IMG/VR virus record: IMGVR_UViG_3300021351_000002 | Span: 1-40,632 of that record | Source of the DNA: a virus | Direction: 5' to 3' (one strand) | Length of the DNA stretch: 40,632 nucleotides | In this document: positions 1 to 40,632 of the stretch, in pieces | Layout: each line of letters begins with the position of its first letter | How positions within the stretch are numbered: the stretch's first letter is position 1 | The notes under the pieces: model-generated | Database searches by the model: none | Told to the model about the DNA's origin: nothing | The model's input: the letters and a program-made list of their open reading frames with translations, nothing else | Position numbers and translations under genes: made by a program

Positions 1-119
1 AACTCGGCCAGGGCCTGGTGCATCTCGCCATACACCCAGCACTCCAACTCAGCACCGAGCTCGACGCATTCGAGGCAAGTCCTGAAGGTCTCGAATCCGC
101 CATCTACCCAGAGGCCCGA
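1..119. repeat. terminal direct repeat (left copy)
   Basis: These 119 bases are identical to 40514-40632. The overlap is most simply the k-mer overlap of a circular assembly graph, giving a 40,513 bp circle. A short terminal redundancy in the virion cannot be excluded, but 119 is a common assembler k-mer size, and a gene reads straight through the join, which argues for an assembly overlap. Confidence 0.95.
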
Positions 120-236
120 TGTGTACTCGTACCGGTCGCCTGGTGCGATGACGGCCTGGCACTCGACGCACTCGTGAGCCTTGCGCGCGGTGACCATGCG
201 CGTCGTCGCGAAGGTTGGGCCATCGCAGTCGCACAT
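1..236 (-). CDS. small Cys-rich protein, 5' part; continues across the map ends
   Basis: Starts at ATG 236-234, overlapping the stop of the upstream gene (TGATG), and runs off the left edge. Joined across the circle at 40513 it continues to a TGA at 40486, giving a complete 87-residue protein. It has three Cys pairs: MCDC at the N-terminus, then CVEC and CLEC near residues 23-26 and 54-57, suggesting a small zinc-binding protein. It sits in a run of small genes with start-stop overlaps whose next member starts inside its last codons. Function not recognised. Confidence 0.75.
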   Translation of the reverse strand, partial: MCDCDGPTFATTRMVTARKAHECVECQAVIAPGDRYEYTSGLWVDGGFETFRTCLECVELGAELECWVYGEMHQALAE

Positions 237-682
237 CAGAGATCTCCGCGCTCATCGCGCTCGTGCGAGCGCTGTTGCTTCGCCTGGCAGAACATGCACT
301 CCTCTGTGCTATGCGAGCGGAGTGTCTCGCATTCGTGGCGGCGCATCGCGACCCGCAGCGCTCGACCGACTTGGTCCAGCTCGTCGTCTGTGACCATCCC
401 TTTGCCCTTCTCGGTCCACTCCACAGCTCCACCAGGCCAGTATTCGAGTACGAGCGTGCTTGATTCGGCCTCGGCCGTTGCGCCGTTGACGACTGCAGCA
501 CGGATCAGACGACGAATGCCGAACGTGTCCGCGTACAGGCGCGCCGAGTCAATGCCGGTCGGAGCTTCTTTAGCAGTCGCGCAGATGTCCGGCGTGATGG
601 CCGTGTCGATATCGTCGGCGTCATTGCTGGGCTCCCATCTGAACAAGGTGATCTTGATATTCCATGCGGTCATATGCATCAT
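236..682 (-). CDS. unknown protein with C-terminal Cys pair
   Basis: 148 residues. The ATG at 682 overlaps the stop of the upstream DUF5131 fragment as ATGA (682-679), and an AAAGGG ribosome-binding sequence lies upstream, so this start is preferred to an ATG 16 codons earlier. The N-terminal half (MTAWNIKITLFRW onward) reads as a mixed alpha/beta domain. The C-terminus holds ECMFCQ followed by charged residues, a possible half zinc site. It is the third gene of the leftward operon that begins at the 1265 promoter. No family recognised. Confidence 0.7.
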   Translation of the reverse strand: MMHMTAWNIKITLFRWEPSNDADDIDTAITPDICATAKEAPTGIDSARLYADTFGIRRLIRAAVVNGATAEAESSTLVLEYWPGGAVEWTEKGKGMVTDDELDQVGRALRVAMRRHECETLRSHSTEECMFCQAKQQRSHERDERGDL

Positions 683-1065
683 GTCGTTGCCCTTTCGCGG
701 CTGTCTGTGGATGTTGGAAACTCCGCCCACTGCCGACCGTCGAGCAACGGCAGGGACACCTTGCGCACGCGACCCTGGTCGCGCTCAACGAACTGTTTCA
801 GGAAGAATGGCACGCCCAGGCGCTGGCACTGGTCGCGCAGACTTCGATGCCAGTCGAGTTCGGCAGCCCGCGCGCGCTGGCCCGACTCGGAGCCCGCGAT
901 GACCCAGCCCAGCCCAGCCGCAGAGCGTCCGCCCGCAGCCTCGCCGAGGTCGATGGGGCCGAGCAGTGGCTCACACGACAAGAAAGGCCGCGTGCCATAC
1001 ATCTCGGCGAGGTCGAGCACAAGCGGCAAGCGGTACTCGGCCACCTCCTGATTCTCGATCGACAC
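679..1065 (-). pseudogene. Gp37/Gp68-like (DUF5131) C-terminal fragment
   Basis: About 128 residues match the C-terminal part of the phage Gp37/Gp68 radical-SAM family: a VSIENQ motif, then FLSCEPLLGPIDL, WVIAGSESG, LRDQC..GVPFFLKQ and SLPLLDGRQW. The N-terminal two thirds of that family, including the CxxxCxxC cluster that binds iron-sulfur, are absent. The only start in this frame is a GTG at 1065 without a clear ribosome-binding site; stops lie upstream in frame. The family match begins at LGVS, just where the open frame from the 1265 promoter stops looking like protein, one base out of frame. The stop is still coupled to the next gene (ATGA), so this end may be translated. It is a decayed or chimeric gene, or there is an indel. 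Confidence 0.65.
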
Positions 1066-1265
1066 GCCGAGAGTGTCCGCATGGCTTCTTCGATCTGCTG
1101 GATCGCCTTGGATGCGTCGCCAGACTGAACGGCAGTGAGGGCTGCGCGAAGCTCGTCGAGTGCCAAATCAGCCGCCGAGTCGAGCTGCGCAACACGACGT
1201 TCGAGCTCGGTCTCCTTGCACGGGGAAGCCGACCATCCGATGACGCTATGCGTGTTGTTTGCCAT
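798..1265 (-). CDS. leaderless ORF with coiled coil; frame conflicts with DUF5131 remnant
   Basis: Starts at ATG 1265, six bases after a strong -10. Residues 1-66 look like real protein: MANNTHSVIGW, then a charged helical stretch (about 17-65) with coiled-coil spacing. The opening resembles the first strand of Gp37/Gp68 proteins (xIxWT). After about position 1071 the frame turns Arg/Ser/Cys-rich and runs to 798 antisense to nothing recognisable, while the -1 frame becomes a good DUF5131 C-terminus. A -1 shift at about 1070 would give a protein of about 195 residues. No classical slippery heptamer is visible there, so a mutation or assembly indel is as likely as recoding. Confidence 0.45.
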   Translation of the reverse strand: MANNTHSVIGWSASPCKETELERRVAQLDSAADLALDELRAALTAVQSGDASKAIQQIEEAMRTLSACRSRIRRWPSTACRLCSTSPRCMARGLSCRVSHCSAPSTSARLRADALRLGWAGSSRAPSRASARGLPNSTGIEVCATSASAWACHSS

Positions 1266-1271
1266 GCACCA

Positions 1272-1300
1272 TACATAGCCGAGTGGCGACACCGTGTCAA
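1272..1300 (-). promoter_or_regulatory. promoter of leftward small-gene operon (leaderless)
   Basis: On the minus strand: TTGACA (1300-1295), 17 bp spacer, TATGTA (1277-1272), then 6 bases to the ATG at 1265. There is no room for a ribosome-binding site, so the mRNA should start at or next to the AUG. The -35 lies in a TTGGTGTTGAC block shared with the 37476 promoter. Confidence 0.75.
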
Positions 1301-1332
1301 CACCAAAACAACACCATGCACCGGCGCCGCGT

Positions 1333-1947
1333 TCAAGGGCGGGCGGTCGCCAACGCGTGAGCGAGCCGCGCAGGGTATGCGCGGTGAAACTCTCGCGGCA
1401 GGACCTCGTGCACCAGGCGCTCGAAGTCCCAGCGTCGCGCGACCGGCTGCGAGGGCTGTAGCGCCCAGCGAAGTTGGAGCTTGCGCCGTCGCCCGCGACC
1501 GCGCCGGATGAGCAGCCGCTCGCCCTTGCCAGCGTGTCGCCGAAACGGAGCGGGCAGGCGGGCGTCGTTCTCGACGAAGAAGTGGCGCTCGTCGCGCAGG
1601 GCGCCGGGCCAGTTGCGCCTGGTGACCACGCGCTTTGGATTCGGTCGAGCCGCGCGCGTGGGTATGGCCGTGCTCGTGCGCTGGCCGCCGAGGACGTGAT
1701 CCTCGTACATGGCGCGCGTCGTGCCCACCGTGACCTCGGGCCGTGAGCGCGTCGCTCTCTCGACCCTGATGCCGCCCGTGGACCACTGGCGCCGGACTTG
1801 GAAGGTGTCCTTGATGTCGTCTTTGATTGCCCCTCGCGTGGCAAACGCGCTATCGTTTGCAGCACCAATCGCAGCAAATCCCACCTGTTTGTTGAATGAT
1901 TTGGCGACCTTGCGAGGAGATATCAGCTTGTTTTTTATGGTAACCAT
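1333..1947 (-). CDS. predicted minor virion (tail/neck) protein
   Basis: 204 residues, strongly basic. The start is the ATG inside the CCATGG at 1944-1949. The order of features resembles a family of phage minor structural proteins: an N-terminal helical part (residues 7-35, with AIGAANDSAFATRGAIKDDI), an FQVRRQWSTGGIRV strand pair, and a C-terminal RRWDFERLVHEVLPREFHRAY helix. I recall this pattern from Mu-like and related head-tail proteins, but cannot confirm it by search. It is alone on its strand here, head-to-head with the rightward accessory module, rather than inside the late operon. No clear promoter or ribosome-binding site was found. Confidence 0.6.
   Translation of the reverse strand: MVTIKNKLISPRKVAKSFNKQVGFAAIGAANDSAFATRGAIKDDIKDTFQVRRQWSTGGIRVERATRSRPEVTVGTTRAMYEDHVLGGQRTSTAIPTRAARPNPKRVVTRRNWPGALRDERHFFVENDARLPAPFRRHAGKGERLLIRRGRGRRRKLQLRWALQPSQPVARRWDFERLVHEVLPREFHRAYPARLAHALATARP
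1910..1938 (+). promoter_or_regulatory. promoter of rightward module (leaderless)
   Basis: TTGCGA at 1910-1915, 17 bp spacer, TTTTAT at 1933-1938, then 7 bases to ATG 1946. It lies inside the opposite-strand gene that starts at 1947. Same geometry as the other first-gene promoters. Confidence 0.55.
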
Positions 1948-2230
1948 GGCAATTGTTTGGGCATCCTTCGCAGCGGTAATCGCAGCCGCGGGCATCATGT
2001 GGCGCATGTCGCGGCGGCTGCTCGAGGTGATCATACAGCAGGCCGAGATCGAGCTCGACAGCGCAATCGATCGGGTCCTGATGACCGGCAACTCGAACGC
2101 GTCGATCGCCGACACAGCGACCAGGGCGCGGAACCTGCTCACCGGGCCGAGCGAGCGAGCGCTGCGGCGGCTGTACGGCGCGGAATACGAGCAAGCGGTC
2201 ACCAAGCGTGCGGAGGCTCGCAAAAGGTGA
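1946..2230 (+). CDS. single-pass membrane protein
   Basis: 94 residues from ATG 1946 (an in-frame ATG at 1937 is possible but falls in the -10 region). Residues 3-19 (IVWASFAAVIAAAGIMW) form one transmembrane helix, followed by an Arg patch and a long amphipathic helical tail ending in basic residues. The likely topology is N-out with a cytoplasmic tail. It is the first gene of the rightward module and overlaps the next by GTGA. It could be a small lysis or exclusion protein; nothing in the sequence decides. Confidence 0.65.
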   Translation: MAIVWASFAAVIAAAGIMWRMSRRLLEVIIQQAEIELDSAIDRVLMTGNSNASIADTATRARNLLTGPSERALRRLYGAEYEQAVTKRAEARKR

Positions 2231-2370
2231 TCCGGTCGCTCATATATATGGGCGAAATTATTGGCCTTTTTGACGCTTTGGCCGAGTTTTGGGACCACTT
2301 TTGTGTGAGTATGAGCCGCGCGCAGCTACCCCCTCCCCGCACGTATGGGCCAGAAGGACCCGCGACATGA
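2227..2370 (+). CDS. 47-residue protein
   Basis: Starts at GTG 2227, overlapping the upstream TGA as GTGA, with GGAGG ten bases upstream. An internal ATG at 2248 is a weaker alternative. The sequence is hydrophobic and aromatic in the middle (GLFDALAEFWDHFCV) with a proline-rich C-terminus. It ends at TGA 2370, which overlaps the next start as ATGA. Overlaps at both ends support real translation. Function unknown. Confidence 0.55.
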   Translation: MIRSLIYMGEIIGLFDALAEFWDHFCVSMSRAQLPPPRTYGPEGPAT

Positions 2371-2813
2371 TCGATGACACACCACGCAACCTATCCGACA
2401 CCCTCCTGTGCATAGCCAACAGCGATGCAGGTGGCCGTGTACCGTCCGCCGCCGAACTGAACCGGCACCGCTTGGTGCTGATGCATCCTGAGCAGGTGTC
2501 GCGACGCGAGCAAGCGATGGCAACGCTCAGCACAGCGTTGGCAGCAGCACGCGCAGCGACAGAGGAAGCCGAGCGCGCTGTATATGAAGCACTCGAACTC
2601 TACCGGCCATTAGCCACGATACGGACTATGTTGCCAGACATGGCAGCCATGAGCACTTACAACAAGCGTCGAGATGCACACGCGCTGTCATGTGTCGCAT
2701 CGGAGATATCCGGCGCTGCCCGGGCGAGCGAAGCGGCATCACGGACCATGTCGACCAAGGCGGTCAAGGTCTGGGAAGAGTTCGAAGTGGCGCTGCGTGA
2801 GGCCGGGCAGTGA
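2367..2813 (+). CDS. helical unknown protein
   Basis: 148 residues, ATG 2367 in an ATGA overlap with the preceding gene. Predominantly Ala/Glu/Arg-rich helix; residues 45-80 have coiled-coil character (REQAMATLSTALAAARAATE), and the C-terminal half is a second helical segment. No catalytic motif is visible. Its place before the terminase small subunit and virion surface genes would suit a packaging or assembly accessory role, but that is positional inference only. Confidence 0.65.
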   Translation: MIDDTPRNLSDTLLCIANSDAGGRVPSAAELNRHRLVLMHPEQVSRREQAMATLSTALAAARAATEEAERAVYEALELYRPLATIRTMLPDMAAMSTYNKRRDAHALSCVASEISGAARASEAASRTMSTKAVKVWEEFEVALREAGQ

Positions 2814-2908
2814 GCGAACGCAGGCCCAAGGACATTGACGTGCCCATTACTGGGCCGATGGGAGACCGGCTCATCTTCAAGCTGCTGTCCCCCGGGCGGC
2901 GGTTGTGA
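2810..2908 (+). CDS. 32-residue basic peptide
   Basis: Opens with GTG 2810 in a GTGA overlap and ends at TGA 2908, which is followed immediately by the next ATG (TGATG). The peptide begins VSERRPKDIDVPITGPMGD and ends in a basic tail. Overlaps at both ends are the main evidence; it is too short for family assignment. Confidence 0.5.
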   Translation: MSERRPKDIDVPITGPMGDRLIFKLLSPGRRL

Positions 2909-3102
2909 TGGGCATGTTCCGAGCACTTCGCGCATGGCGTCGCCGTCGCCTCGTGGCGCGCGCAGTACGCGCCGAATACATGGCGGATCACCTACCGCAC
3001 GACTTCGCCGATGAATGGCGCACCCGGGCCATCACCGCCCTCGCCCGCGTTGCCGCAATCGACGCGTGCGAGGGCGTACCGCCGGCGAGACTGCTCGAGT
3101 AG
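2908..3102 (+). CDS. small Arg-rich protein
   Basis: 64 residues from ATG 2908 (GTG 2905 is directly upstream and in frame). The N-terminus is very basic (RALRAWRRRRLVARAVRAEY), followed by a more neutral helical segment containing HDFADEWRTRAITALARVAAI. The basic N-terminus suggests nucleic-acid or membrane-surface binding. It ends one base before the terminase small-subunit start, so the two are probably co-translated. Confidence 0.55.
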   Translation: MGMFRALRAWRRRRLVARAVRAEYMADHLPHDFADEWRTRAITALARVAAIDACEGVPPARLLE

Positions 3103-3103
3103 C

Positions 3104-3802
3104 ATGGGCCGCCCCAAGAAGCCCCGCGACCTGATCGCGCTGTCCACCGCCGCCCAGCGGTACGGCGTGAACGATAGCACCCTGCGCCTGTGGCTCAACA
3201 AGGGCCGGCTGCGCGGGCATGGGACACGGCCCACCGAGATATCTGAGGGTGCACTGGTCGCACTGCTCAAGAGCGATGGGCGACCATGCGAGCCCCAGGA
3301 CGACACGCCAGCGCCGGTGACGGCCGACGATCCGCTGCTCACCCTGGACCAGGTCGCCGACATCCTCGGCGTACGCAAGCAGACAGCGAGCGCGTACAAG
3401 ACCGAGGGCAAGCTCGCATCATATCGCCGCTCTGACGTGATGGCGTACCGCGCGCACCGCGCCGCTGGCGATGGCTACACCAAGACTGGCCTCGCCGACG
3501 CGCGCGCCGAGGGTCACCTGCTCGATAACGAGCACAAGCGGCTGCGCAACCTCGAGGCCATGGGCAAGGTCTACCACGCCGAGGACGTAGACAGGGTCGC
3601 CGTCGAGCTGGGGCGGCTCCTGGCCAACCAGCGACAGCAGGGCGCACAGCGACTCGCGGCGACCCTGGCTCGCGAACTCGGCGAACTCGGCATCATCCTC
3701 ACGTCCGAGCAACGAACCGCGATCGTCCGCGCTGTAGCCGACGTCATGGATGCCCAGGGCGATGCATTGCAGCGGCTCATCGCAGGCATGGCCAGCGACT
3801 GA
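3104..3802 (+). CDS. terminase small subunit-like DNA-recognition protein
   Basis: 232 residues from ATG 3104. It has two helix-turn-helix units in tandem: residues about 12-35 (ALSTAAQRYGVNDSTLRLWL) and about 80-103 (LTLDQVADILGVRKQTASAY). After these comes a long helical C-terminal region rich in basic and acidic residues with the Nu1-like stretch of LDNEHKRLRNLEAMGKV, followed by helices for oligomerisation. The layout matches Nu1-type small terminase subunits, which bind the packaging site and recruit the large subunit. It is unusual that the large subunit is 20 kb away on the other strand. A plain regulatory DNA-binding protein is the main alternative. Confidence 0.65.
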   Translation: MGRPKKPRDLIALSTAAQRYGVNDSTLRLWLNKGRLRGHGTRPTEISEGALVALLKSDGRPCEPQDDTPAPVTADDPLLTLDQVADILGVRKQTASAYKTEGKLASYRRSDVMAYRAHRAAGDGYTKTGLADARAEGHLLDNEHKRLRNLEAMGKVYHAEDVDRVAVELGRLLANQRQQGAQRLAATLARELGELGIILTSEQRTAIVRAVADVMDAQGDALQRLIAGMASD

Positions 3803-3839
3803 CGGCGTCGCCGCTGGCCAGTGGAGTACTTCAGCGACG

Positions 3840-3868
3840 TTGACCGCGCTCACGAGTGCTGGCACACT
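3840..3868 (+). promoter_or_regulatory. promoter upstream of 3875 gene (leaderless)
   Basis: TTGACC at 3840-3845, spacer of 17, CACACT at 3863-3868, then 6 bases to ATG 3875. It decides the start of the downstream gene over a GTG at 3821. Confidence 0.6.
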
Positions 3869-3874
3869 TTGCGC

Positions 3875-4261
3875 ATGCTTATCCCGACAGGCTGGCAACC
3901 GGGCACCTTGGCCGTGTCCGCGCCCTCGGCGCCAACCGAGGAAGAGTTGGTCATCCCGCCCCAGGTCGATGTGCTTGAGGTGACGCTCGTCGCGCCCGTC
4001 GGCACCGAATCGGTGACGCCGCCGCTTCTGATCCTTGGCTGGGACAATGACCAGCTGGCCTGGCGCGAGCTGGCGCAGATAACGAACACCGATCCGGTCA
4101 CTGGCGACCAGGTCCCGTTCGACGTCGGGCCGGTCAACCCGGCGCCGTCGTATCTCTTGCGCGGCTCGCCGGGTATTCGCCGACTTCACATCCAGGCCGC
4201 AGCACTCACCGGCGTGGTTGCCACCCGTCAACGCGGCATCTATCAGAGGTCGGATACATGA
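3875..4261 (+). CDS. predicted virion surface/adaptor protein
   Basis: 128 residues. ATG 3875 is chosen because a promoter ends six bases before it; a GTG at 3821 would put the promoter inside the gene. The sequence is beta-rich with many Pro, Val and Thr residues, no signal peptide and no membrane segment. It ends in an ATGA overlap with the LamG-like gene, so the two are probably made together. I infer a fibre or decoration accessory role from composition and neighbours. Confidence 0.6.
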   Translation: MLIPTGWQPGTLAVSAPSAPTEEELVIPPQVDVLEVTLVAPVGTESVTPPLLILGWDNDQLAWRELAQITNTDPVTGDQVPFDVGPVNPAPSYLLRGSPGIRRLHIQAAALTGVVATRQRGIYQRSDT

Positions 4262-5070
4262 GCGCGGGCTACCTGTTCGACTCCGGCGGCGGTCGCATCC
4301 CATTCCTCTCGCAGACAGCAAGAGGGACGATGGAAGCGGCGATGCGCATGCCGCTCGACTTCTGCGTCCAGGGTAACGATGCCCGCGATCTCATCACCGA
4401 CACACCGCTGGTACAGGTCGCGCCCGCGCTGGCCAATCAGACGACCACGGCACTACTGGACGGGGAGCCACCGCCAGCCACGGTGACCACGGCGCTGACC
4501 ATGAGCGGCGGCGGCTCGTGGGATGCATGGGACTCGACGGTCAACGACATCACCACGGGCTCCGCATTGCTCGCCCTCACATTCTTTCTGCAAGCCGCTC
4601 CCGTGGGCTCGGCCAACCTCGTCGGCAAGCGCGACGGTGTTGCGGGCATGGAGCTGTTTGTCGATGCCAACCAGCAAGTGAGCTGCCAGCTGAACGTCAG
4701 CGGCGGAGCGCTGCGCAGCATCAAGCTCCCCGGGACTTTCGACGTCGGTCGCTGGCATACGGTGGTCTGCCACATTGACCGCTCAGTGCCAGGCGGGCTC
4801 GGTGGGGGCCAGCTGATCCTGGCCGGAACCAACGAATCCGCGTCACGTGCCGCCAATCGTATCGCGATCGACATCGATCCCGGCTCACTCTCGAACGCCA
4901 GTACGTGGGCGGTTGGCGCTCAGCGGATCGGCGTGAGTGCCAATATGCGCGTCTTGCAGGTTGCCATCGGCGAAGGTCCAAAGACAGAGGGCCGCAAGGC
5001 CACGATCATCGCCGGCGAGGTAGCGAAGGTGACCTGGGCCGATCAAGTCTACGGGGGTATCACGCCATGA
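4258..5070 (+). CDS. LamG/concanavalin-like tail fibre or decoration protein
   Basis: 270 residues, ATG 4258 in an ATGA overlap. The central part (about 75-255) fits a laminin-G/concanavalin sandwich: GSWDAWDSTVNDI near the beginning, NLVGKRDGVAGMELFVDANQ, then GRWHTVVCHIDRS, the characteristic 'W-H-V' strand, and a C-terminal strand with MRVLQVAIGEG. Such domains bind carbohydrate, and in phages are found on fibres or head decorations. The first 70 residues probably attach it to the virion. It is coupled to a similar beta-rich gene downstream. Confidence 0.65.
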   Translation: MSAGYLFDSGGGRIPFLSQTARGTMEAAMRMPLDFCVQGNDARDLITDTPLVQVAPALANQTTTALLDGEPPPATVTTALTMSGGGSWDAWDSTVNDITTGSALLALTFFLQAAPVGSANLVGKRDGVAGMELFVDANQQVSCQLNVSGGALRSIKLPGTFDVGRWHTVVCHIDRSVPGGLGGGQLILAGTNESASRAANRIAIDIDPGSLSNASTWAVGAQRIGVSANMRVLQVAIGEGPKTEGRKATIIAGEVAKVTWADQVYGGITP

Positions 5071-5714
5071 TCTTCTTGAATCAGTCATTCATTGACGCCG
5101 GTACGTTTGGCGTTGCCGCGCCCACGAACAGCAGCTTGGCTGCCGGGCTCACCGCACTCGACGAGCAGCTCGACGTGACAGTCCCGGGCGCTGTCGCGAA
5201 CGTTCAGGCGGCGGCGACCGCGCTGGTTTCCGAAGCCGATCAGTTCAAATTTGACTCATTGTCTCCATCGTTCGATATCACCGCGACATCGGGCTTGGGC
5301 GGTGAATCAGTCATCACCGACTGGGATGGTCTGGCGAGCGATATCGTCATCGACGCCGACGTGTCCGTTGGCGCATGGACATGGACCGGCTCCACTGGGA
5401 AATTCACCGCCACCAACGCGGTAAACGGCCACATTTCCAACATGAGCTTTGAGTTCGACGCAGAGAAGGGCGCGGGCGCGGGCGTACGCTGGCAATTCTC
5501 CGTGCGCATCAATGGCGGCGTGCCGGTAATCAGCAGAATCACGAAGAATTTCGACGTCTTGAACGATCGCCTGGCATTCCGCGTCACGTTTCCCCTGCTC
5601 GCGATTCCGAGCGCTGGCACTACCGTTGAATTCTTGGCCCAGCCAGAGAGCGGCGGTGCGTCTACGTTGACGATCTACAAGTTCGTGCCGGTCTTCCTGC
5701 GCCACACGAACTGA
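5067..5714 (+). CDS. beta-rich virion protein, probable fibre
   Basis: 215 residues, ATG 5067 overlapping the previous stop (ATGA). Short helical N-terminus, with a possible trimerising helix near residues 28-65 (ALDEQLDVTVPGAVANVQAA), then a beta sandwich from about 80 to the end with repeated Gly/Thr strands (SDIVIDADVSVGAWTWTGST). No enzymatic motif. It ends three bases before the convergent gp48-like gene, so fibre and baseplate genes meet tail to tail. Most likely a receptor-binding or fibre protein. Confidence 0.6.
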   Translation: MIFLNQSFIDAGTFGVAAPTNSSLAAGLTALDEQLDVTVPGAVANVQAAATALVSEADQFKFDSLSPSFDITATSGLGGESVITDWDGLASDIVIDADVSVGAWTWTGSTGKFTATNAVNGHISNMSFEFDAEKGAGAGVRWQFSVRINGGVPVISRITKNFDVLNDRLAFRVTFPLLAIPSAGTTVEFLAQPESGGASTLTIYKFVPVFLRHTN

Positions 5715-5717
5715 TGA

Positions 5718-6539
5718 TCAAGGGAAATAGATCAGCGTCTTGAGTACGATCGTCGGCCCTTGGCCGTTCCACGTCCGGCGGAACGTCGCCTCGATGCGCT
5801 GCGCGGACACGTTGTCACCAGCCACAAGACCGGGAAACAGCTCGTCGAGTGTCTTGGCGCCGGTGTCACTCGATATCGGATAGGTCGTGGTCTCGAGCAG
5901 CGGCCCCAGTGTGGTGAAGCGTTGCAGGTAGATCTCGCTCGTGGCGCGCATCTCATGCCAGTGCAGAGCTGTATCCGCGGCCAACGGCCCGCCGGCCGGT
6001 TGGCGATACTCGGCCATTGGCGTCACCAGTCGCACGATGGCCGCGGCTGGTGAATAGGTGCGGCCCACGCAGTAGACAACGCCCGGCTCATCTATCGCAG
6101 GCGCATACCAGATTTCGACGACCTGAGACGCTCCATCAATGGGCGCGGGGATGGACAGCGGCACGATCGACGGGCCGGGCAGATCGTCAACCTCGACCAA
6201 GGGCAACAGTGCCCTGATGCGCGCGCTGAGGCCCGCGGGCATACCGATGTCGGAGGCCACGATCCCGCCCAAAACGCGTGCGCGCAGGTCATCGTCGGCC
6301 ACGGGTGCGGGCAGGCAAGAGTCGGGGAATAAGTACTCGTGCCAGACCTCGAGCATTGGACGACGGCAGTCGAACGGCCAGACCTCGAGGTAGAGCGTTG
6401 CGACGAATTCGGCCACGGGCGCACTGGCGCGGGTGAGCCCATCGACAAAGCGCTCGACGCCCGCGCCTTCCCAGAAGCTGCCCGCGGGCAGAAGGTCCCA
6501 AATCAGTGAGCGATATGCGTCCGTGAAGGTTTGAGCCAT
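5718..6539 (-). CDS. Mu gp48-like baseplate wedge protein (DUF2313/YmfQ type)
   Basis: 273 residues, the last gene of the late operon. The N-terminus (AYRSLIWDLLPAGSFWEG) and the following helical stretch match the pattern of YmfQ/gp48 proteins, which complete the baseplate wedge after gp47 in Mu-like phages. Length is above the usual 190-200, with an insertion in the second half. It begins 5 bases after the gp47-like stop. Position immediately after gp46 and gp47 homologues makes the assignment fairly safe. Confidence 0.75.
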   Translation of the reverse strand: MAQTFTDAYRSLIWDLLPAGSFWEGAGVERFVDGLTRASAPVAEFVATLYLEVWPFDCRRPMLEVWHEYLFPDSCLPAPVADDDLRARVLGGIVASDIGMPAGLSARIRALLPLVEVDDLPGPSIVPLSIPAPIDGASQVVEIWYAPAIDEPGVVYCVGRTYSPAAAIVRLVTPMAEYRQPAGGPLAADTALHWHEMRATSEIYLQRFTTLGPLLETTTYPISSDTGAKTLDELFPGLVAGDNVSAQRIEATFRRTWNGQGPTIVLKTLIYFP

Positions 6540-6544
6540 GATGC

Positions 6545-7741
6545 CTACAGGAACGTGATGGTCGGCGCCGGCTCTATCAGCTGGCCGTGGAGCGCTACCA
6601 GGTCGGCGCTGGGGCCCGGGTTGATCACGTTATCCTCGGTTGCCTCGTGGCCCGCTGTAACGCTGGGCTGGATGTCGTTGACCGTGACACTCGTGATGCT
6701 CGTCAGCCCACTGATAGCCGCGATCAGTTCGGAGTTGGCGATCGAATAGCCACTCGCGCCCCGGCCCGTGGCCACTCGCTGGCGAAGCGCCCGCCCAGCG
6801 GCAGCTTGTGTATCTGCCGTGTTCGGCACGATCGTGAGCGTGCACTCTGCCCATGGCACAGCCATGATCCGCACCTTGACGTTGTCCCCTACGCCGCGCA
6901 CAGTCAGCACGTTCAGCGCCGATTCCCATGCATCGACTTGGCCCTGAGTTGGCAGGTTGATCGTCCATGGCGCGTCCTGGGCCTCGAGCGCTGTGAGCAC
7001 GAGCAGCGGGTACAGGACGACAGTGCCGGACCCGAGCCCAGCTGGATCGACGAACACCTCGCCGATGGCGGCGTCGAGGTTGCGCAATTGCTCGATGTAG
7101 TACGCAGCGAGCCGGCAGCCGCTGCGTGCGGCAAAGGCACCGCGCACGCGTTCGCTCGTCTGCTCATCGTTGACCGGGTCCGCGCCCGCAACAAGCAGAG
7201 CCGTGACTGGTGCGATCGTGTCGACGTCGTCCGAGATGTCGTCGATCCCGATGTCGTCGCCAACCGACAGGTTGTAGTCGCTGCCCGCGGCCTCAGCTGT
7301 GACATTGACCTCGATCGTGGACTCAGGCGCCCCGAACACAAGCGGCGCATCGGTGGTGTATCGCTTGCCCGTGGCAATGCCGGCGACGAACGATCCGGCC
7401 GGCAAGGTGTAGTTGTTCCGGGCCGTCACCGCGATCGTGAGCTGCGCGGTCGCGGGAACCGGCGCGATGACGCCCATCAGTTCGGCCCATTGTTGCAAGG
7501 GCGCTCCAGTCGCGCCGCCTGGGAACGCCTGGGTGGCAGACTCGCGAGCGAGGCCCATCAAGAACAGGTCGCGCCGCGCCAGTATCTGCCCGAGCGGATA
7601 AAGCAGGTTGTCATTGGTGAACGCCGACAGCGTCCTGCCGGAGCGCGTCACGACGCCGCTGTATGCAGCGGTCAACCCACGCTTCACCGTGGTCAGGACC
7701 TCACTGAGAGTCGGAATCGTGATCGGTAGCAGTGCGGGCAT
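6545..7741 (-). CDS. baseplate J-like protein (Mu gp47)
   Basis: 398 residues with the typical features of baseplate J proteins: N-terminal PTLSEVLTTVKRGL, the long segment with NNYTLPAGSFVAGIATGKRYTT, a GSDYNLSVGDDIGID strand, and the terminal YSIANSELIAAISGLTSI region. It forms the wedge that links the central hub to the outer baseplate. It starts one base after the gp46-like stop, in the same order as in phage Mu. Confidence 0.88.
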   Translation of the reverse strand: MPALLPITIPTLSEVLTTVKRGLTAAYSGVVTRSGRTLSAFTNDNLLYPLGQILARRDLFLMGLARESATQAFPGGATGAPLQQWAELMGVIAPVPATAQLTIAVTARNNYTLPAGSFVAGIATGKRYTTDAPLVFGAPESTIEVNVTAEAAGSDYNLSVGDDIGIDDISDDVDTIAPVTALLVAGADPVNDEQTSERVRGAFAARSGCRLAAYYIEQLRNLDAAIGEVFVDPAGLGSGTVVLYPLLVLTALEAQDAPWTINLPTQGQVDAWESALNVLTVRGVGDNVKVRIMAVPWAECTLTIVPNTADTQAAAGRALRQRVATGRGASGYSIANSELIAAISGLTSITSVTVNDIQPSVTAGHEATEDNVINPGPSADLVALHGQLIEPAPTITFL

Positions 7742-7742
7742 A

Positions 7743-8075
7743 TCAGCTCTCTGGCGACAAGGTGCGCCCGGTCAATACCAGTGTGGACTCAAGCACGTAG
7801 ACGGCTCCGACCTGCCCGTTGACGGTAACAGTGCCCGCGACGCCGACTTGCGATAGCGCCCCCTCGATGTCGGCACGAATCGCATCCTGTGAATATGGTC
7901 GCTTGAGCAGCAATGCGAGATCGCGACCATATGGCGGCTCGACCCAGGTCCAGATCGACGTCTGCTCGCCCTCGGGATCGTTGCGGTCGCGATCGGTACC
8001 GATGAGCGCGGCGACGTCCACCTCGTCGAGGATCTGGCCGTCGAAGAAATCGTCGAGCGATATCGAATCACTCAT
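7743..8075 (-). CDS. gp46/gp25-like baseplate wedge protein
   Basis: 110 residues, with the size and position of Mu gp46 between the spike and gp47 genes. Contains TDRDRNDPEGEQTSIWTWVEPPYGRDL, a short version of the 'G..G' wedge core, followed by a YSQDAIRADIEGALSQVG helix and beta strands, as in GP46 proteins. ATG 8075 overlaps the spike gene stop by eight bases. Confidence 0.75.
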   Translation of the reverse strand: MSDSISLDDFFDGQILDEVDVAALIGTDRDRNDPEGEQTSIWTWVEPPYGRDLALLLKRPYSQDAIRADIEGALSQVGVAGTVTVNGQVGAVYVLESTLVLTGRTLSPES

Positions 8076-8523
8076 GTGTCACCTTGAGGCGGTCGGAGCC
8101 CTTGAGCGTGGCCGACGTTCCGGGGAACGGATCCACCGCGGGCGGCGCCACAATGGGAGGCGGCACAAACGGCGTCGTGGTCGGTGTCGGGGCGATCGGG
8201 CTGGGCAACGGCACGTTGTGGATGTGCAGCTGGACATTTTGCTCGAGCGCACTGGTGCGCGCATCGAGCGCATCGACATCCTGCTTGAGCGCGACGAAAT
8301 CGGTCGTCGCGCTGGCTGGGCGATAAGAGCAGGGCAGGGCCGCGTGCTCGCCCTCGGCGCCATCGAAGGGCAGCACGAGCACGATGTCTCCCTTGGTGGG
8401 CTCGTAGCCCTGGCCGAGCAGTGCAAGCAACACGATCTCCGGCTCGACGTCGCCCTGGATTCTCACGTTGACCTTCACCACATCGCCGCCGATGGCAACG
8501 CTGTCGATCACGCCGAGCCTCAT
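8068..8523 (-). CDS. Mu gp45-like baseplate spike protein
   Basis: 151 residues, ATG 8523 in an ATGA overlap with the hub gene. The N-terminal 75 residues form an OB-like domain (MRLGVIDSVAIGGDVVKVNV, then GYEPTKGDIVLVLP). A short coiled-coil follows (FVALKQDVDALDARTSALEQ), then HIHNVPLPSP and a Pro-rich tail. Spike proteins of this type puncture the outer membrane. The HIHN metal-like motif before the tail is seen in spike tips that hold an iron ion, but in this short protein that is inference. Confidence 0.72.
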   Translation of the reverse strand: MRLGVIDSVAIGGDVVKVNVRIQGDVEPEIVLLALLGQGYEPTKGDIVLVLPFDGAEGEHAALPCSYRPASATTDFVALKQDVDALDARTSALEQNVQLHIHNVPLPSPIAPTPTTTPFVPPPIVAPPAVDPFPGTSATLKGSDRLKVTHE

Positions 8524-9509
8524 GAGCGCACCGCCCGGATCAGGCTGGCATCGAAACCAGCCGTCACACGGTAGACCTCGGGCAGCACGCACTGGGCCGT
8601 CGCGCTCATCTGTGACTTGCTGATCGTCGAGGTCAAGGACTGAATCACCATGGTCCGATCCAGGCCATCGCGCTTGATGCGCACCAGATCGCCTGGCTGG
8701 CGCTCTGTGCGGCGCAGGCGGACCTCGACCGGGAAAGATAGCCCCAGCCTTCGCGCGGCCTCAGTCGCCGCCTGGTGGCCTGCTCGACCTTGGGTGTTCG
8801 CCGCCTTCGATGCTATCACCAGGCGGCTGGGCTGGATCGAGCCGGCGACAATGTCCGCGCCCAGCTGGCCGGCGATGACCGAGGCCACGTCAGAGCTCAC
8901 GGGGAAGCGCCAGCCGCGCACGCGCACGTCGTCGCGCCATTCGCTGATGTCTGGATTCGGCTGGATATCGAGCACGTCGCCCCGCCCGATCTGCCAAAGC
9001 TCGAGAGGGCGCACCGGGTCAGGGATCGTGACGAACCTGAGCGCACCAGCCGCCGTATCGGTGACCGTGAGACCCGCGGCCAGGGCCATCTCCTGCAGCG
9101 CGGTCGAGAGGAGCGTCGATTTCTTCAGTCGATAGCGCGAGACCGGCGCATCGTGGGCAGTGTCAACGACGATGCCGAGCGGCTGCGCCAGGGACCGCGC
9201 CACCGCGCTCAGCTGCTGGGCTCGGAACAGCTCGTTCCCAATGGCGTCGTTGATCAGAAGCCCGCGGGTGAGTGAGCGGCCCGCGACCGTGAACCCCTGC
9301 TCTGGCGTTCCGCCATATGTCTCGACAACGCCGGAGAAGACCCGAACGCCGTCGATGTCAATCTCGAACCGCTCGGCCATGGCTGCCCGGTATTCGACAA
9401 ACGTGTCGCACCGCGCTCTGGCCGCGATCTGTTCGAGTGAGCGCTCGACGACCACGGACTCGACCGCGATTTGCCGCCGATCGTTGCCAATGCGGACGAC
9501 CGGGATCAT
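8520..9509 (-). CDS. Mu gp44/gpP-like baseplate hub protein
   Basis: 329 residues. The sequence follows gpP-type hubs: N-terminal beta domain, FTVAGRSLTRGLLINDAIGNE, an LSTALQEMALAAGLTV segment, DISEWRDDVRVRGWRFP, and a C-terminal part with EVRLRRTERQPGDLVRIK. It forms the ring at the end of the tail tube to which the spike binds. Both ends overlap neighbours by four bases. The gene order gp43, small protein, gp44, gp45 agrees with Mu-like tails. Confidence 0.78.
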   Translation of the reverse strand: MIPVVRIGNDRRQIAVESVVVERSLEQIAARARCDTFVEYRAAMAERFEIDIDGVRVFSGVVETYGGTPEQGFTVAGRSLTRGLLINDAIGNELFRAQQLSAVARSLAQPLGIVVDTAHDAPVSRYRLKKSTLLSTALQEMALAAGLTVTDTAAGALRFVTIPDPVRPLELWQIGRGDVLDIQPNPDISEWRDDVRVRGWRFPVSSDVASVIAGQLGADIVAGSIQPSRLVIASKAANTQGRAGHQAATEAARRLGLSFPVEVRLRRTERQPGDLVRIKRDGLDRTMVIQSLTSTISKSQMSATAQCVLPEVYRVTAGFDASLIRAVRS

Positions 9510-9835
9510 TCGTCGCCGACCTCGTCGTCGCCAGGGTCACGCGGAGCCTGCGCAAGCAATGTCTGCCCAGCCATGGCGAACGCTTGCTCGGCGAGTGTTG
9601 CAAATTGCTCACTGGCCACGCCCGGTGGTGACCACGTCCAAATCATGAGAGCCGACGCATACAGCAAGCCCATCGCGCGCTCGCGGATTGCCTGGTCGAC
9701 GTCGTCCGAGCGCAGCGCGCCGCTGACCTCGACCGCATCAGCCGCGGCCTTCCCATGGCCCACGATGCGCCGGTTGCTCTCCAGCGCTTGCTGCAGCTTG
9801 CGCGCGCGCCGCCGTCCGTCTTTGCGTTTGCCCAT
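9506..9835 (-). CDS. small tail/baseplate accessory protein
   Basis: 109 residues, basic N-terminus (MGKRKDGRRRARKLQ) followed by helices. Starts 12 bases after the gp43-like stop and overlaps the hub gene by ATGA. Similar-sized unassigned genes occur between gp43 and gp44 homologues in some Mu-like clusters. No motif identifies a function; a basic head may contact DNA or other tail proteins. Confidence 0.6.
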   Translation of the reverse strand: MGKRKDGRRRARKLQQALESNRRIVGHGKAAADAVEVSGALRSDDVDQAIRERAMGLLYASALMIWTWSPPGVASEQFATLAEQAFAMAGQTLLAQAPRDPGDDEVGDE

Positions 9836-9847
9836 GGTGCAACCCTA

Positions 9848-10810
9848 TCACAGTCGCGCTGTGCGCCCGACTGACCAGCTGAAGATGGCGTCGCGGTTCT
9901 TGCGTGCCAGCGTGTCGAAGTCGCCCGGCAAGGCTTGCAGGCGCGCCAGCGGTCGCGTGGCCGTCGAGCCGAATGCTGCGGATCCGAGTTGGCCGAGATA
10001 GAGCTGCCAGGACTCCAACTGGTTCAGGATAACGGGCGAGTCGTGCCGAGTTGCGGCAAGCTGTACGCGCTCGATGATGGCGTCGCGAGCGCCCGGCGAG
10101 AGTTCGCCAGACTCGGCGGCGCGGGCCCCGGAACCAAGCGCCTGGATAGCCCCGGGGATATCGCCGCCCGCCTGGACGTTGCCATCGGTGAGGAGCTTCT
10201 CGCTGACCGTCGCCGTGTAGTCTCCACCCTGAACAAACTCCGGCACGCGCAGGGTCGGGCGCAAGGTCGAGAGCTGAGCCGACGCCGCTGGCTCGCTGGC
10301 AAAGTCAAAGCCAATCAACGACAGCTCCTCGGCGAGGTCGGCCGCGGTCGCGGCAATGACGCCGGTCCCGGTCGGCTCCGGCGGCAATGAAGTCGTCCAG
10401 AACACCGCCCGGAACGTGTGTGTCTCCAACTCGCTGTGCACCCCGGAGAAGCTCCACGACTCCGGGACGACGTCCAGTGGGCCGAACCATGGATGAATGA
10501 GCAGGCCCGTGCGGCGCGCCGTGTGGAACAGGCGCAGGCGCGCGCTCAGCTCTTCGACGCGCGACACGGCGCGGAGTTGGCCGTCGAGCGGGATGCCGTC
10601 ATCGTGCGGTGTGAGGTATCCCTCGAGCGCGTGGCGCTCACGGCCAGCCACAACGAAGCGTGTCGAGGTCGCGCGACCGAGCAGCACATCCTCGACCGTT
10701 GCGTTCTGCCCGTCGCGCGTATACCGCGCCACAGAGAACGGCAGCCCCGCGAAGCTGGCGGGATAGCGCGTTGCCCGCGCGCGCTGTTGGTAGTCGTCTG
10801 GGCTGATCAT
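9848..10810 (-). CDS. Mu gp43-like tail/DNA-circularisation family protein
   Basis: 320 residues, ATG in a four-base overlap with the tape-measure gene. The first 120 residues fit the 'DNA circularisation N-terminal' domain typical of proteins encoded right after the tape measure: RYPASFAGLPFSVARYTRDG, EGYLTPHDDG and RLFHTARRTGLLIHPWFGPLDV. Despite the name, the family is a tail-tip component in Mu-like phages. The C-terminal half is helical and not conserved. Confidence 0.75.
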   Translation of the reverse strand: MISPDDYQQRARATRYPASFAGLPFSVARYTRDGQNATVEDVLLGRATSTRFVVAGRERHALEGYLTPHDDGIPLDGQLRAVSRVEELSARLRLFHTARRTGLLIHPWFGPLDVVPESWSFSGVHSELETHTFRAVFWTTSLPPEPTGTGVIAATAADLAEELSLIGFDFASEPAASAQLSTLRPTLRVPEFVQGGDYTATVSEKLLTDGNVQAGGDIPGAIQALGSGARAAESGELSPGARDAIIERVQLAATRHDSPVILNQLESWQLYLGQLGSAAFGSTATRPLARLQALPGDFDTLARKNRDAIFSWSVGRTARL

Positions 10811-12549
10811 CGCTTGCCGCCGTCGAGCGATGGTGCTCGATTCTGCGCGCGCTCGAAAGCGTTCTGGTTGAGTTCGCGGATCGTGGCTGGATCGAGCCGC
10901 ACCTCGCGGATCTGGGCAAGCAGCTCAGGCGTGAACGTCTCGCCTCCGCCGATGCTGCGTTGCTCGACCAGCCTGTCGATGGCGCCTGTCAATCCAGTCA
11001 TCGCGTTCGAGATCTGAGCCTCGCGCGCGATCTCCTGGACCGCGGTCACAGGCGCGAAAATCCCTGGCTCCGCGGGGGCGGCCGGACCGATGACAGCTTG
11101 CTGCTCGAGTGCCTGCGCGACCTGCTCACGGGTGACGACGCCGGTCTCTGCGGCTCCCAACACCGCGAGTTCCTGGGCCAGCGCTATCCCCTCGCTCCGC
11201 TGTTTGGCGAGCAGCTCGTTGATTTCTTCGAGCTGGTTTTTGAGCCCGTCGATCTCTCGCCGCGTGGCCGCGTACTGCTCTTGCCACTTACGCGTTCCGA
11301 TGATTGCATCCTCGATATCGAATACAGCTTCGCCGATGGCTGTACCTACGCCGACAAACCCATCGGCCAGCCATCCCGCGGCTTGCACCGCGCCCGTGAG
11401 CAGGGAGACGAACGTCTCGATGCGCTCTGGGGTCATCGCTTCGCTGAGCGAGAGCTTGGCCTCGTTCATCGCCTGTGCGATCCGGAACCCTTGCGTCGCG
11501 GTCTTCTTGCCGAAGTCTTCCGAGATGTCGGTCGCGTTGGCCGCCGCATCAGCCAGTCGCTCGAATTCGGCGCGCGCGGCGGGGTCTTGCAGTGTGCGGA
11601 AGAACTTGACGGCCTCCTTGCGCCCGAGAATGTCCTGCAGCTGCTTGATGTTCAACCGCTTGTCGGCGATCTGGTCGAGGATATCGCGCAGCCCGCGCAG
11701 TCTCTTCTCGGGGCCCTTGCCGGTGAATACTTCGATTCCGACCTTCTTGAATTCATCGCTCTTCTGCACAAGTGATGAAATTCCAGCCTCGAGCACGGTG
11801 CCGGCAGCGGCGGCTGATCCGGTTGACTTGCGCAATACCTGCAGCGCAGACGACAGGTCCGCCGCTGATTGCACGCCGCCCACGCCCACCTCCTTGAAGG
11901 TGCTGGAGACATCCTGCAGCACGCTCGCCATCTCCGAGAGCGGTATCTTGCCCTCCTTGCCGGCGCGCACGAATGCGCTGAGCGCTTTCTCCATGCCGTC
12001 GACGTCGGTGACCGCAATGCCCATGGAGTCGCTGACCGCGGAAACAAGACCGCCGAGGTCTGCCACTTCGGCGCCCGTTGCCACCGCCGTTCGCGCGAGC
12101 AGGTCGAGCAAGCGGGCATCCTCGATAGCTGCCGGGCCGAGCAGGTTGGTCAGGGTCTCGGCGGCACTGGCCAGCTCGACTTTGCTGAGCGCCGTCTTGC
12201 GCGAGGTCGCGGTGAGCGACTTCTCGAACAGCGCCATTTTCTCGGCGGATGCGCCAGCCTGAATCTGGACGCCGCCGAGAATGCGCTGGAATGCGAGCGT
12301 ATCTTTTGCACCGGCTGCGGCTGCGGCTGCTACGCCGCCCGCGACACCGAAGCCACCGCGGCGGATGGCCTGGCCGCGTTCCTTGCTCCGCCGCTCGCGC
12401 TCACGGTCGCGCTTCTTTTCCAGCCTCTCGATCCGCGCCAGACTCTTCTTGTTCTCGCCCTCGAGCTGGGCAAAGGAGCGTGTGATCTGGGCCTCGGCTT
12501 CGGCGGTTGAAACCCTCAGCTTGCCGAAGACCGAGAAGCCAGCGGCCAT
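10807..12549 (-). CDS. tail tape measure protein
   Basis: 580 residues. Coiled coil at 20-65 rich in Lys, Arg and Glu, a Gly/Ala membrane-like segment at 67-85 (GVAGGVAAAAAAGAKDTL), then the typical tape-measure core with repeated 'AAETLTNLLG' helices, a Trp/Gly hydrophobic region around 400-425, and a helical tail. It sets tail length and is ejected with DNA; about 580 residues predicts a tail of some 85-90 nm by the usual rule. It begins 5 bases after the lipoprotein gene stop and overlaps the gp43-like gene. Confidence 0.85.
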   Translation of the reverse strand: MAAGFSVFGKLRVSTAEAEAQITRSFAQLEGENKKSLARIERLEKKRDRERERRSKERGQAIRRGGFGVAGGVAAAAAAGAKDTLAFQRILGGVQIQAGASAEKMALFEKSLTATSRKTALSKVELASAAETLTNLLGPAAIEDARLLDLLARTAVATGAEVADLGGLVSAVSDSMGIAVTDVDGMEKALSAFVRAGKEGKIPLSEMASVLQDVSSTFKEVGVGGVQSAADLSSALQVLRKSTGSAAAAGTVLEAGISSLVQKSDEFKKVGIEVFTGKGPEKRLRGLRDILDQIADKRLNIKQLQDILGRKEAVKFFRTLQDPAARAEFERLADAAANATDISEDFGKKTATQGFRIAQAMNEAKLSLSEAMTPERIETFVSLLTGAVQAAGWLADGFVGVGTAIGEAVFDIEDAIIGTRKWQEQYAATRREIDGLKNQLEEINELLAKQRSEGIALAQELAVLGAAETGVVTREQVAQALEQQAVIGPAAPAEPGIFAPVTAVQEIAREAQISNAMTGLTGAIDRLVEQRSIGGGETFTPELLAQIREVRLDPATIRELNQNAFERAQNRAPSLDGGKR

Positions 12550-12553
12550 GGTC

Positions 12554-13558
12554 TCAGTCCACCACGTATCCCTGGCTGACCACGCCGCGCAGTCGCACGT
12601 AGTACGTATCAGCCGCGGCCACGGTGAATGACGCCTTGCCGTTGGGCACGTCGCCGACCCCGAGCGCGGGCAGGCTTTGGACCACGAGCATGCCGCTGTC
12701 GAGCAGGTCTATCACGTCGCCGACCTTGGCCGAGTCGTACTCAAACCAGACCTCCGCAGACGGCAGAACAGTGTGAACGTCGGGAAACGATGTCCAGATG
12801 ATGAATGGCCACTCGGGATTACGCACCCCGTTTGTCATGTATGTCAGCATTCCAACGACGCCGCGAGATTGGCCGCCATCGAGCCCGGAACTGCCGATGA
12901 TGACTGTTACGCTGGCTCCGATCTGCGGGATTCGCCGCAGTGCTGTTTGGGATTGCGCCGCGCCAAAGGTTCCGGGTGGGGCGAATTCATAGGCATCCTG
13001 TGCTACGTCGCCGAGCTGGAAGGTTGACTGGGAGAGCGCAATTGATGACCCACTGCCCGGCGTGAACTGAATCGATGTATCGACCTCGAACGGCAACTCA
13101 ACATAAGCCTGATTGCCGGCAATGGCGCCATTGGTATTCAGCCATGATATATCGACTGATACGGTGATCATGTGACCCATGCGCTGGTATTGCACGCGCT
13201 GGGCGATCTCTGCTGCTGCGACACTGAAGATCATCGGCAGCGTCGTTGGAGTCGGCCCGCCGCCCGACTCCATGAGCTTTGCGAGCTGACGGTTATCGGG
13301 CAATGGCGGAACGCCGAGCGCCGTTTGCATGCCGATGATCTCTTGCTGCAGGCCCTCGGCGAACGCCGGCGACATCGTGGTCGGTGGTTGCAGCTCGACC
13401 ACCTCGAAATGGCCCTGGCGCGGCGTCGCTGGATCGAGCGGATCGAGCGGCTCCGGCGGCGAGAGAGTCGTGGTGATGTGTTGATTTGCGAGCATCGGGT
13501 CGCTGTCGGCGGTGCAGGATGAGAGCAAGAGAGCGGCGAGTGCCGCGATTCGTATCAT
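12554..13558 (-). CDS. lipoprotein with fibre-like domains, inserted in the tail operon
   Basis: 334 residues. Signal peptide and lipobox at the N-terminus (MIRIAALAALLLSSC, Cys15 the lipidation site), so it should be exported and anchored to a membrane. The rest contains a Pro-rich linker (20-70), a helical segment (70-115), and beta-rich parts with YQRMGHMITVSVDISW, a pattern common in phage fibre C-termini. It stands where tail assembly chaperones are expected, between tube and tape measure, yet has its own leaderless promoter. A moron that alters the host surface (for example, receptor masking) is my preferred reading; a virion component is possible. Confidence 0.65.
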   Translation of the reverse strand: MIRIAALAALLLSSCTADSDPMLANQHITTTLSPPEPLDPLDPATPRQGHFEVVELQPPTTMSPAFAEGLQQEIIGMQTALGVPPLPDNRQLAKLMESGGGPTPTTLPMIFSVAAAEIAQRVQYQRMGHMITVSVDISWLNTNGAIAGNQAYVELPFEVDTSIQFTPGSGSSIALSQSTFQLGDVAQDAYEFAPPGTFGAAQSQTALRRIPQIGASVTVIIGSSGLDGGQSRGVVGMLTYMTNGVRNPEWPFIIWTSFPDVHTVLPSAEVWFEYDSAKVGDVIDLLDSGMLVVQSLPALGVGDVPNGKASFTVAAADTYYVRLRGVVSQGYVVD

Positions 13559-13564
13559 GGCGCG

Positions 13565-13593
13565 ACTGTGTCAGGTCGCGCGCGCGGTGTCAT
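13565..13593 (-). promoter_or_regulatory. promoter of internal lipoprotein gene (leaderless)
   Basis: Minus strand: ATGACA (13593-13588), 17 bp spacer, CACAGT (13570-13565), 6 bases, ATG 13558. The -35 overlaps the end of the tube gene. Weak -10, but the geometry matches the other promoters. Confidence 0.5.
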
Positions 13594-13988
13594 GCATTCG
13601 TATCAGTGGCAGTGTCGAACGAGATCGAAATCGCGCTGGATACGCCGCTTCGGTTCGTTCCTTCGGTGATCGGGTCGCCGAACTGCGTGGCGCCGTTCAG
13701 CGTGAGCAGGCGACCATTGCCGGGGTACGACAAGACGACCAGGCCGCCGACCAGATTGCGCAGGATGTCAAGACTCTTGTCGGTCGCGACGGTCACCTCG
13801 ACCATGCCCTTGCCGAACTTGTGGCGGAACTTGCTCGTCGGTCCGTCGATGTCGTCCAGGCGCTCGCGCGTCGGGTTGGCAGCGGTATAGGTGACATCGC
13901 CGGCGACCGTGAACTCGGCTTGGCCGATGCCAGGCGCGGTCACGATCATGATGCAGTCTGACGCGGGGATTGTGTTTGTGCCGGGCAT
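13590..13988 (-). CDS. tail tube protein (Mu gpM-like)
   Basis: 132 residues, right length and place (directly after sheath) for a contractile-tail tube subunit. Beta-rich with GQAEFTVAGDVTYTAANPTRE, a charged turn (GPTSKFRHKFGKGMVEVTV) and an ILRNLVGGLVVLSYPGNG loop. GAGGA precedes the ATG. It is expected to stack into the inner tube around which the sheath contracts. Confidence 0.78.
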   Translation of the reverse strand: MPGTNTIPASDCIMIVTAPGIGQAEFTVAGDVTYTAANPTRERLDDIDGPTSKFRHKFGKGMVEVTVATDKSLDILRNLVGGLVVLSYPGNGRLLTLNGATQFGDPITEGTNRSGVSSAISISFDTATDTNA

Positions 13989-13995
13989 GTCGTCC

Positions 13996-15453
13996 TCATG
14001 TGGCCTGGAGCGTGGCCTCGTGCCGGGCGACTGGCTGTGTCACCTGGCCGTTGTAGGTCGTATCGAAGCCGGTCATGATGTTGCCGGTGATGATCGGCAA
14101 CACCGACTGCACCAACTGCGCGGCGTCCTCTTGTGTGGCGTAGATCTGCCCAGCCGCGGCCAGCTCCTGCAGTACCGTCGAGATCTCATCCCGAAGGGAC
14201 TGCGCGCTGACGTTCCTGGTGTGCAGTGGCGCACCGTCCGGCACGGGCAGATCGCCGACGTGGCTGGCCTCGATGGCGCCCACGGCCTCGAGAATGCGCC
14301 GGCGCGCCAGCACCGCGGACACGTAGGACTCGGTGTAGTCCGTGGCTCCGAGGTCGTTGAGAGAGCGCATCGTGATGAAGCTCGGGCAGATCGCGGCGCC
14401 TGCGGAGCCGTAGTGCGACATGCCGCCCACGCTGATGACCGGGCCAGTCGCCGGGCCAGGAGGCTCGAACAGTAGCGTTCCGGGTTGCATGCCAGCGATG
14501 GGCACCCTGATGAGCCCGGGGTTGGCCCGCCCGTCCTGGGCGCGTGCGTTGATCACCGTGGCGAGCAGGCGCACGCCGACTTCGAGCTCGTAGTGCGGCG
14601 CGTTTTCCTGGGCAAACACGGACATCACGCGGTCATTGCGTGCGGAGATCAGCGCGGTGAAGGTCGCCAGGAGAGTCGTGGCGAAGCTCTGCACGTACCA
14701 CGTGTATTGATTCAGTTGCTGCCAGCCCGGCTGCAGCGCGGCGTCGATGCTGTCCAGCCATACGCCGAGCGCAGTGTTGCCGATCCAGTACTGGCTCGTG
14801 ATGGTCCTGAGCTTGTCGACGTCGGCCTGCAGGAGCGCGGCGGGTACACCTGTGGCGTCTGCGTTGTTCGTGATGACCGGCGGCGTCGCACCGGGCACGC
14901 CGGTCTCTGCTCGGTCCGGGCGCAGGTTGACCGTGACCGGCGTCCGACCAGCCGCCACACCGACGTGCGAGCTGGTCAGGATGGCGTCGCCGGCGCCGAT
15001 GTCCGCCGCGGCGCTGAACGGAAAGCCCGCGCCGTTGATCGCGGCGACAAAGGCATCGCGTTGCGCGCCCGGATCGCTGCCATTCGCGTGGCTCACGACC
15101 ACCACGTGCGGTCCGAGCCGAAAGATATCCTGACCAGCCGCGGTCGTGGTGCCGGCGAAAGTGATGTCCCACGTGTTGGCCGTCCATGCGGTGGCATCGG
15201 CCCCGTAGATGTACAGCTCCACGGTATCGCGGAGTGGCATGGTGGCGAAGAACGTGCCAATGGCCTCGCTGCCCTGGCTGGTGCCGAGCAGCGTGCGCCC
15301 CTGGGCTTCGCTCGTGATACGGATCAGCGTTGCGGGCGTCGCCGTGCCATCGGTGGCCACCTCGGCGAACAGGATGGCGCGCTCGTCGCTGGTCGTTCCC
15401 TGCGCGGCGTTGACGAACCGCGACACTTGGCCTGGAAGGGGTAGTGGACTCAT
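13996..15453 (-). CDS. tail sheath protein (Mu gpL-like)
   Basis: 485 residues, usual size for Mu-type sheaths. N-terminal part with TPATLIRITSEAQGRTLLG, typical of sheath domain 1; the central part shows GPHVVVVSHANGSDPGAQRDAF; the C-terminal third has RIPIAGMQP-like and SYGSAGAAICPSFI segments and a final ATLQAT strand that should interlock with neighbouring subunits. Contractile tail is therefore established. Starts in an ATGA overlap. Confidence 0.88.
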   Translation of the reverse strand: MSPLPLPGQVSRFVNAAQGTTSDERAILFAEVATDGTATPATLIRITSEAQGRTLLGTSQGSEAIGTFFATMPLRDTVELYIYGADATAWTANTWDITFAGTTTAAGQDIFRLGPHVVVVSHANGSDPGAQRDAFVAAINGAGFPFSAAADIGAGDAILTSSHVGVAAGRTPVTVNLRPDRAETGVPGATPPVITNNADATGVPAALLQADVDKLRTITSQYWIGNTALGVWLDSIDAALQPGWQQLNQYTWYVQSFATTLLATFTALISARNDRVMSVFAQENAPHYELEVGVRLLATVINARAQDGRANPGLIRVPIAGMQPGTLLFEPPGPATGPVISVGGMSHYGSAGAAICPSFITMRSLNDLGATDYTESYVSAVLARRRILEAVGAIEASHVGDLPVPDGAPLHTRNVSAQSLRDEISTVLQELAAAGQIYATQEDAAQLVQSVLPIITGNIMTGFDTTYNGQVTQPVARHEATLQAT

Positions 15454-15710
15454 CGGCCTTGGCCTCTCTTGCGCTTGGGTTTGTGGGCGCCCACGGCAGC
15501 GGGCGCAGACGGTGCGAGTTTGGCCTTGAAGGCCAAAAGCCGGGCCTTTGCATCATCGAGTTGTTCGACGGCCAGATCGACCTGAGTCACATCGCGCCGG
15601 ACGTTGCCGACCACGAGCATGGCTTGCTTGGCGCTGGCGTATGCCTCGCGATACGCTGGCACCGCCGGATCGGTAGGTGAAAGGGGGTTTGCGCCCCGCG
15701 GACCGCTCAT
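15450..15710 (-). CDS. small basic protein before the sheath gene
   Basis: 86 residues; N-terminal Pro-rich turn, a central helix with DVTQVDLAVEQLDDAKARL and a Lys/Arg-rich C-terminus (HKPKRKRGQGR). Overlaps both neighbours by ATGA. Comparable genes lie between the terminator and sheath genes in Mu-like phages, without a known role. Function unassigned. Confidence 0.6.
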   Translation of the reverse strand: MSGPRGANPLSPTDPAVPAYREAYASAKQAMLVVGNVRRDVTQVDLAVEQLDDAKARLLAFKAKLAPSAPAAVGAHKPKRKRGQGR

Positions 15711-16489
15711 GATGGCGCCTCCGAGATCGTGAGTGTGTGGAGTGAGCGAACGCCGCCCATCTCCAGTGTGTAGACGCCGGCGGCCAGCGATGGCATGGCC
15801 AGATCGTTGGCCGGAAAGCTCACCACGGGCACGAGCGCCACCTCGACGTCGTTGGCATCGAGGACGCGAACGGCATCACCGGCCTGCGCGTTGGCATACA
15901 TGGCGATCGGCGCATATGGGGCCGCTTGCGGCGTTATCGTCGCCCACGTCACCAGGCGCGGGCCGTAGACATAGAGCGCATGGCCGCGCGACTCGGTCCC
16001 GTCGGAGTCGTCTGCGTCCAGCGTCACGAGCAGGCCGAGCGCGGCGCAGCCGGGCTGCCGGTACTGAATCTCTGAGCGAATCGTGAGCGTGAGCTCGATC
16101 TCTGGGTTGCCCGACGGAGTGGCCGCGGTGCGCCGCGTATCAGTGCTCTGGATAACGGCGAAGAGCTGGCGCAGCTCGGCGTCGTCTCGTATCCGTATCT
16201 CGGCCAGCTCGGCGGTCCAGTCCACGAGATCGGCCACGCGCGGCCAATCGGTACCAACCACGACCACGCGCAGCGCCGTCTGGACAGTGACCGTCTGCGC
16301 TCGGCCGCGCTGTTCTTGCGAGCTGGCGCGCACGATGGTGATGTCGATCCAGGGTAGGCCCAGGGATGCCCCGGCGGGCACCTCGGCGCTGAACCCGAGG
16401 TCTCGGCGGGTGACAGATCCAAGACCTTGCAGGATGGTCACCGCTCGATCCTCGAACGCCCGCAGCGTGTCATAGAGCAACTCACTCAC
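15707..16489 (-). CDS. probable tail terminator with an extra C-terminal beta domain
   Basis: 260 residues. Residues 1-145 have the layout of tail-terminator proteins (an N-terminal helix LLYDTLRAFEDRAVTIL, then strands separated by an acidic helix with VADLVDWTAELAEI), and the gene is in the expected place between connector and sheath. Residues 150-260 form an unusual beta-rich addition ending GVYTLEMGGVRSLHTLTI, perhaps an Ig-like surface domain. It is longer than the usual 130-160, so an external domain was probably added. Confidence 0.6.
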   Translation of the reverse strand: MSELLYDTLRAFEDRAVTILQGLGSVTRRDLGFSAEVPAGASLGLPWIDITIVRASSQEQRGRAQTVTVQTALRVVVVGTDWPRVADLVDWTAELAEIRIRDDAELRQLFAVIQSTDTRRTAATPSGNPEIELTLTIRSEIQYRQPGCAALGLLVTLDADDSDGTESRGHALYVYGPRLVTWATITPQAAPYAPIAMYANAQAGDAVRVLDANDVEVALVPVVSFPANDLAMPSLAAGVYTLEMGGVRSLHTLTISEAPS

Positions 16490-16854
16490 GCGTCATCCCG
16501 CCCCTGGTCGCAATGCAACCGTATATGGCTCTGTGAGCTGGAGACGCCACGGATCGTGAAGGTGCGGCCCGATAGTTGGATGAAGCCGAAGTGACGCGGG
16601 GAGCCAGTGGTCGGAGGAAAATCACCGACTTTGTATCCGTCGGATCGGAGGACTTCGCCCCATTGGTCGGTGTCGAGATCGCCAACCTGCTCGGTGATTT
16701 CTCCGAGGGAGGTAAATCGCTCGGAATGCCAGTCGAGCGCGAAGTTTTGGAAGGTCGATCCATCGGACTTGGTGAGCGTGATTGTATCGCTGAACGTATC
16801 GAAGGCGGCGCGGTGTATAACGTCTGCAATGCCGCCTGTGCCGTACCAGGCCAT
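16486..16854 (-). CDS. probable head-tail joining protein
   Basis: 122 residues, small beta-rich protein with DTITLTKSDGSTFQNFALDW and a final RTFTIRGVSSSQSHIRL strand pair. Located between the head decoration gene and the tail terminator, as for head-tail stoppers such as lambda FII. The start overlaps the preceding stop as TGATG and the end as ATGA. Assigned by position and size more than sequence. Confidence 0.55.
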   Translation of the reverse strand: MAWYGTGGIADVIHRAAFDTFSDTITLTKSDGSTFQNFALDWHSERFTSLGEITEQVGDLDTDQWGEVLRSDGYKVGDFPPTTGSPRHFGFIQLSGRTFTIRGVSSSQSHIRLHCDQGRDDA

Positions 16855-17561
16855 CAGGCCGCGGACAGTAGCAAGCGCAGGCGGAACCGGCCCGCGGTCA
16901 TGGGGCCGCTTGCCAGCGAGATCGCGAGCGCGGTGAGCGCGACGGGCGCGGCCAGCGCGATCGTGAAGCGGTCATGTGCCACCGCCGCGCCGATCAGCGC
17001 TGTGAAGGTCGTGGCGGTCAGGACCTGGTCATTGGCACCCGTGCCATCGCCGATGCTCAGCGTCGCCGTGCCAGGAGCCACGAGGCCATCATGCTCCGCT
17101 TCGATGGCGTAGACCCATCGCGTGCCACCCTCGGCGGTGAAGTCACGGAGGGTGTACAGACCGTCGGCCTGCAGGTGCATATGCGTGACGAAGTCCATCA
17201 CCAGCCCGGCCTCGTCGGCAGCTCGGGCGGGCTCCTTGATCCGGATGGTCGCGTTGTCGGCGCTCGCGGCCTTGGGACAGTCCGCGAAGCCGAAGTGCAG
17301 GTCCGTCGGCGATGACGTCACGCGGGCCACGCCGTTGACCATCTGCAGATACACGGCCTGGCCGCTGATCCAGACCTCCGAGGCGACGAGATTCGCGGAC
17401 TGTACGAGCGTTCTCGCGTCGGTCAGTACGACGTTCTCCGTGTTGTAGTCGGCGTCGAGACTGGACACGATGCCAGCCTGCGCGCCGCGAATGACGGGCT
17501 GATAGCCCGTGAGTGCGCCTGGCGCGATAAACTGGTCGCTGTAGCTGTTCTGGCCTTGCAT
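16854..17561 (-). CDS. DUF2190-like capsid decoration protein
   Basis: 235 residues. The N-terminal 110 residues resemble DUF2190 capsid cement proteins: short strands, the turn SGQAVYLQMVNGVARVT followed by ADNATIRI. The remainder is another beta domain with ATLSIGDGTGANDQVLTATT. Preceded by GGAGACCATC before the ATG. Its place after the capsid gene and before connectors agrees. A head fibre is the alternative. Confidence 0.65.
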   Translation of the reverse strand: MQGQNSYSDQFIAPGALTGYQPVIRGAQAGIVSSLDADYNTENVVLTDARTLVQSANLVASEVWISGQAVYLQMVNGVARVTSSPTDLHFGFADCPKAASADNATIRIKEPARAADEAGLVMDFVTHMHLQADGLYTLRDFTAEGGTRWVYAIEAEHDGLVAPGTATLSIGDGTGANDQVLTATTFTALIGAAVAHDRFTIALAAPVALTALAISLASGPMTAGRFRLRLLLSAA

Positions 17562-17615
17562 GATGGTCTCCGTGCGTGAATACGTATTTGCCGGCGAGTG
17601 GTTATTGGGCGCAGA

Positions 17616-19850
17616 TCAGGGCAGGAGGTTGCGATACATCGTGTTCGGCTGCCACGTCTCGCACCCGAACTCCTCGGTGACACGCATGCCGATCTCCGGC
17701 CACCGCTGCCAGTTGATGTCATCGGTGATCGTCATGCGTGGGCCTTGCCGCCCGCGCAGGTTGCCGTGGATCAGCGAGCTGTAGGTGCCGCCGGGCACGA
17801 ACATGTAGATGTTGCGGCTACCGCTTCCGATAAACGGCGTCATCTCGCGCATTCGTCCGACGTTCACCATCCAGTCCGTCAGCGCCGCTTGATCGCTCGT
17901 ATCGCCGGGAAGGCGGCCCATATCGTTGAGCCGGCCCTTGAAGTAGTCCGACATCTCGGATTCGAGGGCCGGGCCGTAGATCAGCTTTGTCGGCAAGAGT
18001 TGGCCGTTGTTCACTCTGCTGGCCAGCTTGATGTCGATCGTGGTCGGGCGCGCGACGATGATCTGCTGAAATGCGGATCGGAATACGTGGTTGAGGAAAT
18101 CGGTCAGCGCTTCGTTGCGATTGAACGTCGCGCCTGCGCCGACATAATCGAAATCGAGGATCTTGTTGACGACGAACCTGTCGCGCTCGCCGTCCCACGC
18201 TTCGCCGAGCAGTGCCGGCGTATCCACCAAGAAGCCGCCGTGATCGAGCAGCATCAGCATCTCGGACCACGAGTAGACGAAGCCGCGCGGATCGATTTTG
18301 AAGCTCAGCTCGTCATGGAACCGCGCCGCGCCCGGCAGATCCTTGCCCGCGGTCGCGAGTTCCGTAAAGCTGGGAATCGCGACGTCTGGGCGGATGACGT
18401 TGCGGGCATCCAACGAGTCCATATCCTTGCGCCGTGACCACGCATCGATATTGATGCGATGGCTTCGGTAGGCCGGGTCCATGGCCTTCATCGCGAGCGC
18501 CACAAGCAGCGCTGGAAAGTCCGCAGGTACGGCGACGCCAGCACCGCCCGAGCGCAGGGATGACTCGACGTCGAGCTCGCCGTTGTGATCCAGTCGCGCA
18601 CCCTCGCCGGGCAGCCAGAGACCGCCGAGCGACGGCGAGCGGATCGCAGCAGCTGGGGGCCGATGGAGTGCCTTGAACTTGCGGTAGGTATCCTCGGGGC
18701 TTCGCGCGGTCCAGTGGGGCTCAACGAGCCCGGCATGGCGTAGATGAAGCTCCATGAACGTGTGCAGGGGCGCGGTGATCAGCGAATCGGCCACGAGGTG
18801 ACGCTGGTCGGCAACGCCCGGCGCCGTCGTGGGGTTCTGCGAGAGCATCGCGATCTGCGCGTCGCGCATCAAGTTGAAGTGGTTGGGCTGGCCACCCGTG
18901 ACCGCGGGCGGCTGGGGGCGCTTCTCTGCCCGCTTGGCGGTGAGCGCCGCCGCTAGCTTATCGCACCGCTCCGGGTCGTGCTCGAGCAGCTCGACCGTGA
19001 ACTGCGCATCCTCGCCCAGCTCCTTTTCGGCGAGTGATCGGAGCCCGCTCCACCGCTTGTCGTCGGTTGCGACGTCGACGGCGGGCGCGGGCGCGCTGGG
19101 CGACTCCACTGGCGTCGGCTTGGCCTCCAAGCGCGCGACGAGCGCCGCTTGCCCATCGGCCAGTGTCTTGAGGTAGTCGGTGAGTGTGCGGAGTTCGTCG
19201 CTCATATCGTCCTCGGATCGGCCGATGCCGGTGTTGTCAGCGCCCGTCCAGACCCACGATGCTTCGCGTGGCGTCCAGTCATCAGAGCGATAGATTTGCC
19301 GCTCTTCGTCTTCCAGGATCAGGGTGTTGTGATTGAACGAAAACCCGACGGAAGTGTCGCGGATCGTTCCCGTGCGAAACATGCTCGCCACGGCCTCGGG
19401 GCGGATTGCGCCCCCACCTCGGGCCAGCCAGTTTGCGGCCAGGTCGGCATGGATGTGCGCATCGGCAACCACTGCCAGATGTGCGTCATCCCCCTCGCCC
19501 TTGGGCTCGATGCGCAGGTTGTGCCAGCGCCCGATGTTGTCGCGCGCCGCGTTCGGGCTCCAGAAGTCGCCGGAGCCGTGATCGCCGAGCATCGCCATCG
19601 TACCATCCGGCTGGACCGAACCGGCCTTCTGCCATTCTGCGAGTGACGCGCGCTTGCGCAGGCGCAGGCGCAGGCGGACCACGCCTAGCCCCATCACGTG
19701 TTGGCGGACGGGCCGATCGGTGGCGATCGTGACATCCGGAACGCGAATGATCGCCGATTCTTCCGGATCCACGATGGCCTCGAAGCGCGCGAGCGCGACG
19801 GGTTCGGTGCACGCATATCGCTCATGCGTCTGCGTGTAGCGGGTCGTCAT
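17616..19850 (-). CDS. prohead protease-major capsid protein fusion
   Basis: 744 residues. N-terminal third is a maturation protease of the HK97/S78-like class: candidate His91 in LGDHGSGDF, and Ser167 in RDTSVGFSFNH. Residues about 215-330 are a Pro-rich and charged linker that may work as a scaffold or delta domain (DELRTLTDYLKTLADGQAA). The remaining 400 residues are the capsid protein (for example, DTSDQAALTDWMVNVGRMRE, and a TMYRNLLP C-terminus). The protease should cut itself from the capsid during prohead maturation. Starts in an ATGA overlap with the portal. Confidence 0.82.
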   Translation of the reverse strand: MTTRYTQTHERYACTEPVALARFEAIVDPEESAIIRVPDVTIATDRPVRQHVMGLGVVRLRLRLRKRASLAEWQKAGSVQPDGTMAMLGDHGSGDFWSPNAARDNIGRWHNLRIEPKGEGDDAHLAVVADAHIHADLAANWLARGGGAIRPEAVASMFRTGTIRDTSVGFSFNHNTLILEDEERQIYRSDDWTPREASWVWTGADNTGIGRSEDDMSDELRTLTDYLKTLADGQAALVARLEAKPTPVESPSAPAPAVDVATDDKRWSGLRSLAEKELGEDAQFTVELLEHDPERCDKLAAALTAKRAEKRPQPPAVTGGQPNHFNLMRDAQIAMLSQNPTTAPGVADQRHLVADSLITAPLHTFMELHLRHAGLVEPHWTARSPEDTYRKFKALHRPPAAAIRSPSLGGLWLPGEGARLDHNGELDVESSLRSGGAGVAVPADFPALLVALAMKAMDPAYRSHRINIDAWSRRKDMDSLDARNVIRPDVAIPSFTELATAGKDLPGAARFHDELSFKIDPRGFVYSWSEMLMLLDHGGFLVDTPALLGEAWDGERDRFVVNKILDFDYVGAGATFNRNEALTDFLNHVFRSAFQQIIVARPTTIDIKLASRVNNGQLLPTKLIYGPALESEMSDYFKGRLNDMGRLPGDTSDQAALTDWMVNVGRMREMTPFIGSGSRNIYMFVPGGTYSSLIHGNLRGRQGPRMTITDDINWQRWPEIGMRVTEEFGCETWQPNTMYRNLLP

Positions 19851-21187
19851 TCGATGCCTCCCTGTAGCACTGTCATTCGTGCGCGGCGGATCTCCGGCGT
19901 TTCGGCGGGCTCATTGGCAAGCCGTCCGCGGACCACGTCAGGCACGCGCCCACGCATCAGTATGGCTGTCTCATCGTCAATCCAGCCCATCTCGCGCTCG
20001 AGGGCCAGCGCCTTGACAGTCTGCAAGTCGTTGGCTGTCTCACGCTCCACTTCGAGCCAGGACAGCGTGGCCTTGTCGACCACGAATCCAGCCAGGAGTT
20101 CAGCCTCGACATACCAGTCGACAAGTTCGGCGCGGGCAAAGTCCAGCCCAGAATCCTTGTCGAGATTCGACACGATTCGGCGACGCTGATCGCTCGCCCC
20201 GCGCAGGGCTGAGAAGCTGGCGCTTCCCATGGCTCCGCCGATGCGCTCTACCGTCGAGCGCATGCCAGCGGCCACGCGGGCCTGGCTGTTGCCATAGTCG
20301 ATAACGCGCGTGTCGCGCGTGAGTGTTTTGATGTCCTTGAAGCCGCGGGCGACCATGAAGGTGTTCGGTATGATTTCGTCGATCACATTGCCGTCGACGT
20401 CGGTGAGCGTGGATGCCGCGCCGGTGAGCGCGGATTGCCCAAAAAGCGCGGGCTGTTCGATCAGCCCGATCGCCTGAGTCGAGGCGTCGAGCTGTGCCTG
20501 CCCGAGCTCGGCCAGGGCCAGGCTGTCGAGCATGCGTGCGCCTTTGAGCGCGGGCGCGGGCAAGGGATAGCCCCATGCCGCTGACGCCTCGTAGCAGACG
20601 CGAATCGGGCTGACATTGGCATCGGCAACAAACGTGACTTTGCCGGTTTCCGTCGCCCGGCTTGACTCTGCGGCCTCGCCGCGGAAGTAGGTTCCGGCGT
20701 AGACGCCCTGCTCGTCGAACGCATGCCCATCGACGCCCTTGTCGCGTGCGACGCTGCCGATCCCCCATACCCGCAAGCGCAAGCCGTTGTCTCTCGCATT
20801 TGCCGTCTGCACCTGGATCCGCTCGACGTACACCTCGCCGGACGTGATCACTTCGTGAGCGACGCGCGCCCACACTTGCGCCAGGGTGCCAAATTGCATG
20901 CCCCATCCGACAGCGCGAGACCAGCGCTCGAGTCGCTCACGGGTGATCTTGTCGCTGGAATGCAGGGCCATCGGGCCACGCAATCCATCGCGGAGATCCG
21001 CCACACCAGCGGATACCATGCCGTCGTTGTTCACCGCTTGCTGGACTCGGCGGCGGAGGACATCTCCCTGGTATCCCGCGAGCGCCGCCGTCGTGCTCGT
21101 CGTCGGCGCGTGGTCGATATTTTGCTCCGCCGCTTCAAAGACCAGCGCGAGCGAACGACCATAGGGTGTAGATGTGAACGGGATCAC
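19847..21187 (-). CDS. lambda-family portal protein
   Basis: About 446 residues from GTG 21187, a start chosen because the next in-frame choices upstream read poorly and overlap the divergent XRE gene. Features of lambda gpB portals: VWARVAHEVITSGEVYVERI, VCYEASAAWGYPLPAPALKGARML, then IIPNTFMVARGFKDIKTL and the AELVDWYVEAELLAGFVVD region. It forms the 12-fold vertex for DNA entry. Length is slightly below the usual 500-530, so the true start may lie further upstream. Separated from terminase and gpW by the opposite-strand regulator. Confidence 0.8.
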   Translation of the reverse strand: MIPFTSTPYGRSLALVFEAAEQNIDHAPTTSTTAALAGYQGDVLRRRVQQAVNNDGMVSAGVADLRDGLRGPMALHSSDKITRERLERWSRAVGWGMQFGTLAQVWARVAHEVITSGEVYVERIQVQTANARDNGLRLRVWGIGSVARDKGVDGHAFDEQGVYAGTYFRGEAAESSRATETGKVTFVADANVSPIRVCYEASAAWGYPLPAPALKGARMLDSLALAELGQAQLDASTQAIGLIEQPALFGQSALTGAASTLTDVDGNVIDEIIPNTFMVARGFKDIKTLTRDTRVIDYGNSQARVAAGMRSTVERIGGAMGSASFSALRGASDQRRRIVSNLDKDSGLDFARAELVDWYVEAELLAGFVVDKATLSWLEVERETANDLQTVKALALEREMGWIDDETAILMRGRVPDVVRGRLANEPAETPEIRRARMTVLQGGIE

Positions 21188-21289
21188 TTGCCATGAGCTT
21201 GCAGCCTTCCCATGTCGGCCGGCCAGGGCACCGTTCGCCGTCGCCTGGCCACGCGACGCGCGCTGCTTATCGGCCCATGCGCGGCGTGC

Positions 21290-21295
21290 TATGCT
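21290..21295 (+). promoter_or_regulatory. -10 element of the XRE gene (leaderless)
   Basis: TATGCT at 21290-21295 with an extended TGC before it, six bases upstream of ATG 21302. No convincing -35 is seen. Confidence 0.55.
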
Positions 21296-21301
21296 CTTTC
21301 G

Positions 21302-21685
21302 ATGAGCCCACCGACACCATGGACCCGCGCCGTCGGCGCCCGCATACAGCGCGCACGCAAAGCCCTGGGGCTTTCGCAAGAGGCGGCTGCTGAGTTGCTC
21401 GACGTGTCCACGTCCACAATCTCTCGATATGAGCGTGGGCACGTCCTGCCGACGCTCGACGGCTTCGCTGTTATGTGCGAGGCCCTCAAGGTCTCGGCGG
21501 ATCAGCTGCTCGCTCGGGATCAGTTCGTGCCGCGACCGGTGCGCGACCGCGGTCTCGATCCACTGGCTGAGAAGATCCGGCGTCAGCTGGCCGTGACGCC
21601 ACGCACATTGCTCGTCGTCATGCGCCGAATCCAGCTGCTACAGGGTGACGCGCCTGGCTCGGAGGATACGACCGCGCGGGGCTGA
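21302..21685 (+). CDS. XRE-family transcriptional regulator
   Basis: 127 residues. A Cro/CI-type helix-turn-helix covers residues about 13-70 (LSQEAAAELLDVSTSTISRY, then an aromatic-charged helix). The C-terminus is a short helical tail and lacks the Ser-Lys protease domain of LexA/CI proteins. It lies on the opposite strand inside the late operon, between gpW and portal, and its last 48 bases overlap the gpW gene tail to tail. Its leaderless promoter lies in the gap in front of the portal start. Possible repressor of the phage or of the late operon. Confidence 0.78.
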   Translation: MSPPTPWTRAVGARIQRARKALGLSQEAAAELLDVSTSTISRYERGHVLPTLDGFAVMCEALKVSADQLLARDQFVPRPVRDRGLDPLAEKIRRQLAVTPRTLLVVMRRIQLLQGDAPGSEDTTARG

Positions 21686-21838
21686 GTTCGGGTCGCTGAG
21701 TTCGCTCTCCAGATTCAGCATGTCGCGGAGCTCGGCGGCGGTGTAGCGCGTCAGCTGCTTTGCTTCATCCTTGATGCTCTTGCCCGTCGCTATCGCGCTG
21801 GCGACTGCCTCAAGAGCTTTCTGCGTGTCGATGGCCAT
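21638..21838 (-). CDS. head-tail connector gpW-like protein
   Basis: 66 residues, small helical protein with AIATGKSIKDEAKQLTRYTA and LRDMLNLESEL, resembling lambda gpW in length and layout. Its place directly after the large terminase repeats the lambda order A-W-B. gpW joins the portal to the tail. ATG 21838 preferred (TATCAT five bases before it); an upstream start at 21853 is possible. The 3' end overlaps the XRE gene. Confidence 0.72.
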   Translation of the reverse strand: MAIDTQKALEAVASAIATGKSIKDEAKQLTRYTAAELRDMLNLESELSDPNSAPRGRILRARRVTL

Positions 21839-21856
21839 GCCCGATGATAGCACGCA

Positions 21857-23824
21857 TCAGAAGATGCCCGGGCGCCGCTTGCGCCGCGCGCGTCGTGGCT
21901 GCGCGCGACCCCCCGACGGCTGTGGGCTCGCGGCCTGTCCGGCGGCGAGTAACCTCGCGACGTCCGGCTGGCGCTCCGGTGCGGCGCCCACACCAAGAAT
22001 CATGTCGCGGATTCCTGGAATCAGCGTGTTCCCGCGCTCATCGGGCGTGAGCACGGCTTCGATGGCCACGCGGCCCAGGTACAGACAGTCGAGCGCTTCG
22101 TCGCGCGCTTTCTTGCTGGGCTTGACCCACGGACTCTTGCCTGGCCGGTCCGTGCTCGTGCGTCGGCGCTTCGTGAAGACCTGCCGGTACCATGCCCGGA
22201 CGAATGGCGACCGCTTCGGAACGTGCAAGACGTTCGCGCCCGCCCGCGTCTCTTTGGCGAGTGCTGCGTATACCCAGCCAATCGCCGCGTCAGCGTAAAT
22301 CGAAACCGGGGCAAACATGCCGTCCTTTGGGTTGCCCGGCTGAACGGGTTTCGGCCACAGCTTGCCGGCGCCAGCGAAGTTCTTGATCCCCCATGCCAGG
22401 ATCCCAGCCTCGAGGAGTCGCGGGAACAACCGTGTCATCTGGGCGCAGATATCGTTATGCACCTCGCCGTCGCCAGCATCGACGATCCAGACGTGGACGC
22501 CAGCGGCGACTAGATGATCGCAGACCTGATCCCAGACCTCATCCTCAATGACGGCACCGTGATGCACAGAGTGGTCGAGCGCCCAGGCCTCGCGCTCGCG
22601 GCCCCACCCGAGCAACGTGGTCTCCAGCCGGTTGTGCTGGCAGTCCGTGGACGCCGTCTTGACGATAATCGGCAGCGTCGCGTCATCCCACGGGATCTCG
22701 GCCCGCTCGTACGCCGCCGCAGCATCTGCCGACAGCCGGCGGTTTGCAGCTGGCTCCCACGGTCTCGCATTCCGAATATTTTGGAATGTCTGGCGCGCCC
22801 GCTCATCGTTGTGCTCGCGCAAGGCAATCATCGAGTCGATCGAGTCCTGGGCGTATTCCGTCCACCCTGCGAACTCGGGCGGCACGTATCCCTGCCATAA
22901 CCAGAAACTGCGGTGGGTGGACATTCGTTCCGGATGGAGCGCTCGCCATTCCCCTGCCCGAACCATGGCGGGCATCTGCTCTTGCGTGAATGGCTCCTGG
23001 CATGTCGCGTATGCGCAAACCATCCGAGCCGTCTCGGGTCTCTTCGGCTCCCAGATCATGCGCGCCGGGTCGAGTACCTGCTCGCTCTTGCACGCCGGGC
23101 ATGGCACCCACAGCTGCTCTTGTGAGCCTTTCAGGTACTCGCGATTGATGATGCTGGGAACGTCGCCCGGAGATGACACCACGATCACCTTGCGCCCGAG
23201 CATTCGATAAGTGCCTGTCCTGCCGAGCGCGAGCCCTACATGGTCGCCCTCTGGCGCCGCGGGGAACGCGTCGACGTCGTCGAGAATCATCACGCGGAGG
23301 GGCCTTGATCGATATGTGCCAGGTGCGCCAGCACCGAGCAAGAGCAACCTCGCGCCCGTCGAGAATTCGGTAACCTGGGCGTTGTCGCGCTGCTTTCGGT
23401 CCGCCCGCTTGCCAGCGATAGCGGCCAACCGCGGGGATGCCTCGTATAGCTTGCCCAGCCGCTCGCGCTGGTAGTCGGGTGCGTCCTCGGCGGTGGGCAG
23501 CACGATGGCCATGGCCGACGGATCGGCGTCGGCGTAGAAGGAGAGCACGCCGTTGATGAGTGTGCTCTTGCCACACTGCGCCGGGCCCATGATCGTGACT
23601 TGCTGGCATGGGTCGTCTGGCGAGCACGCCTGCGCAACCGTCCGCCACAACTCCATGCGGTCGAATCTGTACGGCCCATCCCAGGGCGAATCCTTGGGCA
23701 GCACCACGTGCGCCTCCATGTACTGATCCACCGTCCGCGGGCTCTCTCTGGCGCGTAGACCATCGAGCACGTGGTCGAGGATTCGCTGCGGCGGGCGCAG
23801 ACTCAGGCTGCGGCTGTCGTTCAT
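21857..23824 (-). CDS. terminase large subunit, GpA family
   Basis: 655 residues. ATPase domain: Walker A GPAQCGKST (residues 80-88), Walker B VMILDDVD (about 178-185). Zinc knuckle with CPAC at 242-245 and paired Cys at 270 and 275. Nuclease domain with acidic residues in TASTDCQHNRLE (about 397), IVDAGDG and DEALDC near the end. It is the motor and nuclease for DNA packaging. It heads the late operon; an opposite-strand gene shares its 55 bp promoter region. A basic tail of 25 residues closes the protein. Confidence 0.92.
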   Translation of the reverse strand: MNDSRSLSLRPPQRILDHVLDGLRARESPRTVDQYMEAHVVLPKDSPWDGPYRFDRMELWRTVAQACSPDDPCQQVTIMGPAQCGKSTLINGVLSFYADADPSAMAIVLPTAEDAPDYQRERLGKLYEASPRLAAIAGKRADRKQRDNAQVTEFSTGARLLLLGAGAPGTYRSRPLRVMILDDVDAFPAAPEGDHVGLALGRTGTYRMLGRKVIVVSSPGDVPSIINREYLKGSQEQLWVPCPACKSEQVLDPARMIWEPKRPETARMVCAYATCQEPFTQEQMPAMVRAGEWRALHPERMSTHRSFWLWQGYVPPEFAGWTEYAQDSIDSMIALREHNDERARQTFQNIRNARPWEPAANRRLSADAAAAYERAEIPWDDATLPIIVKTASTDCQHNRLETTLLGWGREREAWALDHSVHHGAVIEDEVWDQVCDHLVAAGVHVWIVDAGDGEVHNDICAQMTRLFPRLLEAGILAWGIKNFAGAGKLWPKPVQPGNPKDGMFAPVSIYADAAIGWVYAALAKETRAGANVLHVPKRSPFVRAWYRQVFTKRRRTSTDRPGKSPWVKPSKKARDEALDCLYLGRVAIEAVLTPDERGNTLIPGIRDMILGVGAAPERQPDVARLLAAGQAASPQPSGGRAQPRRARRKRRPGIF

Positions 23825-23830
23825 CAGGAG

Positions 23831-23836
23831 AGTATA
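23831..23836 (-). promoter_or_regulatory. late-operon -10 element
   Basis: Minus-strand TATACT (23836-23831), six bases before ATG 23824. No standard -35 is seen 17-18 bp upstream, which would suit an activator-dependent late promoter, perhaps served by the sigma-like protein. Inference. Confidence 0.5.
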
Positions 23837-23840
23837 GGCT

Positions 23841-23870
23841 TTGCTCCTGACTGCCGCGGTCGTCTATGCT
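23841..23870 (+). promoter_or_regulatory. promoter of 23880 gene
   Basis: TTGCTC at 23841-23846, 18 bp spacer, TATGCT at 23865-23870, 9 bases to ATG 23880. It overlaps the late-operon promoter region head to head. Confidence 0.5.
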
Positions 23871-23879
23871 CTGCGGATC

Positions 23880-24278
23880 ATGGATCCATCGCCGCCACCG
23901 TCCCAGAGTTCGCCAGGGCTCGACCTGTCCGGCTTGCTCGCTGAGCACTTCACGAAACTCGTGACGGCCGCTGTCACTGAGTCGGTAGCCGGGCAGCTCG
24001 CGGCGACCGATCGCACGATGAAGCGCCGCCAAGTCGGCGGGCTCGGCGGCATCGCTGGCATCGGGCTCGTCGTGCTCCTGCAGTGCTACTCGTGGGTCTC
24101 CAGCTACATGGAGAGACAGGAGCGCTTGCAAGACGAGGTGTATACGAGCAAGCGAGTTTTGAACGAGCAGCAGGAGTCGCTGAACCAGATATGGCGCGCA
24201 GTCTTCCCCGACCGTGCGCACCCCAAGCGGCTGCCGTTCCCCGATGTCACGTCCGGGGCCTCGCCGCTGGATCCGTGA
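23880..24278 (+). CDS. single-pass membrane protein with coiled coil
   Basis: 132 residues. Pro/Ser-rich start, amphipathic helix at 15-45, a basic stretch then a transmembrane helix (about 52-72, GLGGIAGIGLVVLLQCY), and a periplasmic coiled-coil (75-106, ERQERLQDEVYTSKRVLNEQ) ending in a Pro-rich tail. Topology like inner-membrane spanins or exclusion proteins. It is divergent from the terminase. Could be lysis-related or a superinfection-exclusion factor. Confidence 0.6.
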   Translation: MDPSPPPSQSSPGLDLSGLLAEHFTKLVTAAVTESVAGQLAATDRTMKRRQVGGLGGIAGIGLVVLLQCYSWVSSYMERQERLQDEVYTSKRVLNEQQESLNQIWRAVFPDRAHPKRLPFPDVTSGASPLDP

Positions 24279-24317
24279 TGCGACAATACGCCGCATCGGA
24301 GCGGCTCCATGGCGTGC

Positions 24318-24323
24318 TATTCT
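24318..24323 (+). promoter_or_regulatory. -10 element of 24331 gene
   Basis: TATTCT preceded by TGC, 7 bases before ATG 24331. No good -35. Confidence 0.5.
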
Positions 24324-24330
24324 CGGCACC

Positions 24331-24807
24331 ATGCGAGCATTCAACATCAACGACAACGCCCACGAGCGCGACATCGAGCTCGCCCATGGGCTCCTTGCCA
24401 GCGCATACCCCGGCGCTATCTGGCGCCACGTCCGGGAAGATCACGGTGACCACGCCGCGATTTATCTCGCCGCGTTTGTCGTGGACTGTGGCGCGGTCGC
24501 CATCGCCGCGCTCGATCCAGAGAGTGGCGATGTCAACGTCATACCCATGACCGAAGCGGACCCCGACCTATACCAACTCGTCGCGCTCGTGTTCGCCAGC
24601 GAGATCGGCAAGTGGATGGCGCGGGCGGCGCGCTCGCTCGGCCAGCGCCAGACCATCGCGCCATCGGACGACATCTGCCAGGCGTTCGTCGAGTCCGTCG
24701 GCGAAACGGCGCCGCTCTTTCGGCAGGTTGATGAGGGGCGAAGGATGAACACGGCCATGGCGAACCCGAGGGCGACCAATGAGCGACTCCGAAGACGCGG
24801 AAGATGA
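24331..24807 (+). CDS. unknown cytoplasmic protein
   Basis: 158 residues starting MRAFNINDNAHERD. Mixed alpha/beta in the first 115 residues (AIYLAAFVVDCGAVAIAAL, DVNVIPMTEADPD) and a helical C-terminus that ends in Arg-rich sequence. No signal peptide. It has its own extended -10 and is followed by the lipoprotein gene. Function unknown; its setting among accessory genes suggests a moron. Confidence 0.55.
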   Translation: MRAFNINDNAHERDIELAHGLLASAYPGAIWRHVREDHGDHAAIYLAAFVVDCGAVAIAALDPESGDVNVIPMTEADPDLYQLVALVFASEIGKWMARAARSLGQRQTIAPSDDICQAFVESVGETAPLFRQVDEGRRMNTAMANPRATNERLRRRGR

Positions 24808-24879
24808 CGCCCGCGCGGCATCGTATACGTGCAAGCGCCACCAGAGTGGGCCAAGTACGACGAACGCGCCCGCCCGTGA

Positions 24880-24885
24880 TAATGT
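24880..24885 (+). promoter_or_regulatory. -10 element of lipoprotein gene
   Basis: TAATGT, 7 bases before ATG 24893 (alternative register GATAAT). No clear -35. Confidence 0.45.
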
Positions 24886-24892
24886 CTCGGCA

Positions 24893-25399
24893 ATGAGACA
24901 GACATCCCTCCTCGCGATATCCCTACTCGCACTCGGCGCATGCGGCCAGTGCGGGACCAAGACACTGCCCGTCGTTCAGCACTACGCTGGCGACTACGCG
25001 ATCGCCTTCACCGGCTCGGGCGCGACCCACGGCAAGGTGAGCGCGCGCGGCGCCTACTTCGATGGCACCACGTCCGTAAGCGTGGCCCTGGAATACAAGG
25101 GCGTGCCGCTGCGCACGCTCGAGGTCGAGCCCGGGGTAGCGCGGTTCTTCGCTCTTGCCGTGGGTCCATCAAGCGTGCGCTGGATCGCGCTCTCGTGCGA
25201 GGCTGCCCACGGCGCGGGCATCTTTCCCGAGGTTGCCTGCGAGACGGCGAAGGCCGCACCGGCCGGCCACAAGGTGCTCGTCGAGGTGGACAGGGAAACG
25301 GGCACGGTGAAAGCGAATGACGGCGAATGTCCGGTCGACGAGAACGGGACCAAGTGCTGCCCCGACGTCGTCACCGGCGGCGCTGTTTGCCCTGGCTGA
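24893..25399 (+). CDS. secreted lipoprotein
   Basis: 168 residues. Signal peptide and lipobox (LLALGAC, Cys17 the lipidated residue). Mature part has several Cys (CGQCG at the start; later CEAAHG, VACETA, GECPVDENGTKCCP), suggesting disulfides in the periplasm. Beta-rich domain with DYAIAFTGSGATHGKVS. Starts at the ATG with a -10 seven bases upstream. Phage-encoded lipoproteins often block receptors or DNA entry of competing phages. The target here is unknown. Confidence 0.65.
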   Translation: MRQTSLLAISLLALGACGQCGTKTLPVVQHYAGDYAIAFTGSGATHGKVSARGAYFDGTTSVSVALEYKGVPLRTLEVEPGVARFFALAVGPSSVRWIALSCEAAHGAGIFPEVACETAKAAPAGHKVLVEVDRETGTVKANDGECPVDENGTKCCPDVVTGGAVCPG

Positions 25400-25472
25400 C
25401 CATCACACATCGGAGGTCTGGCACAACCCTGGCTCCGTGGTAGTTGTTGGCGATCGATCCACGGTTGCAAGC

Positions 25473-25733
25473 TCATCGGCCTGGTCTCCATCCCTGGCAA
25501 CGGGCTCGCTTGCGGCGATGCTTGCGCTCAGCCCGCTGATCCTCGCGCCAACTCGTCCGCCACTCTGTCGGGGTGGTTGCCCAGGATGCCGACAGCGACG
25601 CGCTCGCGTGATCTTGTCGTCGTCGATAACCTCGCCGTTTACGTGGGTGTTTGCCCCATTCACTCCACCAGTCGCCGCGCGCGGGCTGTGGGGCCCTGAG
25701 ACGACGATCGGAGCGCGACGTAACGTTGCTCAT
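25473..25733 (-). CDS. small basic protein
   Basis: 86 residues, ATG 25733 in an ATGA overlap with the preceding gene. Rich in Trp, Arg and Lys (WWSEWGKHPRKRRGY; then WREDQRAERKHRRKR). An overlapping reading frame from GTG 25663 to 25403 is also open, but lacks the overlap start. Probably nucleic-acid binding if expressed. Confidence 0.4.
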   Translation of the reverse strand: MSNVTSRSDRRLRAPQPARGDWWSEWGKHPRKRRGYRRRQDHASASLSASWATTPTEWRTSWREDQRAERKHRRKRARCQGWRPGR

Positions 25734-26095
25734 CGCATGGCCTCGCGGACGTCGCTTGCGTGAGTGTGAGCAGAGCCCCAGTTGCCCATGTCCACCTCGT
25801 CGATGGCGGCGAGCAGGGGATGGAAGAAGCGCTTGATCAGTGCGCCACTGTCGGCGCTGATCCTCGGAAAGCCGCCGAACTCAGCAAGCGGTGCGGTGAT
25901 GAGCGCGCAAGCGCGATGCATGAGCTCGACGCTGGCCAGGTAGTCCTGGGTCGCGAGCGCCTCAATCGCACCATCGAGCGCAGCGTCGATATTGAGCATG
26001 ACCTCGTCGGCTTCCTCGGACAGCGGGCAGCGGGATGTGTGGCCCTGGCTTGCGCGACGGCCACAACAAGAGTGATACGGGTCTTTAGTGTTCAT
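25730..26095 (-). CDS. unknown protein with N-terminal CCGR...C motif
   Basis: 121 residues. N-terminal HSCCGRRASQGHTSRCPLS looks like a small zinc-binding knob; the rest is helical with an acidic start (EEADEVMLNIDAALDGAIEA). ATG 26095 is set by a leaderless promoter (-10 seven bases upstream). Divergent from the 26187 gene, whose promoter overlaps. Function unknown. Confidence 0.65.
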   Translation of the reverse strand: MNTKDPYHSCCGRRASQGHTSRCPLSEEADEVMLNIDAALDGAIEALATQDYLASVELMHRACALITAPLAEFGGFPRISADSGALIKRFFHPLLAAIDEVDMGNWGSAHTHASDVREAMR

Positions 26096-26102
26096 GTCTG
26101 GC

Positions 26103-26131
26103 ACAATACAACCGCATACGATACCGCGCAA
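26103..26131 (-). promoter_or_regulatory. promoter of 26095 gene (leaderless)
   Basis: Minus strand: TTGCGC (26131-26126), 17 bp, TATTGT (26108-26103), 7 bases, ATG 26095. Confidence 0.65.
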
Positions 26132-26151
26132 CCGCATAAGTACCTTACGGG

Positions 26152-26180
26152 TTGATTTCGGCGCATGCGCGGTGCATGAT
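26152..26180 (+). promoter_or_regulatory. promoter of 26187 gene (leaderless)
   Basis: TTGATT at 26152-26157, 17 bp, CATGAT at 26175-26180, 6 bases, ATG 26187. Back-to-back with the 26095 promoter. Confidence 0.55.
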
Positions 26181-26186
26181 CGGCCG

Positions 26187-26600
26187 ATGGCTCATCACAC
26201 AACGATCGCATCAGACGCGCGGAACAAGCTCAGAGCGCTGCTACGGCGAGGCCTTCGGGCTGAGCGCGGAGCAGGGCGCAACACTTGGCGCGTGTACTAC
26301 GGGGATGATCTCGTCGGCACCGCCGACTGGCACCGGATCAAGGGTGAGACATTTCAGGGCACGCTGACGCTGCGCGGATTCGCACTCAGCGACTACGGCA
26401 CCGTGCGCCAGCGCTCGCGTACCGGCCAGCCATCGACGCCTGTGCACCTGCTCAATGCGCAGTGGGATGAGATCCTGCGCGCGCTCGGCATTGACCGGGG
26501 CGAGCGCACAGTCGCGCAAGCCCTGCGCGCGTTCGCGGCATCGGCACCGCTCGCACGCGCTGTCGCCGAAGCCGATGACGTGTTGCCCGGCGCACGCTGA
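26187..26600 (+). CDS. unknown basic protein
   Basis: 137 residues. Begins MAHHTTIASDARNKLRALLR, then a beta segment (TWRVYYGDDLVGTADW, GTLTLRGFALSDYG) and a C-terminal helical part. It is the only rightward gene within the early region. Four bases separate its stop from the convergent methyltransferase. No family recognised. Its promoter faces the leftward promoter at 26103-26131. Confidence 0.6.
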   Translation: MAHHTTIASDARNKLRALLRRGLRAERGAGRNTWRVYYGDDLVGTADWHRIKGETFQGTLTLRGFALSDYGTVRQRSRTGQPSTPVHLLNAQWDEILRALGIDRGERTVAQALRAFAASAPLARAVAEADDVLPGAR

Positions 26601-26604
26601 GCGT

Positions 26605-27483
26605 CTAGTGTTCGTCGGCGTCGAGGTGTAGCTCCGCCACGCCGCGCCACAGCGGGGGCTCGCCAACCGGGCTACGCCAGACCGGCTCGAAGTGGTAGAG
26701 CGACATCATCTTGTTGTGTGGCTTGACCGGACCGCGCGCGCTCGGATCGCCCCAAGCGATACGCGTGGCCACGTCCGTGATGCCAGCGACTCGGTGTGTG
26801 CGAGGTCGAGTGCACGCACCGTCACCCGACGGCAAAAAGAAGCGCATGCGGGCCGGGTGAAACCGCCAGTCCAGCGTGTGAATTACCCACACGTCGGCAT
26901 CCCGCGCGGTCAGCATGGCCTCGGCGACCATGACTTGGGCCAGGTCCTCGCCGATGACGCGGTGGGCCTTTGTCGAGCACCTGGTGCAGTGCTGGCACCT
27001 CTGAGCCTCCCATGTCCGCTCGCACCGCGGGCACCGCTGGATCGCCCACGGTGGGTTGCTTACGACCTGGTCGACCGCGCGCATGGTGGGACAGTCGAGC
27101 GGGCTCAGTGACACCGCGTCCCGTTGATGGCGATGAACGCGCGCAAGCCTGACGGCGGGCAGCGTGTCGTGTGGCTCCGCCGAGTGCGGCATGGGCGCGC
27201 CATCCGCATCGCGCCGGGGGTACCAGCCGGCCATCGAGTCGAGCGCATCGCGGCGAATGTCCACGAGCTCCCAGTCGAGGCAGAGCCCGCTGGCCGCGTC
27301 CAGCCGCGCCAGCTCGCGCGCGATGGCGCCGTCGCCGCAGCCCAGATCGAGCGTTGCACCTCGGCGCGACTTGAATTCCGGCAGCGAGTAGAGCAGCTGG
27401 ACGACCGCGGCCGGTGTCGTCCGATGCCCATGTCCGACGGTTTCCTCGACAGGTCGCGCCCCGCCGAAGAGCTGGCCCGTCAC
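26605..27483 (-). CDS. DNA adenine-N6 methyltransferase with zinc ribbon insert
   Basis: 292 residues from GTG 27483 (GTGA overlap). SAM-binding motif LDLGCGDGA (45-53), catalytic NPPW (143-146), typical of N6-adenine methyltransferases. Directly after NPPW there is a Cys-rich insert (CPRCERTWEAQRCQHCTRC) that should bind zinc. The last third has DVWVIHTLDWRFHPARMRFF strands of the Rossmann fold. Likely role: protection of phage DNA from restriction. A base other than adenine (N4-cytosine) is possible, since NPPW/SPPW groups overlap. Confidence 0.75.
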   Translation of the reverse strand: MTGQLFGGARPVEETVGHGHRTTPAAVVQLLYSLPEFKSRRGATLDLGCGDGAIARELARLDAASGLCLDWELVDIRRDALDSMAGWYPRRDADGAPMPHSAEPHDTLPAVRLARVHRHQRDAVSLSPLDCPTMRAVDQVVSNPPWAIQRCPRCERTWEAQRCQHCTRCSTKAHRVIGEDLAQVMVAEAMLTARDADVWVIHTLDWRFHPARMRFFLPSGDGACTRPRTHRVAGITDVATRIAWGDPSARGPVKPHNKMMSLYHFEPVWRSPVGEPPLWRGVAELHLDADEH

Positions 27484-27707
27484 GGGCCCACCGCGCGGAG
27501 ATAGATGTGATTGTGCTCGGCTGCGCAATGAGCCTCCCATAGCTCGCGCTTGGGCATCTTCTTGAGCTTTGCCCACCGCGCCATCCGATCGAGCGCGTCC
27601 TGCTCGACTTCGATCGGCTCCTTGCAGATCGAGCAGGACGCGGTGACCAGTCGGGGCTCCTCGGCGGCGCTGTAGCGCCGGCGTCGCGCCGCGCGCTGCC
27701 GGGTCAC
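27480..27707 (-). CDS. small zinc-finger-like protein
   Basis: 75 residues. Basic N-terminus (TRQRAARRRRYSA), CSIC at residues 25-28 and a later C/H pair (EAHCAAEHNH) suggest one zinc site. Overlaps both neighbours by four bases (ATGA before, GTGA after), between the ERF and methyltransferase genes. DNA-binding accessory is likely; no specific function known. Confidence 0.6.
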   Translation of the reverse strand: MTRQRAARRRRYSAAEEPRLVTASCSICKEPIEVEQDALDRMARWAKLKKMPKRELWEAHCAAEHNHIYLRAVGP

Positions 27708-28432
27708 TTCTTTGCTCTCCGACTAGCCGTGTCTGCGCGCTCCGATGGCGTGGCCAGAGAATCGCGCGCGTCACGGTCTGCCAGCCTGGACTCCGCGCGC
27801 GCTGCGGACTCGGCGGCGGCTCTGGCCGTGGCCAGCTCTTTGGCCAAGTCGTCACGCCTGGCGACGTACATCTGCCGCGCCTCGCTCAGCTCTTCGTTGG
27901 ATACCGCCAGCCTGGCAGGGTGATCGCCCACCCTGACCAGCGCATCCATGTCCTTGACTGCCAGGAGGACGTCATGCCACGCGCGCAACTCGTCTGACAT
28001 GAACGACCGGCGATCGGACTCGTTGACAGCGACATGAACCATGAGCACATGCCGGAGCAAGCTCTTGACGGCCACGGTCAGCGCTGCCGGATAGCTCTTG
28101 GCTTGTGGAGCCATCGCGCCGGACTGGACGATGTGCGTCAGGTAGGTGCCGTCGGGCGCGATGATACTCATCCGGAGCTCGGTATGGACAAACATGCCCT
28201 TGCCCTCATTGCTCGGATGCGCAGAGGGCTGATGCAGGCACAGCACTATCCCGTGCCGGTTGAAGACCGCGCGCGCGACGTCGATGATCGCTGTGGCTTC
28301 CAGGCCGACGCTTTGGCCCGTCCCCTTGACCACGCTCTCGACGTCTTGCTGACAGAGCAACATGCGCTCAAGGATCAGTCCGGGCGCGCCAGACGGCAAC
28401 ATCCACGGGTGTTTCTGTTCTTGGTTTGTCAT
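27704..28432 (-). CDS. erf: ERF-family single-strand annealing protein
   Basis: 242 residues, ATG 28432 in an ATGA overlap with RusA. The core (about 30-150) follows ERF proteins: IIDVARAVFNRHGIVLCLHQ, an LRMSIIAPDGTYLTHIVQSG strand pair, AMAPQAKSYPAALTVAVKSLLRH. ERF proteins anneal single-stranded DNA during phage recombination. The C-terminal 80 residues form a charged coiled-coil region. Pairing with RusA suggests a recombination module without an obvious partner exonuclease. Family assignment is from pattern recall. Confidence 0.7.
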   Translation of the reverse strand: MTNQEQKHPWMLPSGAPGLILERMLLCQQDVESVVKGTGQSVGLEATAIIDVARAVFNRHGIVLCLHQPSAHPSNEGKGMFVHTELRMSIIAPDGTYLTHIVQSGAMAPQAKSYPAALTVAVKSLLRHVLMVHVAVNESDRRSFMSDELRAWHDVLLAVKDMDALVRVGDHPARLAVSNEELSEARQMYVARRDDLAKELATARAAAESAARAESRLADRDARDSLATPSERADTASRRAKK

Positions 28433-28893
28433 TCGCAATCCATTGTGTAAGAGCGCACGGTAATCGTGCACCCGGGTTGCTCGCCAGGCTGGCACCAGCG
28501 CTTGGAGCCAGACCATGCCGAGATCTGTGAGTCGTCCGCGATCACGGGGCCGACGAGGCAATCCCAGACCGCGCGGGTGAGCTTGTCGCCGTCGCCGATA
28601 TTCCGCCCTGTGGGCTCGCGGAACCGGCGACCAGCCTTGCTCAGGCGCACACCGTCGCTCATGTAATGTCCGCGAGGCCGAGAAAAGCGGAACTCTAGGC
28701 CGACATGGACTGGAACATGTTCGCGCCAGCCGGCCCCGTCGTAGGTGCGCAGCGCGGCCTTGACCACGCGGACCCATTTGCCTGTCCGCTTGTTCTGCGA
28801 TGGGCGCAGACCGCGGGGCATTCTAGGGTCCGCGACCAAGTTTCCCTTGGTCCCAGCCAGTCCCGAGATGAAGATTTCAAATGGTGGTGTCAA
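28429..28893 (-). CDS. rusA: RusA-like Holliday junction resolvase
   Basis: 154 residues from TTG 28893, which lies inside the last codons of the upstream gene. RusA hallmarks: an acidic catalytic set in GDGDKLTRAVWDCLVG (Asp101, Asp103, Asp111) and DDSQI (120-124), followed by a Lys (131). The N-terminal FEIFISGLAGTKGN strand is also family-like. RusA cuts Holliday junctions; here it would process recombination intermediates from ERF. Confidence 0.85.
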   Translation of the reverse strand: MTPPFEIFISGLAGTKGNLVADPRMPRGLRPSQNKRTGKWVRVVKAALRTYDGAGWREHVPVHVGLEFRFSRPRGHYMSDGVRLSKAGRRFREPTGRNIGDGDKLTRAVWDCLVGPVIADDSQISAWSGSKRWCQPGEQPGCTITVRSYTMDCE

Positions 28894-29806
28894 GGCAGAA
28901 CTCCCTCTGTGGTGATGGTGGCGGCTTGACCAGTCGCCGCACCACGGTCTGGATACCCGAGCGCTCGCCGCGCCAGGACCGCAGTCCGACGACCTTGTAG
29001 CGGCCCGTGAAACCGTCGCGCAGCACCCAGCCGCCGGTCCTGCGCGGCGTCCCTGCCCACCAGTGCCACGGCGGCGGCGAGCTGAAGAACTCGACGGCGC
29101 TGCGCAGGATCGACGCGCTCAGCTCGGCCCGGTCGCGGTCGCTGGCCGCGCGCCACCACAGGAGTCGCGCACCGCCCTCGATGTCGCGCAGCAGCGACTC
29201 GATCGATATGGTCGCGCTGGCTGACCTCTCGCCCGAGGGCAAGTTGGTCCAGTTCGTCAGTCGTGTCGATGCCCCGGACCCCGGCCACCAGCACAGCGCG
29301 GCGGCGGTCACGAACGACTGCCACGCCACGCGGTAGAGCGGCGGCGTTGTGACCGCCGCCTTGCGGATGACTGCCGCTCGCGCCCTGGTGACGTGCGCCA
29401 AGCCATCATCCCGAAAGTAGCGGAGCACGCCTTCAAGCGTTGGCTCGATGCCAGGCACCGTCAGAATGCCAAGCATCATCTCCTCGATCTTCGCGGCCTC
29501 CTCAGCTCGAGCGCCCACCGTCCGGCGAAACCCGCCCCTGCTGTCGAGTTCGCCGTCGTAGATCCCCACGAGCCAGCCCTCTGGCGTCGCGCAGATCCGC
29601 AGCAGGCATCGCTCCCTGTCTTTGACGTGCCACATCCGGTACTCGACGAGTTCCGTCGTCCGCGTTCGCGTCTTCCCATGCCATAGCTCGACGCCGTATC
29701 CGTGCGGCGTGCCCTCCGGCGGCTCCATCGCAGCGAACCGCTCAGGCAGCGCCAAGTAGGTCTTTGGCATGCCGCGGCCCAAGTCGATGGTTTCGACGTC
29801 ACTCAT
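28877..29806 (-). CDS. unknown 309-residue protein
   Basis: 309 residues, start in an ATGA overlap with the sigma-like gene. First half is mixed alpha/beta with an acidic helix (RAEEAAKIEEMMLGIL); second half is Trp-rich (PPPWHWWAGTPRRTGGWV) and basic at the end. No Walker motif, zinc site or membrane segment. In the early operon between a sigma-like regulator and RusA, so a DNA replication or recombination role is possible but not shown. Confidence 0.55.
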   Translation of the reverse strand: MSDVETIDLGRGMPKTYLALPERFAAMEPPEGTPHGYGVELWHGKTRTRTTELVEYRMWHVKDRERCLLRICATPEGWLVGIYDGELDSRGGFRRTVGARAEEAAKIEEMMLGILTVPGIEPTLEGVLRYFRDDGLAHVTRARAAVIRKAAVTTPPLYRVAWQSFVTAAALCWWPGSGASTRLTNWTNLPSGERSASATISIESLLRDIEGGARLLWWRAASDRDRAELSASILRSAVEFFSSPPPWHWWAGTPRRTGGWVLRDGFTGRYKVVGLRSWRGERSGIQTVVRRLVKPPPSPQREFCLDTTI

Positions 29807-30294
29807 GGCGCGATCCGTCTCTCGCGAGCTGGCCGCAGTCCTCCGGAACCATCGACGGCGTGCCGGTAGGATGAGACCCGCTCGCCCCGCGCAGTGCGTT
29901 CGCGGCGCGCCTCAACGTCGGCGACATCCAGGCCGAGGAAGTCGGCAACTCCTGCTGGCACGGTGAGGAGCAGGCGGCGGAGCGCGCGATCCTCGACCTG
30001 CCGGACTCTCTCGCGGGTGACGCCGAGCTGCTCCGAGATCTGCTGCAGGGTCCGCCCTCCAAGGTCTGCCACGTCGAGAGCGCAGTGGTACCGGCTGCTC
30101 TCCAGCCATTCGAGCACTGCGTTGTCGCCCACGTCGCCAGCCTCGAGGGCGCCACGGCGGCTCGGTCGAGAGGGCTGTCCGCCCTGCGTGCGGTCAAGTG
30201 CGAGGTGGTACCGGCACCCAACCCATGGGCATTCGCGCCGACCACCCACGACAGGAGGGCACTCCGCGCGCGTCTTTGGCCGCGAGTCACCCAT
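29803..30294 (-). CDS. sigma-70 region 4-like regulator with Cys motif
   Basis: 163 residues. N-terminal half has a motif ECPWVGCRYHLALD, typical of a group of phage and bacterial sigma-like proteins. C-terminal half is a sigma region 4 helix-turn-helix: RTLQQISEQLGVTRERVRQV followed by EDRALRRLL. It lacks region 2, so it should bind -35 DNA as an activator or appropriator rather than as a full sigma. It overlaps the upstream gene by eight bases. It may direct one of the leaderless promoter classes; inference. Confidence 0.72.
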   Translation of the reverse strand: MGDSRPKTRAECPPVVGGRRECPWVGCRYHLALDRTQGGQPSRPSRRGALEAGDVGDNAVLEWLESSRYHCALDVADLGGRTLQQISEQLGVTRERVRQVEDRALRRLLLTVPAGVADFLGLDVADVEARRERTARGERVSSYRHAVDGSGGLRPARERRIAP

Positions 30295-31114
30295 CGCCGT
30301 GCAACCTCTCGTACTCCGCGATTGCCGCACACGCCGCCGCGCGGACGTCGTCGGGCGTCGCCAAGTCCTGGTTGGCGTCGAGCCAGTGCTCGAGCTGGGT
30401 ATTCGCCCAGCCATCGCCCAGCCACGACCACTCATCGTTCTGCCATGCCCATCCCCACGATGCATCACCGACGGGTTGCCCGCCGAAGAGCACCTTGGTG
30501 CTGGCCTCGTCGCCGTCCCATTCGGTCACGACGCACATAATCTCGGCGACGTCCTGCGCTGGGCCGGTCAGCGATGGCGCCGCGGTCGCGAGGGCATCGA
30601 GAAACTCCGCTCCGGTCATGCCCGCCCCGTTATCGAGCGCGGCACTGGACGCCGCGCGCTCCTCGGCGAGCTCGGCGTCGTCCGCGAGGGCGCGCTCGTC
30701 GGGCAGCTGCTCGGTCAAAAAGCGGTAGTAATCCGGGCTGTGCACCGGCTCGTCGTCGATCGCGCGGCTGATGTCGTCCCACAGCTCACTGGACACCATG
30801 TGCCGCTCCGTTGCGCTCAGCACGCCGTCCTCGTGTTCGCACGGGTCGATGTCGAGCGCCTCGCACGCGTCGCGATAGAGCAGCCGTGCACCGGCGACGG
30901 TGAGTGCATCAATCAGCGCGGGCGTGTCGACAGCGACCCTGGAGAGCGCCGCTGCGGCCATCTCTGGCCCAAGGTGAGCGCGCTCGAGCCGTCCGTTGGC
31001 CCCGAACCAGACCACGTAAACACAACTTGCCACGTGCTCAACCGTGGCTTGCTGGGGCTGTCCGCCGATTGTCAAGATCACATCGTCGCCTATCTTGTAG
31101 CTGTCATTGTCCAT
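30287..31114 (-). CDS. unknown acidic protein
   Basis: 275 residues from ATG 31114, preceded by AGGAG seven bases upstream, one of few genes here with a strong ribosome-binding site. Acidic throughout. N-terminus is a small beta barrel (KIGDDVILTIGGQPQQATVEHV), the middle is helical, and the end has a WGWAWQNDEWSWLGDGW stretch very rich in Trp. The acidic character could mimic DNA, as anti-restriction proteins do, but that is speculation. No family identified. Confidence 0.6.
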   Translation of the reverse strand: MDNDSYKIGDDVILTIGGQPQQATVEHVASCVYVVWFGANGRLERAHLGPEMAAAALSRVAVDTPALIDALTVAGARLLYRDACEALDIDPCEHEDGVLSATERHMVSSELWDDISRAIDDEPVHSPDYYRFLTEQLPDERALADDAELAEERAASSAALDNGAGMTGAEFLDALATAAPSLTGPAQDVAEIMCVVTEWDGDEASTKVLFGGQPVGDASWGWAWQNDEWSWLGDGWANTQLEHWLDANQDLATPDDVRAAACAAIAEYERLHGDG

Positions 31115-31307
31115 CGTGTTCTCCTGTTGGTGTTGGTCGCTCATGCCAAGCCGGCCCAAACGCGTTAGCCAGCTTGACTCGGTGTCTATCCGTCGGGTTG
31201 CGCTCGATGCCAGCTGCCTCGATCTCGGAGACGCCCAGGGCTGCGGCGAGGTCTGCGAGTGTCCAGCCTCGACTGGCCCGCGCTGTACGCACGCGGGCTG
31301 TCGTCAA
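31104..31307 (-). CDS. small HTH protein (XRE-like)
   Basis: 67 residues from TTG 31307 (TTGA overlap with the previous stop). Helix-turn-helix at residues about 5-45: RTARASRGWTLADLAAALGV, then SEIEAAGIERNP. Cro-sized. Located just downstream of the two genes whose promoters share the duplicated operator, so it is a candidate to bind the 25-bp inverted repeat. Confidence 0.6.
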   Translation of the reverse strand: MTTARVRTARASRGWTLADLAAALGVSEIEAAGIERNPTDRHRVKLANAFGPAWHERPTPTGEHDGQ

Positions 31308-31498
31308 CTCACGGCGCGCCACAGTGCGTCCTGGTAGAGCTTGTCGATGGCGGCCCTGTCGTCCGGGTCGTGCCCGGCGGCGCCGACGATCCTGCGACTC
31401 TCGGCGCACTCGGCGAGGTCTCCGTCACCTTTCCCGAGCACGCGCTCGAGGTCGGCGAGGGTTGGCTGGCGTGGCACGGTCACGGTGCTATCTTCCAT
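31304..31498 (-). CDS. small unknown protein
   Basis: 64 residues from ATG 31498, which overlaps the end of the 55-residue gene by 11 bases. Helical and charged (LADLERVLGKGDGDLAECAE), ends in LYQDALWRAVS before the TTGA overlap. Function unknown. Confidence 0.5.
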   Translation of the reverse strand: MEDSTVTVPRQPTLADLERVLGKGDGDLAECAESRRIVGAAGHDPDDRAAIDKLYQDALWRAVS

Positions 31499-31655
31499 CC
31501 ATCGGGTTGATTCCGAGCGCCGCGGCAAGCGCGCGAATGGCTTGCTGCTCCATGTTGGCCCGGAGCTCGGCAATCTTGTTGCCCGAGCGGCGAGCGGCGC
31601 GGCGGCTCTGTCCAGCGAGGGCGGCGGCGGCGTATAGGTCTTTGGCGGTGTCCAT
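31488..31655 (-). CDS. 55-residue leaderless protein
   Basis: Starts at ATG 31655, seven bases after the -10 of an operator-controlled promoter. Helical and Ala/Arg-rich with MDTAKDLYAAAALAGQ and ELRANMEQQAIRALAAALG. Resembles a small DNA-binding or regulator peptide. The copy of this promoter upstream (32183) drives a different gene, so the regulatory block, not the protein, was duplicated. Confidence 0.6.
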   Translation of the reverse strand: MDTAKDLYAAAALAGQSRRAARRSGNKIAELRANMEQQAIRALAAALGINPMDGR

Positions 31656-31662
31656 GGATCTG

Positions 31663-31692
31663 ACACTAGCCGACTGCGCCGTGATTAGTCAA
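31663..31692 (-). promoter_or_regulatory. operator-controlled promoter of 31655 gene
   Basis: Minus strand: TTGACT (31692-31687), 18 bp spacer, TAGTGT (31668-31663), 7 bases, ATG 31655. The -35 lies inside the inverted-repeat operator. Confidence 0.75.
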
Positions 31693-31705
31693 GTGGAGAA
31701 ATCAC
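31681..31705. promoter_or_regulatory. inverted-repeat operator, copy 1
   Basis: GTGATT, 13 bases, AATCAC. It covers the -35 box of the promoter in front of ATG 31655, so a dimer bound here would block RNA polymerase. Same site at 32209-32233 with one changed base. Confidence 0.75.
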
Positions 31706-31721
31706 AAGCCGTGTCGATTTC

Positions 31722-32183
31722 TTAGTCTGCCAAGGCGCAGTCCATCCGGTGCCCGTGGCTGTAGCCGCACTCGTCACAGCTGCGCGTCGTCGCCGCCGTA
31801 GCCGTCGTGTAGCCGTAGCAGTGGGGGCCAGCGGGCCGCTCGAACGCGCGGCCAACGCCAGCGATCGTCACGGGTGCGCCGCCCACCTCGAGCACTGCGC
31901 CGACTACCACGAGGCCAACGGGACCGACCACGACGCGGCGGCCGCGCTTCGTGGTGGTCCAGGATAGGCTCGGAGACGATGACACGGATGCGCCAGGCTC
32001 CGACACTGCGACAGCCTGCAGGTTCGGCGTATCGCAGCGCTTGGAGTGCCGGATCGCCGATCCGGCATACGCCCACATGTTGCAGTCGTCGCAACGCACC
32101 GCGCCTGCGCTGGCTGCGAACTCACGAAGGCCATCGGTCAGGGCGAAGGTTCCGTCGTCGGTGGTGATGGTTTTCGGTTCCAT
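31722..32183 (-). CDS. two-zinc-site protein under operator control
   Basis: 153 residues, ATG 32183, leaderless. Cys pairs near the N-terminus (VRCDDCNMWAYAG, then RHSKRCDTP) and near the C-terminus (TRSCDECGYSHGHRMDC) flank a hydrophobic beta middle (VVVGPVGLVVVGAVLEVGG). The arrangement suggests two zinc knuckles around a small barrel. Function not recognised. It shares its operator with the 31655 gene. Confidence 0.65.
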   Translation of the reverse strand: MEPKTITTDDGTFALTDGLREFAASAGAVRCDDCNMWAYAGSAIRHSKRCDTPNLQAVAVSEPGASVSSSPSLSWTTTKRGRRVVVGPVGLVVVGAVLEVGGAPVTIAGVGRAFERPAGPHCYGYTTATAATTRSCDECGYSHGHRMDCALAD

Positions 32184-32190
32184 GGCTCCG

Positions 32191-32220
32191 ACACTAGCCG
32201 ATACTGTCGTGATTAATCAA
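32191..32220 (-). promoter_or_regulatory. operator-controlled promoter of 32183 gene
   Basis: Minus strand: TTGATT (32220-32215), 18 bp, TAGTGT (32196-32191), 7 bases, ATG 32183. Confidence 0.75.
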
Positions 32221-32233
32221 GTGGAGAAATCAC
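32209..32233. promoter_or_regulatory. inverted-repeat operator, copy 2
   Basis: GTGATT, 13 bases, AATCAC over the -35 of the 32183 promoter. Differs from copy 1 by one base in the spacer. Confidence 0.75.
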
Positions 32234-32249
32234 CAACCGCGTCGATTTC

Positions 32250-32453
32250 TCACGGCGTGCGCACTGGTAGCCATTCGCCAGCGAGCAGTCCGCGCAGCGC
32301 CTGCGCGGGCGACTGGCCGAGCTCATCGCCGAACACCCGCTCGGCAGCGGCGTACTCGGCCGCGCTCATTGTGAACGAGTGGGGGCGCCGCTTGACCTTG
32401 CCTGGTGGTCGGCCTGCGCCTGGGCGTCGTCCGCCTTTGTTGTCTGGTGGCAT
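32250..32453 (-). CDS. small DNA-binding-like protein
   Basis: 67 residues from ATG 32453, six bases after a TATAAG -10. N-terminus is Gly/Pro/Arg/Lys-rich (GGRRPGAGRPPGKVKRRPH), typical of tails that bind DNA, followed by a helix with MSAAEYAAAERVFGDE. Such 'GRRPGAGRPP' starts are common in small phage regulators. Target unknown. Confidence 0.6.
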   Translation of the reverse strand: MPPDNKGGRRPGAGRPPGKVKRRPHSFTMSAAEYAAAERVFGDELGQSPAQALRGLLAGEWLPVRTP

Positions 32454-32459
32454 GCTCTG

Positions 32460-32489
32460 CTTATACCGCTCGGCGACGTGATTGCGCAA
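32460..32489 (-). promoter_or_regulatory. promoter of 32453 gene (leaderless)
   Basis: Minus strand: TTGCGC (32489-32484), 18 bp, TATAAG (32465-32460), 6 bases, ATG 32453. It lies partly in the gap after the cytosine methyltransferase gene. Confidence 0.7.
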
Positions 32490-32498
32490 GTTGGGGAA

Positions 32499-33329
32499 TC
32501 ATGCGGCATGCATCAGCCGGCCGTAGAGAACGCGGAACGCCAGCGCATGAACAGCGGGGACCTGTCCGTTCCCCAGGGCTGCGCCTCGGTCCATGAGGTC
32601 GGCCACCCCATGAGCCACTCGACATATTGCGGGTTCGCTTTTCCACCAAGCATTTCCCCGAGGCTCGGTCCGCCCTGCGCGTTGCGTCCTCTGACGCTCT
32701 TTCCGCGTCGCGCGTCGCTCGCTGTCGGCGTCGGCACTCGTCGTACATATGCGGTGATCGACTCGCCGCCCTGCTGATACTTCCCGTTCCGGCCCGTCGT
32801 CATCCCTGACACCGTCGGGGTCGGCACATGCTCGATGGCGCGCAAGGATCCACATGCGGTGGCGATGATGCGGTGCACCCACGTCGCACGCTCCGAGACA
32901 GTCCCACTCCGCATCGTACCCGAGTACGGCAAGATCTCCGAGGACTCGGCCAAGCCCGCGAGTAGCGAGATTTGGCGAGTTTTCCACGTACACGAACCGT
33001 GGTCGAACCTCATCGACCACGCGGGCAAACTCTCGCCAGAGCCCAGACTTGGGGCCGTGCTCGACGCCGCCCCCGCGCCCTGGTGCCGCGATGTCCTGGC
33101 ATGGGAAGCCGCCAGATACGAGATCCACAAGTCCACGCCAGGGGCGCCCGTCGAAGGTCTGGACGTCGTCCCAGATCGGAAACGGTGGCAAGAGTCCGTC
33201 GAGCTGTCGCTGCATGAGCACGCGTCGGCAAAAGGGGTCGATCTCGACGGCGCAGACGGTTCGGTGTCCGAGCAAGAGTCCGCCAAGTATCCCGCCGCCA
33301 GCTCCGGCGAATAACTCCAGGACATTCAC
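32499..33329 (-). CDS. DNA cytosine-C5 methyltransferase
   Basis: 276 residues from GTG 33329 (GGGGG upstream; an ATG at 33359 would overlap the previous gene by 20 bases). C5-methyltransferase motifs in order: I (NVLELFAGAGGGILGG), IV with catalytic Cys77 (GGFPCQDIA), VI (ENSPN at 116-120), VIII (APHHRHRMWILA), X (GNGQVPAVHALAF). The target-recognition part, Arg-rich, is between VIII and X and short. It is probably used to evade host restriction; no cognate endonuclease is seen. Confidence 0.88.
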   Translation of the reverse strand: MNVLELFAGAGGGILGGLLLGHRTVCAVEIDPFCRRVLMQRQLDGLLPPFPIWDDVQTFDGRPWRGLVDLVSGGFPCQDIAAPGRGGGVEHGPKSGLWREFARVVDEVRPRFVYVENSPNLATRGLGRVLGDLAVLGYDAEWDCLGACDVGAPHHRHRMWILARHRACADPDGVRDDDGPEREVSAGRRVDHRICTTSADADSERRATRKERQRTQRAGRTEPRGNAWWKSEPAICRVAHGVADLMDRGAALGNGQVPAVHALAFRVLYGRLMHAA

Positions 33330-33339
33330 TTCGCCCCCA

Positions 33340-33750
33340 TCACACGTCACCCGCCACATAGCGCTCGACCACGCGCGGCCGAGGCGGCGGCGTCGGGAGC
33401 GCGATAGAGTAGAAGCTGCCGTGCTTGGTCCGCGGCGCCAAGCGCCCGGCGGCTTTCAGGGCGGCGCGGATCACAACCATACTCGGCTCGGTTCCTGTGC
33501 GCGCACGGCACTCGGCCTTGATCGCGGCCTGTACCTTGGCCGCGGGATGGTTGGCGATGCGGGGTCCGTCGGCCAGCCATTCCGCGATCACGGTATCGAC
33601 GACGGTCTCGCCCGTGGCGGCGAGCAGCTCGAGCGCAAGCCAACGCGCCCGCTCGCGGCCCAGGAAGCCGTGCAGCTCCACAGCATAGTCGCGCGCGTCG
33701 CGCGCGTCGAACGCGGCGAGAAACGCCAGGTGCAGCTGTATTGCCGCCAT
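33340..33750 (-). CDS. winged-helix-like unknown protein
   Basis: 136 residues, ATG 33750 (TGATG overlap; a GTG precedes it by one codon). Helical first half, then IKAECRARTGTEPSMVVIRAALKAAGRLAPR, which resembles a small DNA-binding helix-turn-helix, and a Pro-rich C-terminus. It lies between the coiled-coil protein and the C5 methyltransferase. Function unknown. Confidence 0.55.
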   Translation of the reverse strand: MAAIQLHLAFLAAFDARDARDYAVELHGFLGRERARWLALELLAATGETVVDTVIAEWLADGPRIANHPAAKVQAAIKAECRARTGTEPSMVVIRAALKAAGRLAPRTKHGSFYSIALPTPPPRPRVVERYVAGDV

Positions 33751-35330
33751 CACTCGCCGCCCTTGGCCGCGCCAATCAGGTGACAGTCGCCGCTCAGCTC
33801 ATGCGCCACGAGATCGAAGCTCGCCCACATACGTGGCGACCCGTCCGGCCCGGGAGTGCCACGGCCAAGAGTTGCGCGAAGCTCCGCGGTTTCGCCCAGG
33901 GGCAGCGAGCGCGCATCGTCGATGAAGCGGTCCACGCGCTCGTGAACGATATCGCCGATCGTCGGCGCGGCGGGCGCCACATGGTCGGCGGCCTTCGTCA
34001 GGTAGCGCCCGAGGGCGCGCGCATTGTCCGGCTGTAGCATGATTCCGCCCAGGGTCACGACCGCAGCGGCGCGATCCTCCATGCCCACGAACGGGTAGCC
34101 GATCGCCAGGTTGATCGGCGGAGTGCCAGCCCAGGCCACTGGCGCGCTGGTCGTGCTGCCGTTCACCAAGCGCACGATCACCTCGCTGAGTTCGGCGGCG
34201 ACCGGCTCACCATCGCCGTGGTTGGCGTCCCCGGACACGCGCCCGACCATCGCCCACGGGCCGCGCAGGTCGGTCGTGCCCGACTCGGACAGCCCGGGCT
34301 TGATGTTGACCGGTGCGGGCCTTTGCGCGTCGGCCCGGGCCGCCCTGAGCTCGCTCTCCGCTTGCTGGCACACCTCGTTGGCGGCGTCGAGAGAGCGCGC
34401 GGTCACTGACCAGCACTCCAAAACGATCGCATGGCTTGCGTGCATCGACGCCAGCTGCGCGAAGCATGCGTCGCGCTCGGCTCGGACCCTCTCGCTCGCC
34501 GCTCGAGCGGTGTCTCGCTCGGCCTCGGCCTGCTCGAGGTCTTCGCGCGCGATGGCGATCTCGGCCAAGTCGATGTCGCGCTGCGCGTGCAGTGCATCGT
34601 TGGCGCGCCGGGCCTCATCCGCTTCCTCGCGCGCATCCACGAGCGCAGCGGAGCATTGCGCGAGAGTGCGCCTGGCGTCGTCGTGCTCCGCTGTGACCTT
34701 GGCCAGCTGTTCGTATAGCTCGTCGTACCCCTTCACTGCCGCCCCGTGCCAGCGCCACGCGCTGGCGTTGCCGTTCTTCATCTGCTCGAGCTCTTTGCGG
34801 GCGGTAACGTTCTCCGTTCTTGCGGTCTCCAGTTCCGCGCGCGCCGCATCACGCTCCCGAGTCACCCGCCGAAGCGTGGCGTGCGCCAGCTCGCCGCCGG
34901 CCAACTCGTACCGCTCAGCCGTCACCCGCGTGAGTGCGTCCTTGGTCACCTTGTGGTAGCGCCGCTCGAAGTCCAGCGCCGCGGCGTACTCGTCGCGCTC
35001 GGCCTGGACCTTGGCCAGCCTCGCCTCCGCAAGCTCGCGCCGGAGCCGCTCGTTTTTCTCGCTCTCCACGCTTTCGAGCAGCTCCTGATATGTGACCTCT
35101 TCTTGCTGGGCCATTGCCGGCGTCGTGCCTGGCTCGAGCAGCGCAGAGAACCCGGCGAGCGACCGGGACATGGTGTTGGCTTGCTGTGCCGTGAGCGTGA
35201 TCCCGCTGGCATCCTCGCCGAGCACGACCACGTGGTCGTCGAGGATTTGCACCGTGACACTGCGCCCGCGCTCGTCGCCCTCTGGGTTGAACGTGCGGCA
35301 CACGATCGTTGTTGCTTGTGGTTCTGTCAT
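33750..35330 (-). CDS. long coiled-coil protein with similar end modules
   Basis: 526 residues, ATG 35330 set by a leaderless promoter. Three parts: an N-terminal beta-helix module (about 25-65, with GITLTAQQANTMSRSLAGF), a coiled coil from about 80 to 345 rich in Ala, Glu and Arg, and a C-terminal module whose segment at 424-453 (VVTLGGIMLQPDNARALGRY) resembles the N-terminal one. Both look like the short 'VxLxPxxAxxLxxxL' domain that is common in phage early proteins. First gene of the early operon. Function unknown; a tether linking two partners is one possibility. Confidence 0.65.
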   Translation of the reverse strand: MTEPQATTIVCRTFNPEGDERGRSVTVQILDDHVVVLGEDASGITLTAQQANTMSRSLAGFSALLEPGTTPAMAQQEEVTYQELLESVESEKNERLRRELAEARLAKVQAERDEYAAALDFERRYHKVTKDALTRVTAERYELAGGELAHATLRRVTRERDAARAELETARTENVTARKELEQMKNGNASAWRWHGAAVKGYDELYEQLAKVTAEHDDARRTLAQCSAALVDAREEADEARRANDALHAQRDIDLAEIAIAREDLEQAEAERDTARAASERVRAERDACFAQLASMHASHAIVLECWSVTARSLDAANEVCQQAESELRAARADAQRPAPVNIKPGLSESGTTDLRGPWAMVGRVSGDANHGDGEPVAAELSEVIVRLVNGSTTSAPVAWAGTPPINLAIGYPFVGMEDRAAAVVTLGGIMLQPDNARALGRYLTKAADHVAPAAPTIGDIVHERVDRFIDDARSLPLGETAELRATLGRGTPGPDGSPRMWASFDLVAHELSGDCHLIGAAKGGE

Positions 35331-35337
35331 AACCGGC

Positions 35338-35366
35338 ACCATATCAGCACTATTCGGCGATGTCTA
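35338..35366 (-). promoter_or_regulatory. early-operon promoter (leaderless)
   Basis: Minus strand: TAGACA (35366-35361), 17 bp, TATGGT preceded by TGA (extended -10; 35343-35338), 7 bases, ATG 35330. The -35 sits in GGTGTAGAC, similar to GGTGTTGAC at the 1265 and 37476 promoters. Confidence 0.7.
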
Positions 35367-35730
35367 CACCGATGGTACACCGCAAACCTCATGATGCGCG
35401 CCGTGTAGAAAGCTGGCCAAATGGCCGAATTTCGACCACCTCCGGGCGGACCCCACCCTAGCCGTCGCCACCCTGTAAGTACTGAGTGGCACGACGTCGC
35501 AGATCGCCAGCTACACGTCGAGCGGAGCCACCGCGGCGCGCCTGTTTGCCAGCCTGTTGCAGGTCCGGAAAAACTCGTTCGGCGGCTGCGGTCTCAGCTC
35601 TCGTGTAGTCCAGCTCGGACCCTCGCAGGTTTTCCCCGGTCGGTCAGTGCCAGAGCGCCTCACGCGAAGGGTCCGGTTCGACGGTACTCCTGAGCGTTGC
35701 GCGCCGTTGGGTGGCACTGGGCTGACTAGG

Positions 35731-35779
35731 GCAGATTCGCGGGTGGGTGGGGTAGGCCCCCCGGCCTTCGCCAATCTGC
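35731..35779. repeat. inverted repeat (GCAGATT / AATCTGC)
   Basis: GCAGATT at 35731-35737 and AATCTGC at 35773-35779 enclose a G- and C-run segment (GGGGTAGGCCCC core) able to fold internally. Function unknown. Confidence 0.5.
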
Positions 35780-35805
35780 GAGGGGTGGCTTGATCCGACT
35801 CACAC

Positions 35806-35834
35806 CGAACAATCCAGGATTCTTGGATAGTTCG
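35806..35834. repeat. 29-bp inverted repeat, 11-7-11
   Basis: CGAACAATCCA (35806-35816), 7 bases, TGGATAGTTCG (35824-35834). Arms pair at 10 of 11 positions (one A-A). Arm and spacer lengths match core sites of tyrosine recombinases, or an operator. No T-run follows, so a terminator is unlikely. Confidence 0.65.
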
Positions 35835-35893
35835 CGCCCGAGCCCCCGGGTAGCCTTGCCGTTCTCCTGCTCGTGAGCTCATCGGTCCCCACA

Positions 35894-35910
35894 CGTGGAT
35901 TCGAACCACG
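35894..35910 (-). other. isolated tRNA T-arm (possible tRNA 3' end in attP)
   Basis: On the minus strand, CGTGG, loop TTCGAAT, CCACG: a perfect 5-bp stem and consensus T-loop. Followed by TGTGGGGA, plausible as the 3' acceptor strand and discriminator base. The matching 5' acceptor, D-arm and anticodon arm are absent at the right distance, so it is not a whole tRNA gene. Confidence 0.5.
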
Positions 35911-35915
35911 ATTCC

Positions 35916-35956
35916 GCATGCAGTAGCGAGCGGTCCCGTGGGACTTCTCTGCATGC
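35916..35956. repeat. inverted repeat (GCATGCAG / CTGCATGC)
   Basis: Eight-base arms at 35916-35923 and 35949-35956, with an inner GTCC/GGAC hairpin. Directly next to the T-arm. Confidence 0.55.
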
Positions 35957-36248
35957 GTGCACACCTCGTCAACGGTTGTCGCTGGGTCCAGCGAGCCGCT
36001 GACTGCGATGGGGAGCGATCAACCCACGAACCAAGGGCGGCCCCATGGTCTGCGTGGGATCTCCGCTTCAATCGCGGACGTATATCCGGCGCCGTCGCGG
36101 TCGCCGTACTATCTCGCGCTGCGCTCCACCTCGCTGTGCGCCCGGCGCCCGCTGCGCCGGTGACCATCCGCTGGGATGTCACACTGGATATGTAGGGTGG
36201 TTTCATCATCGAGACATGGCAAGCCTAGACAACTTGCCCGCCGAAATC

Positions 36249-36272
36249 AAGCCCCCGGATCCCTGGGGGCTT
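36249..36272. terminator. terminator-like hairpin
   Basis: AAGCCCCC (36249-36256), 8-base loop, GGGGGCTT (36265-36272), followed on the plus strand by CGGTCGTTT. An eight-bp GC-rich stem in a gene-free gap, symmetric enough to work on either strand. On the minus strand it would stop read-through from the 37476 gene before the early region. Confidence 0.55.
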
Positions 36273-36330
36273 CGGTCGTTTCGGGAACTTGCCACCGCGC
36301 GCAGGTTAGAGCGCCCGCCCGGGACTATTC

Positions 36331-36360
36331 TTGACAGCGCCGCGCCGCCCGCGGGACTGT
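36331..36360 (+). promoter_or_regulatory. endolysin promoter (leaderless)
   Basis: TTGACA at 36331-36336, 18 bp, GACTGT at 36355-36360, 6 bases, ATG 36367. Consensus -35, poor -10. Confidence 0.55.
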
Positions 36361-36366
36361 GCCGCC

Positions 36367-36957
36367 ATGGCCATCGACTGGAACAAAGCGCAAGAGTACA
36401 ACGCCACGACGACCAGCCTACCGCCCGAGCAGCTCGTGGCGCTGATCGCCGAGACACAGCGGAACCTGAACGTCACCCAGGACGGGATGTTTGGTCCGCA
36501 GACGCGGCTGGCACTGGCACGCGAGTGGGCAGAGACCGAGGAGCGTACGCTCGAGCAGATGATCGCCGCCGCCATCGCGCAGACGGGCAAGCCGTACATC
36601 TTCGGCGCCGAAGTGAGGTTGGACGACCCGAGTCCGCCGGCGTTCGACTGCTCCGAGCTCGTACAGTGGACGTGCGCGCAGGCTCGGCTGAGGATGCCAG
36701 ACGGCACATGGAACCAGGTCACGCACTGCCGCGACGTCGGCACGCTGATCGATGTGTCGACCGCGATCTGGACGCGTGGCGCGCTGCTCTTCAAGTTCGG
36801 CGGCGACCCGTTCCAGGGCTCGCGCCCGTCGAGCGCTCACGTTGCGATATCGCTCGGCAACGGCACCACCATCGAGGCCAGGTCGGCCAAGTATCCGGTC
36901 GGCTCGTTCAGTGCAGAGGGTCGCGGCTGGACCCACGCGGGCCTCATTCCGGCGTAA
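36367..36957 (+). CDS. NlpC/P60-like endolysin
   Basis: 196 residues. N-terminal peptidoglycan-binding-like segment (about 17-52: LPPEQLVALIAETQRNLNVT then DGMFGPQTRLAL), then a NlpC/P60 peptidase: catalytic Cys95 in PAFDCSELVQW and His158 in SSAHVAISLG, with a polar residue about 12 later. No signal peptide, so it should need a holin. It should cleave peptide cross-links of peptidoglycan at lysis. Starts at ATG six bases after the -10. A virion-borne hydrolase is possible. Confidence 0.8.
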   Translation: MAIDWNKAQEYNATTTSLPPEQLVALIAETQRNLNVTQDGMFGPQTRLALAREWAETEERTLEQMIAAAIAQTGKPYIFGAEVRLDDPSPPAFDCSELVQWTCAQARLRMPDGTWNQVTHCRDVGTLIDVSTAIWTRGALLFKFGGDPFQGSRPSSAHVAISLGNGTTIEARSAKYPVGSFSAEGRGWTHAGLIPA

Positions 36958-36963
36958 GCAGGA

Positions 36964-37476
36964 TCAGCGGGCCACGTAACCGTCGCCAGCGCACTCCCAG
37001 CAATCCTCGCCGTCATCCTCGCCCGAGCCATCGCACGAGGTGCACGGCGTGCGGATCTCGAAATCGCAGGTGTCCGCGATGAACACCACGGTGTCGTCTG
37101 ATGTGTCGCCGTAGCAATTCCGCGACTCTATCTCGAGCCGGAGGAGTTCGACGAACTCGGTCACCGGCGCGTTGTCCAGGATGCGCGTCGGGTGTACCAG
37201 AATCTCGCCCGGATCGCGCGCGTCGTCATCGGAAAGAACGCCGACGAGAGTCGTGACGACAGCGCCGTCGAGGTCTGCGGCGCGCCAGAGCCCGTGGTCG
37301 CTGTGAGCAAAATACGCCACCAGGTCGTCCATGGAAGCGCAACAGCTCAGGCCGCTCCGTACATCGCCCTCCCATCCGTCGTAGCAGGTATCCCACGGCG
37401 TCGACGAGTGGTCGCTGTGGCAGTCCGCAGAAGTGAGCGGCCGGCGGCTGATGCGGTAGGCGGTGACGGTGTCCAT
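36964..37476 (-). CDS. protein with DnaJ-like half zinc domain
   Basis: 170 residues from ATG 37476 (leaderless). First 130 residues mixed alpha/beta with an acidic character and no motif. The C-terminus has two CxxCxGxG-type repeats, CTSCDGSG and CWECAGDG, separated by acidic residues, that is, one zinc site as in half of the DnaJ Cys-rich domain. No J-domain, so it is not a DnaJ. Six bases separate its stop from the convergent endolysin. Function unknown. Confidence 0.65.
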   Translation of the reverse strand: MDTVTAYRISRRPLTSADCHSDHSSTPWDTCYDGWEGDVRSGLSCCASMDDLVAYFAHSDHGLWRAADLDGAVVTTLVGVLSDDDARDPGEILVHPTRILDNAPVTEFVELLRLEIESRNCYGDTSDDTVVFIADTCDFEIRTPCTSCDGSGEDDGEDCWECAGDGYVAR

Positions 37477-37482
37477 GCATGC

Positions 37483-37512
37483 GGTATATCGCGCATGTCG
37501 GCACCAGGTCAA
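37483..37512 (-). promoter_or_regulatory. promoter of 37476 gene (leaderless)
   Basis: Minus strand: TTGACC (37512-37507), 18 bp, TATACC (37488-37483), 6 bases, ATG 37476. Within TTGGTGTTGAC, shared with the 1265 promoter. Confidence 0.7.
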
Positions 37513-37654
37513 CACCAATCGAACGCCGTTGTCATTCTGGCGCGAGCAGGGCCATCTGCTCATCAACGCGCACCCATCGGCCGCGGCGCCACGCCCGAGG
37601 TGCTCTCTGGCGCTGCCGCCCATGAAGTCATCGCCAGCGCCGACAACTGGAGCA

Positions 37655-37732
37655 TCAGCGAGCAGCCGTTCGCGCCGTGCGACCGCGCACCTTGACAGCG
37701 CGGCCATAGCACGGCACGATGGCCACCGTCAT
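37655..37732 (-). CDS. possible 25-residue peptide
   Basis: MTVAIVPCYGRAVKVRGRTA and a short Arg/Ala end. A GGATGG sequence 6-11 bases upstream may act as a ribosome site. Little evidence beyond position at the end of the small-gene operon; it may be non-coding. Confidence 0.25.
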   Translation of the reverse strand: MTVAIVPCYGRAVKVRGRTARTAAR

Positions 37733-37758
37733 TGTAGTCCATCCAACACGCGCTCGCC

Positions 37759-37896
37759 TCACGAGGTGGGCGCGTTGCGGTTTCGGCCCTTGCGCCAGAG
37801 CACGACCAGGACGATTCCCGCAGCCACCGCGATCATGGCGTATCGGGCACACGTCTCGACGACATCCGGCAGACGCGGCCTACACTTGGCGGTCAT
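37759..37896 (-). CDS. 45-residue single-TM protein
   Basis: ATG 37896 in an ATGA overlap. One transmembrane helix (about 19-36, YAMIAVAAGIVLVVLW) followed by a basic tail (RKGRNRNAP), so N-out/C-in by charge. Adjacent to another membrane protein and about 1 kb from the endolysin: candidate small holin or lysis regulator. Not proven. Confidence 0.6.
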   Translation of the reverse strand: MTAKCRPRLPDVVETCARYAMIAVAAGIVLVVLWRKGRNRNAPTS

Positions 37897-38309
37897 CGCG
37901 CCCGCCAATCCGCCCCGGCCCGGGTGAGATTGCAGCGCCGCCCGTGGCCGCAGATCTCGCATGTGCGCTCGGCGAGATCGCGCCATAGCCCGACAACTGG
38001 GACCGAGACCACGGTCCTGTCCGCGTGGGCTGTGAGCGCGCACCAGACGGCGTACACGAGCCGCCTTGTCTCGGCGTGCGCTTCCATGGCCTCGCGTTCG
38101 ATGGCGTCCATGCGGCGGCTGTGACGGTCACGCGCAAGCATCACACCCACCTCGAGCCCGGTGACTCTCGCAGCGAGCTGGCGCGTGACCGCGGTGTCAT
38201 CGGTTGGCGCCGGCCTCGCGCGGACTCGACCGCAGGCCAACAAAGTGCACTCGCTCACCAGGGTGGCGATAAGCGCCACCCACAGGAGCCAGGGCGCGGC
38301 GCGCGTCAC
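37893..38309 (-). CDS. membrane-anchored protein with Cys-rich tail
   Basis: 138 residues from GTG 38309 (GTGA overlap). Transmembrane helix at 6-25 (PWLLWVALIATLVSECTLLA), helical middle (residues 50-95, with charged heptads) and CEICGHGRRC near the end, a possible zinc site. Ends in an ATGA overlap with the 45-residue gene; together they may be a membrane pair. Holin/antiholin or spanin-like function is possible only by context. Confidence 0.6.
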   Translation of the reverse strand: MTRAAPWLLWVALIATLVSECTLLACGRVRARPAPTDDTAVTRQLAARVTGLEVGVMLARDRHSRRMDAIEREAMEAHAETRRLVYAVWCALTAHADRTVVSVPVVGLWRDLAERTCEICGHGRRCNLTRAGADWRAR

Positions 38310-39862
38310 GGTGTCACCGGGCGCAACACCACCATGTCCTCGCAAGGCATCACGCGGAAGACATAGCCACCCTTGGTGTCGATCTGGAGCATGTTGCCGT
38401 TGACCGCGGCGATCGCCGTCACGGCACGTGTGATGTCCGAGTCTTGGAGCGTGTCAACGACGTCGCCGACCCTCACACTGTCTGCGCGCACGACCCTGCG
38501 GCCGTCGCCGCGTTCCATTGCCCACAGGACGCTGCGCCATCGCCGCAGCTCCCCCGGTGACAGGCTCGCGGCGTACTCTTCCGCGGCCCGGAACTGCTCT
38601 TCTGGCATGTCGGTCTTGCCACGGTGATCGCACGGCACCCTCGTGGCCCTCGCGCTGCCGGCCACGCGCATCATGAAAAATCCGTTGTCCTCGCACTGCT
38701 GGCAGGTCGGCGATGTGTCCTCTTTGCTCGTATCGGTCTCGTCGATACGCTCACCGGTATCTGGATCGCGGCCATGGCGTCGGCACAGATCCTGCGCGCG
38801 GCCCGAGCCTATGGCGAAGATCGACTTGACCCCCGCCCACGCCGGAGCGCTGTTTTTGCATGCCTTGTTGACCGCGCGCTCGACAAGGTCTGCGAGGTCA
38901 TCGGTGCGCGCCAGCTCGTCTCTATCCACCTCGCCGATACGCGATACCGCCTGGCTTGCCTGCTCATGCCATTGCTCGTCGTCCAGCTCTTCGCCGAGAA
39001 AGACAGCGACGACCTCTGCCAGCAAGTCCAGCGCCTCCCCGTGCTGAACTTTCAAGCGGCTGAGCAGCGCCAGGCACTCTGAGCGCTGCTGCATGTACAC
39101 GTCGTCGATACACGGCAAAGCCGTGGGCTCGAGACGCGCCCGCGCCCTGTCCAGCAACGGCCCGAGTTCGTCGAGCGTGACCGGCTTGCCCCAGACGTAG
39201 CCATCGCTCCGCACCTTGATTTCGCCGGAACCGAGCAACGAAACGAACGCCCTGTGCTCGTCGCCCCAGGTACAGCTGCAAGCCGTCGTGAGCATGGTCC
39301 ACGGCAGCCCGCGCACTCGCACCATGTCGTCGATGGCCACGGCAGCATCGACCTCTCGCGTATCGCCCTCGTCGATACGCGGCTCCGGCGCCATGGCATC
39401 GTTTGGCCGAATGGCGTCGAATGCATCCGGTAGCGCGCGCAGGAAGTCCGCCACCTTCTGCTGATCGTCTGGCGCCAGCTTCTCAATACCCCGGACAGCC
39501 CGCGCCCGACCATCGCTCCGGCCAGCGAGCCACTCCGCACCCACGTCATACAGGTCGGCCAGCTTGCGCAGCTCATAGGGCGTGGGCCGGACTCGACCAG
39601 CCTCGAGGGCGACGATCCAGCCCACGCCACTCACGTCCAGCTGTCGGGTAGCCTGCGCGCACGTCAGCCCTGCGCGCTCGCGGGCGATCTGGTACCGGTT
39701 GGGCTTTGCGGGTTTTGGCGACATCGCGGCGACTTGCGCGCGGGCCAACGCGAGCACAGCGGTAAGTGCGGTGATATCGTTGTCCGATAGGTCGCGCTCG
39801 TCGGGGTCGGCGATCATCAGCTCGACGCGGGCAAGCACGTCCTCGATCGATTCGGTGGTCAT
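38306..39862 (-). CDS. 518-residue multidomain XRE protein
   Basis: ATG 39862 in an ATGA overlap. N-terminus: charged helix (1-45), then a XRE helix-turn-helix at about 56-114 (NRYQIARERAGLTCAQATRQ, ending LYDVGAEWLAG). Middle: acidic linker, a beta segment with TWGDEHRAFVSLLGSGEIKV (199-218), and a helical region with CKNSAPAWAGVKSIFAIGSG (335-354), a pattern found in phage proteins before RusA-like genes. C-terminus: CQQC (387-390) with C411/H413, a zinc site, then a beta domain. Far longer than normal XRE repressors; it looks like a fusion of regulator and early protein. Possible master regulator. Confidence 0.65.
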   Translation of the reverse strand: MTTESIEDVLARVELMIADPDERDLSDNDITALTAVLALARAQVAAMSPKPAKPNRYQIARERAGLTCAQATRQLDVSGVGWIVALEAGRVRPTPYELRKLADLYDVGAEWLAGRSDGRARAVRGIEKLAPDDQQKVADFLRALPDAFDAIRPNDAMAPEPRIDEGDTREVDAAVAIDDMVRVRGLPWTMLTTACSCTWGDEHRAFVSLLGSGEIKVRSDGYVWGKPVTLDELGPLLDRARARLEPTALPCIDDVYMQQRSECLALLSRLKVQHGEALDLLAEVVAVFLGEELDDEQWHEQASQAVSRIGEVDRDELARTDDLADLVERAVNKACKNSAPAWAGVKSIFAIGSGRAQDLCRRHGRDPDTGERIDETDTSKEDTSPTCQQCEDNGFFMMRVAGSARATRVPCDHRGKTDMPEEQFRAAEEYAASLSPGELRRWRSVLWAMERGDGRRVVRADSVRVGDVVDTLQDSDITRAVTAIAAVNGNMLQIDTKGGYVFRVMPCEDMVVLRPVTP

Positions 39863-40074
39863 GATGCCCCCGTTGTCGCGGCGGCATGGAATCGGCGCGG
39901 AAACCATCCGCACGACGTGTGCGATGCTTGCTTGCCGAACATCATCACGCACCGGCGAACATGGGCACAGTCGCCGCATGTCGTACCGGTCGGCAGGTCC
40001 ATGCACGTATCGGGTGTGCATGAGTCGTCCGCGCAGCATCCGCCGCGCTTCTTCGCTGTCTCTTGTTTGTCCAT
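39859..40074 (-). CDS. conserved Cys-rich small phage protein
   Basis: 71 residues with eight Cys: GGCCADDSCTPDTCMDLP, then TTCGDCAHVRRCVMMFG and a final SCGWFPRRF. The CTPxTCxxLPxGxxCxDC...FPRRF layout recurs in small phage proteins of unknown role. AAGGA lies seven bases before the ATG. It should bind one or two zinc ions or iron-sulfur. Coupled to the XRE protein by ATGA. Confidence 0.72.
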   Translation of the reverse strand: MDKQETAKKRGGCCADDSCTPDTCMDLPTGTTCGDCAHVRRCVMMFGKQASHTSCGWFPRRFHAAATTGAS

Positions 40075-40094
40075 GAGTCTATCCTTGGTTGTGG

Positions 40095-40310
40095 TCAGTA
40101 TCGTTCGATCTTGAGATCCTCGTGTACGTACGATGTGCTGTCTTCTTCGCCGTCAAGCCAGAATGCCCACCCGCACTTGCCCGGCGCGGACTGGTCGTCA
40201 CCGTCCTCGACTAAATCGAAGCTGCGCTCGGGCTGGCCCTCTGCGCGCAAGAGCTGTCGGATGGCCTGCTCGGCCGCCTGTCGGCTGGGTCGCCGTGTCA
40301 TTGTCGCCAT
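40095..40310 (-). CDS. small unknown protein
   Basis: 71 residues. Helical, basic N-terminus (TRRPSRQAAEQAIRQLL), then acidic with one GWAFWLDGEED strand. AAGGA eight bases before the ATG. Part of the small-gene operon; function unknown. Confidence 0.6.
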   Translation of the reverse strand: MATMTRRPSRQAAEQAIRQLLRAEGQPERSFDLVEDGDDQSAPGKCGWAFWLDGEEDSTSYVHEDLKIERY

Positions 40311-40313
40311 GCT

Positions 40314-40505
40314 TCATCCTTGGGTAAAAAGGTCGAGCTGCCCAGTCGCCGCCTGCGCCGCTTGGTCATATCGCTCGGCGCCTTGCTCAATCGTATACCA
40401 GCCGGGCTCGTCGGGCCTGTCGGGCCAGCTATGACACGACACGATCGTGATGGCTCCGCCGTGCACGCGGTAGCTGCGCCCGGGCTCAAGGCGGCGCGCA
40501 GCCAT
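40314..40505 (-). CDS. small beta-rich protein
   Basis: 63 residues from ATG 40505, starting inside the end of the origin-spanning gene. Sequence with GRSYRVHGGAITIVSCHSWP and YTIEQGAERYDQA reads as a small beta protein; ends LDLFTQG. Continues the chain of overlapping genes. Function unknown. Confidence 0.6.
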   Translation of the reverse strand: MAARRLEPGRSYRVHGGAITIVSCHSWPDRPDEPGWYTIEQGAERYDQAAQAATGQLDLFTQG

Positions 40506-40632
40506 CGTACGCCAACTCGGCCAGGGCCTGGTGCATCTCGCCATACACCCAGCACTCCAACTCAGCACCGAGCTCGACGCATTCGAGGCAAGTCCTGAAG
40601 GTCTCGAATCCGCCATCTACCCAGAGGCCCGA
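40486..40632 (-). CDS. small Cys-rich protein, 3' part (continues from position 236)
   Basis: Right-hand part of the gene that starts at 236. The stop TGA is at 40488-40486. Bases 40514-40632 repeat 1-119. The unique end encodes LAYDGCAPP. The whole protein has 87 residues. Confidence 0.75.
   Translation of the reverse strand, partial: SGLWVDGGFETFRTCLECVELGAELECWVYGEMHQALAELAYDGCAPP
40514..40632. repeat. terminal direct repeat (right copy)
   Basis: Identical to 1-119; marks circular closure of the 40,513-bp map. Confidence 0.95.

Follow-up and report, generated by a model that had tools for sequence, protein, structure and literature searches.

Leaderless genes account for more than 20% of genes in Actinobacteria and Deinococcus-Thermus, and in bacteria a TANNNT motif lying about 12 bp ahead of the start codon marks them (PMC3160421). 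Another estimate puts actinobacteria at about 20-25% leaderless genes and D. deserti at as much as 60% (PMC9031893). In mycobacteria, an ATG or GTG at the 5' end suffices, and mRNAs of this kind are translated with roughly the efficiency of leadered mRNAs (PMC4633059). Among phages, most middle and late mRNAs of the Thermus phage phiYS40 are leaderless (PMC3594737), leaderless promoters (PL1, PR2 and PL2) have been predicted in the Corndog group of cluster O mycobacteriophages (PMC4351075), and leaderless genes have been reported from lambda and P2 (PMC4633059).

The DNA analysed here is the whole of IMG/VR record IMGVR_UViG_3300021351_000002 (40,632 bases, ~65% GC; hereafter the window), from an uncultured, high-GC, contractile-tailed phage. 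Genes recognised in it include:

21857-23824, minus strand: GpA terminase (large subunit)
about 21.2-21.4 kb to 19847, minus strand: lambda-type portal
17616-19850, minus strand: capsid-protease
13996-15453, minus strand: sheath
10807-12549, minus strand: tape measure
6545-7741, minus strand: baseplate J
36367-36957, plus strand: NlpC/P60 lysin
32499-33359, minus strand: C5 DNA methylase
21302-21685, plus strand: XRE/HTH_3 repressor

Comparisons of the terminase, capsid and portal with viral contigs, of the terminase with genome contigs and of the DNA with phages returned no close relative; a distant terminase alignment (80 viral and 80 genome loci, 26-36% identity) served as controls only. 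About 1 kb (35343-36366), flanked by a minus-strand unit on one side and a plus-strand unit on the other, lacks convincing coding potential and may be an origin or attachment region.

An earlier note on this DNA had described a common promoter geometry at twelve starts and a -10 alone at four more. Inspection of the upstream sequence bears this out: the twelve have a -35-like hexamer, in most cases a 17-18 bp spacer, and a -10-like hexamer with an ATG 6-7 bases beyond it, and the four have a TANNNT at 6-7 bases (21302, plus strand, TATGCT; 23824, minus strand, TATACT; 24331, plus strand, TATTCT; 24893, plus strand, TAATGT). In standard promoter geometry the start site lies about 7 bases past the -10, which here is the A of the ATG. 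With 21838 and 23880 added, the sites, named by start-codon position, are:

1266-1300, minus strand: 1265 promoter, family B, TTGACA-17-TATGTA-6-ATG; opens the left-most minus-strand run
1910-1945, plus strand: 1946 promoter, TTGCGA-17-TTTTAT-7-ATG; 94-aa protein
3840-3874, plus strand: 3875 promoter, weak, TTGACC-17-CACACT-6-ATG; internal to a plus-strand run
13559-13570, minus strand: 13558 site, the weakest, CACAGT-6-ATG (PWM 8.1)
21290-21301, plus strand: 21302 promoter, extended -10 TGCTATGCT-6-ATG; XRE repressor, on the opposite strand to the head operon
21839-21852, minus strand: 21838 promoter, extended -10 TGCTATCAT-5-ATG; 66-aa gene between terminase and portal
23825-23836, minus strand: 23824 promoter, TATACT-6-ATG; terminase large subunit, opens the structural operon
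23865-23879, plus strand: 23880 promoter, TATGCT-9-ATG; divergent from the terminase, near-leaderless
24315-24330, plus strand: 24331 promoter, extended -10 TGCTATTCT-7-ATG
24877-24892, plus strand: 24893 promoter, TGATAATGT-7-ATG; lipoprotein gene
26096-26131, minus strand: 26095 promoter, TTGCGC-17-TATTGT-7-ATG
26152-26186, plus strand: 26187 promoter, TTGATT-17-CATGAT-6-ATG; divergent from 26095
31656-31722, minus strand: 31655 promoter, family A cassette, TTGACT-18-TAGTGT-7-ATG
32184-32250, minus strand: 32183 promoter, family A cassette, TTGATT-18-TAGTGT-7-ATG
32454-32489, minus strand: 32453 promoter, divergent family A member, TTGCGC-18-TATAAG-6-ATG
35331-35366, minus strand: 35330 promoter, TAGACA-17-TATGGT-7-ATG; opens the right-hand minus-strand run
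36331-36366, plus strand: 36367 promoter, TTGACA-18-GACTGT-6-ATG; NlpC/P60 lysin gene
37477-37512, minus strand: 37476 promoter, family B, TTGACC-18-TATACC-6-ATG

The -10 boxes begin 11-13 bases before the start codon, the position of the box in the TA-led genes of Zheng et al. (2011), and all 17 candidates start with ATG in a search that favoured that codon. Eight sites (1265, 32453, 37476, 3875, 13558, 26187, 36367 and 1946) depart from strict TANNNT. The -10 is poor at 13558 (CACAGT), 3875 (CACACT), 1946 (TTTTAT) and 36367, and the first three of these are the weakest sites; 13558 lies inside the tail operon, 31 nt past the previous gene.

To quantify the geometry, every position was scored with a generic sigma-70 weight matrix, built on E. 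coli-type promoter weights from general knowledge and not trained on the window, and ATGs were counted at each distance behind a high-scoring -10. Qualifying ATGs peak at 6 bases (8 matches) and 7 bases (6 matches), with about one per distance elsewhere. These 14 matches compare with 2.1 expected (Poisson P = 4e-8); 300 dinucleotide-Markov simulations averaged 2.3 and never exceeded 8. Unweighted consensus matching pointed the same way, though less strongly, and gave 11 versus 3.3 at a threshold of 8/12 (one simulation also gave 11) and 3 versus 0.3 at 9/12, and TANNNT-N7-ATG alone occurs 10 times versus about 3. Thirteen of the 14 matrix matches are plausible gene starts, namely all 12 named positions and 21302, the sole exception being 13179 on the plus strand; downstream of the 13, coding scores are positive except at 1265. 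Sigma-70-like sites overall show no excess over shuffles in the window, so it is their position relative to the ATG, and not their number, that is non-random.

Several of the promoters fall into families. Those of 31655 and 32183 (family A) form a duplicated 72-bp cassette (31651-31722 and 32179-32250, 85% identical) with -35, -10 and ATG in register, and an inverted repeat recurs over family A -35 elements:

31681-31705: GTGATT-N13-AATCAC, over the -35 of 31655
32209-32233: GTGATT-N13-AATCAC, over the -35 of 32183
32478-32502: GTGATT-N13-AATCAC with one mismatch, over the -35 of 32453

This repeat is probably a shared operator. The upstream blocks of 1265 and 37476 (family B) share GGTGTTGACNYGGTGYCG, and an extended -10, GCGTGCTATNNT, is common to 21302, 21838 and 24331. 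Diverged copies in families A and B have kept the spacing from -10 to ATG; that different promoter families keep 5-7 bases to the ATG argues for selection on this distance. The XRE/HTH_3 gene at 21302-21685 (plus strand) sits between the 66-aa gene that follows the terminase and the portal, on the opposite strand; the gene, which has a leaderless-type promoter to itself, may encode an immunity or moron repressor.

Because the gene map was assembled manually, on the evidence of coding potential and start checks, the counts of runs and of coupled starts partly depend on start choices. It has nine directional gene runs, leaving out the embedded repressor 21302. In eight of them the opening gene has a -10 at 6-9 bases from its ATG (1265, 1946, 23824, 23880, 26095, 26187, 35330 and 36367); the ninth heads to the contig end, and 40310, the first of its genes that can be seen, carries an AAGGA motif. 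The earlier note had presented the sites as transcription-unit starts; eight candidates lie inside directional runs (13558, 3875, 24331, 24893, 31655, 32183, 32453 and 37476) and are internal promoters, not those of the first gene in a run. Two other claims of the earlier note, that the candidates lack a ribosome-binding site and that internal genes use coupled starts or ribosome sites, agree with our counts. A Shine-Dalgarno (SD) motif precedes none of 17 candidates, as described for TA-led genes (Zheng et al., 2011); among the 36 other genes 12 have one, and the share for all ATGs is 11%. A start within 12 nt of an upstream stop is found at none of 18 candidates and at 26 of the 36 other genes, many of them as 4-base overlaps. 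Leaderless unit-openers are clearly set apart from coupled internal genes.

We consider pervasive leaderless initiation to be, with high probability, the best explanation of the window. Host sigma-70/sigma-A polymerase would start at, or within 1-2 bases of, the A of the first ATG; the resulting mRNAs would be leaderless, with 70S ribosomes initiating on the 5'-terminal AUG, and downstream genes would start by coupling or, less often, from SD sites. An alternative is that the -10 boxes are secondary or fortuitous, with true promoters further upstream and leaders that are translated without an SD. Two-thirds of the non-leaderless genes (24/36) also lack an SD, and the absence of a general excess of sigma-70-like sites would fit as well. 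Nonetheless, such an arrangement would account neither for a peak at 6-7 bases that coincides with gene starts nor for duplicated cassettes in which -35, -10 and ATG stay in register, and we regard it as improbable. We put forward only tentatively, and with some reservation, the bolder proposal that early, regulatory and late units are essentially all opened leaderlessly by ordinary sigma-A promoters, with expression by 5'-terminal-AUG 70S initiation and coupling.

The argument depends on the start codons, and N-terminal features support several of them. At 24893 a lipoprotein signal peptide, MRQTSLLAISLLALGACG, begins at the ATG; the gene (24893-25399, plus strand) encodes a predicted phage lipoprotein with an LGAC lipobox, which may act at the surface or in exclusion. 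The XRE protein of 21302 has its HTH domain at residues 15-69 (E = 1.8e-14), with domain onset at residue 11-15; in the 36367 protein NlpC/P60 comes after a weak peptidoglycan-binding match; the terminase Met (23824) aligns with the Met of five annotated relatives; and the 1946 protein has a hydrophobic stretch at its N-terminus. Calls made on coding potential alone picked other in-frame starts for 3875, 26095, 26187, 32453 and 37476, as would be seen if starts had been mis-assigned and the real genes began at downstream codons with normal leaders. The longer ORF at 37476, however, adds only translated promoter, the candidates have no SD, and the N-termini of the lipoprotein, repressor, lysin and terminase fit their ATGs, making general mis-assignment very improbable. 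The least certain gene is 1265: coding potential in its ORF is lost after ~66 codons, at the point where a truncated DUF5131 frame takes over. The C-terminal half of DUF5131 (679-1265, minus strand) follows the short ORF from 1265 in another frame, which looks like a truncation, fusion or frameshift. A reverse ORF at 1333-2298, overlying 1946 on the plus strand, was first called as a gene and then rejected as a probable shadow ORF by composition; it has one weak homologue match (25% over 130 aa).

The earlier note had left a choice between a host with efficient leaderless translation and an initiation mode specific to the phage. The former is favoured and the latter less so, since the promoters are sigma-70-like, no translation-factor gene was recognised among the proteins scanned, and the lysin points to Actinomycetota. 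Most likely the host is a bacterium in which leaderless translation is routine, and the simplest account is that the phage would use its host's normal leaderless route. Manipulation of initiation factors by the phage to the benefit of leaderless mRNA has been proposed for phiYS40, with the rise of IF2 and fall of IF3 reported there (PMC3594737) as a precedent, and would suit the very high coverage in the window; we nevertheless think it unlikely here, because no translation-factor-like gene was recognised among the window proteins scanned and ordinary -35/-10 elements would work unaided in a leaderless-competent host.

As to which bacterium this is, we lean towards Actinomycetota. Of 198 Actinomycetota genomes, 49 contain a match to the lysin (best 55% identity), compared with 4 of 200 genomes of Proteobacteria, the phylum of a Ruegeria locus; among phages, the lysin's best matches are mostly actinophages. 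The terminase and portal, in contrast, resemble proteobacterial phage families more closely (25-36% identity), and few Actinomycetota genomes (6/396) have a GpA-type terminase, so the assignment comes mostly from one gene, the lysin. Homologue comparisons for the HTH protein (38306-40039) and the XRE repressor were uninformative on the host. In the actinobacterial genome G178, a region that has homologues of the lysin and of baseplate J was considered as a possible prophage; this reading was dropped, as the region has no other convincing homologue of the window. There, on contig 4 at about 157-158.4 kb, an NlpC/P60 domain (loci L186 and L191) 51-55% identical to the window lysin lies beside a baseplate-J-like gene; this locus is perhaps a contractile injection system.

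If confirmed, the window would offer a small natural system in which to study leaderless initiation, with a 5'-terminal AUG at nearly every unit-opener, coupled starts behind it and little use of SD sites. A TANNNT 6-7 bases upstream could serve as a start annotation rule for high-GC phages, and the leaderless pattern as a clue to host identity where relatives are missing. Should all units prove leaderless, the organisation would be among the most complete of its kind described for a phage.

The mechanism itself is already known from Actinomycetota and Deinococcus-Thermus, and the window extends a known phenomenon in which its coverage stands out. The suggestion that this is unusual for a phage therefore stands in degree and not in kind, given the precedents of the Corndog group, lambda, P2 and phiYS40. 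In the same full-promoter test, the window was the strongest of 89 when set beside 88 other loci and phages (next best P 0.02), most of which, as ~20 kb Proteobacteria fragments, are weak controls. Giles has a weaker peak at the same distance, which in the full-promoter test is about one-third as strong as that of the window (5 versus 1.6 at 6-7 bases, P 0.026; 13 versus 3.9 with the -10 only, P 2e-4), and phiYS40 also has a 6-7 base peak (P 0.003-0.03); phiC31, TM4, lambda, P2, P23-45 and Cantare have none. Coverage was the first 50 kb for TM4, P23-45, phiYS40 and Giles, and 45 kb for Cantare.

Like the window, phiYS40 has most transcripts of a whole temporal class without leaders, but it is low-GC, its leaderless class is middle and late only and is linked to changed IF2/IF3, and its signal is weaker. 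For Corndog, compared by description, the leaderless arrangement is given for three out of at least eight promoters predicted, as against nearly all unit-openers in the window. Lambda cI and P2 also provide leaderless phage mRNA, and the repressor-type gene of the window (21302, XRE) has the geometry too, but those are isolated genes in E. coli phages with no genome-wide peak. The leaderless genes of Actinomycetota and Deinococcus-Thermus, like those of the window, combine TANNNT about 12 bp upstream, no SD and an ATG or GTG start; here, by contrast, the pattern belongs to a phage genome and takes in nearly all of its unit-openers.
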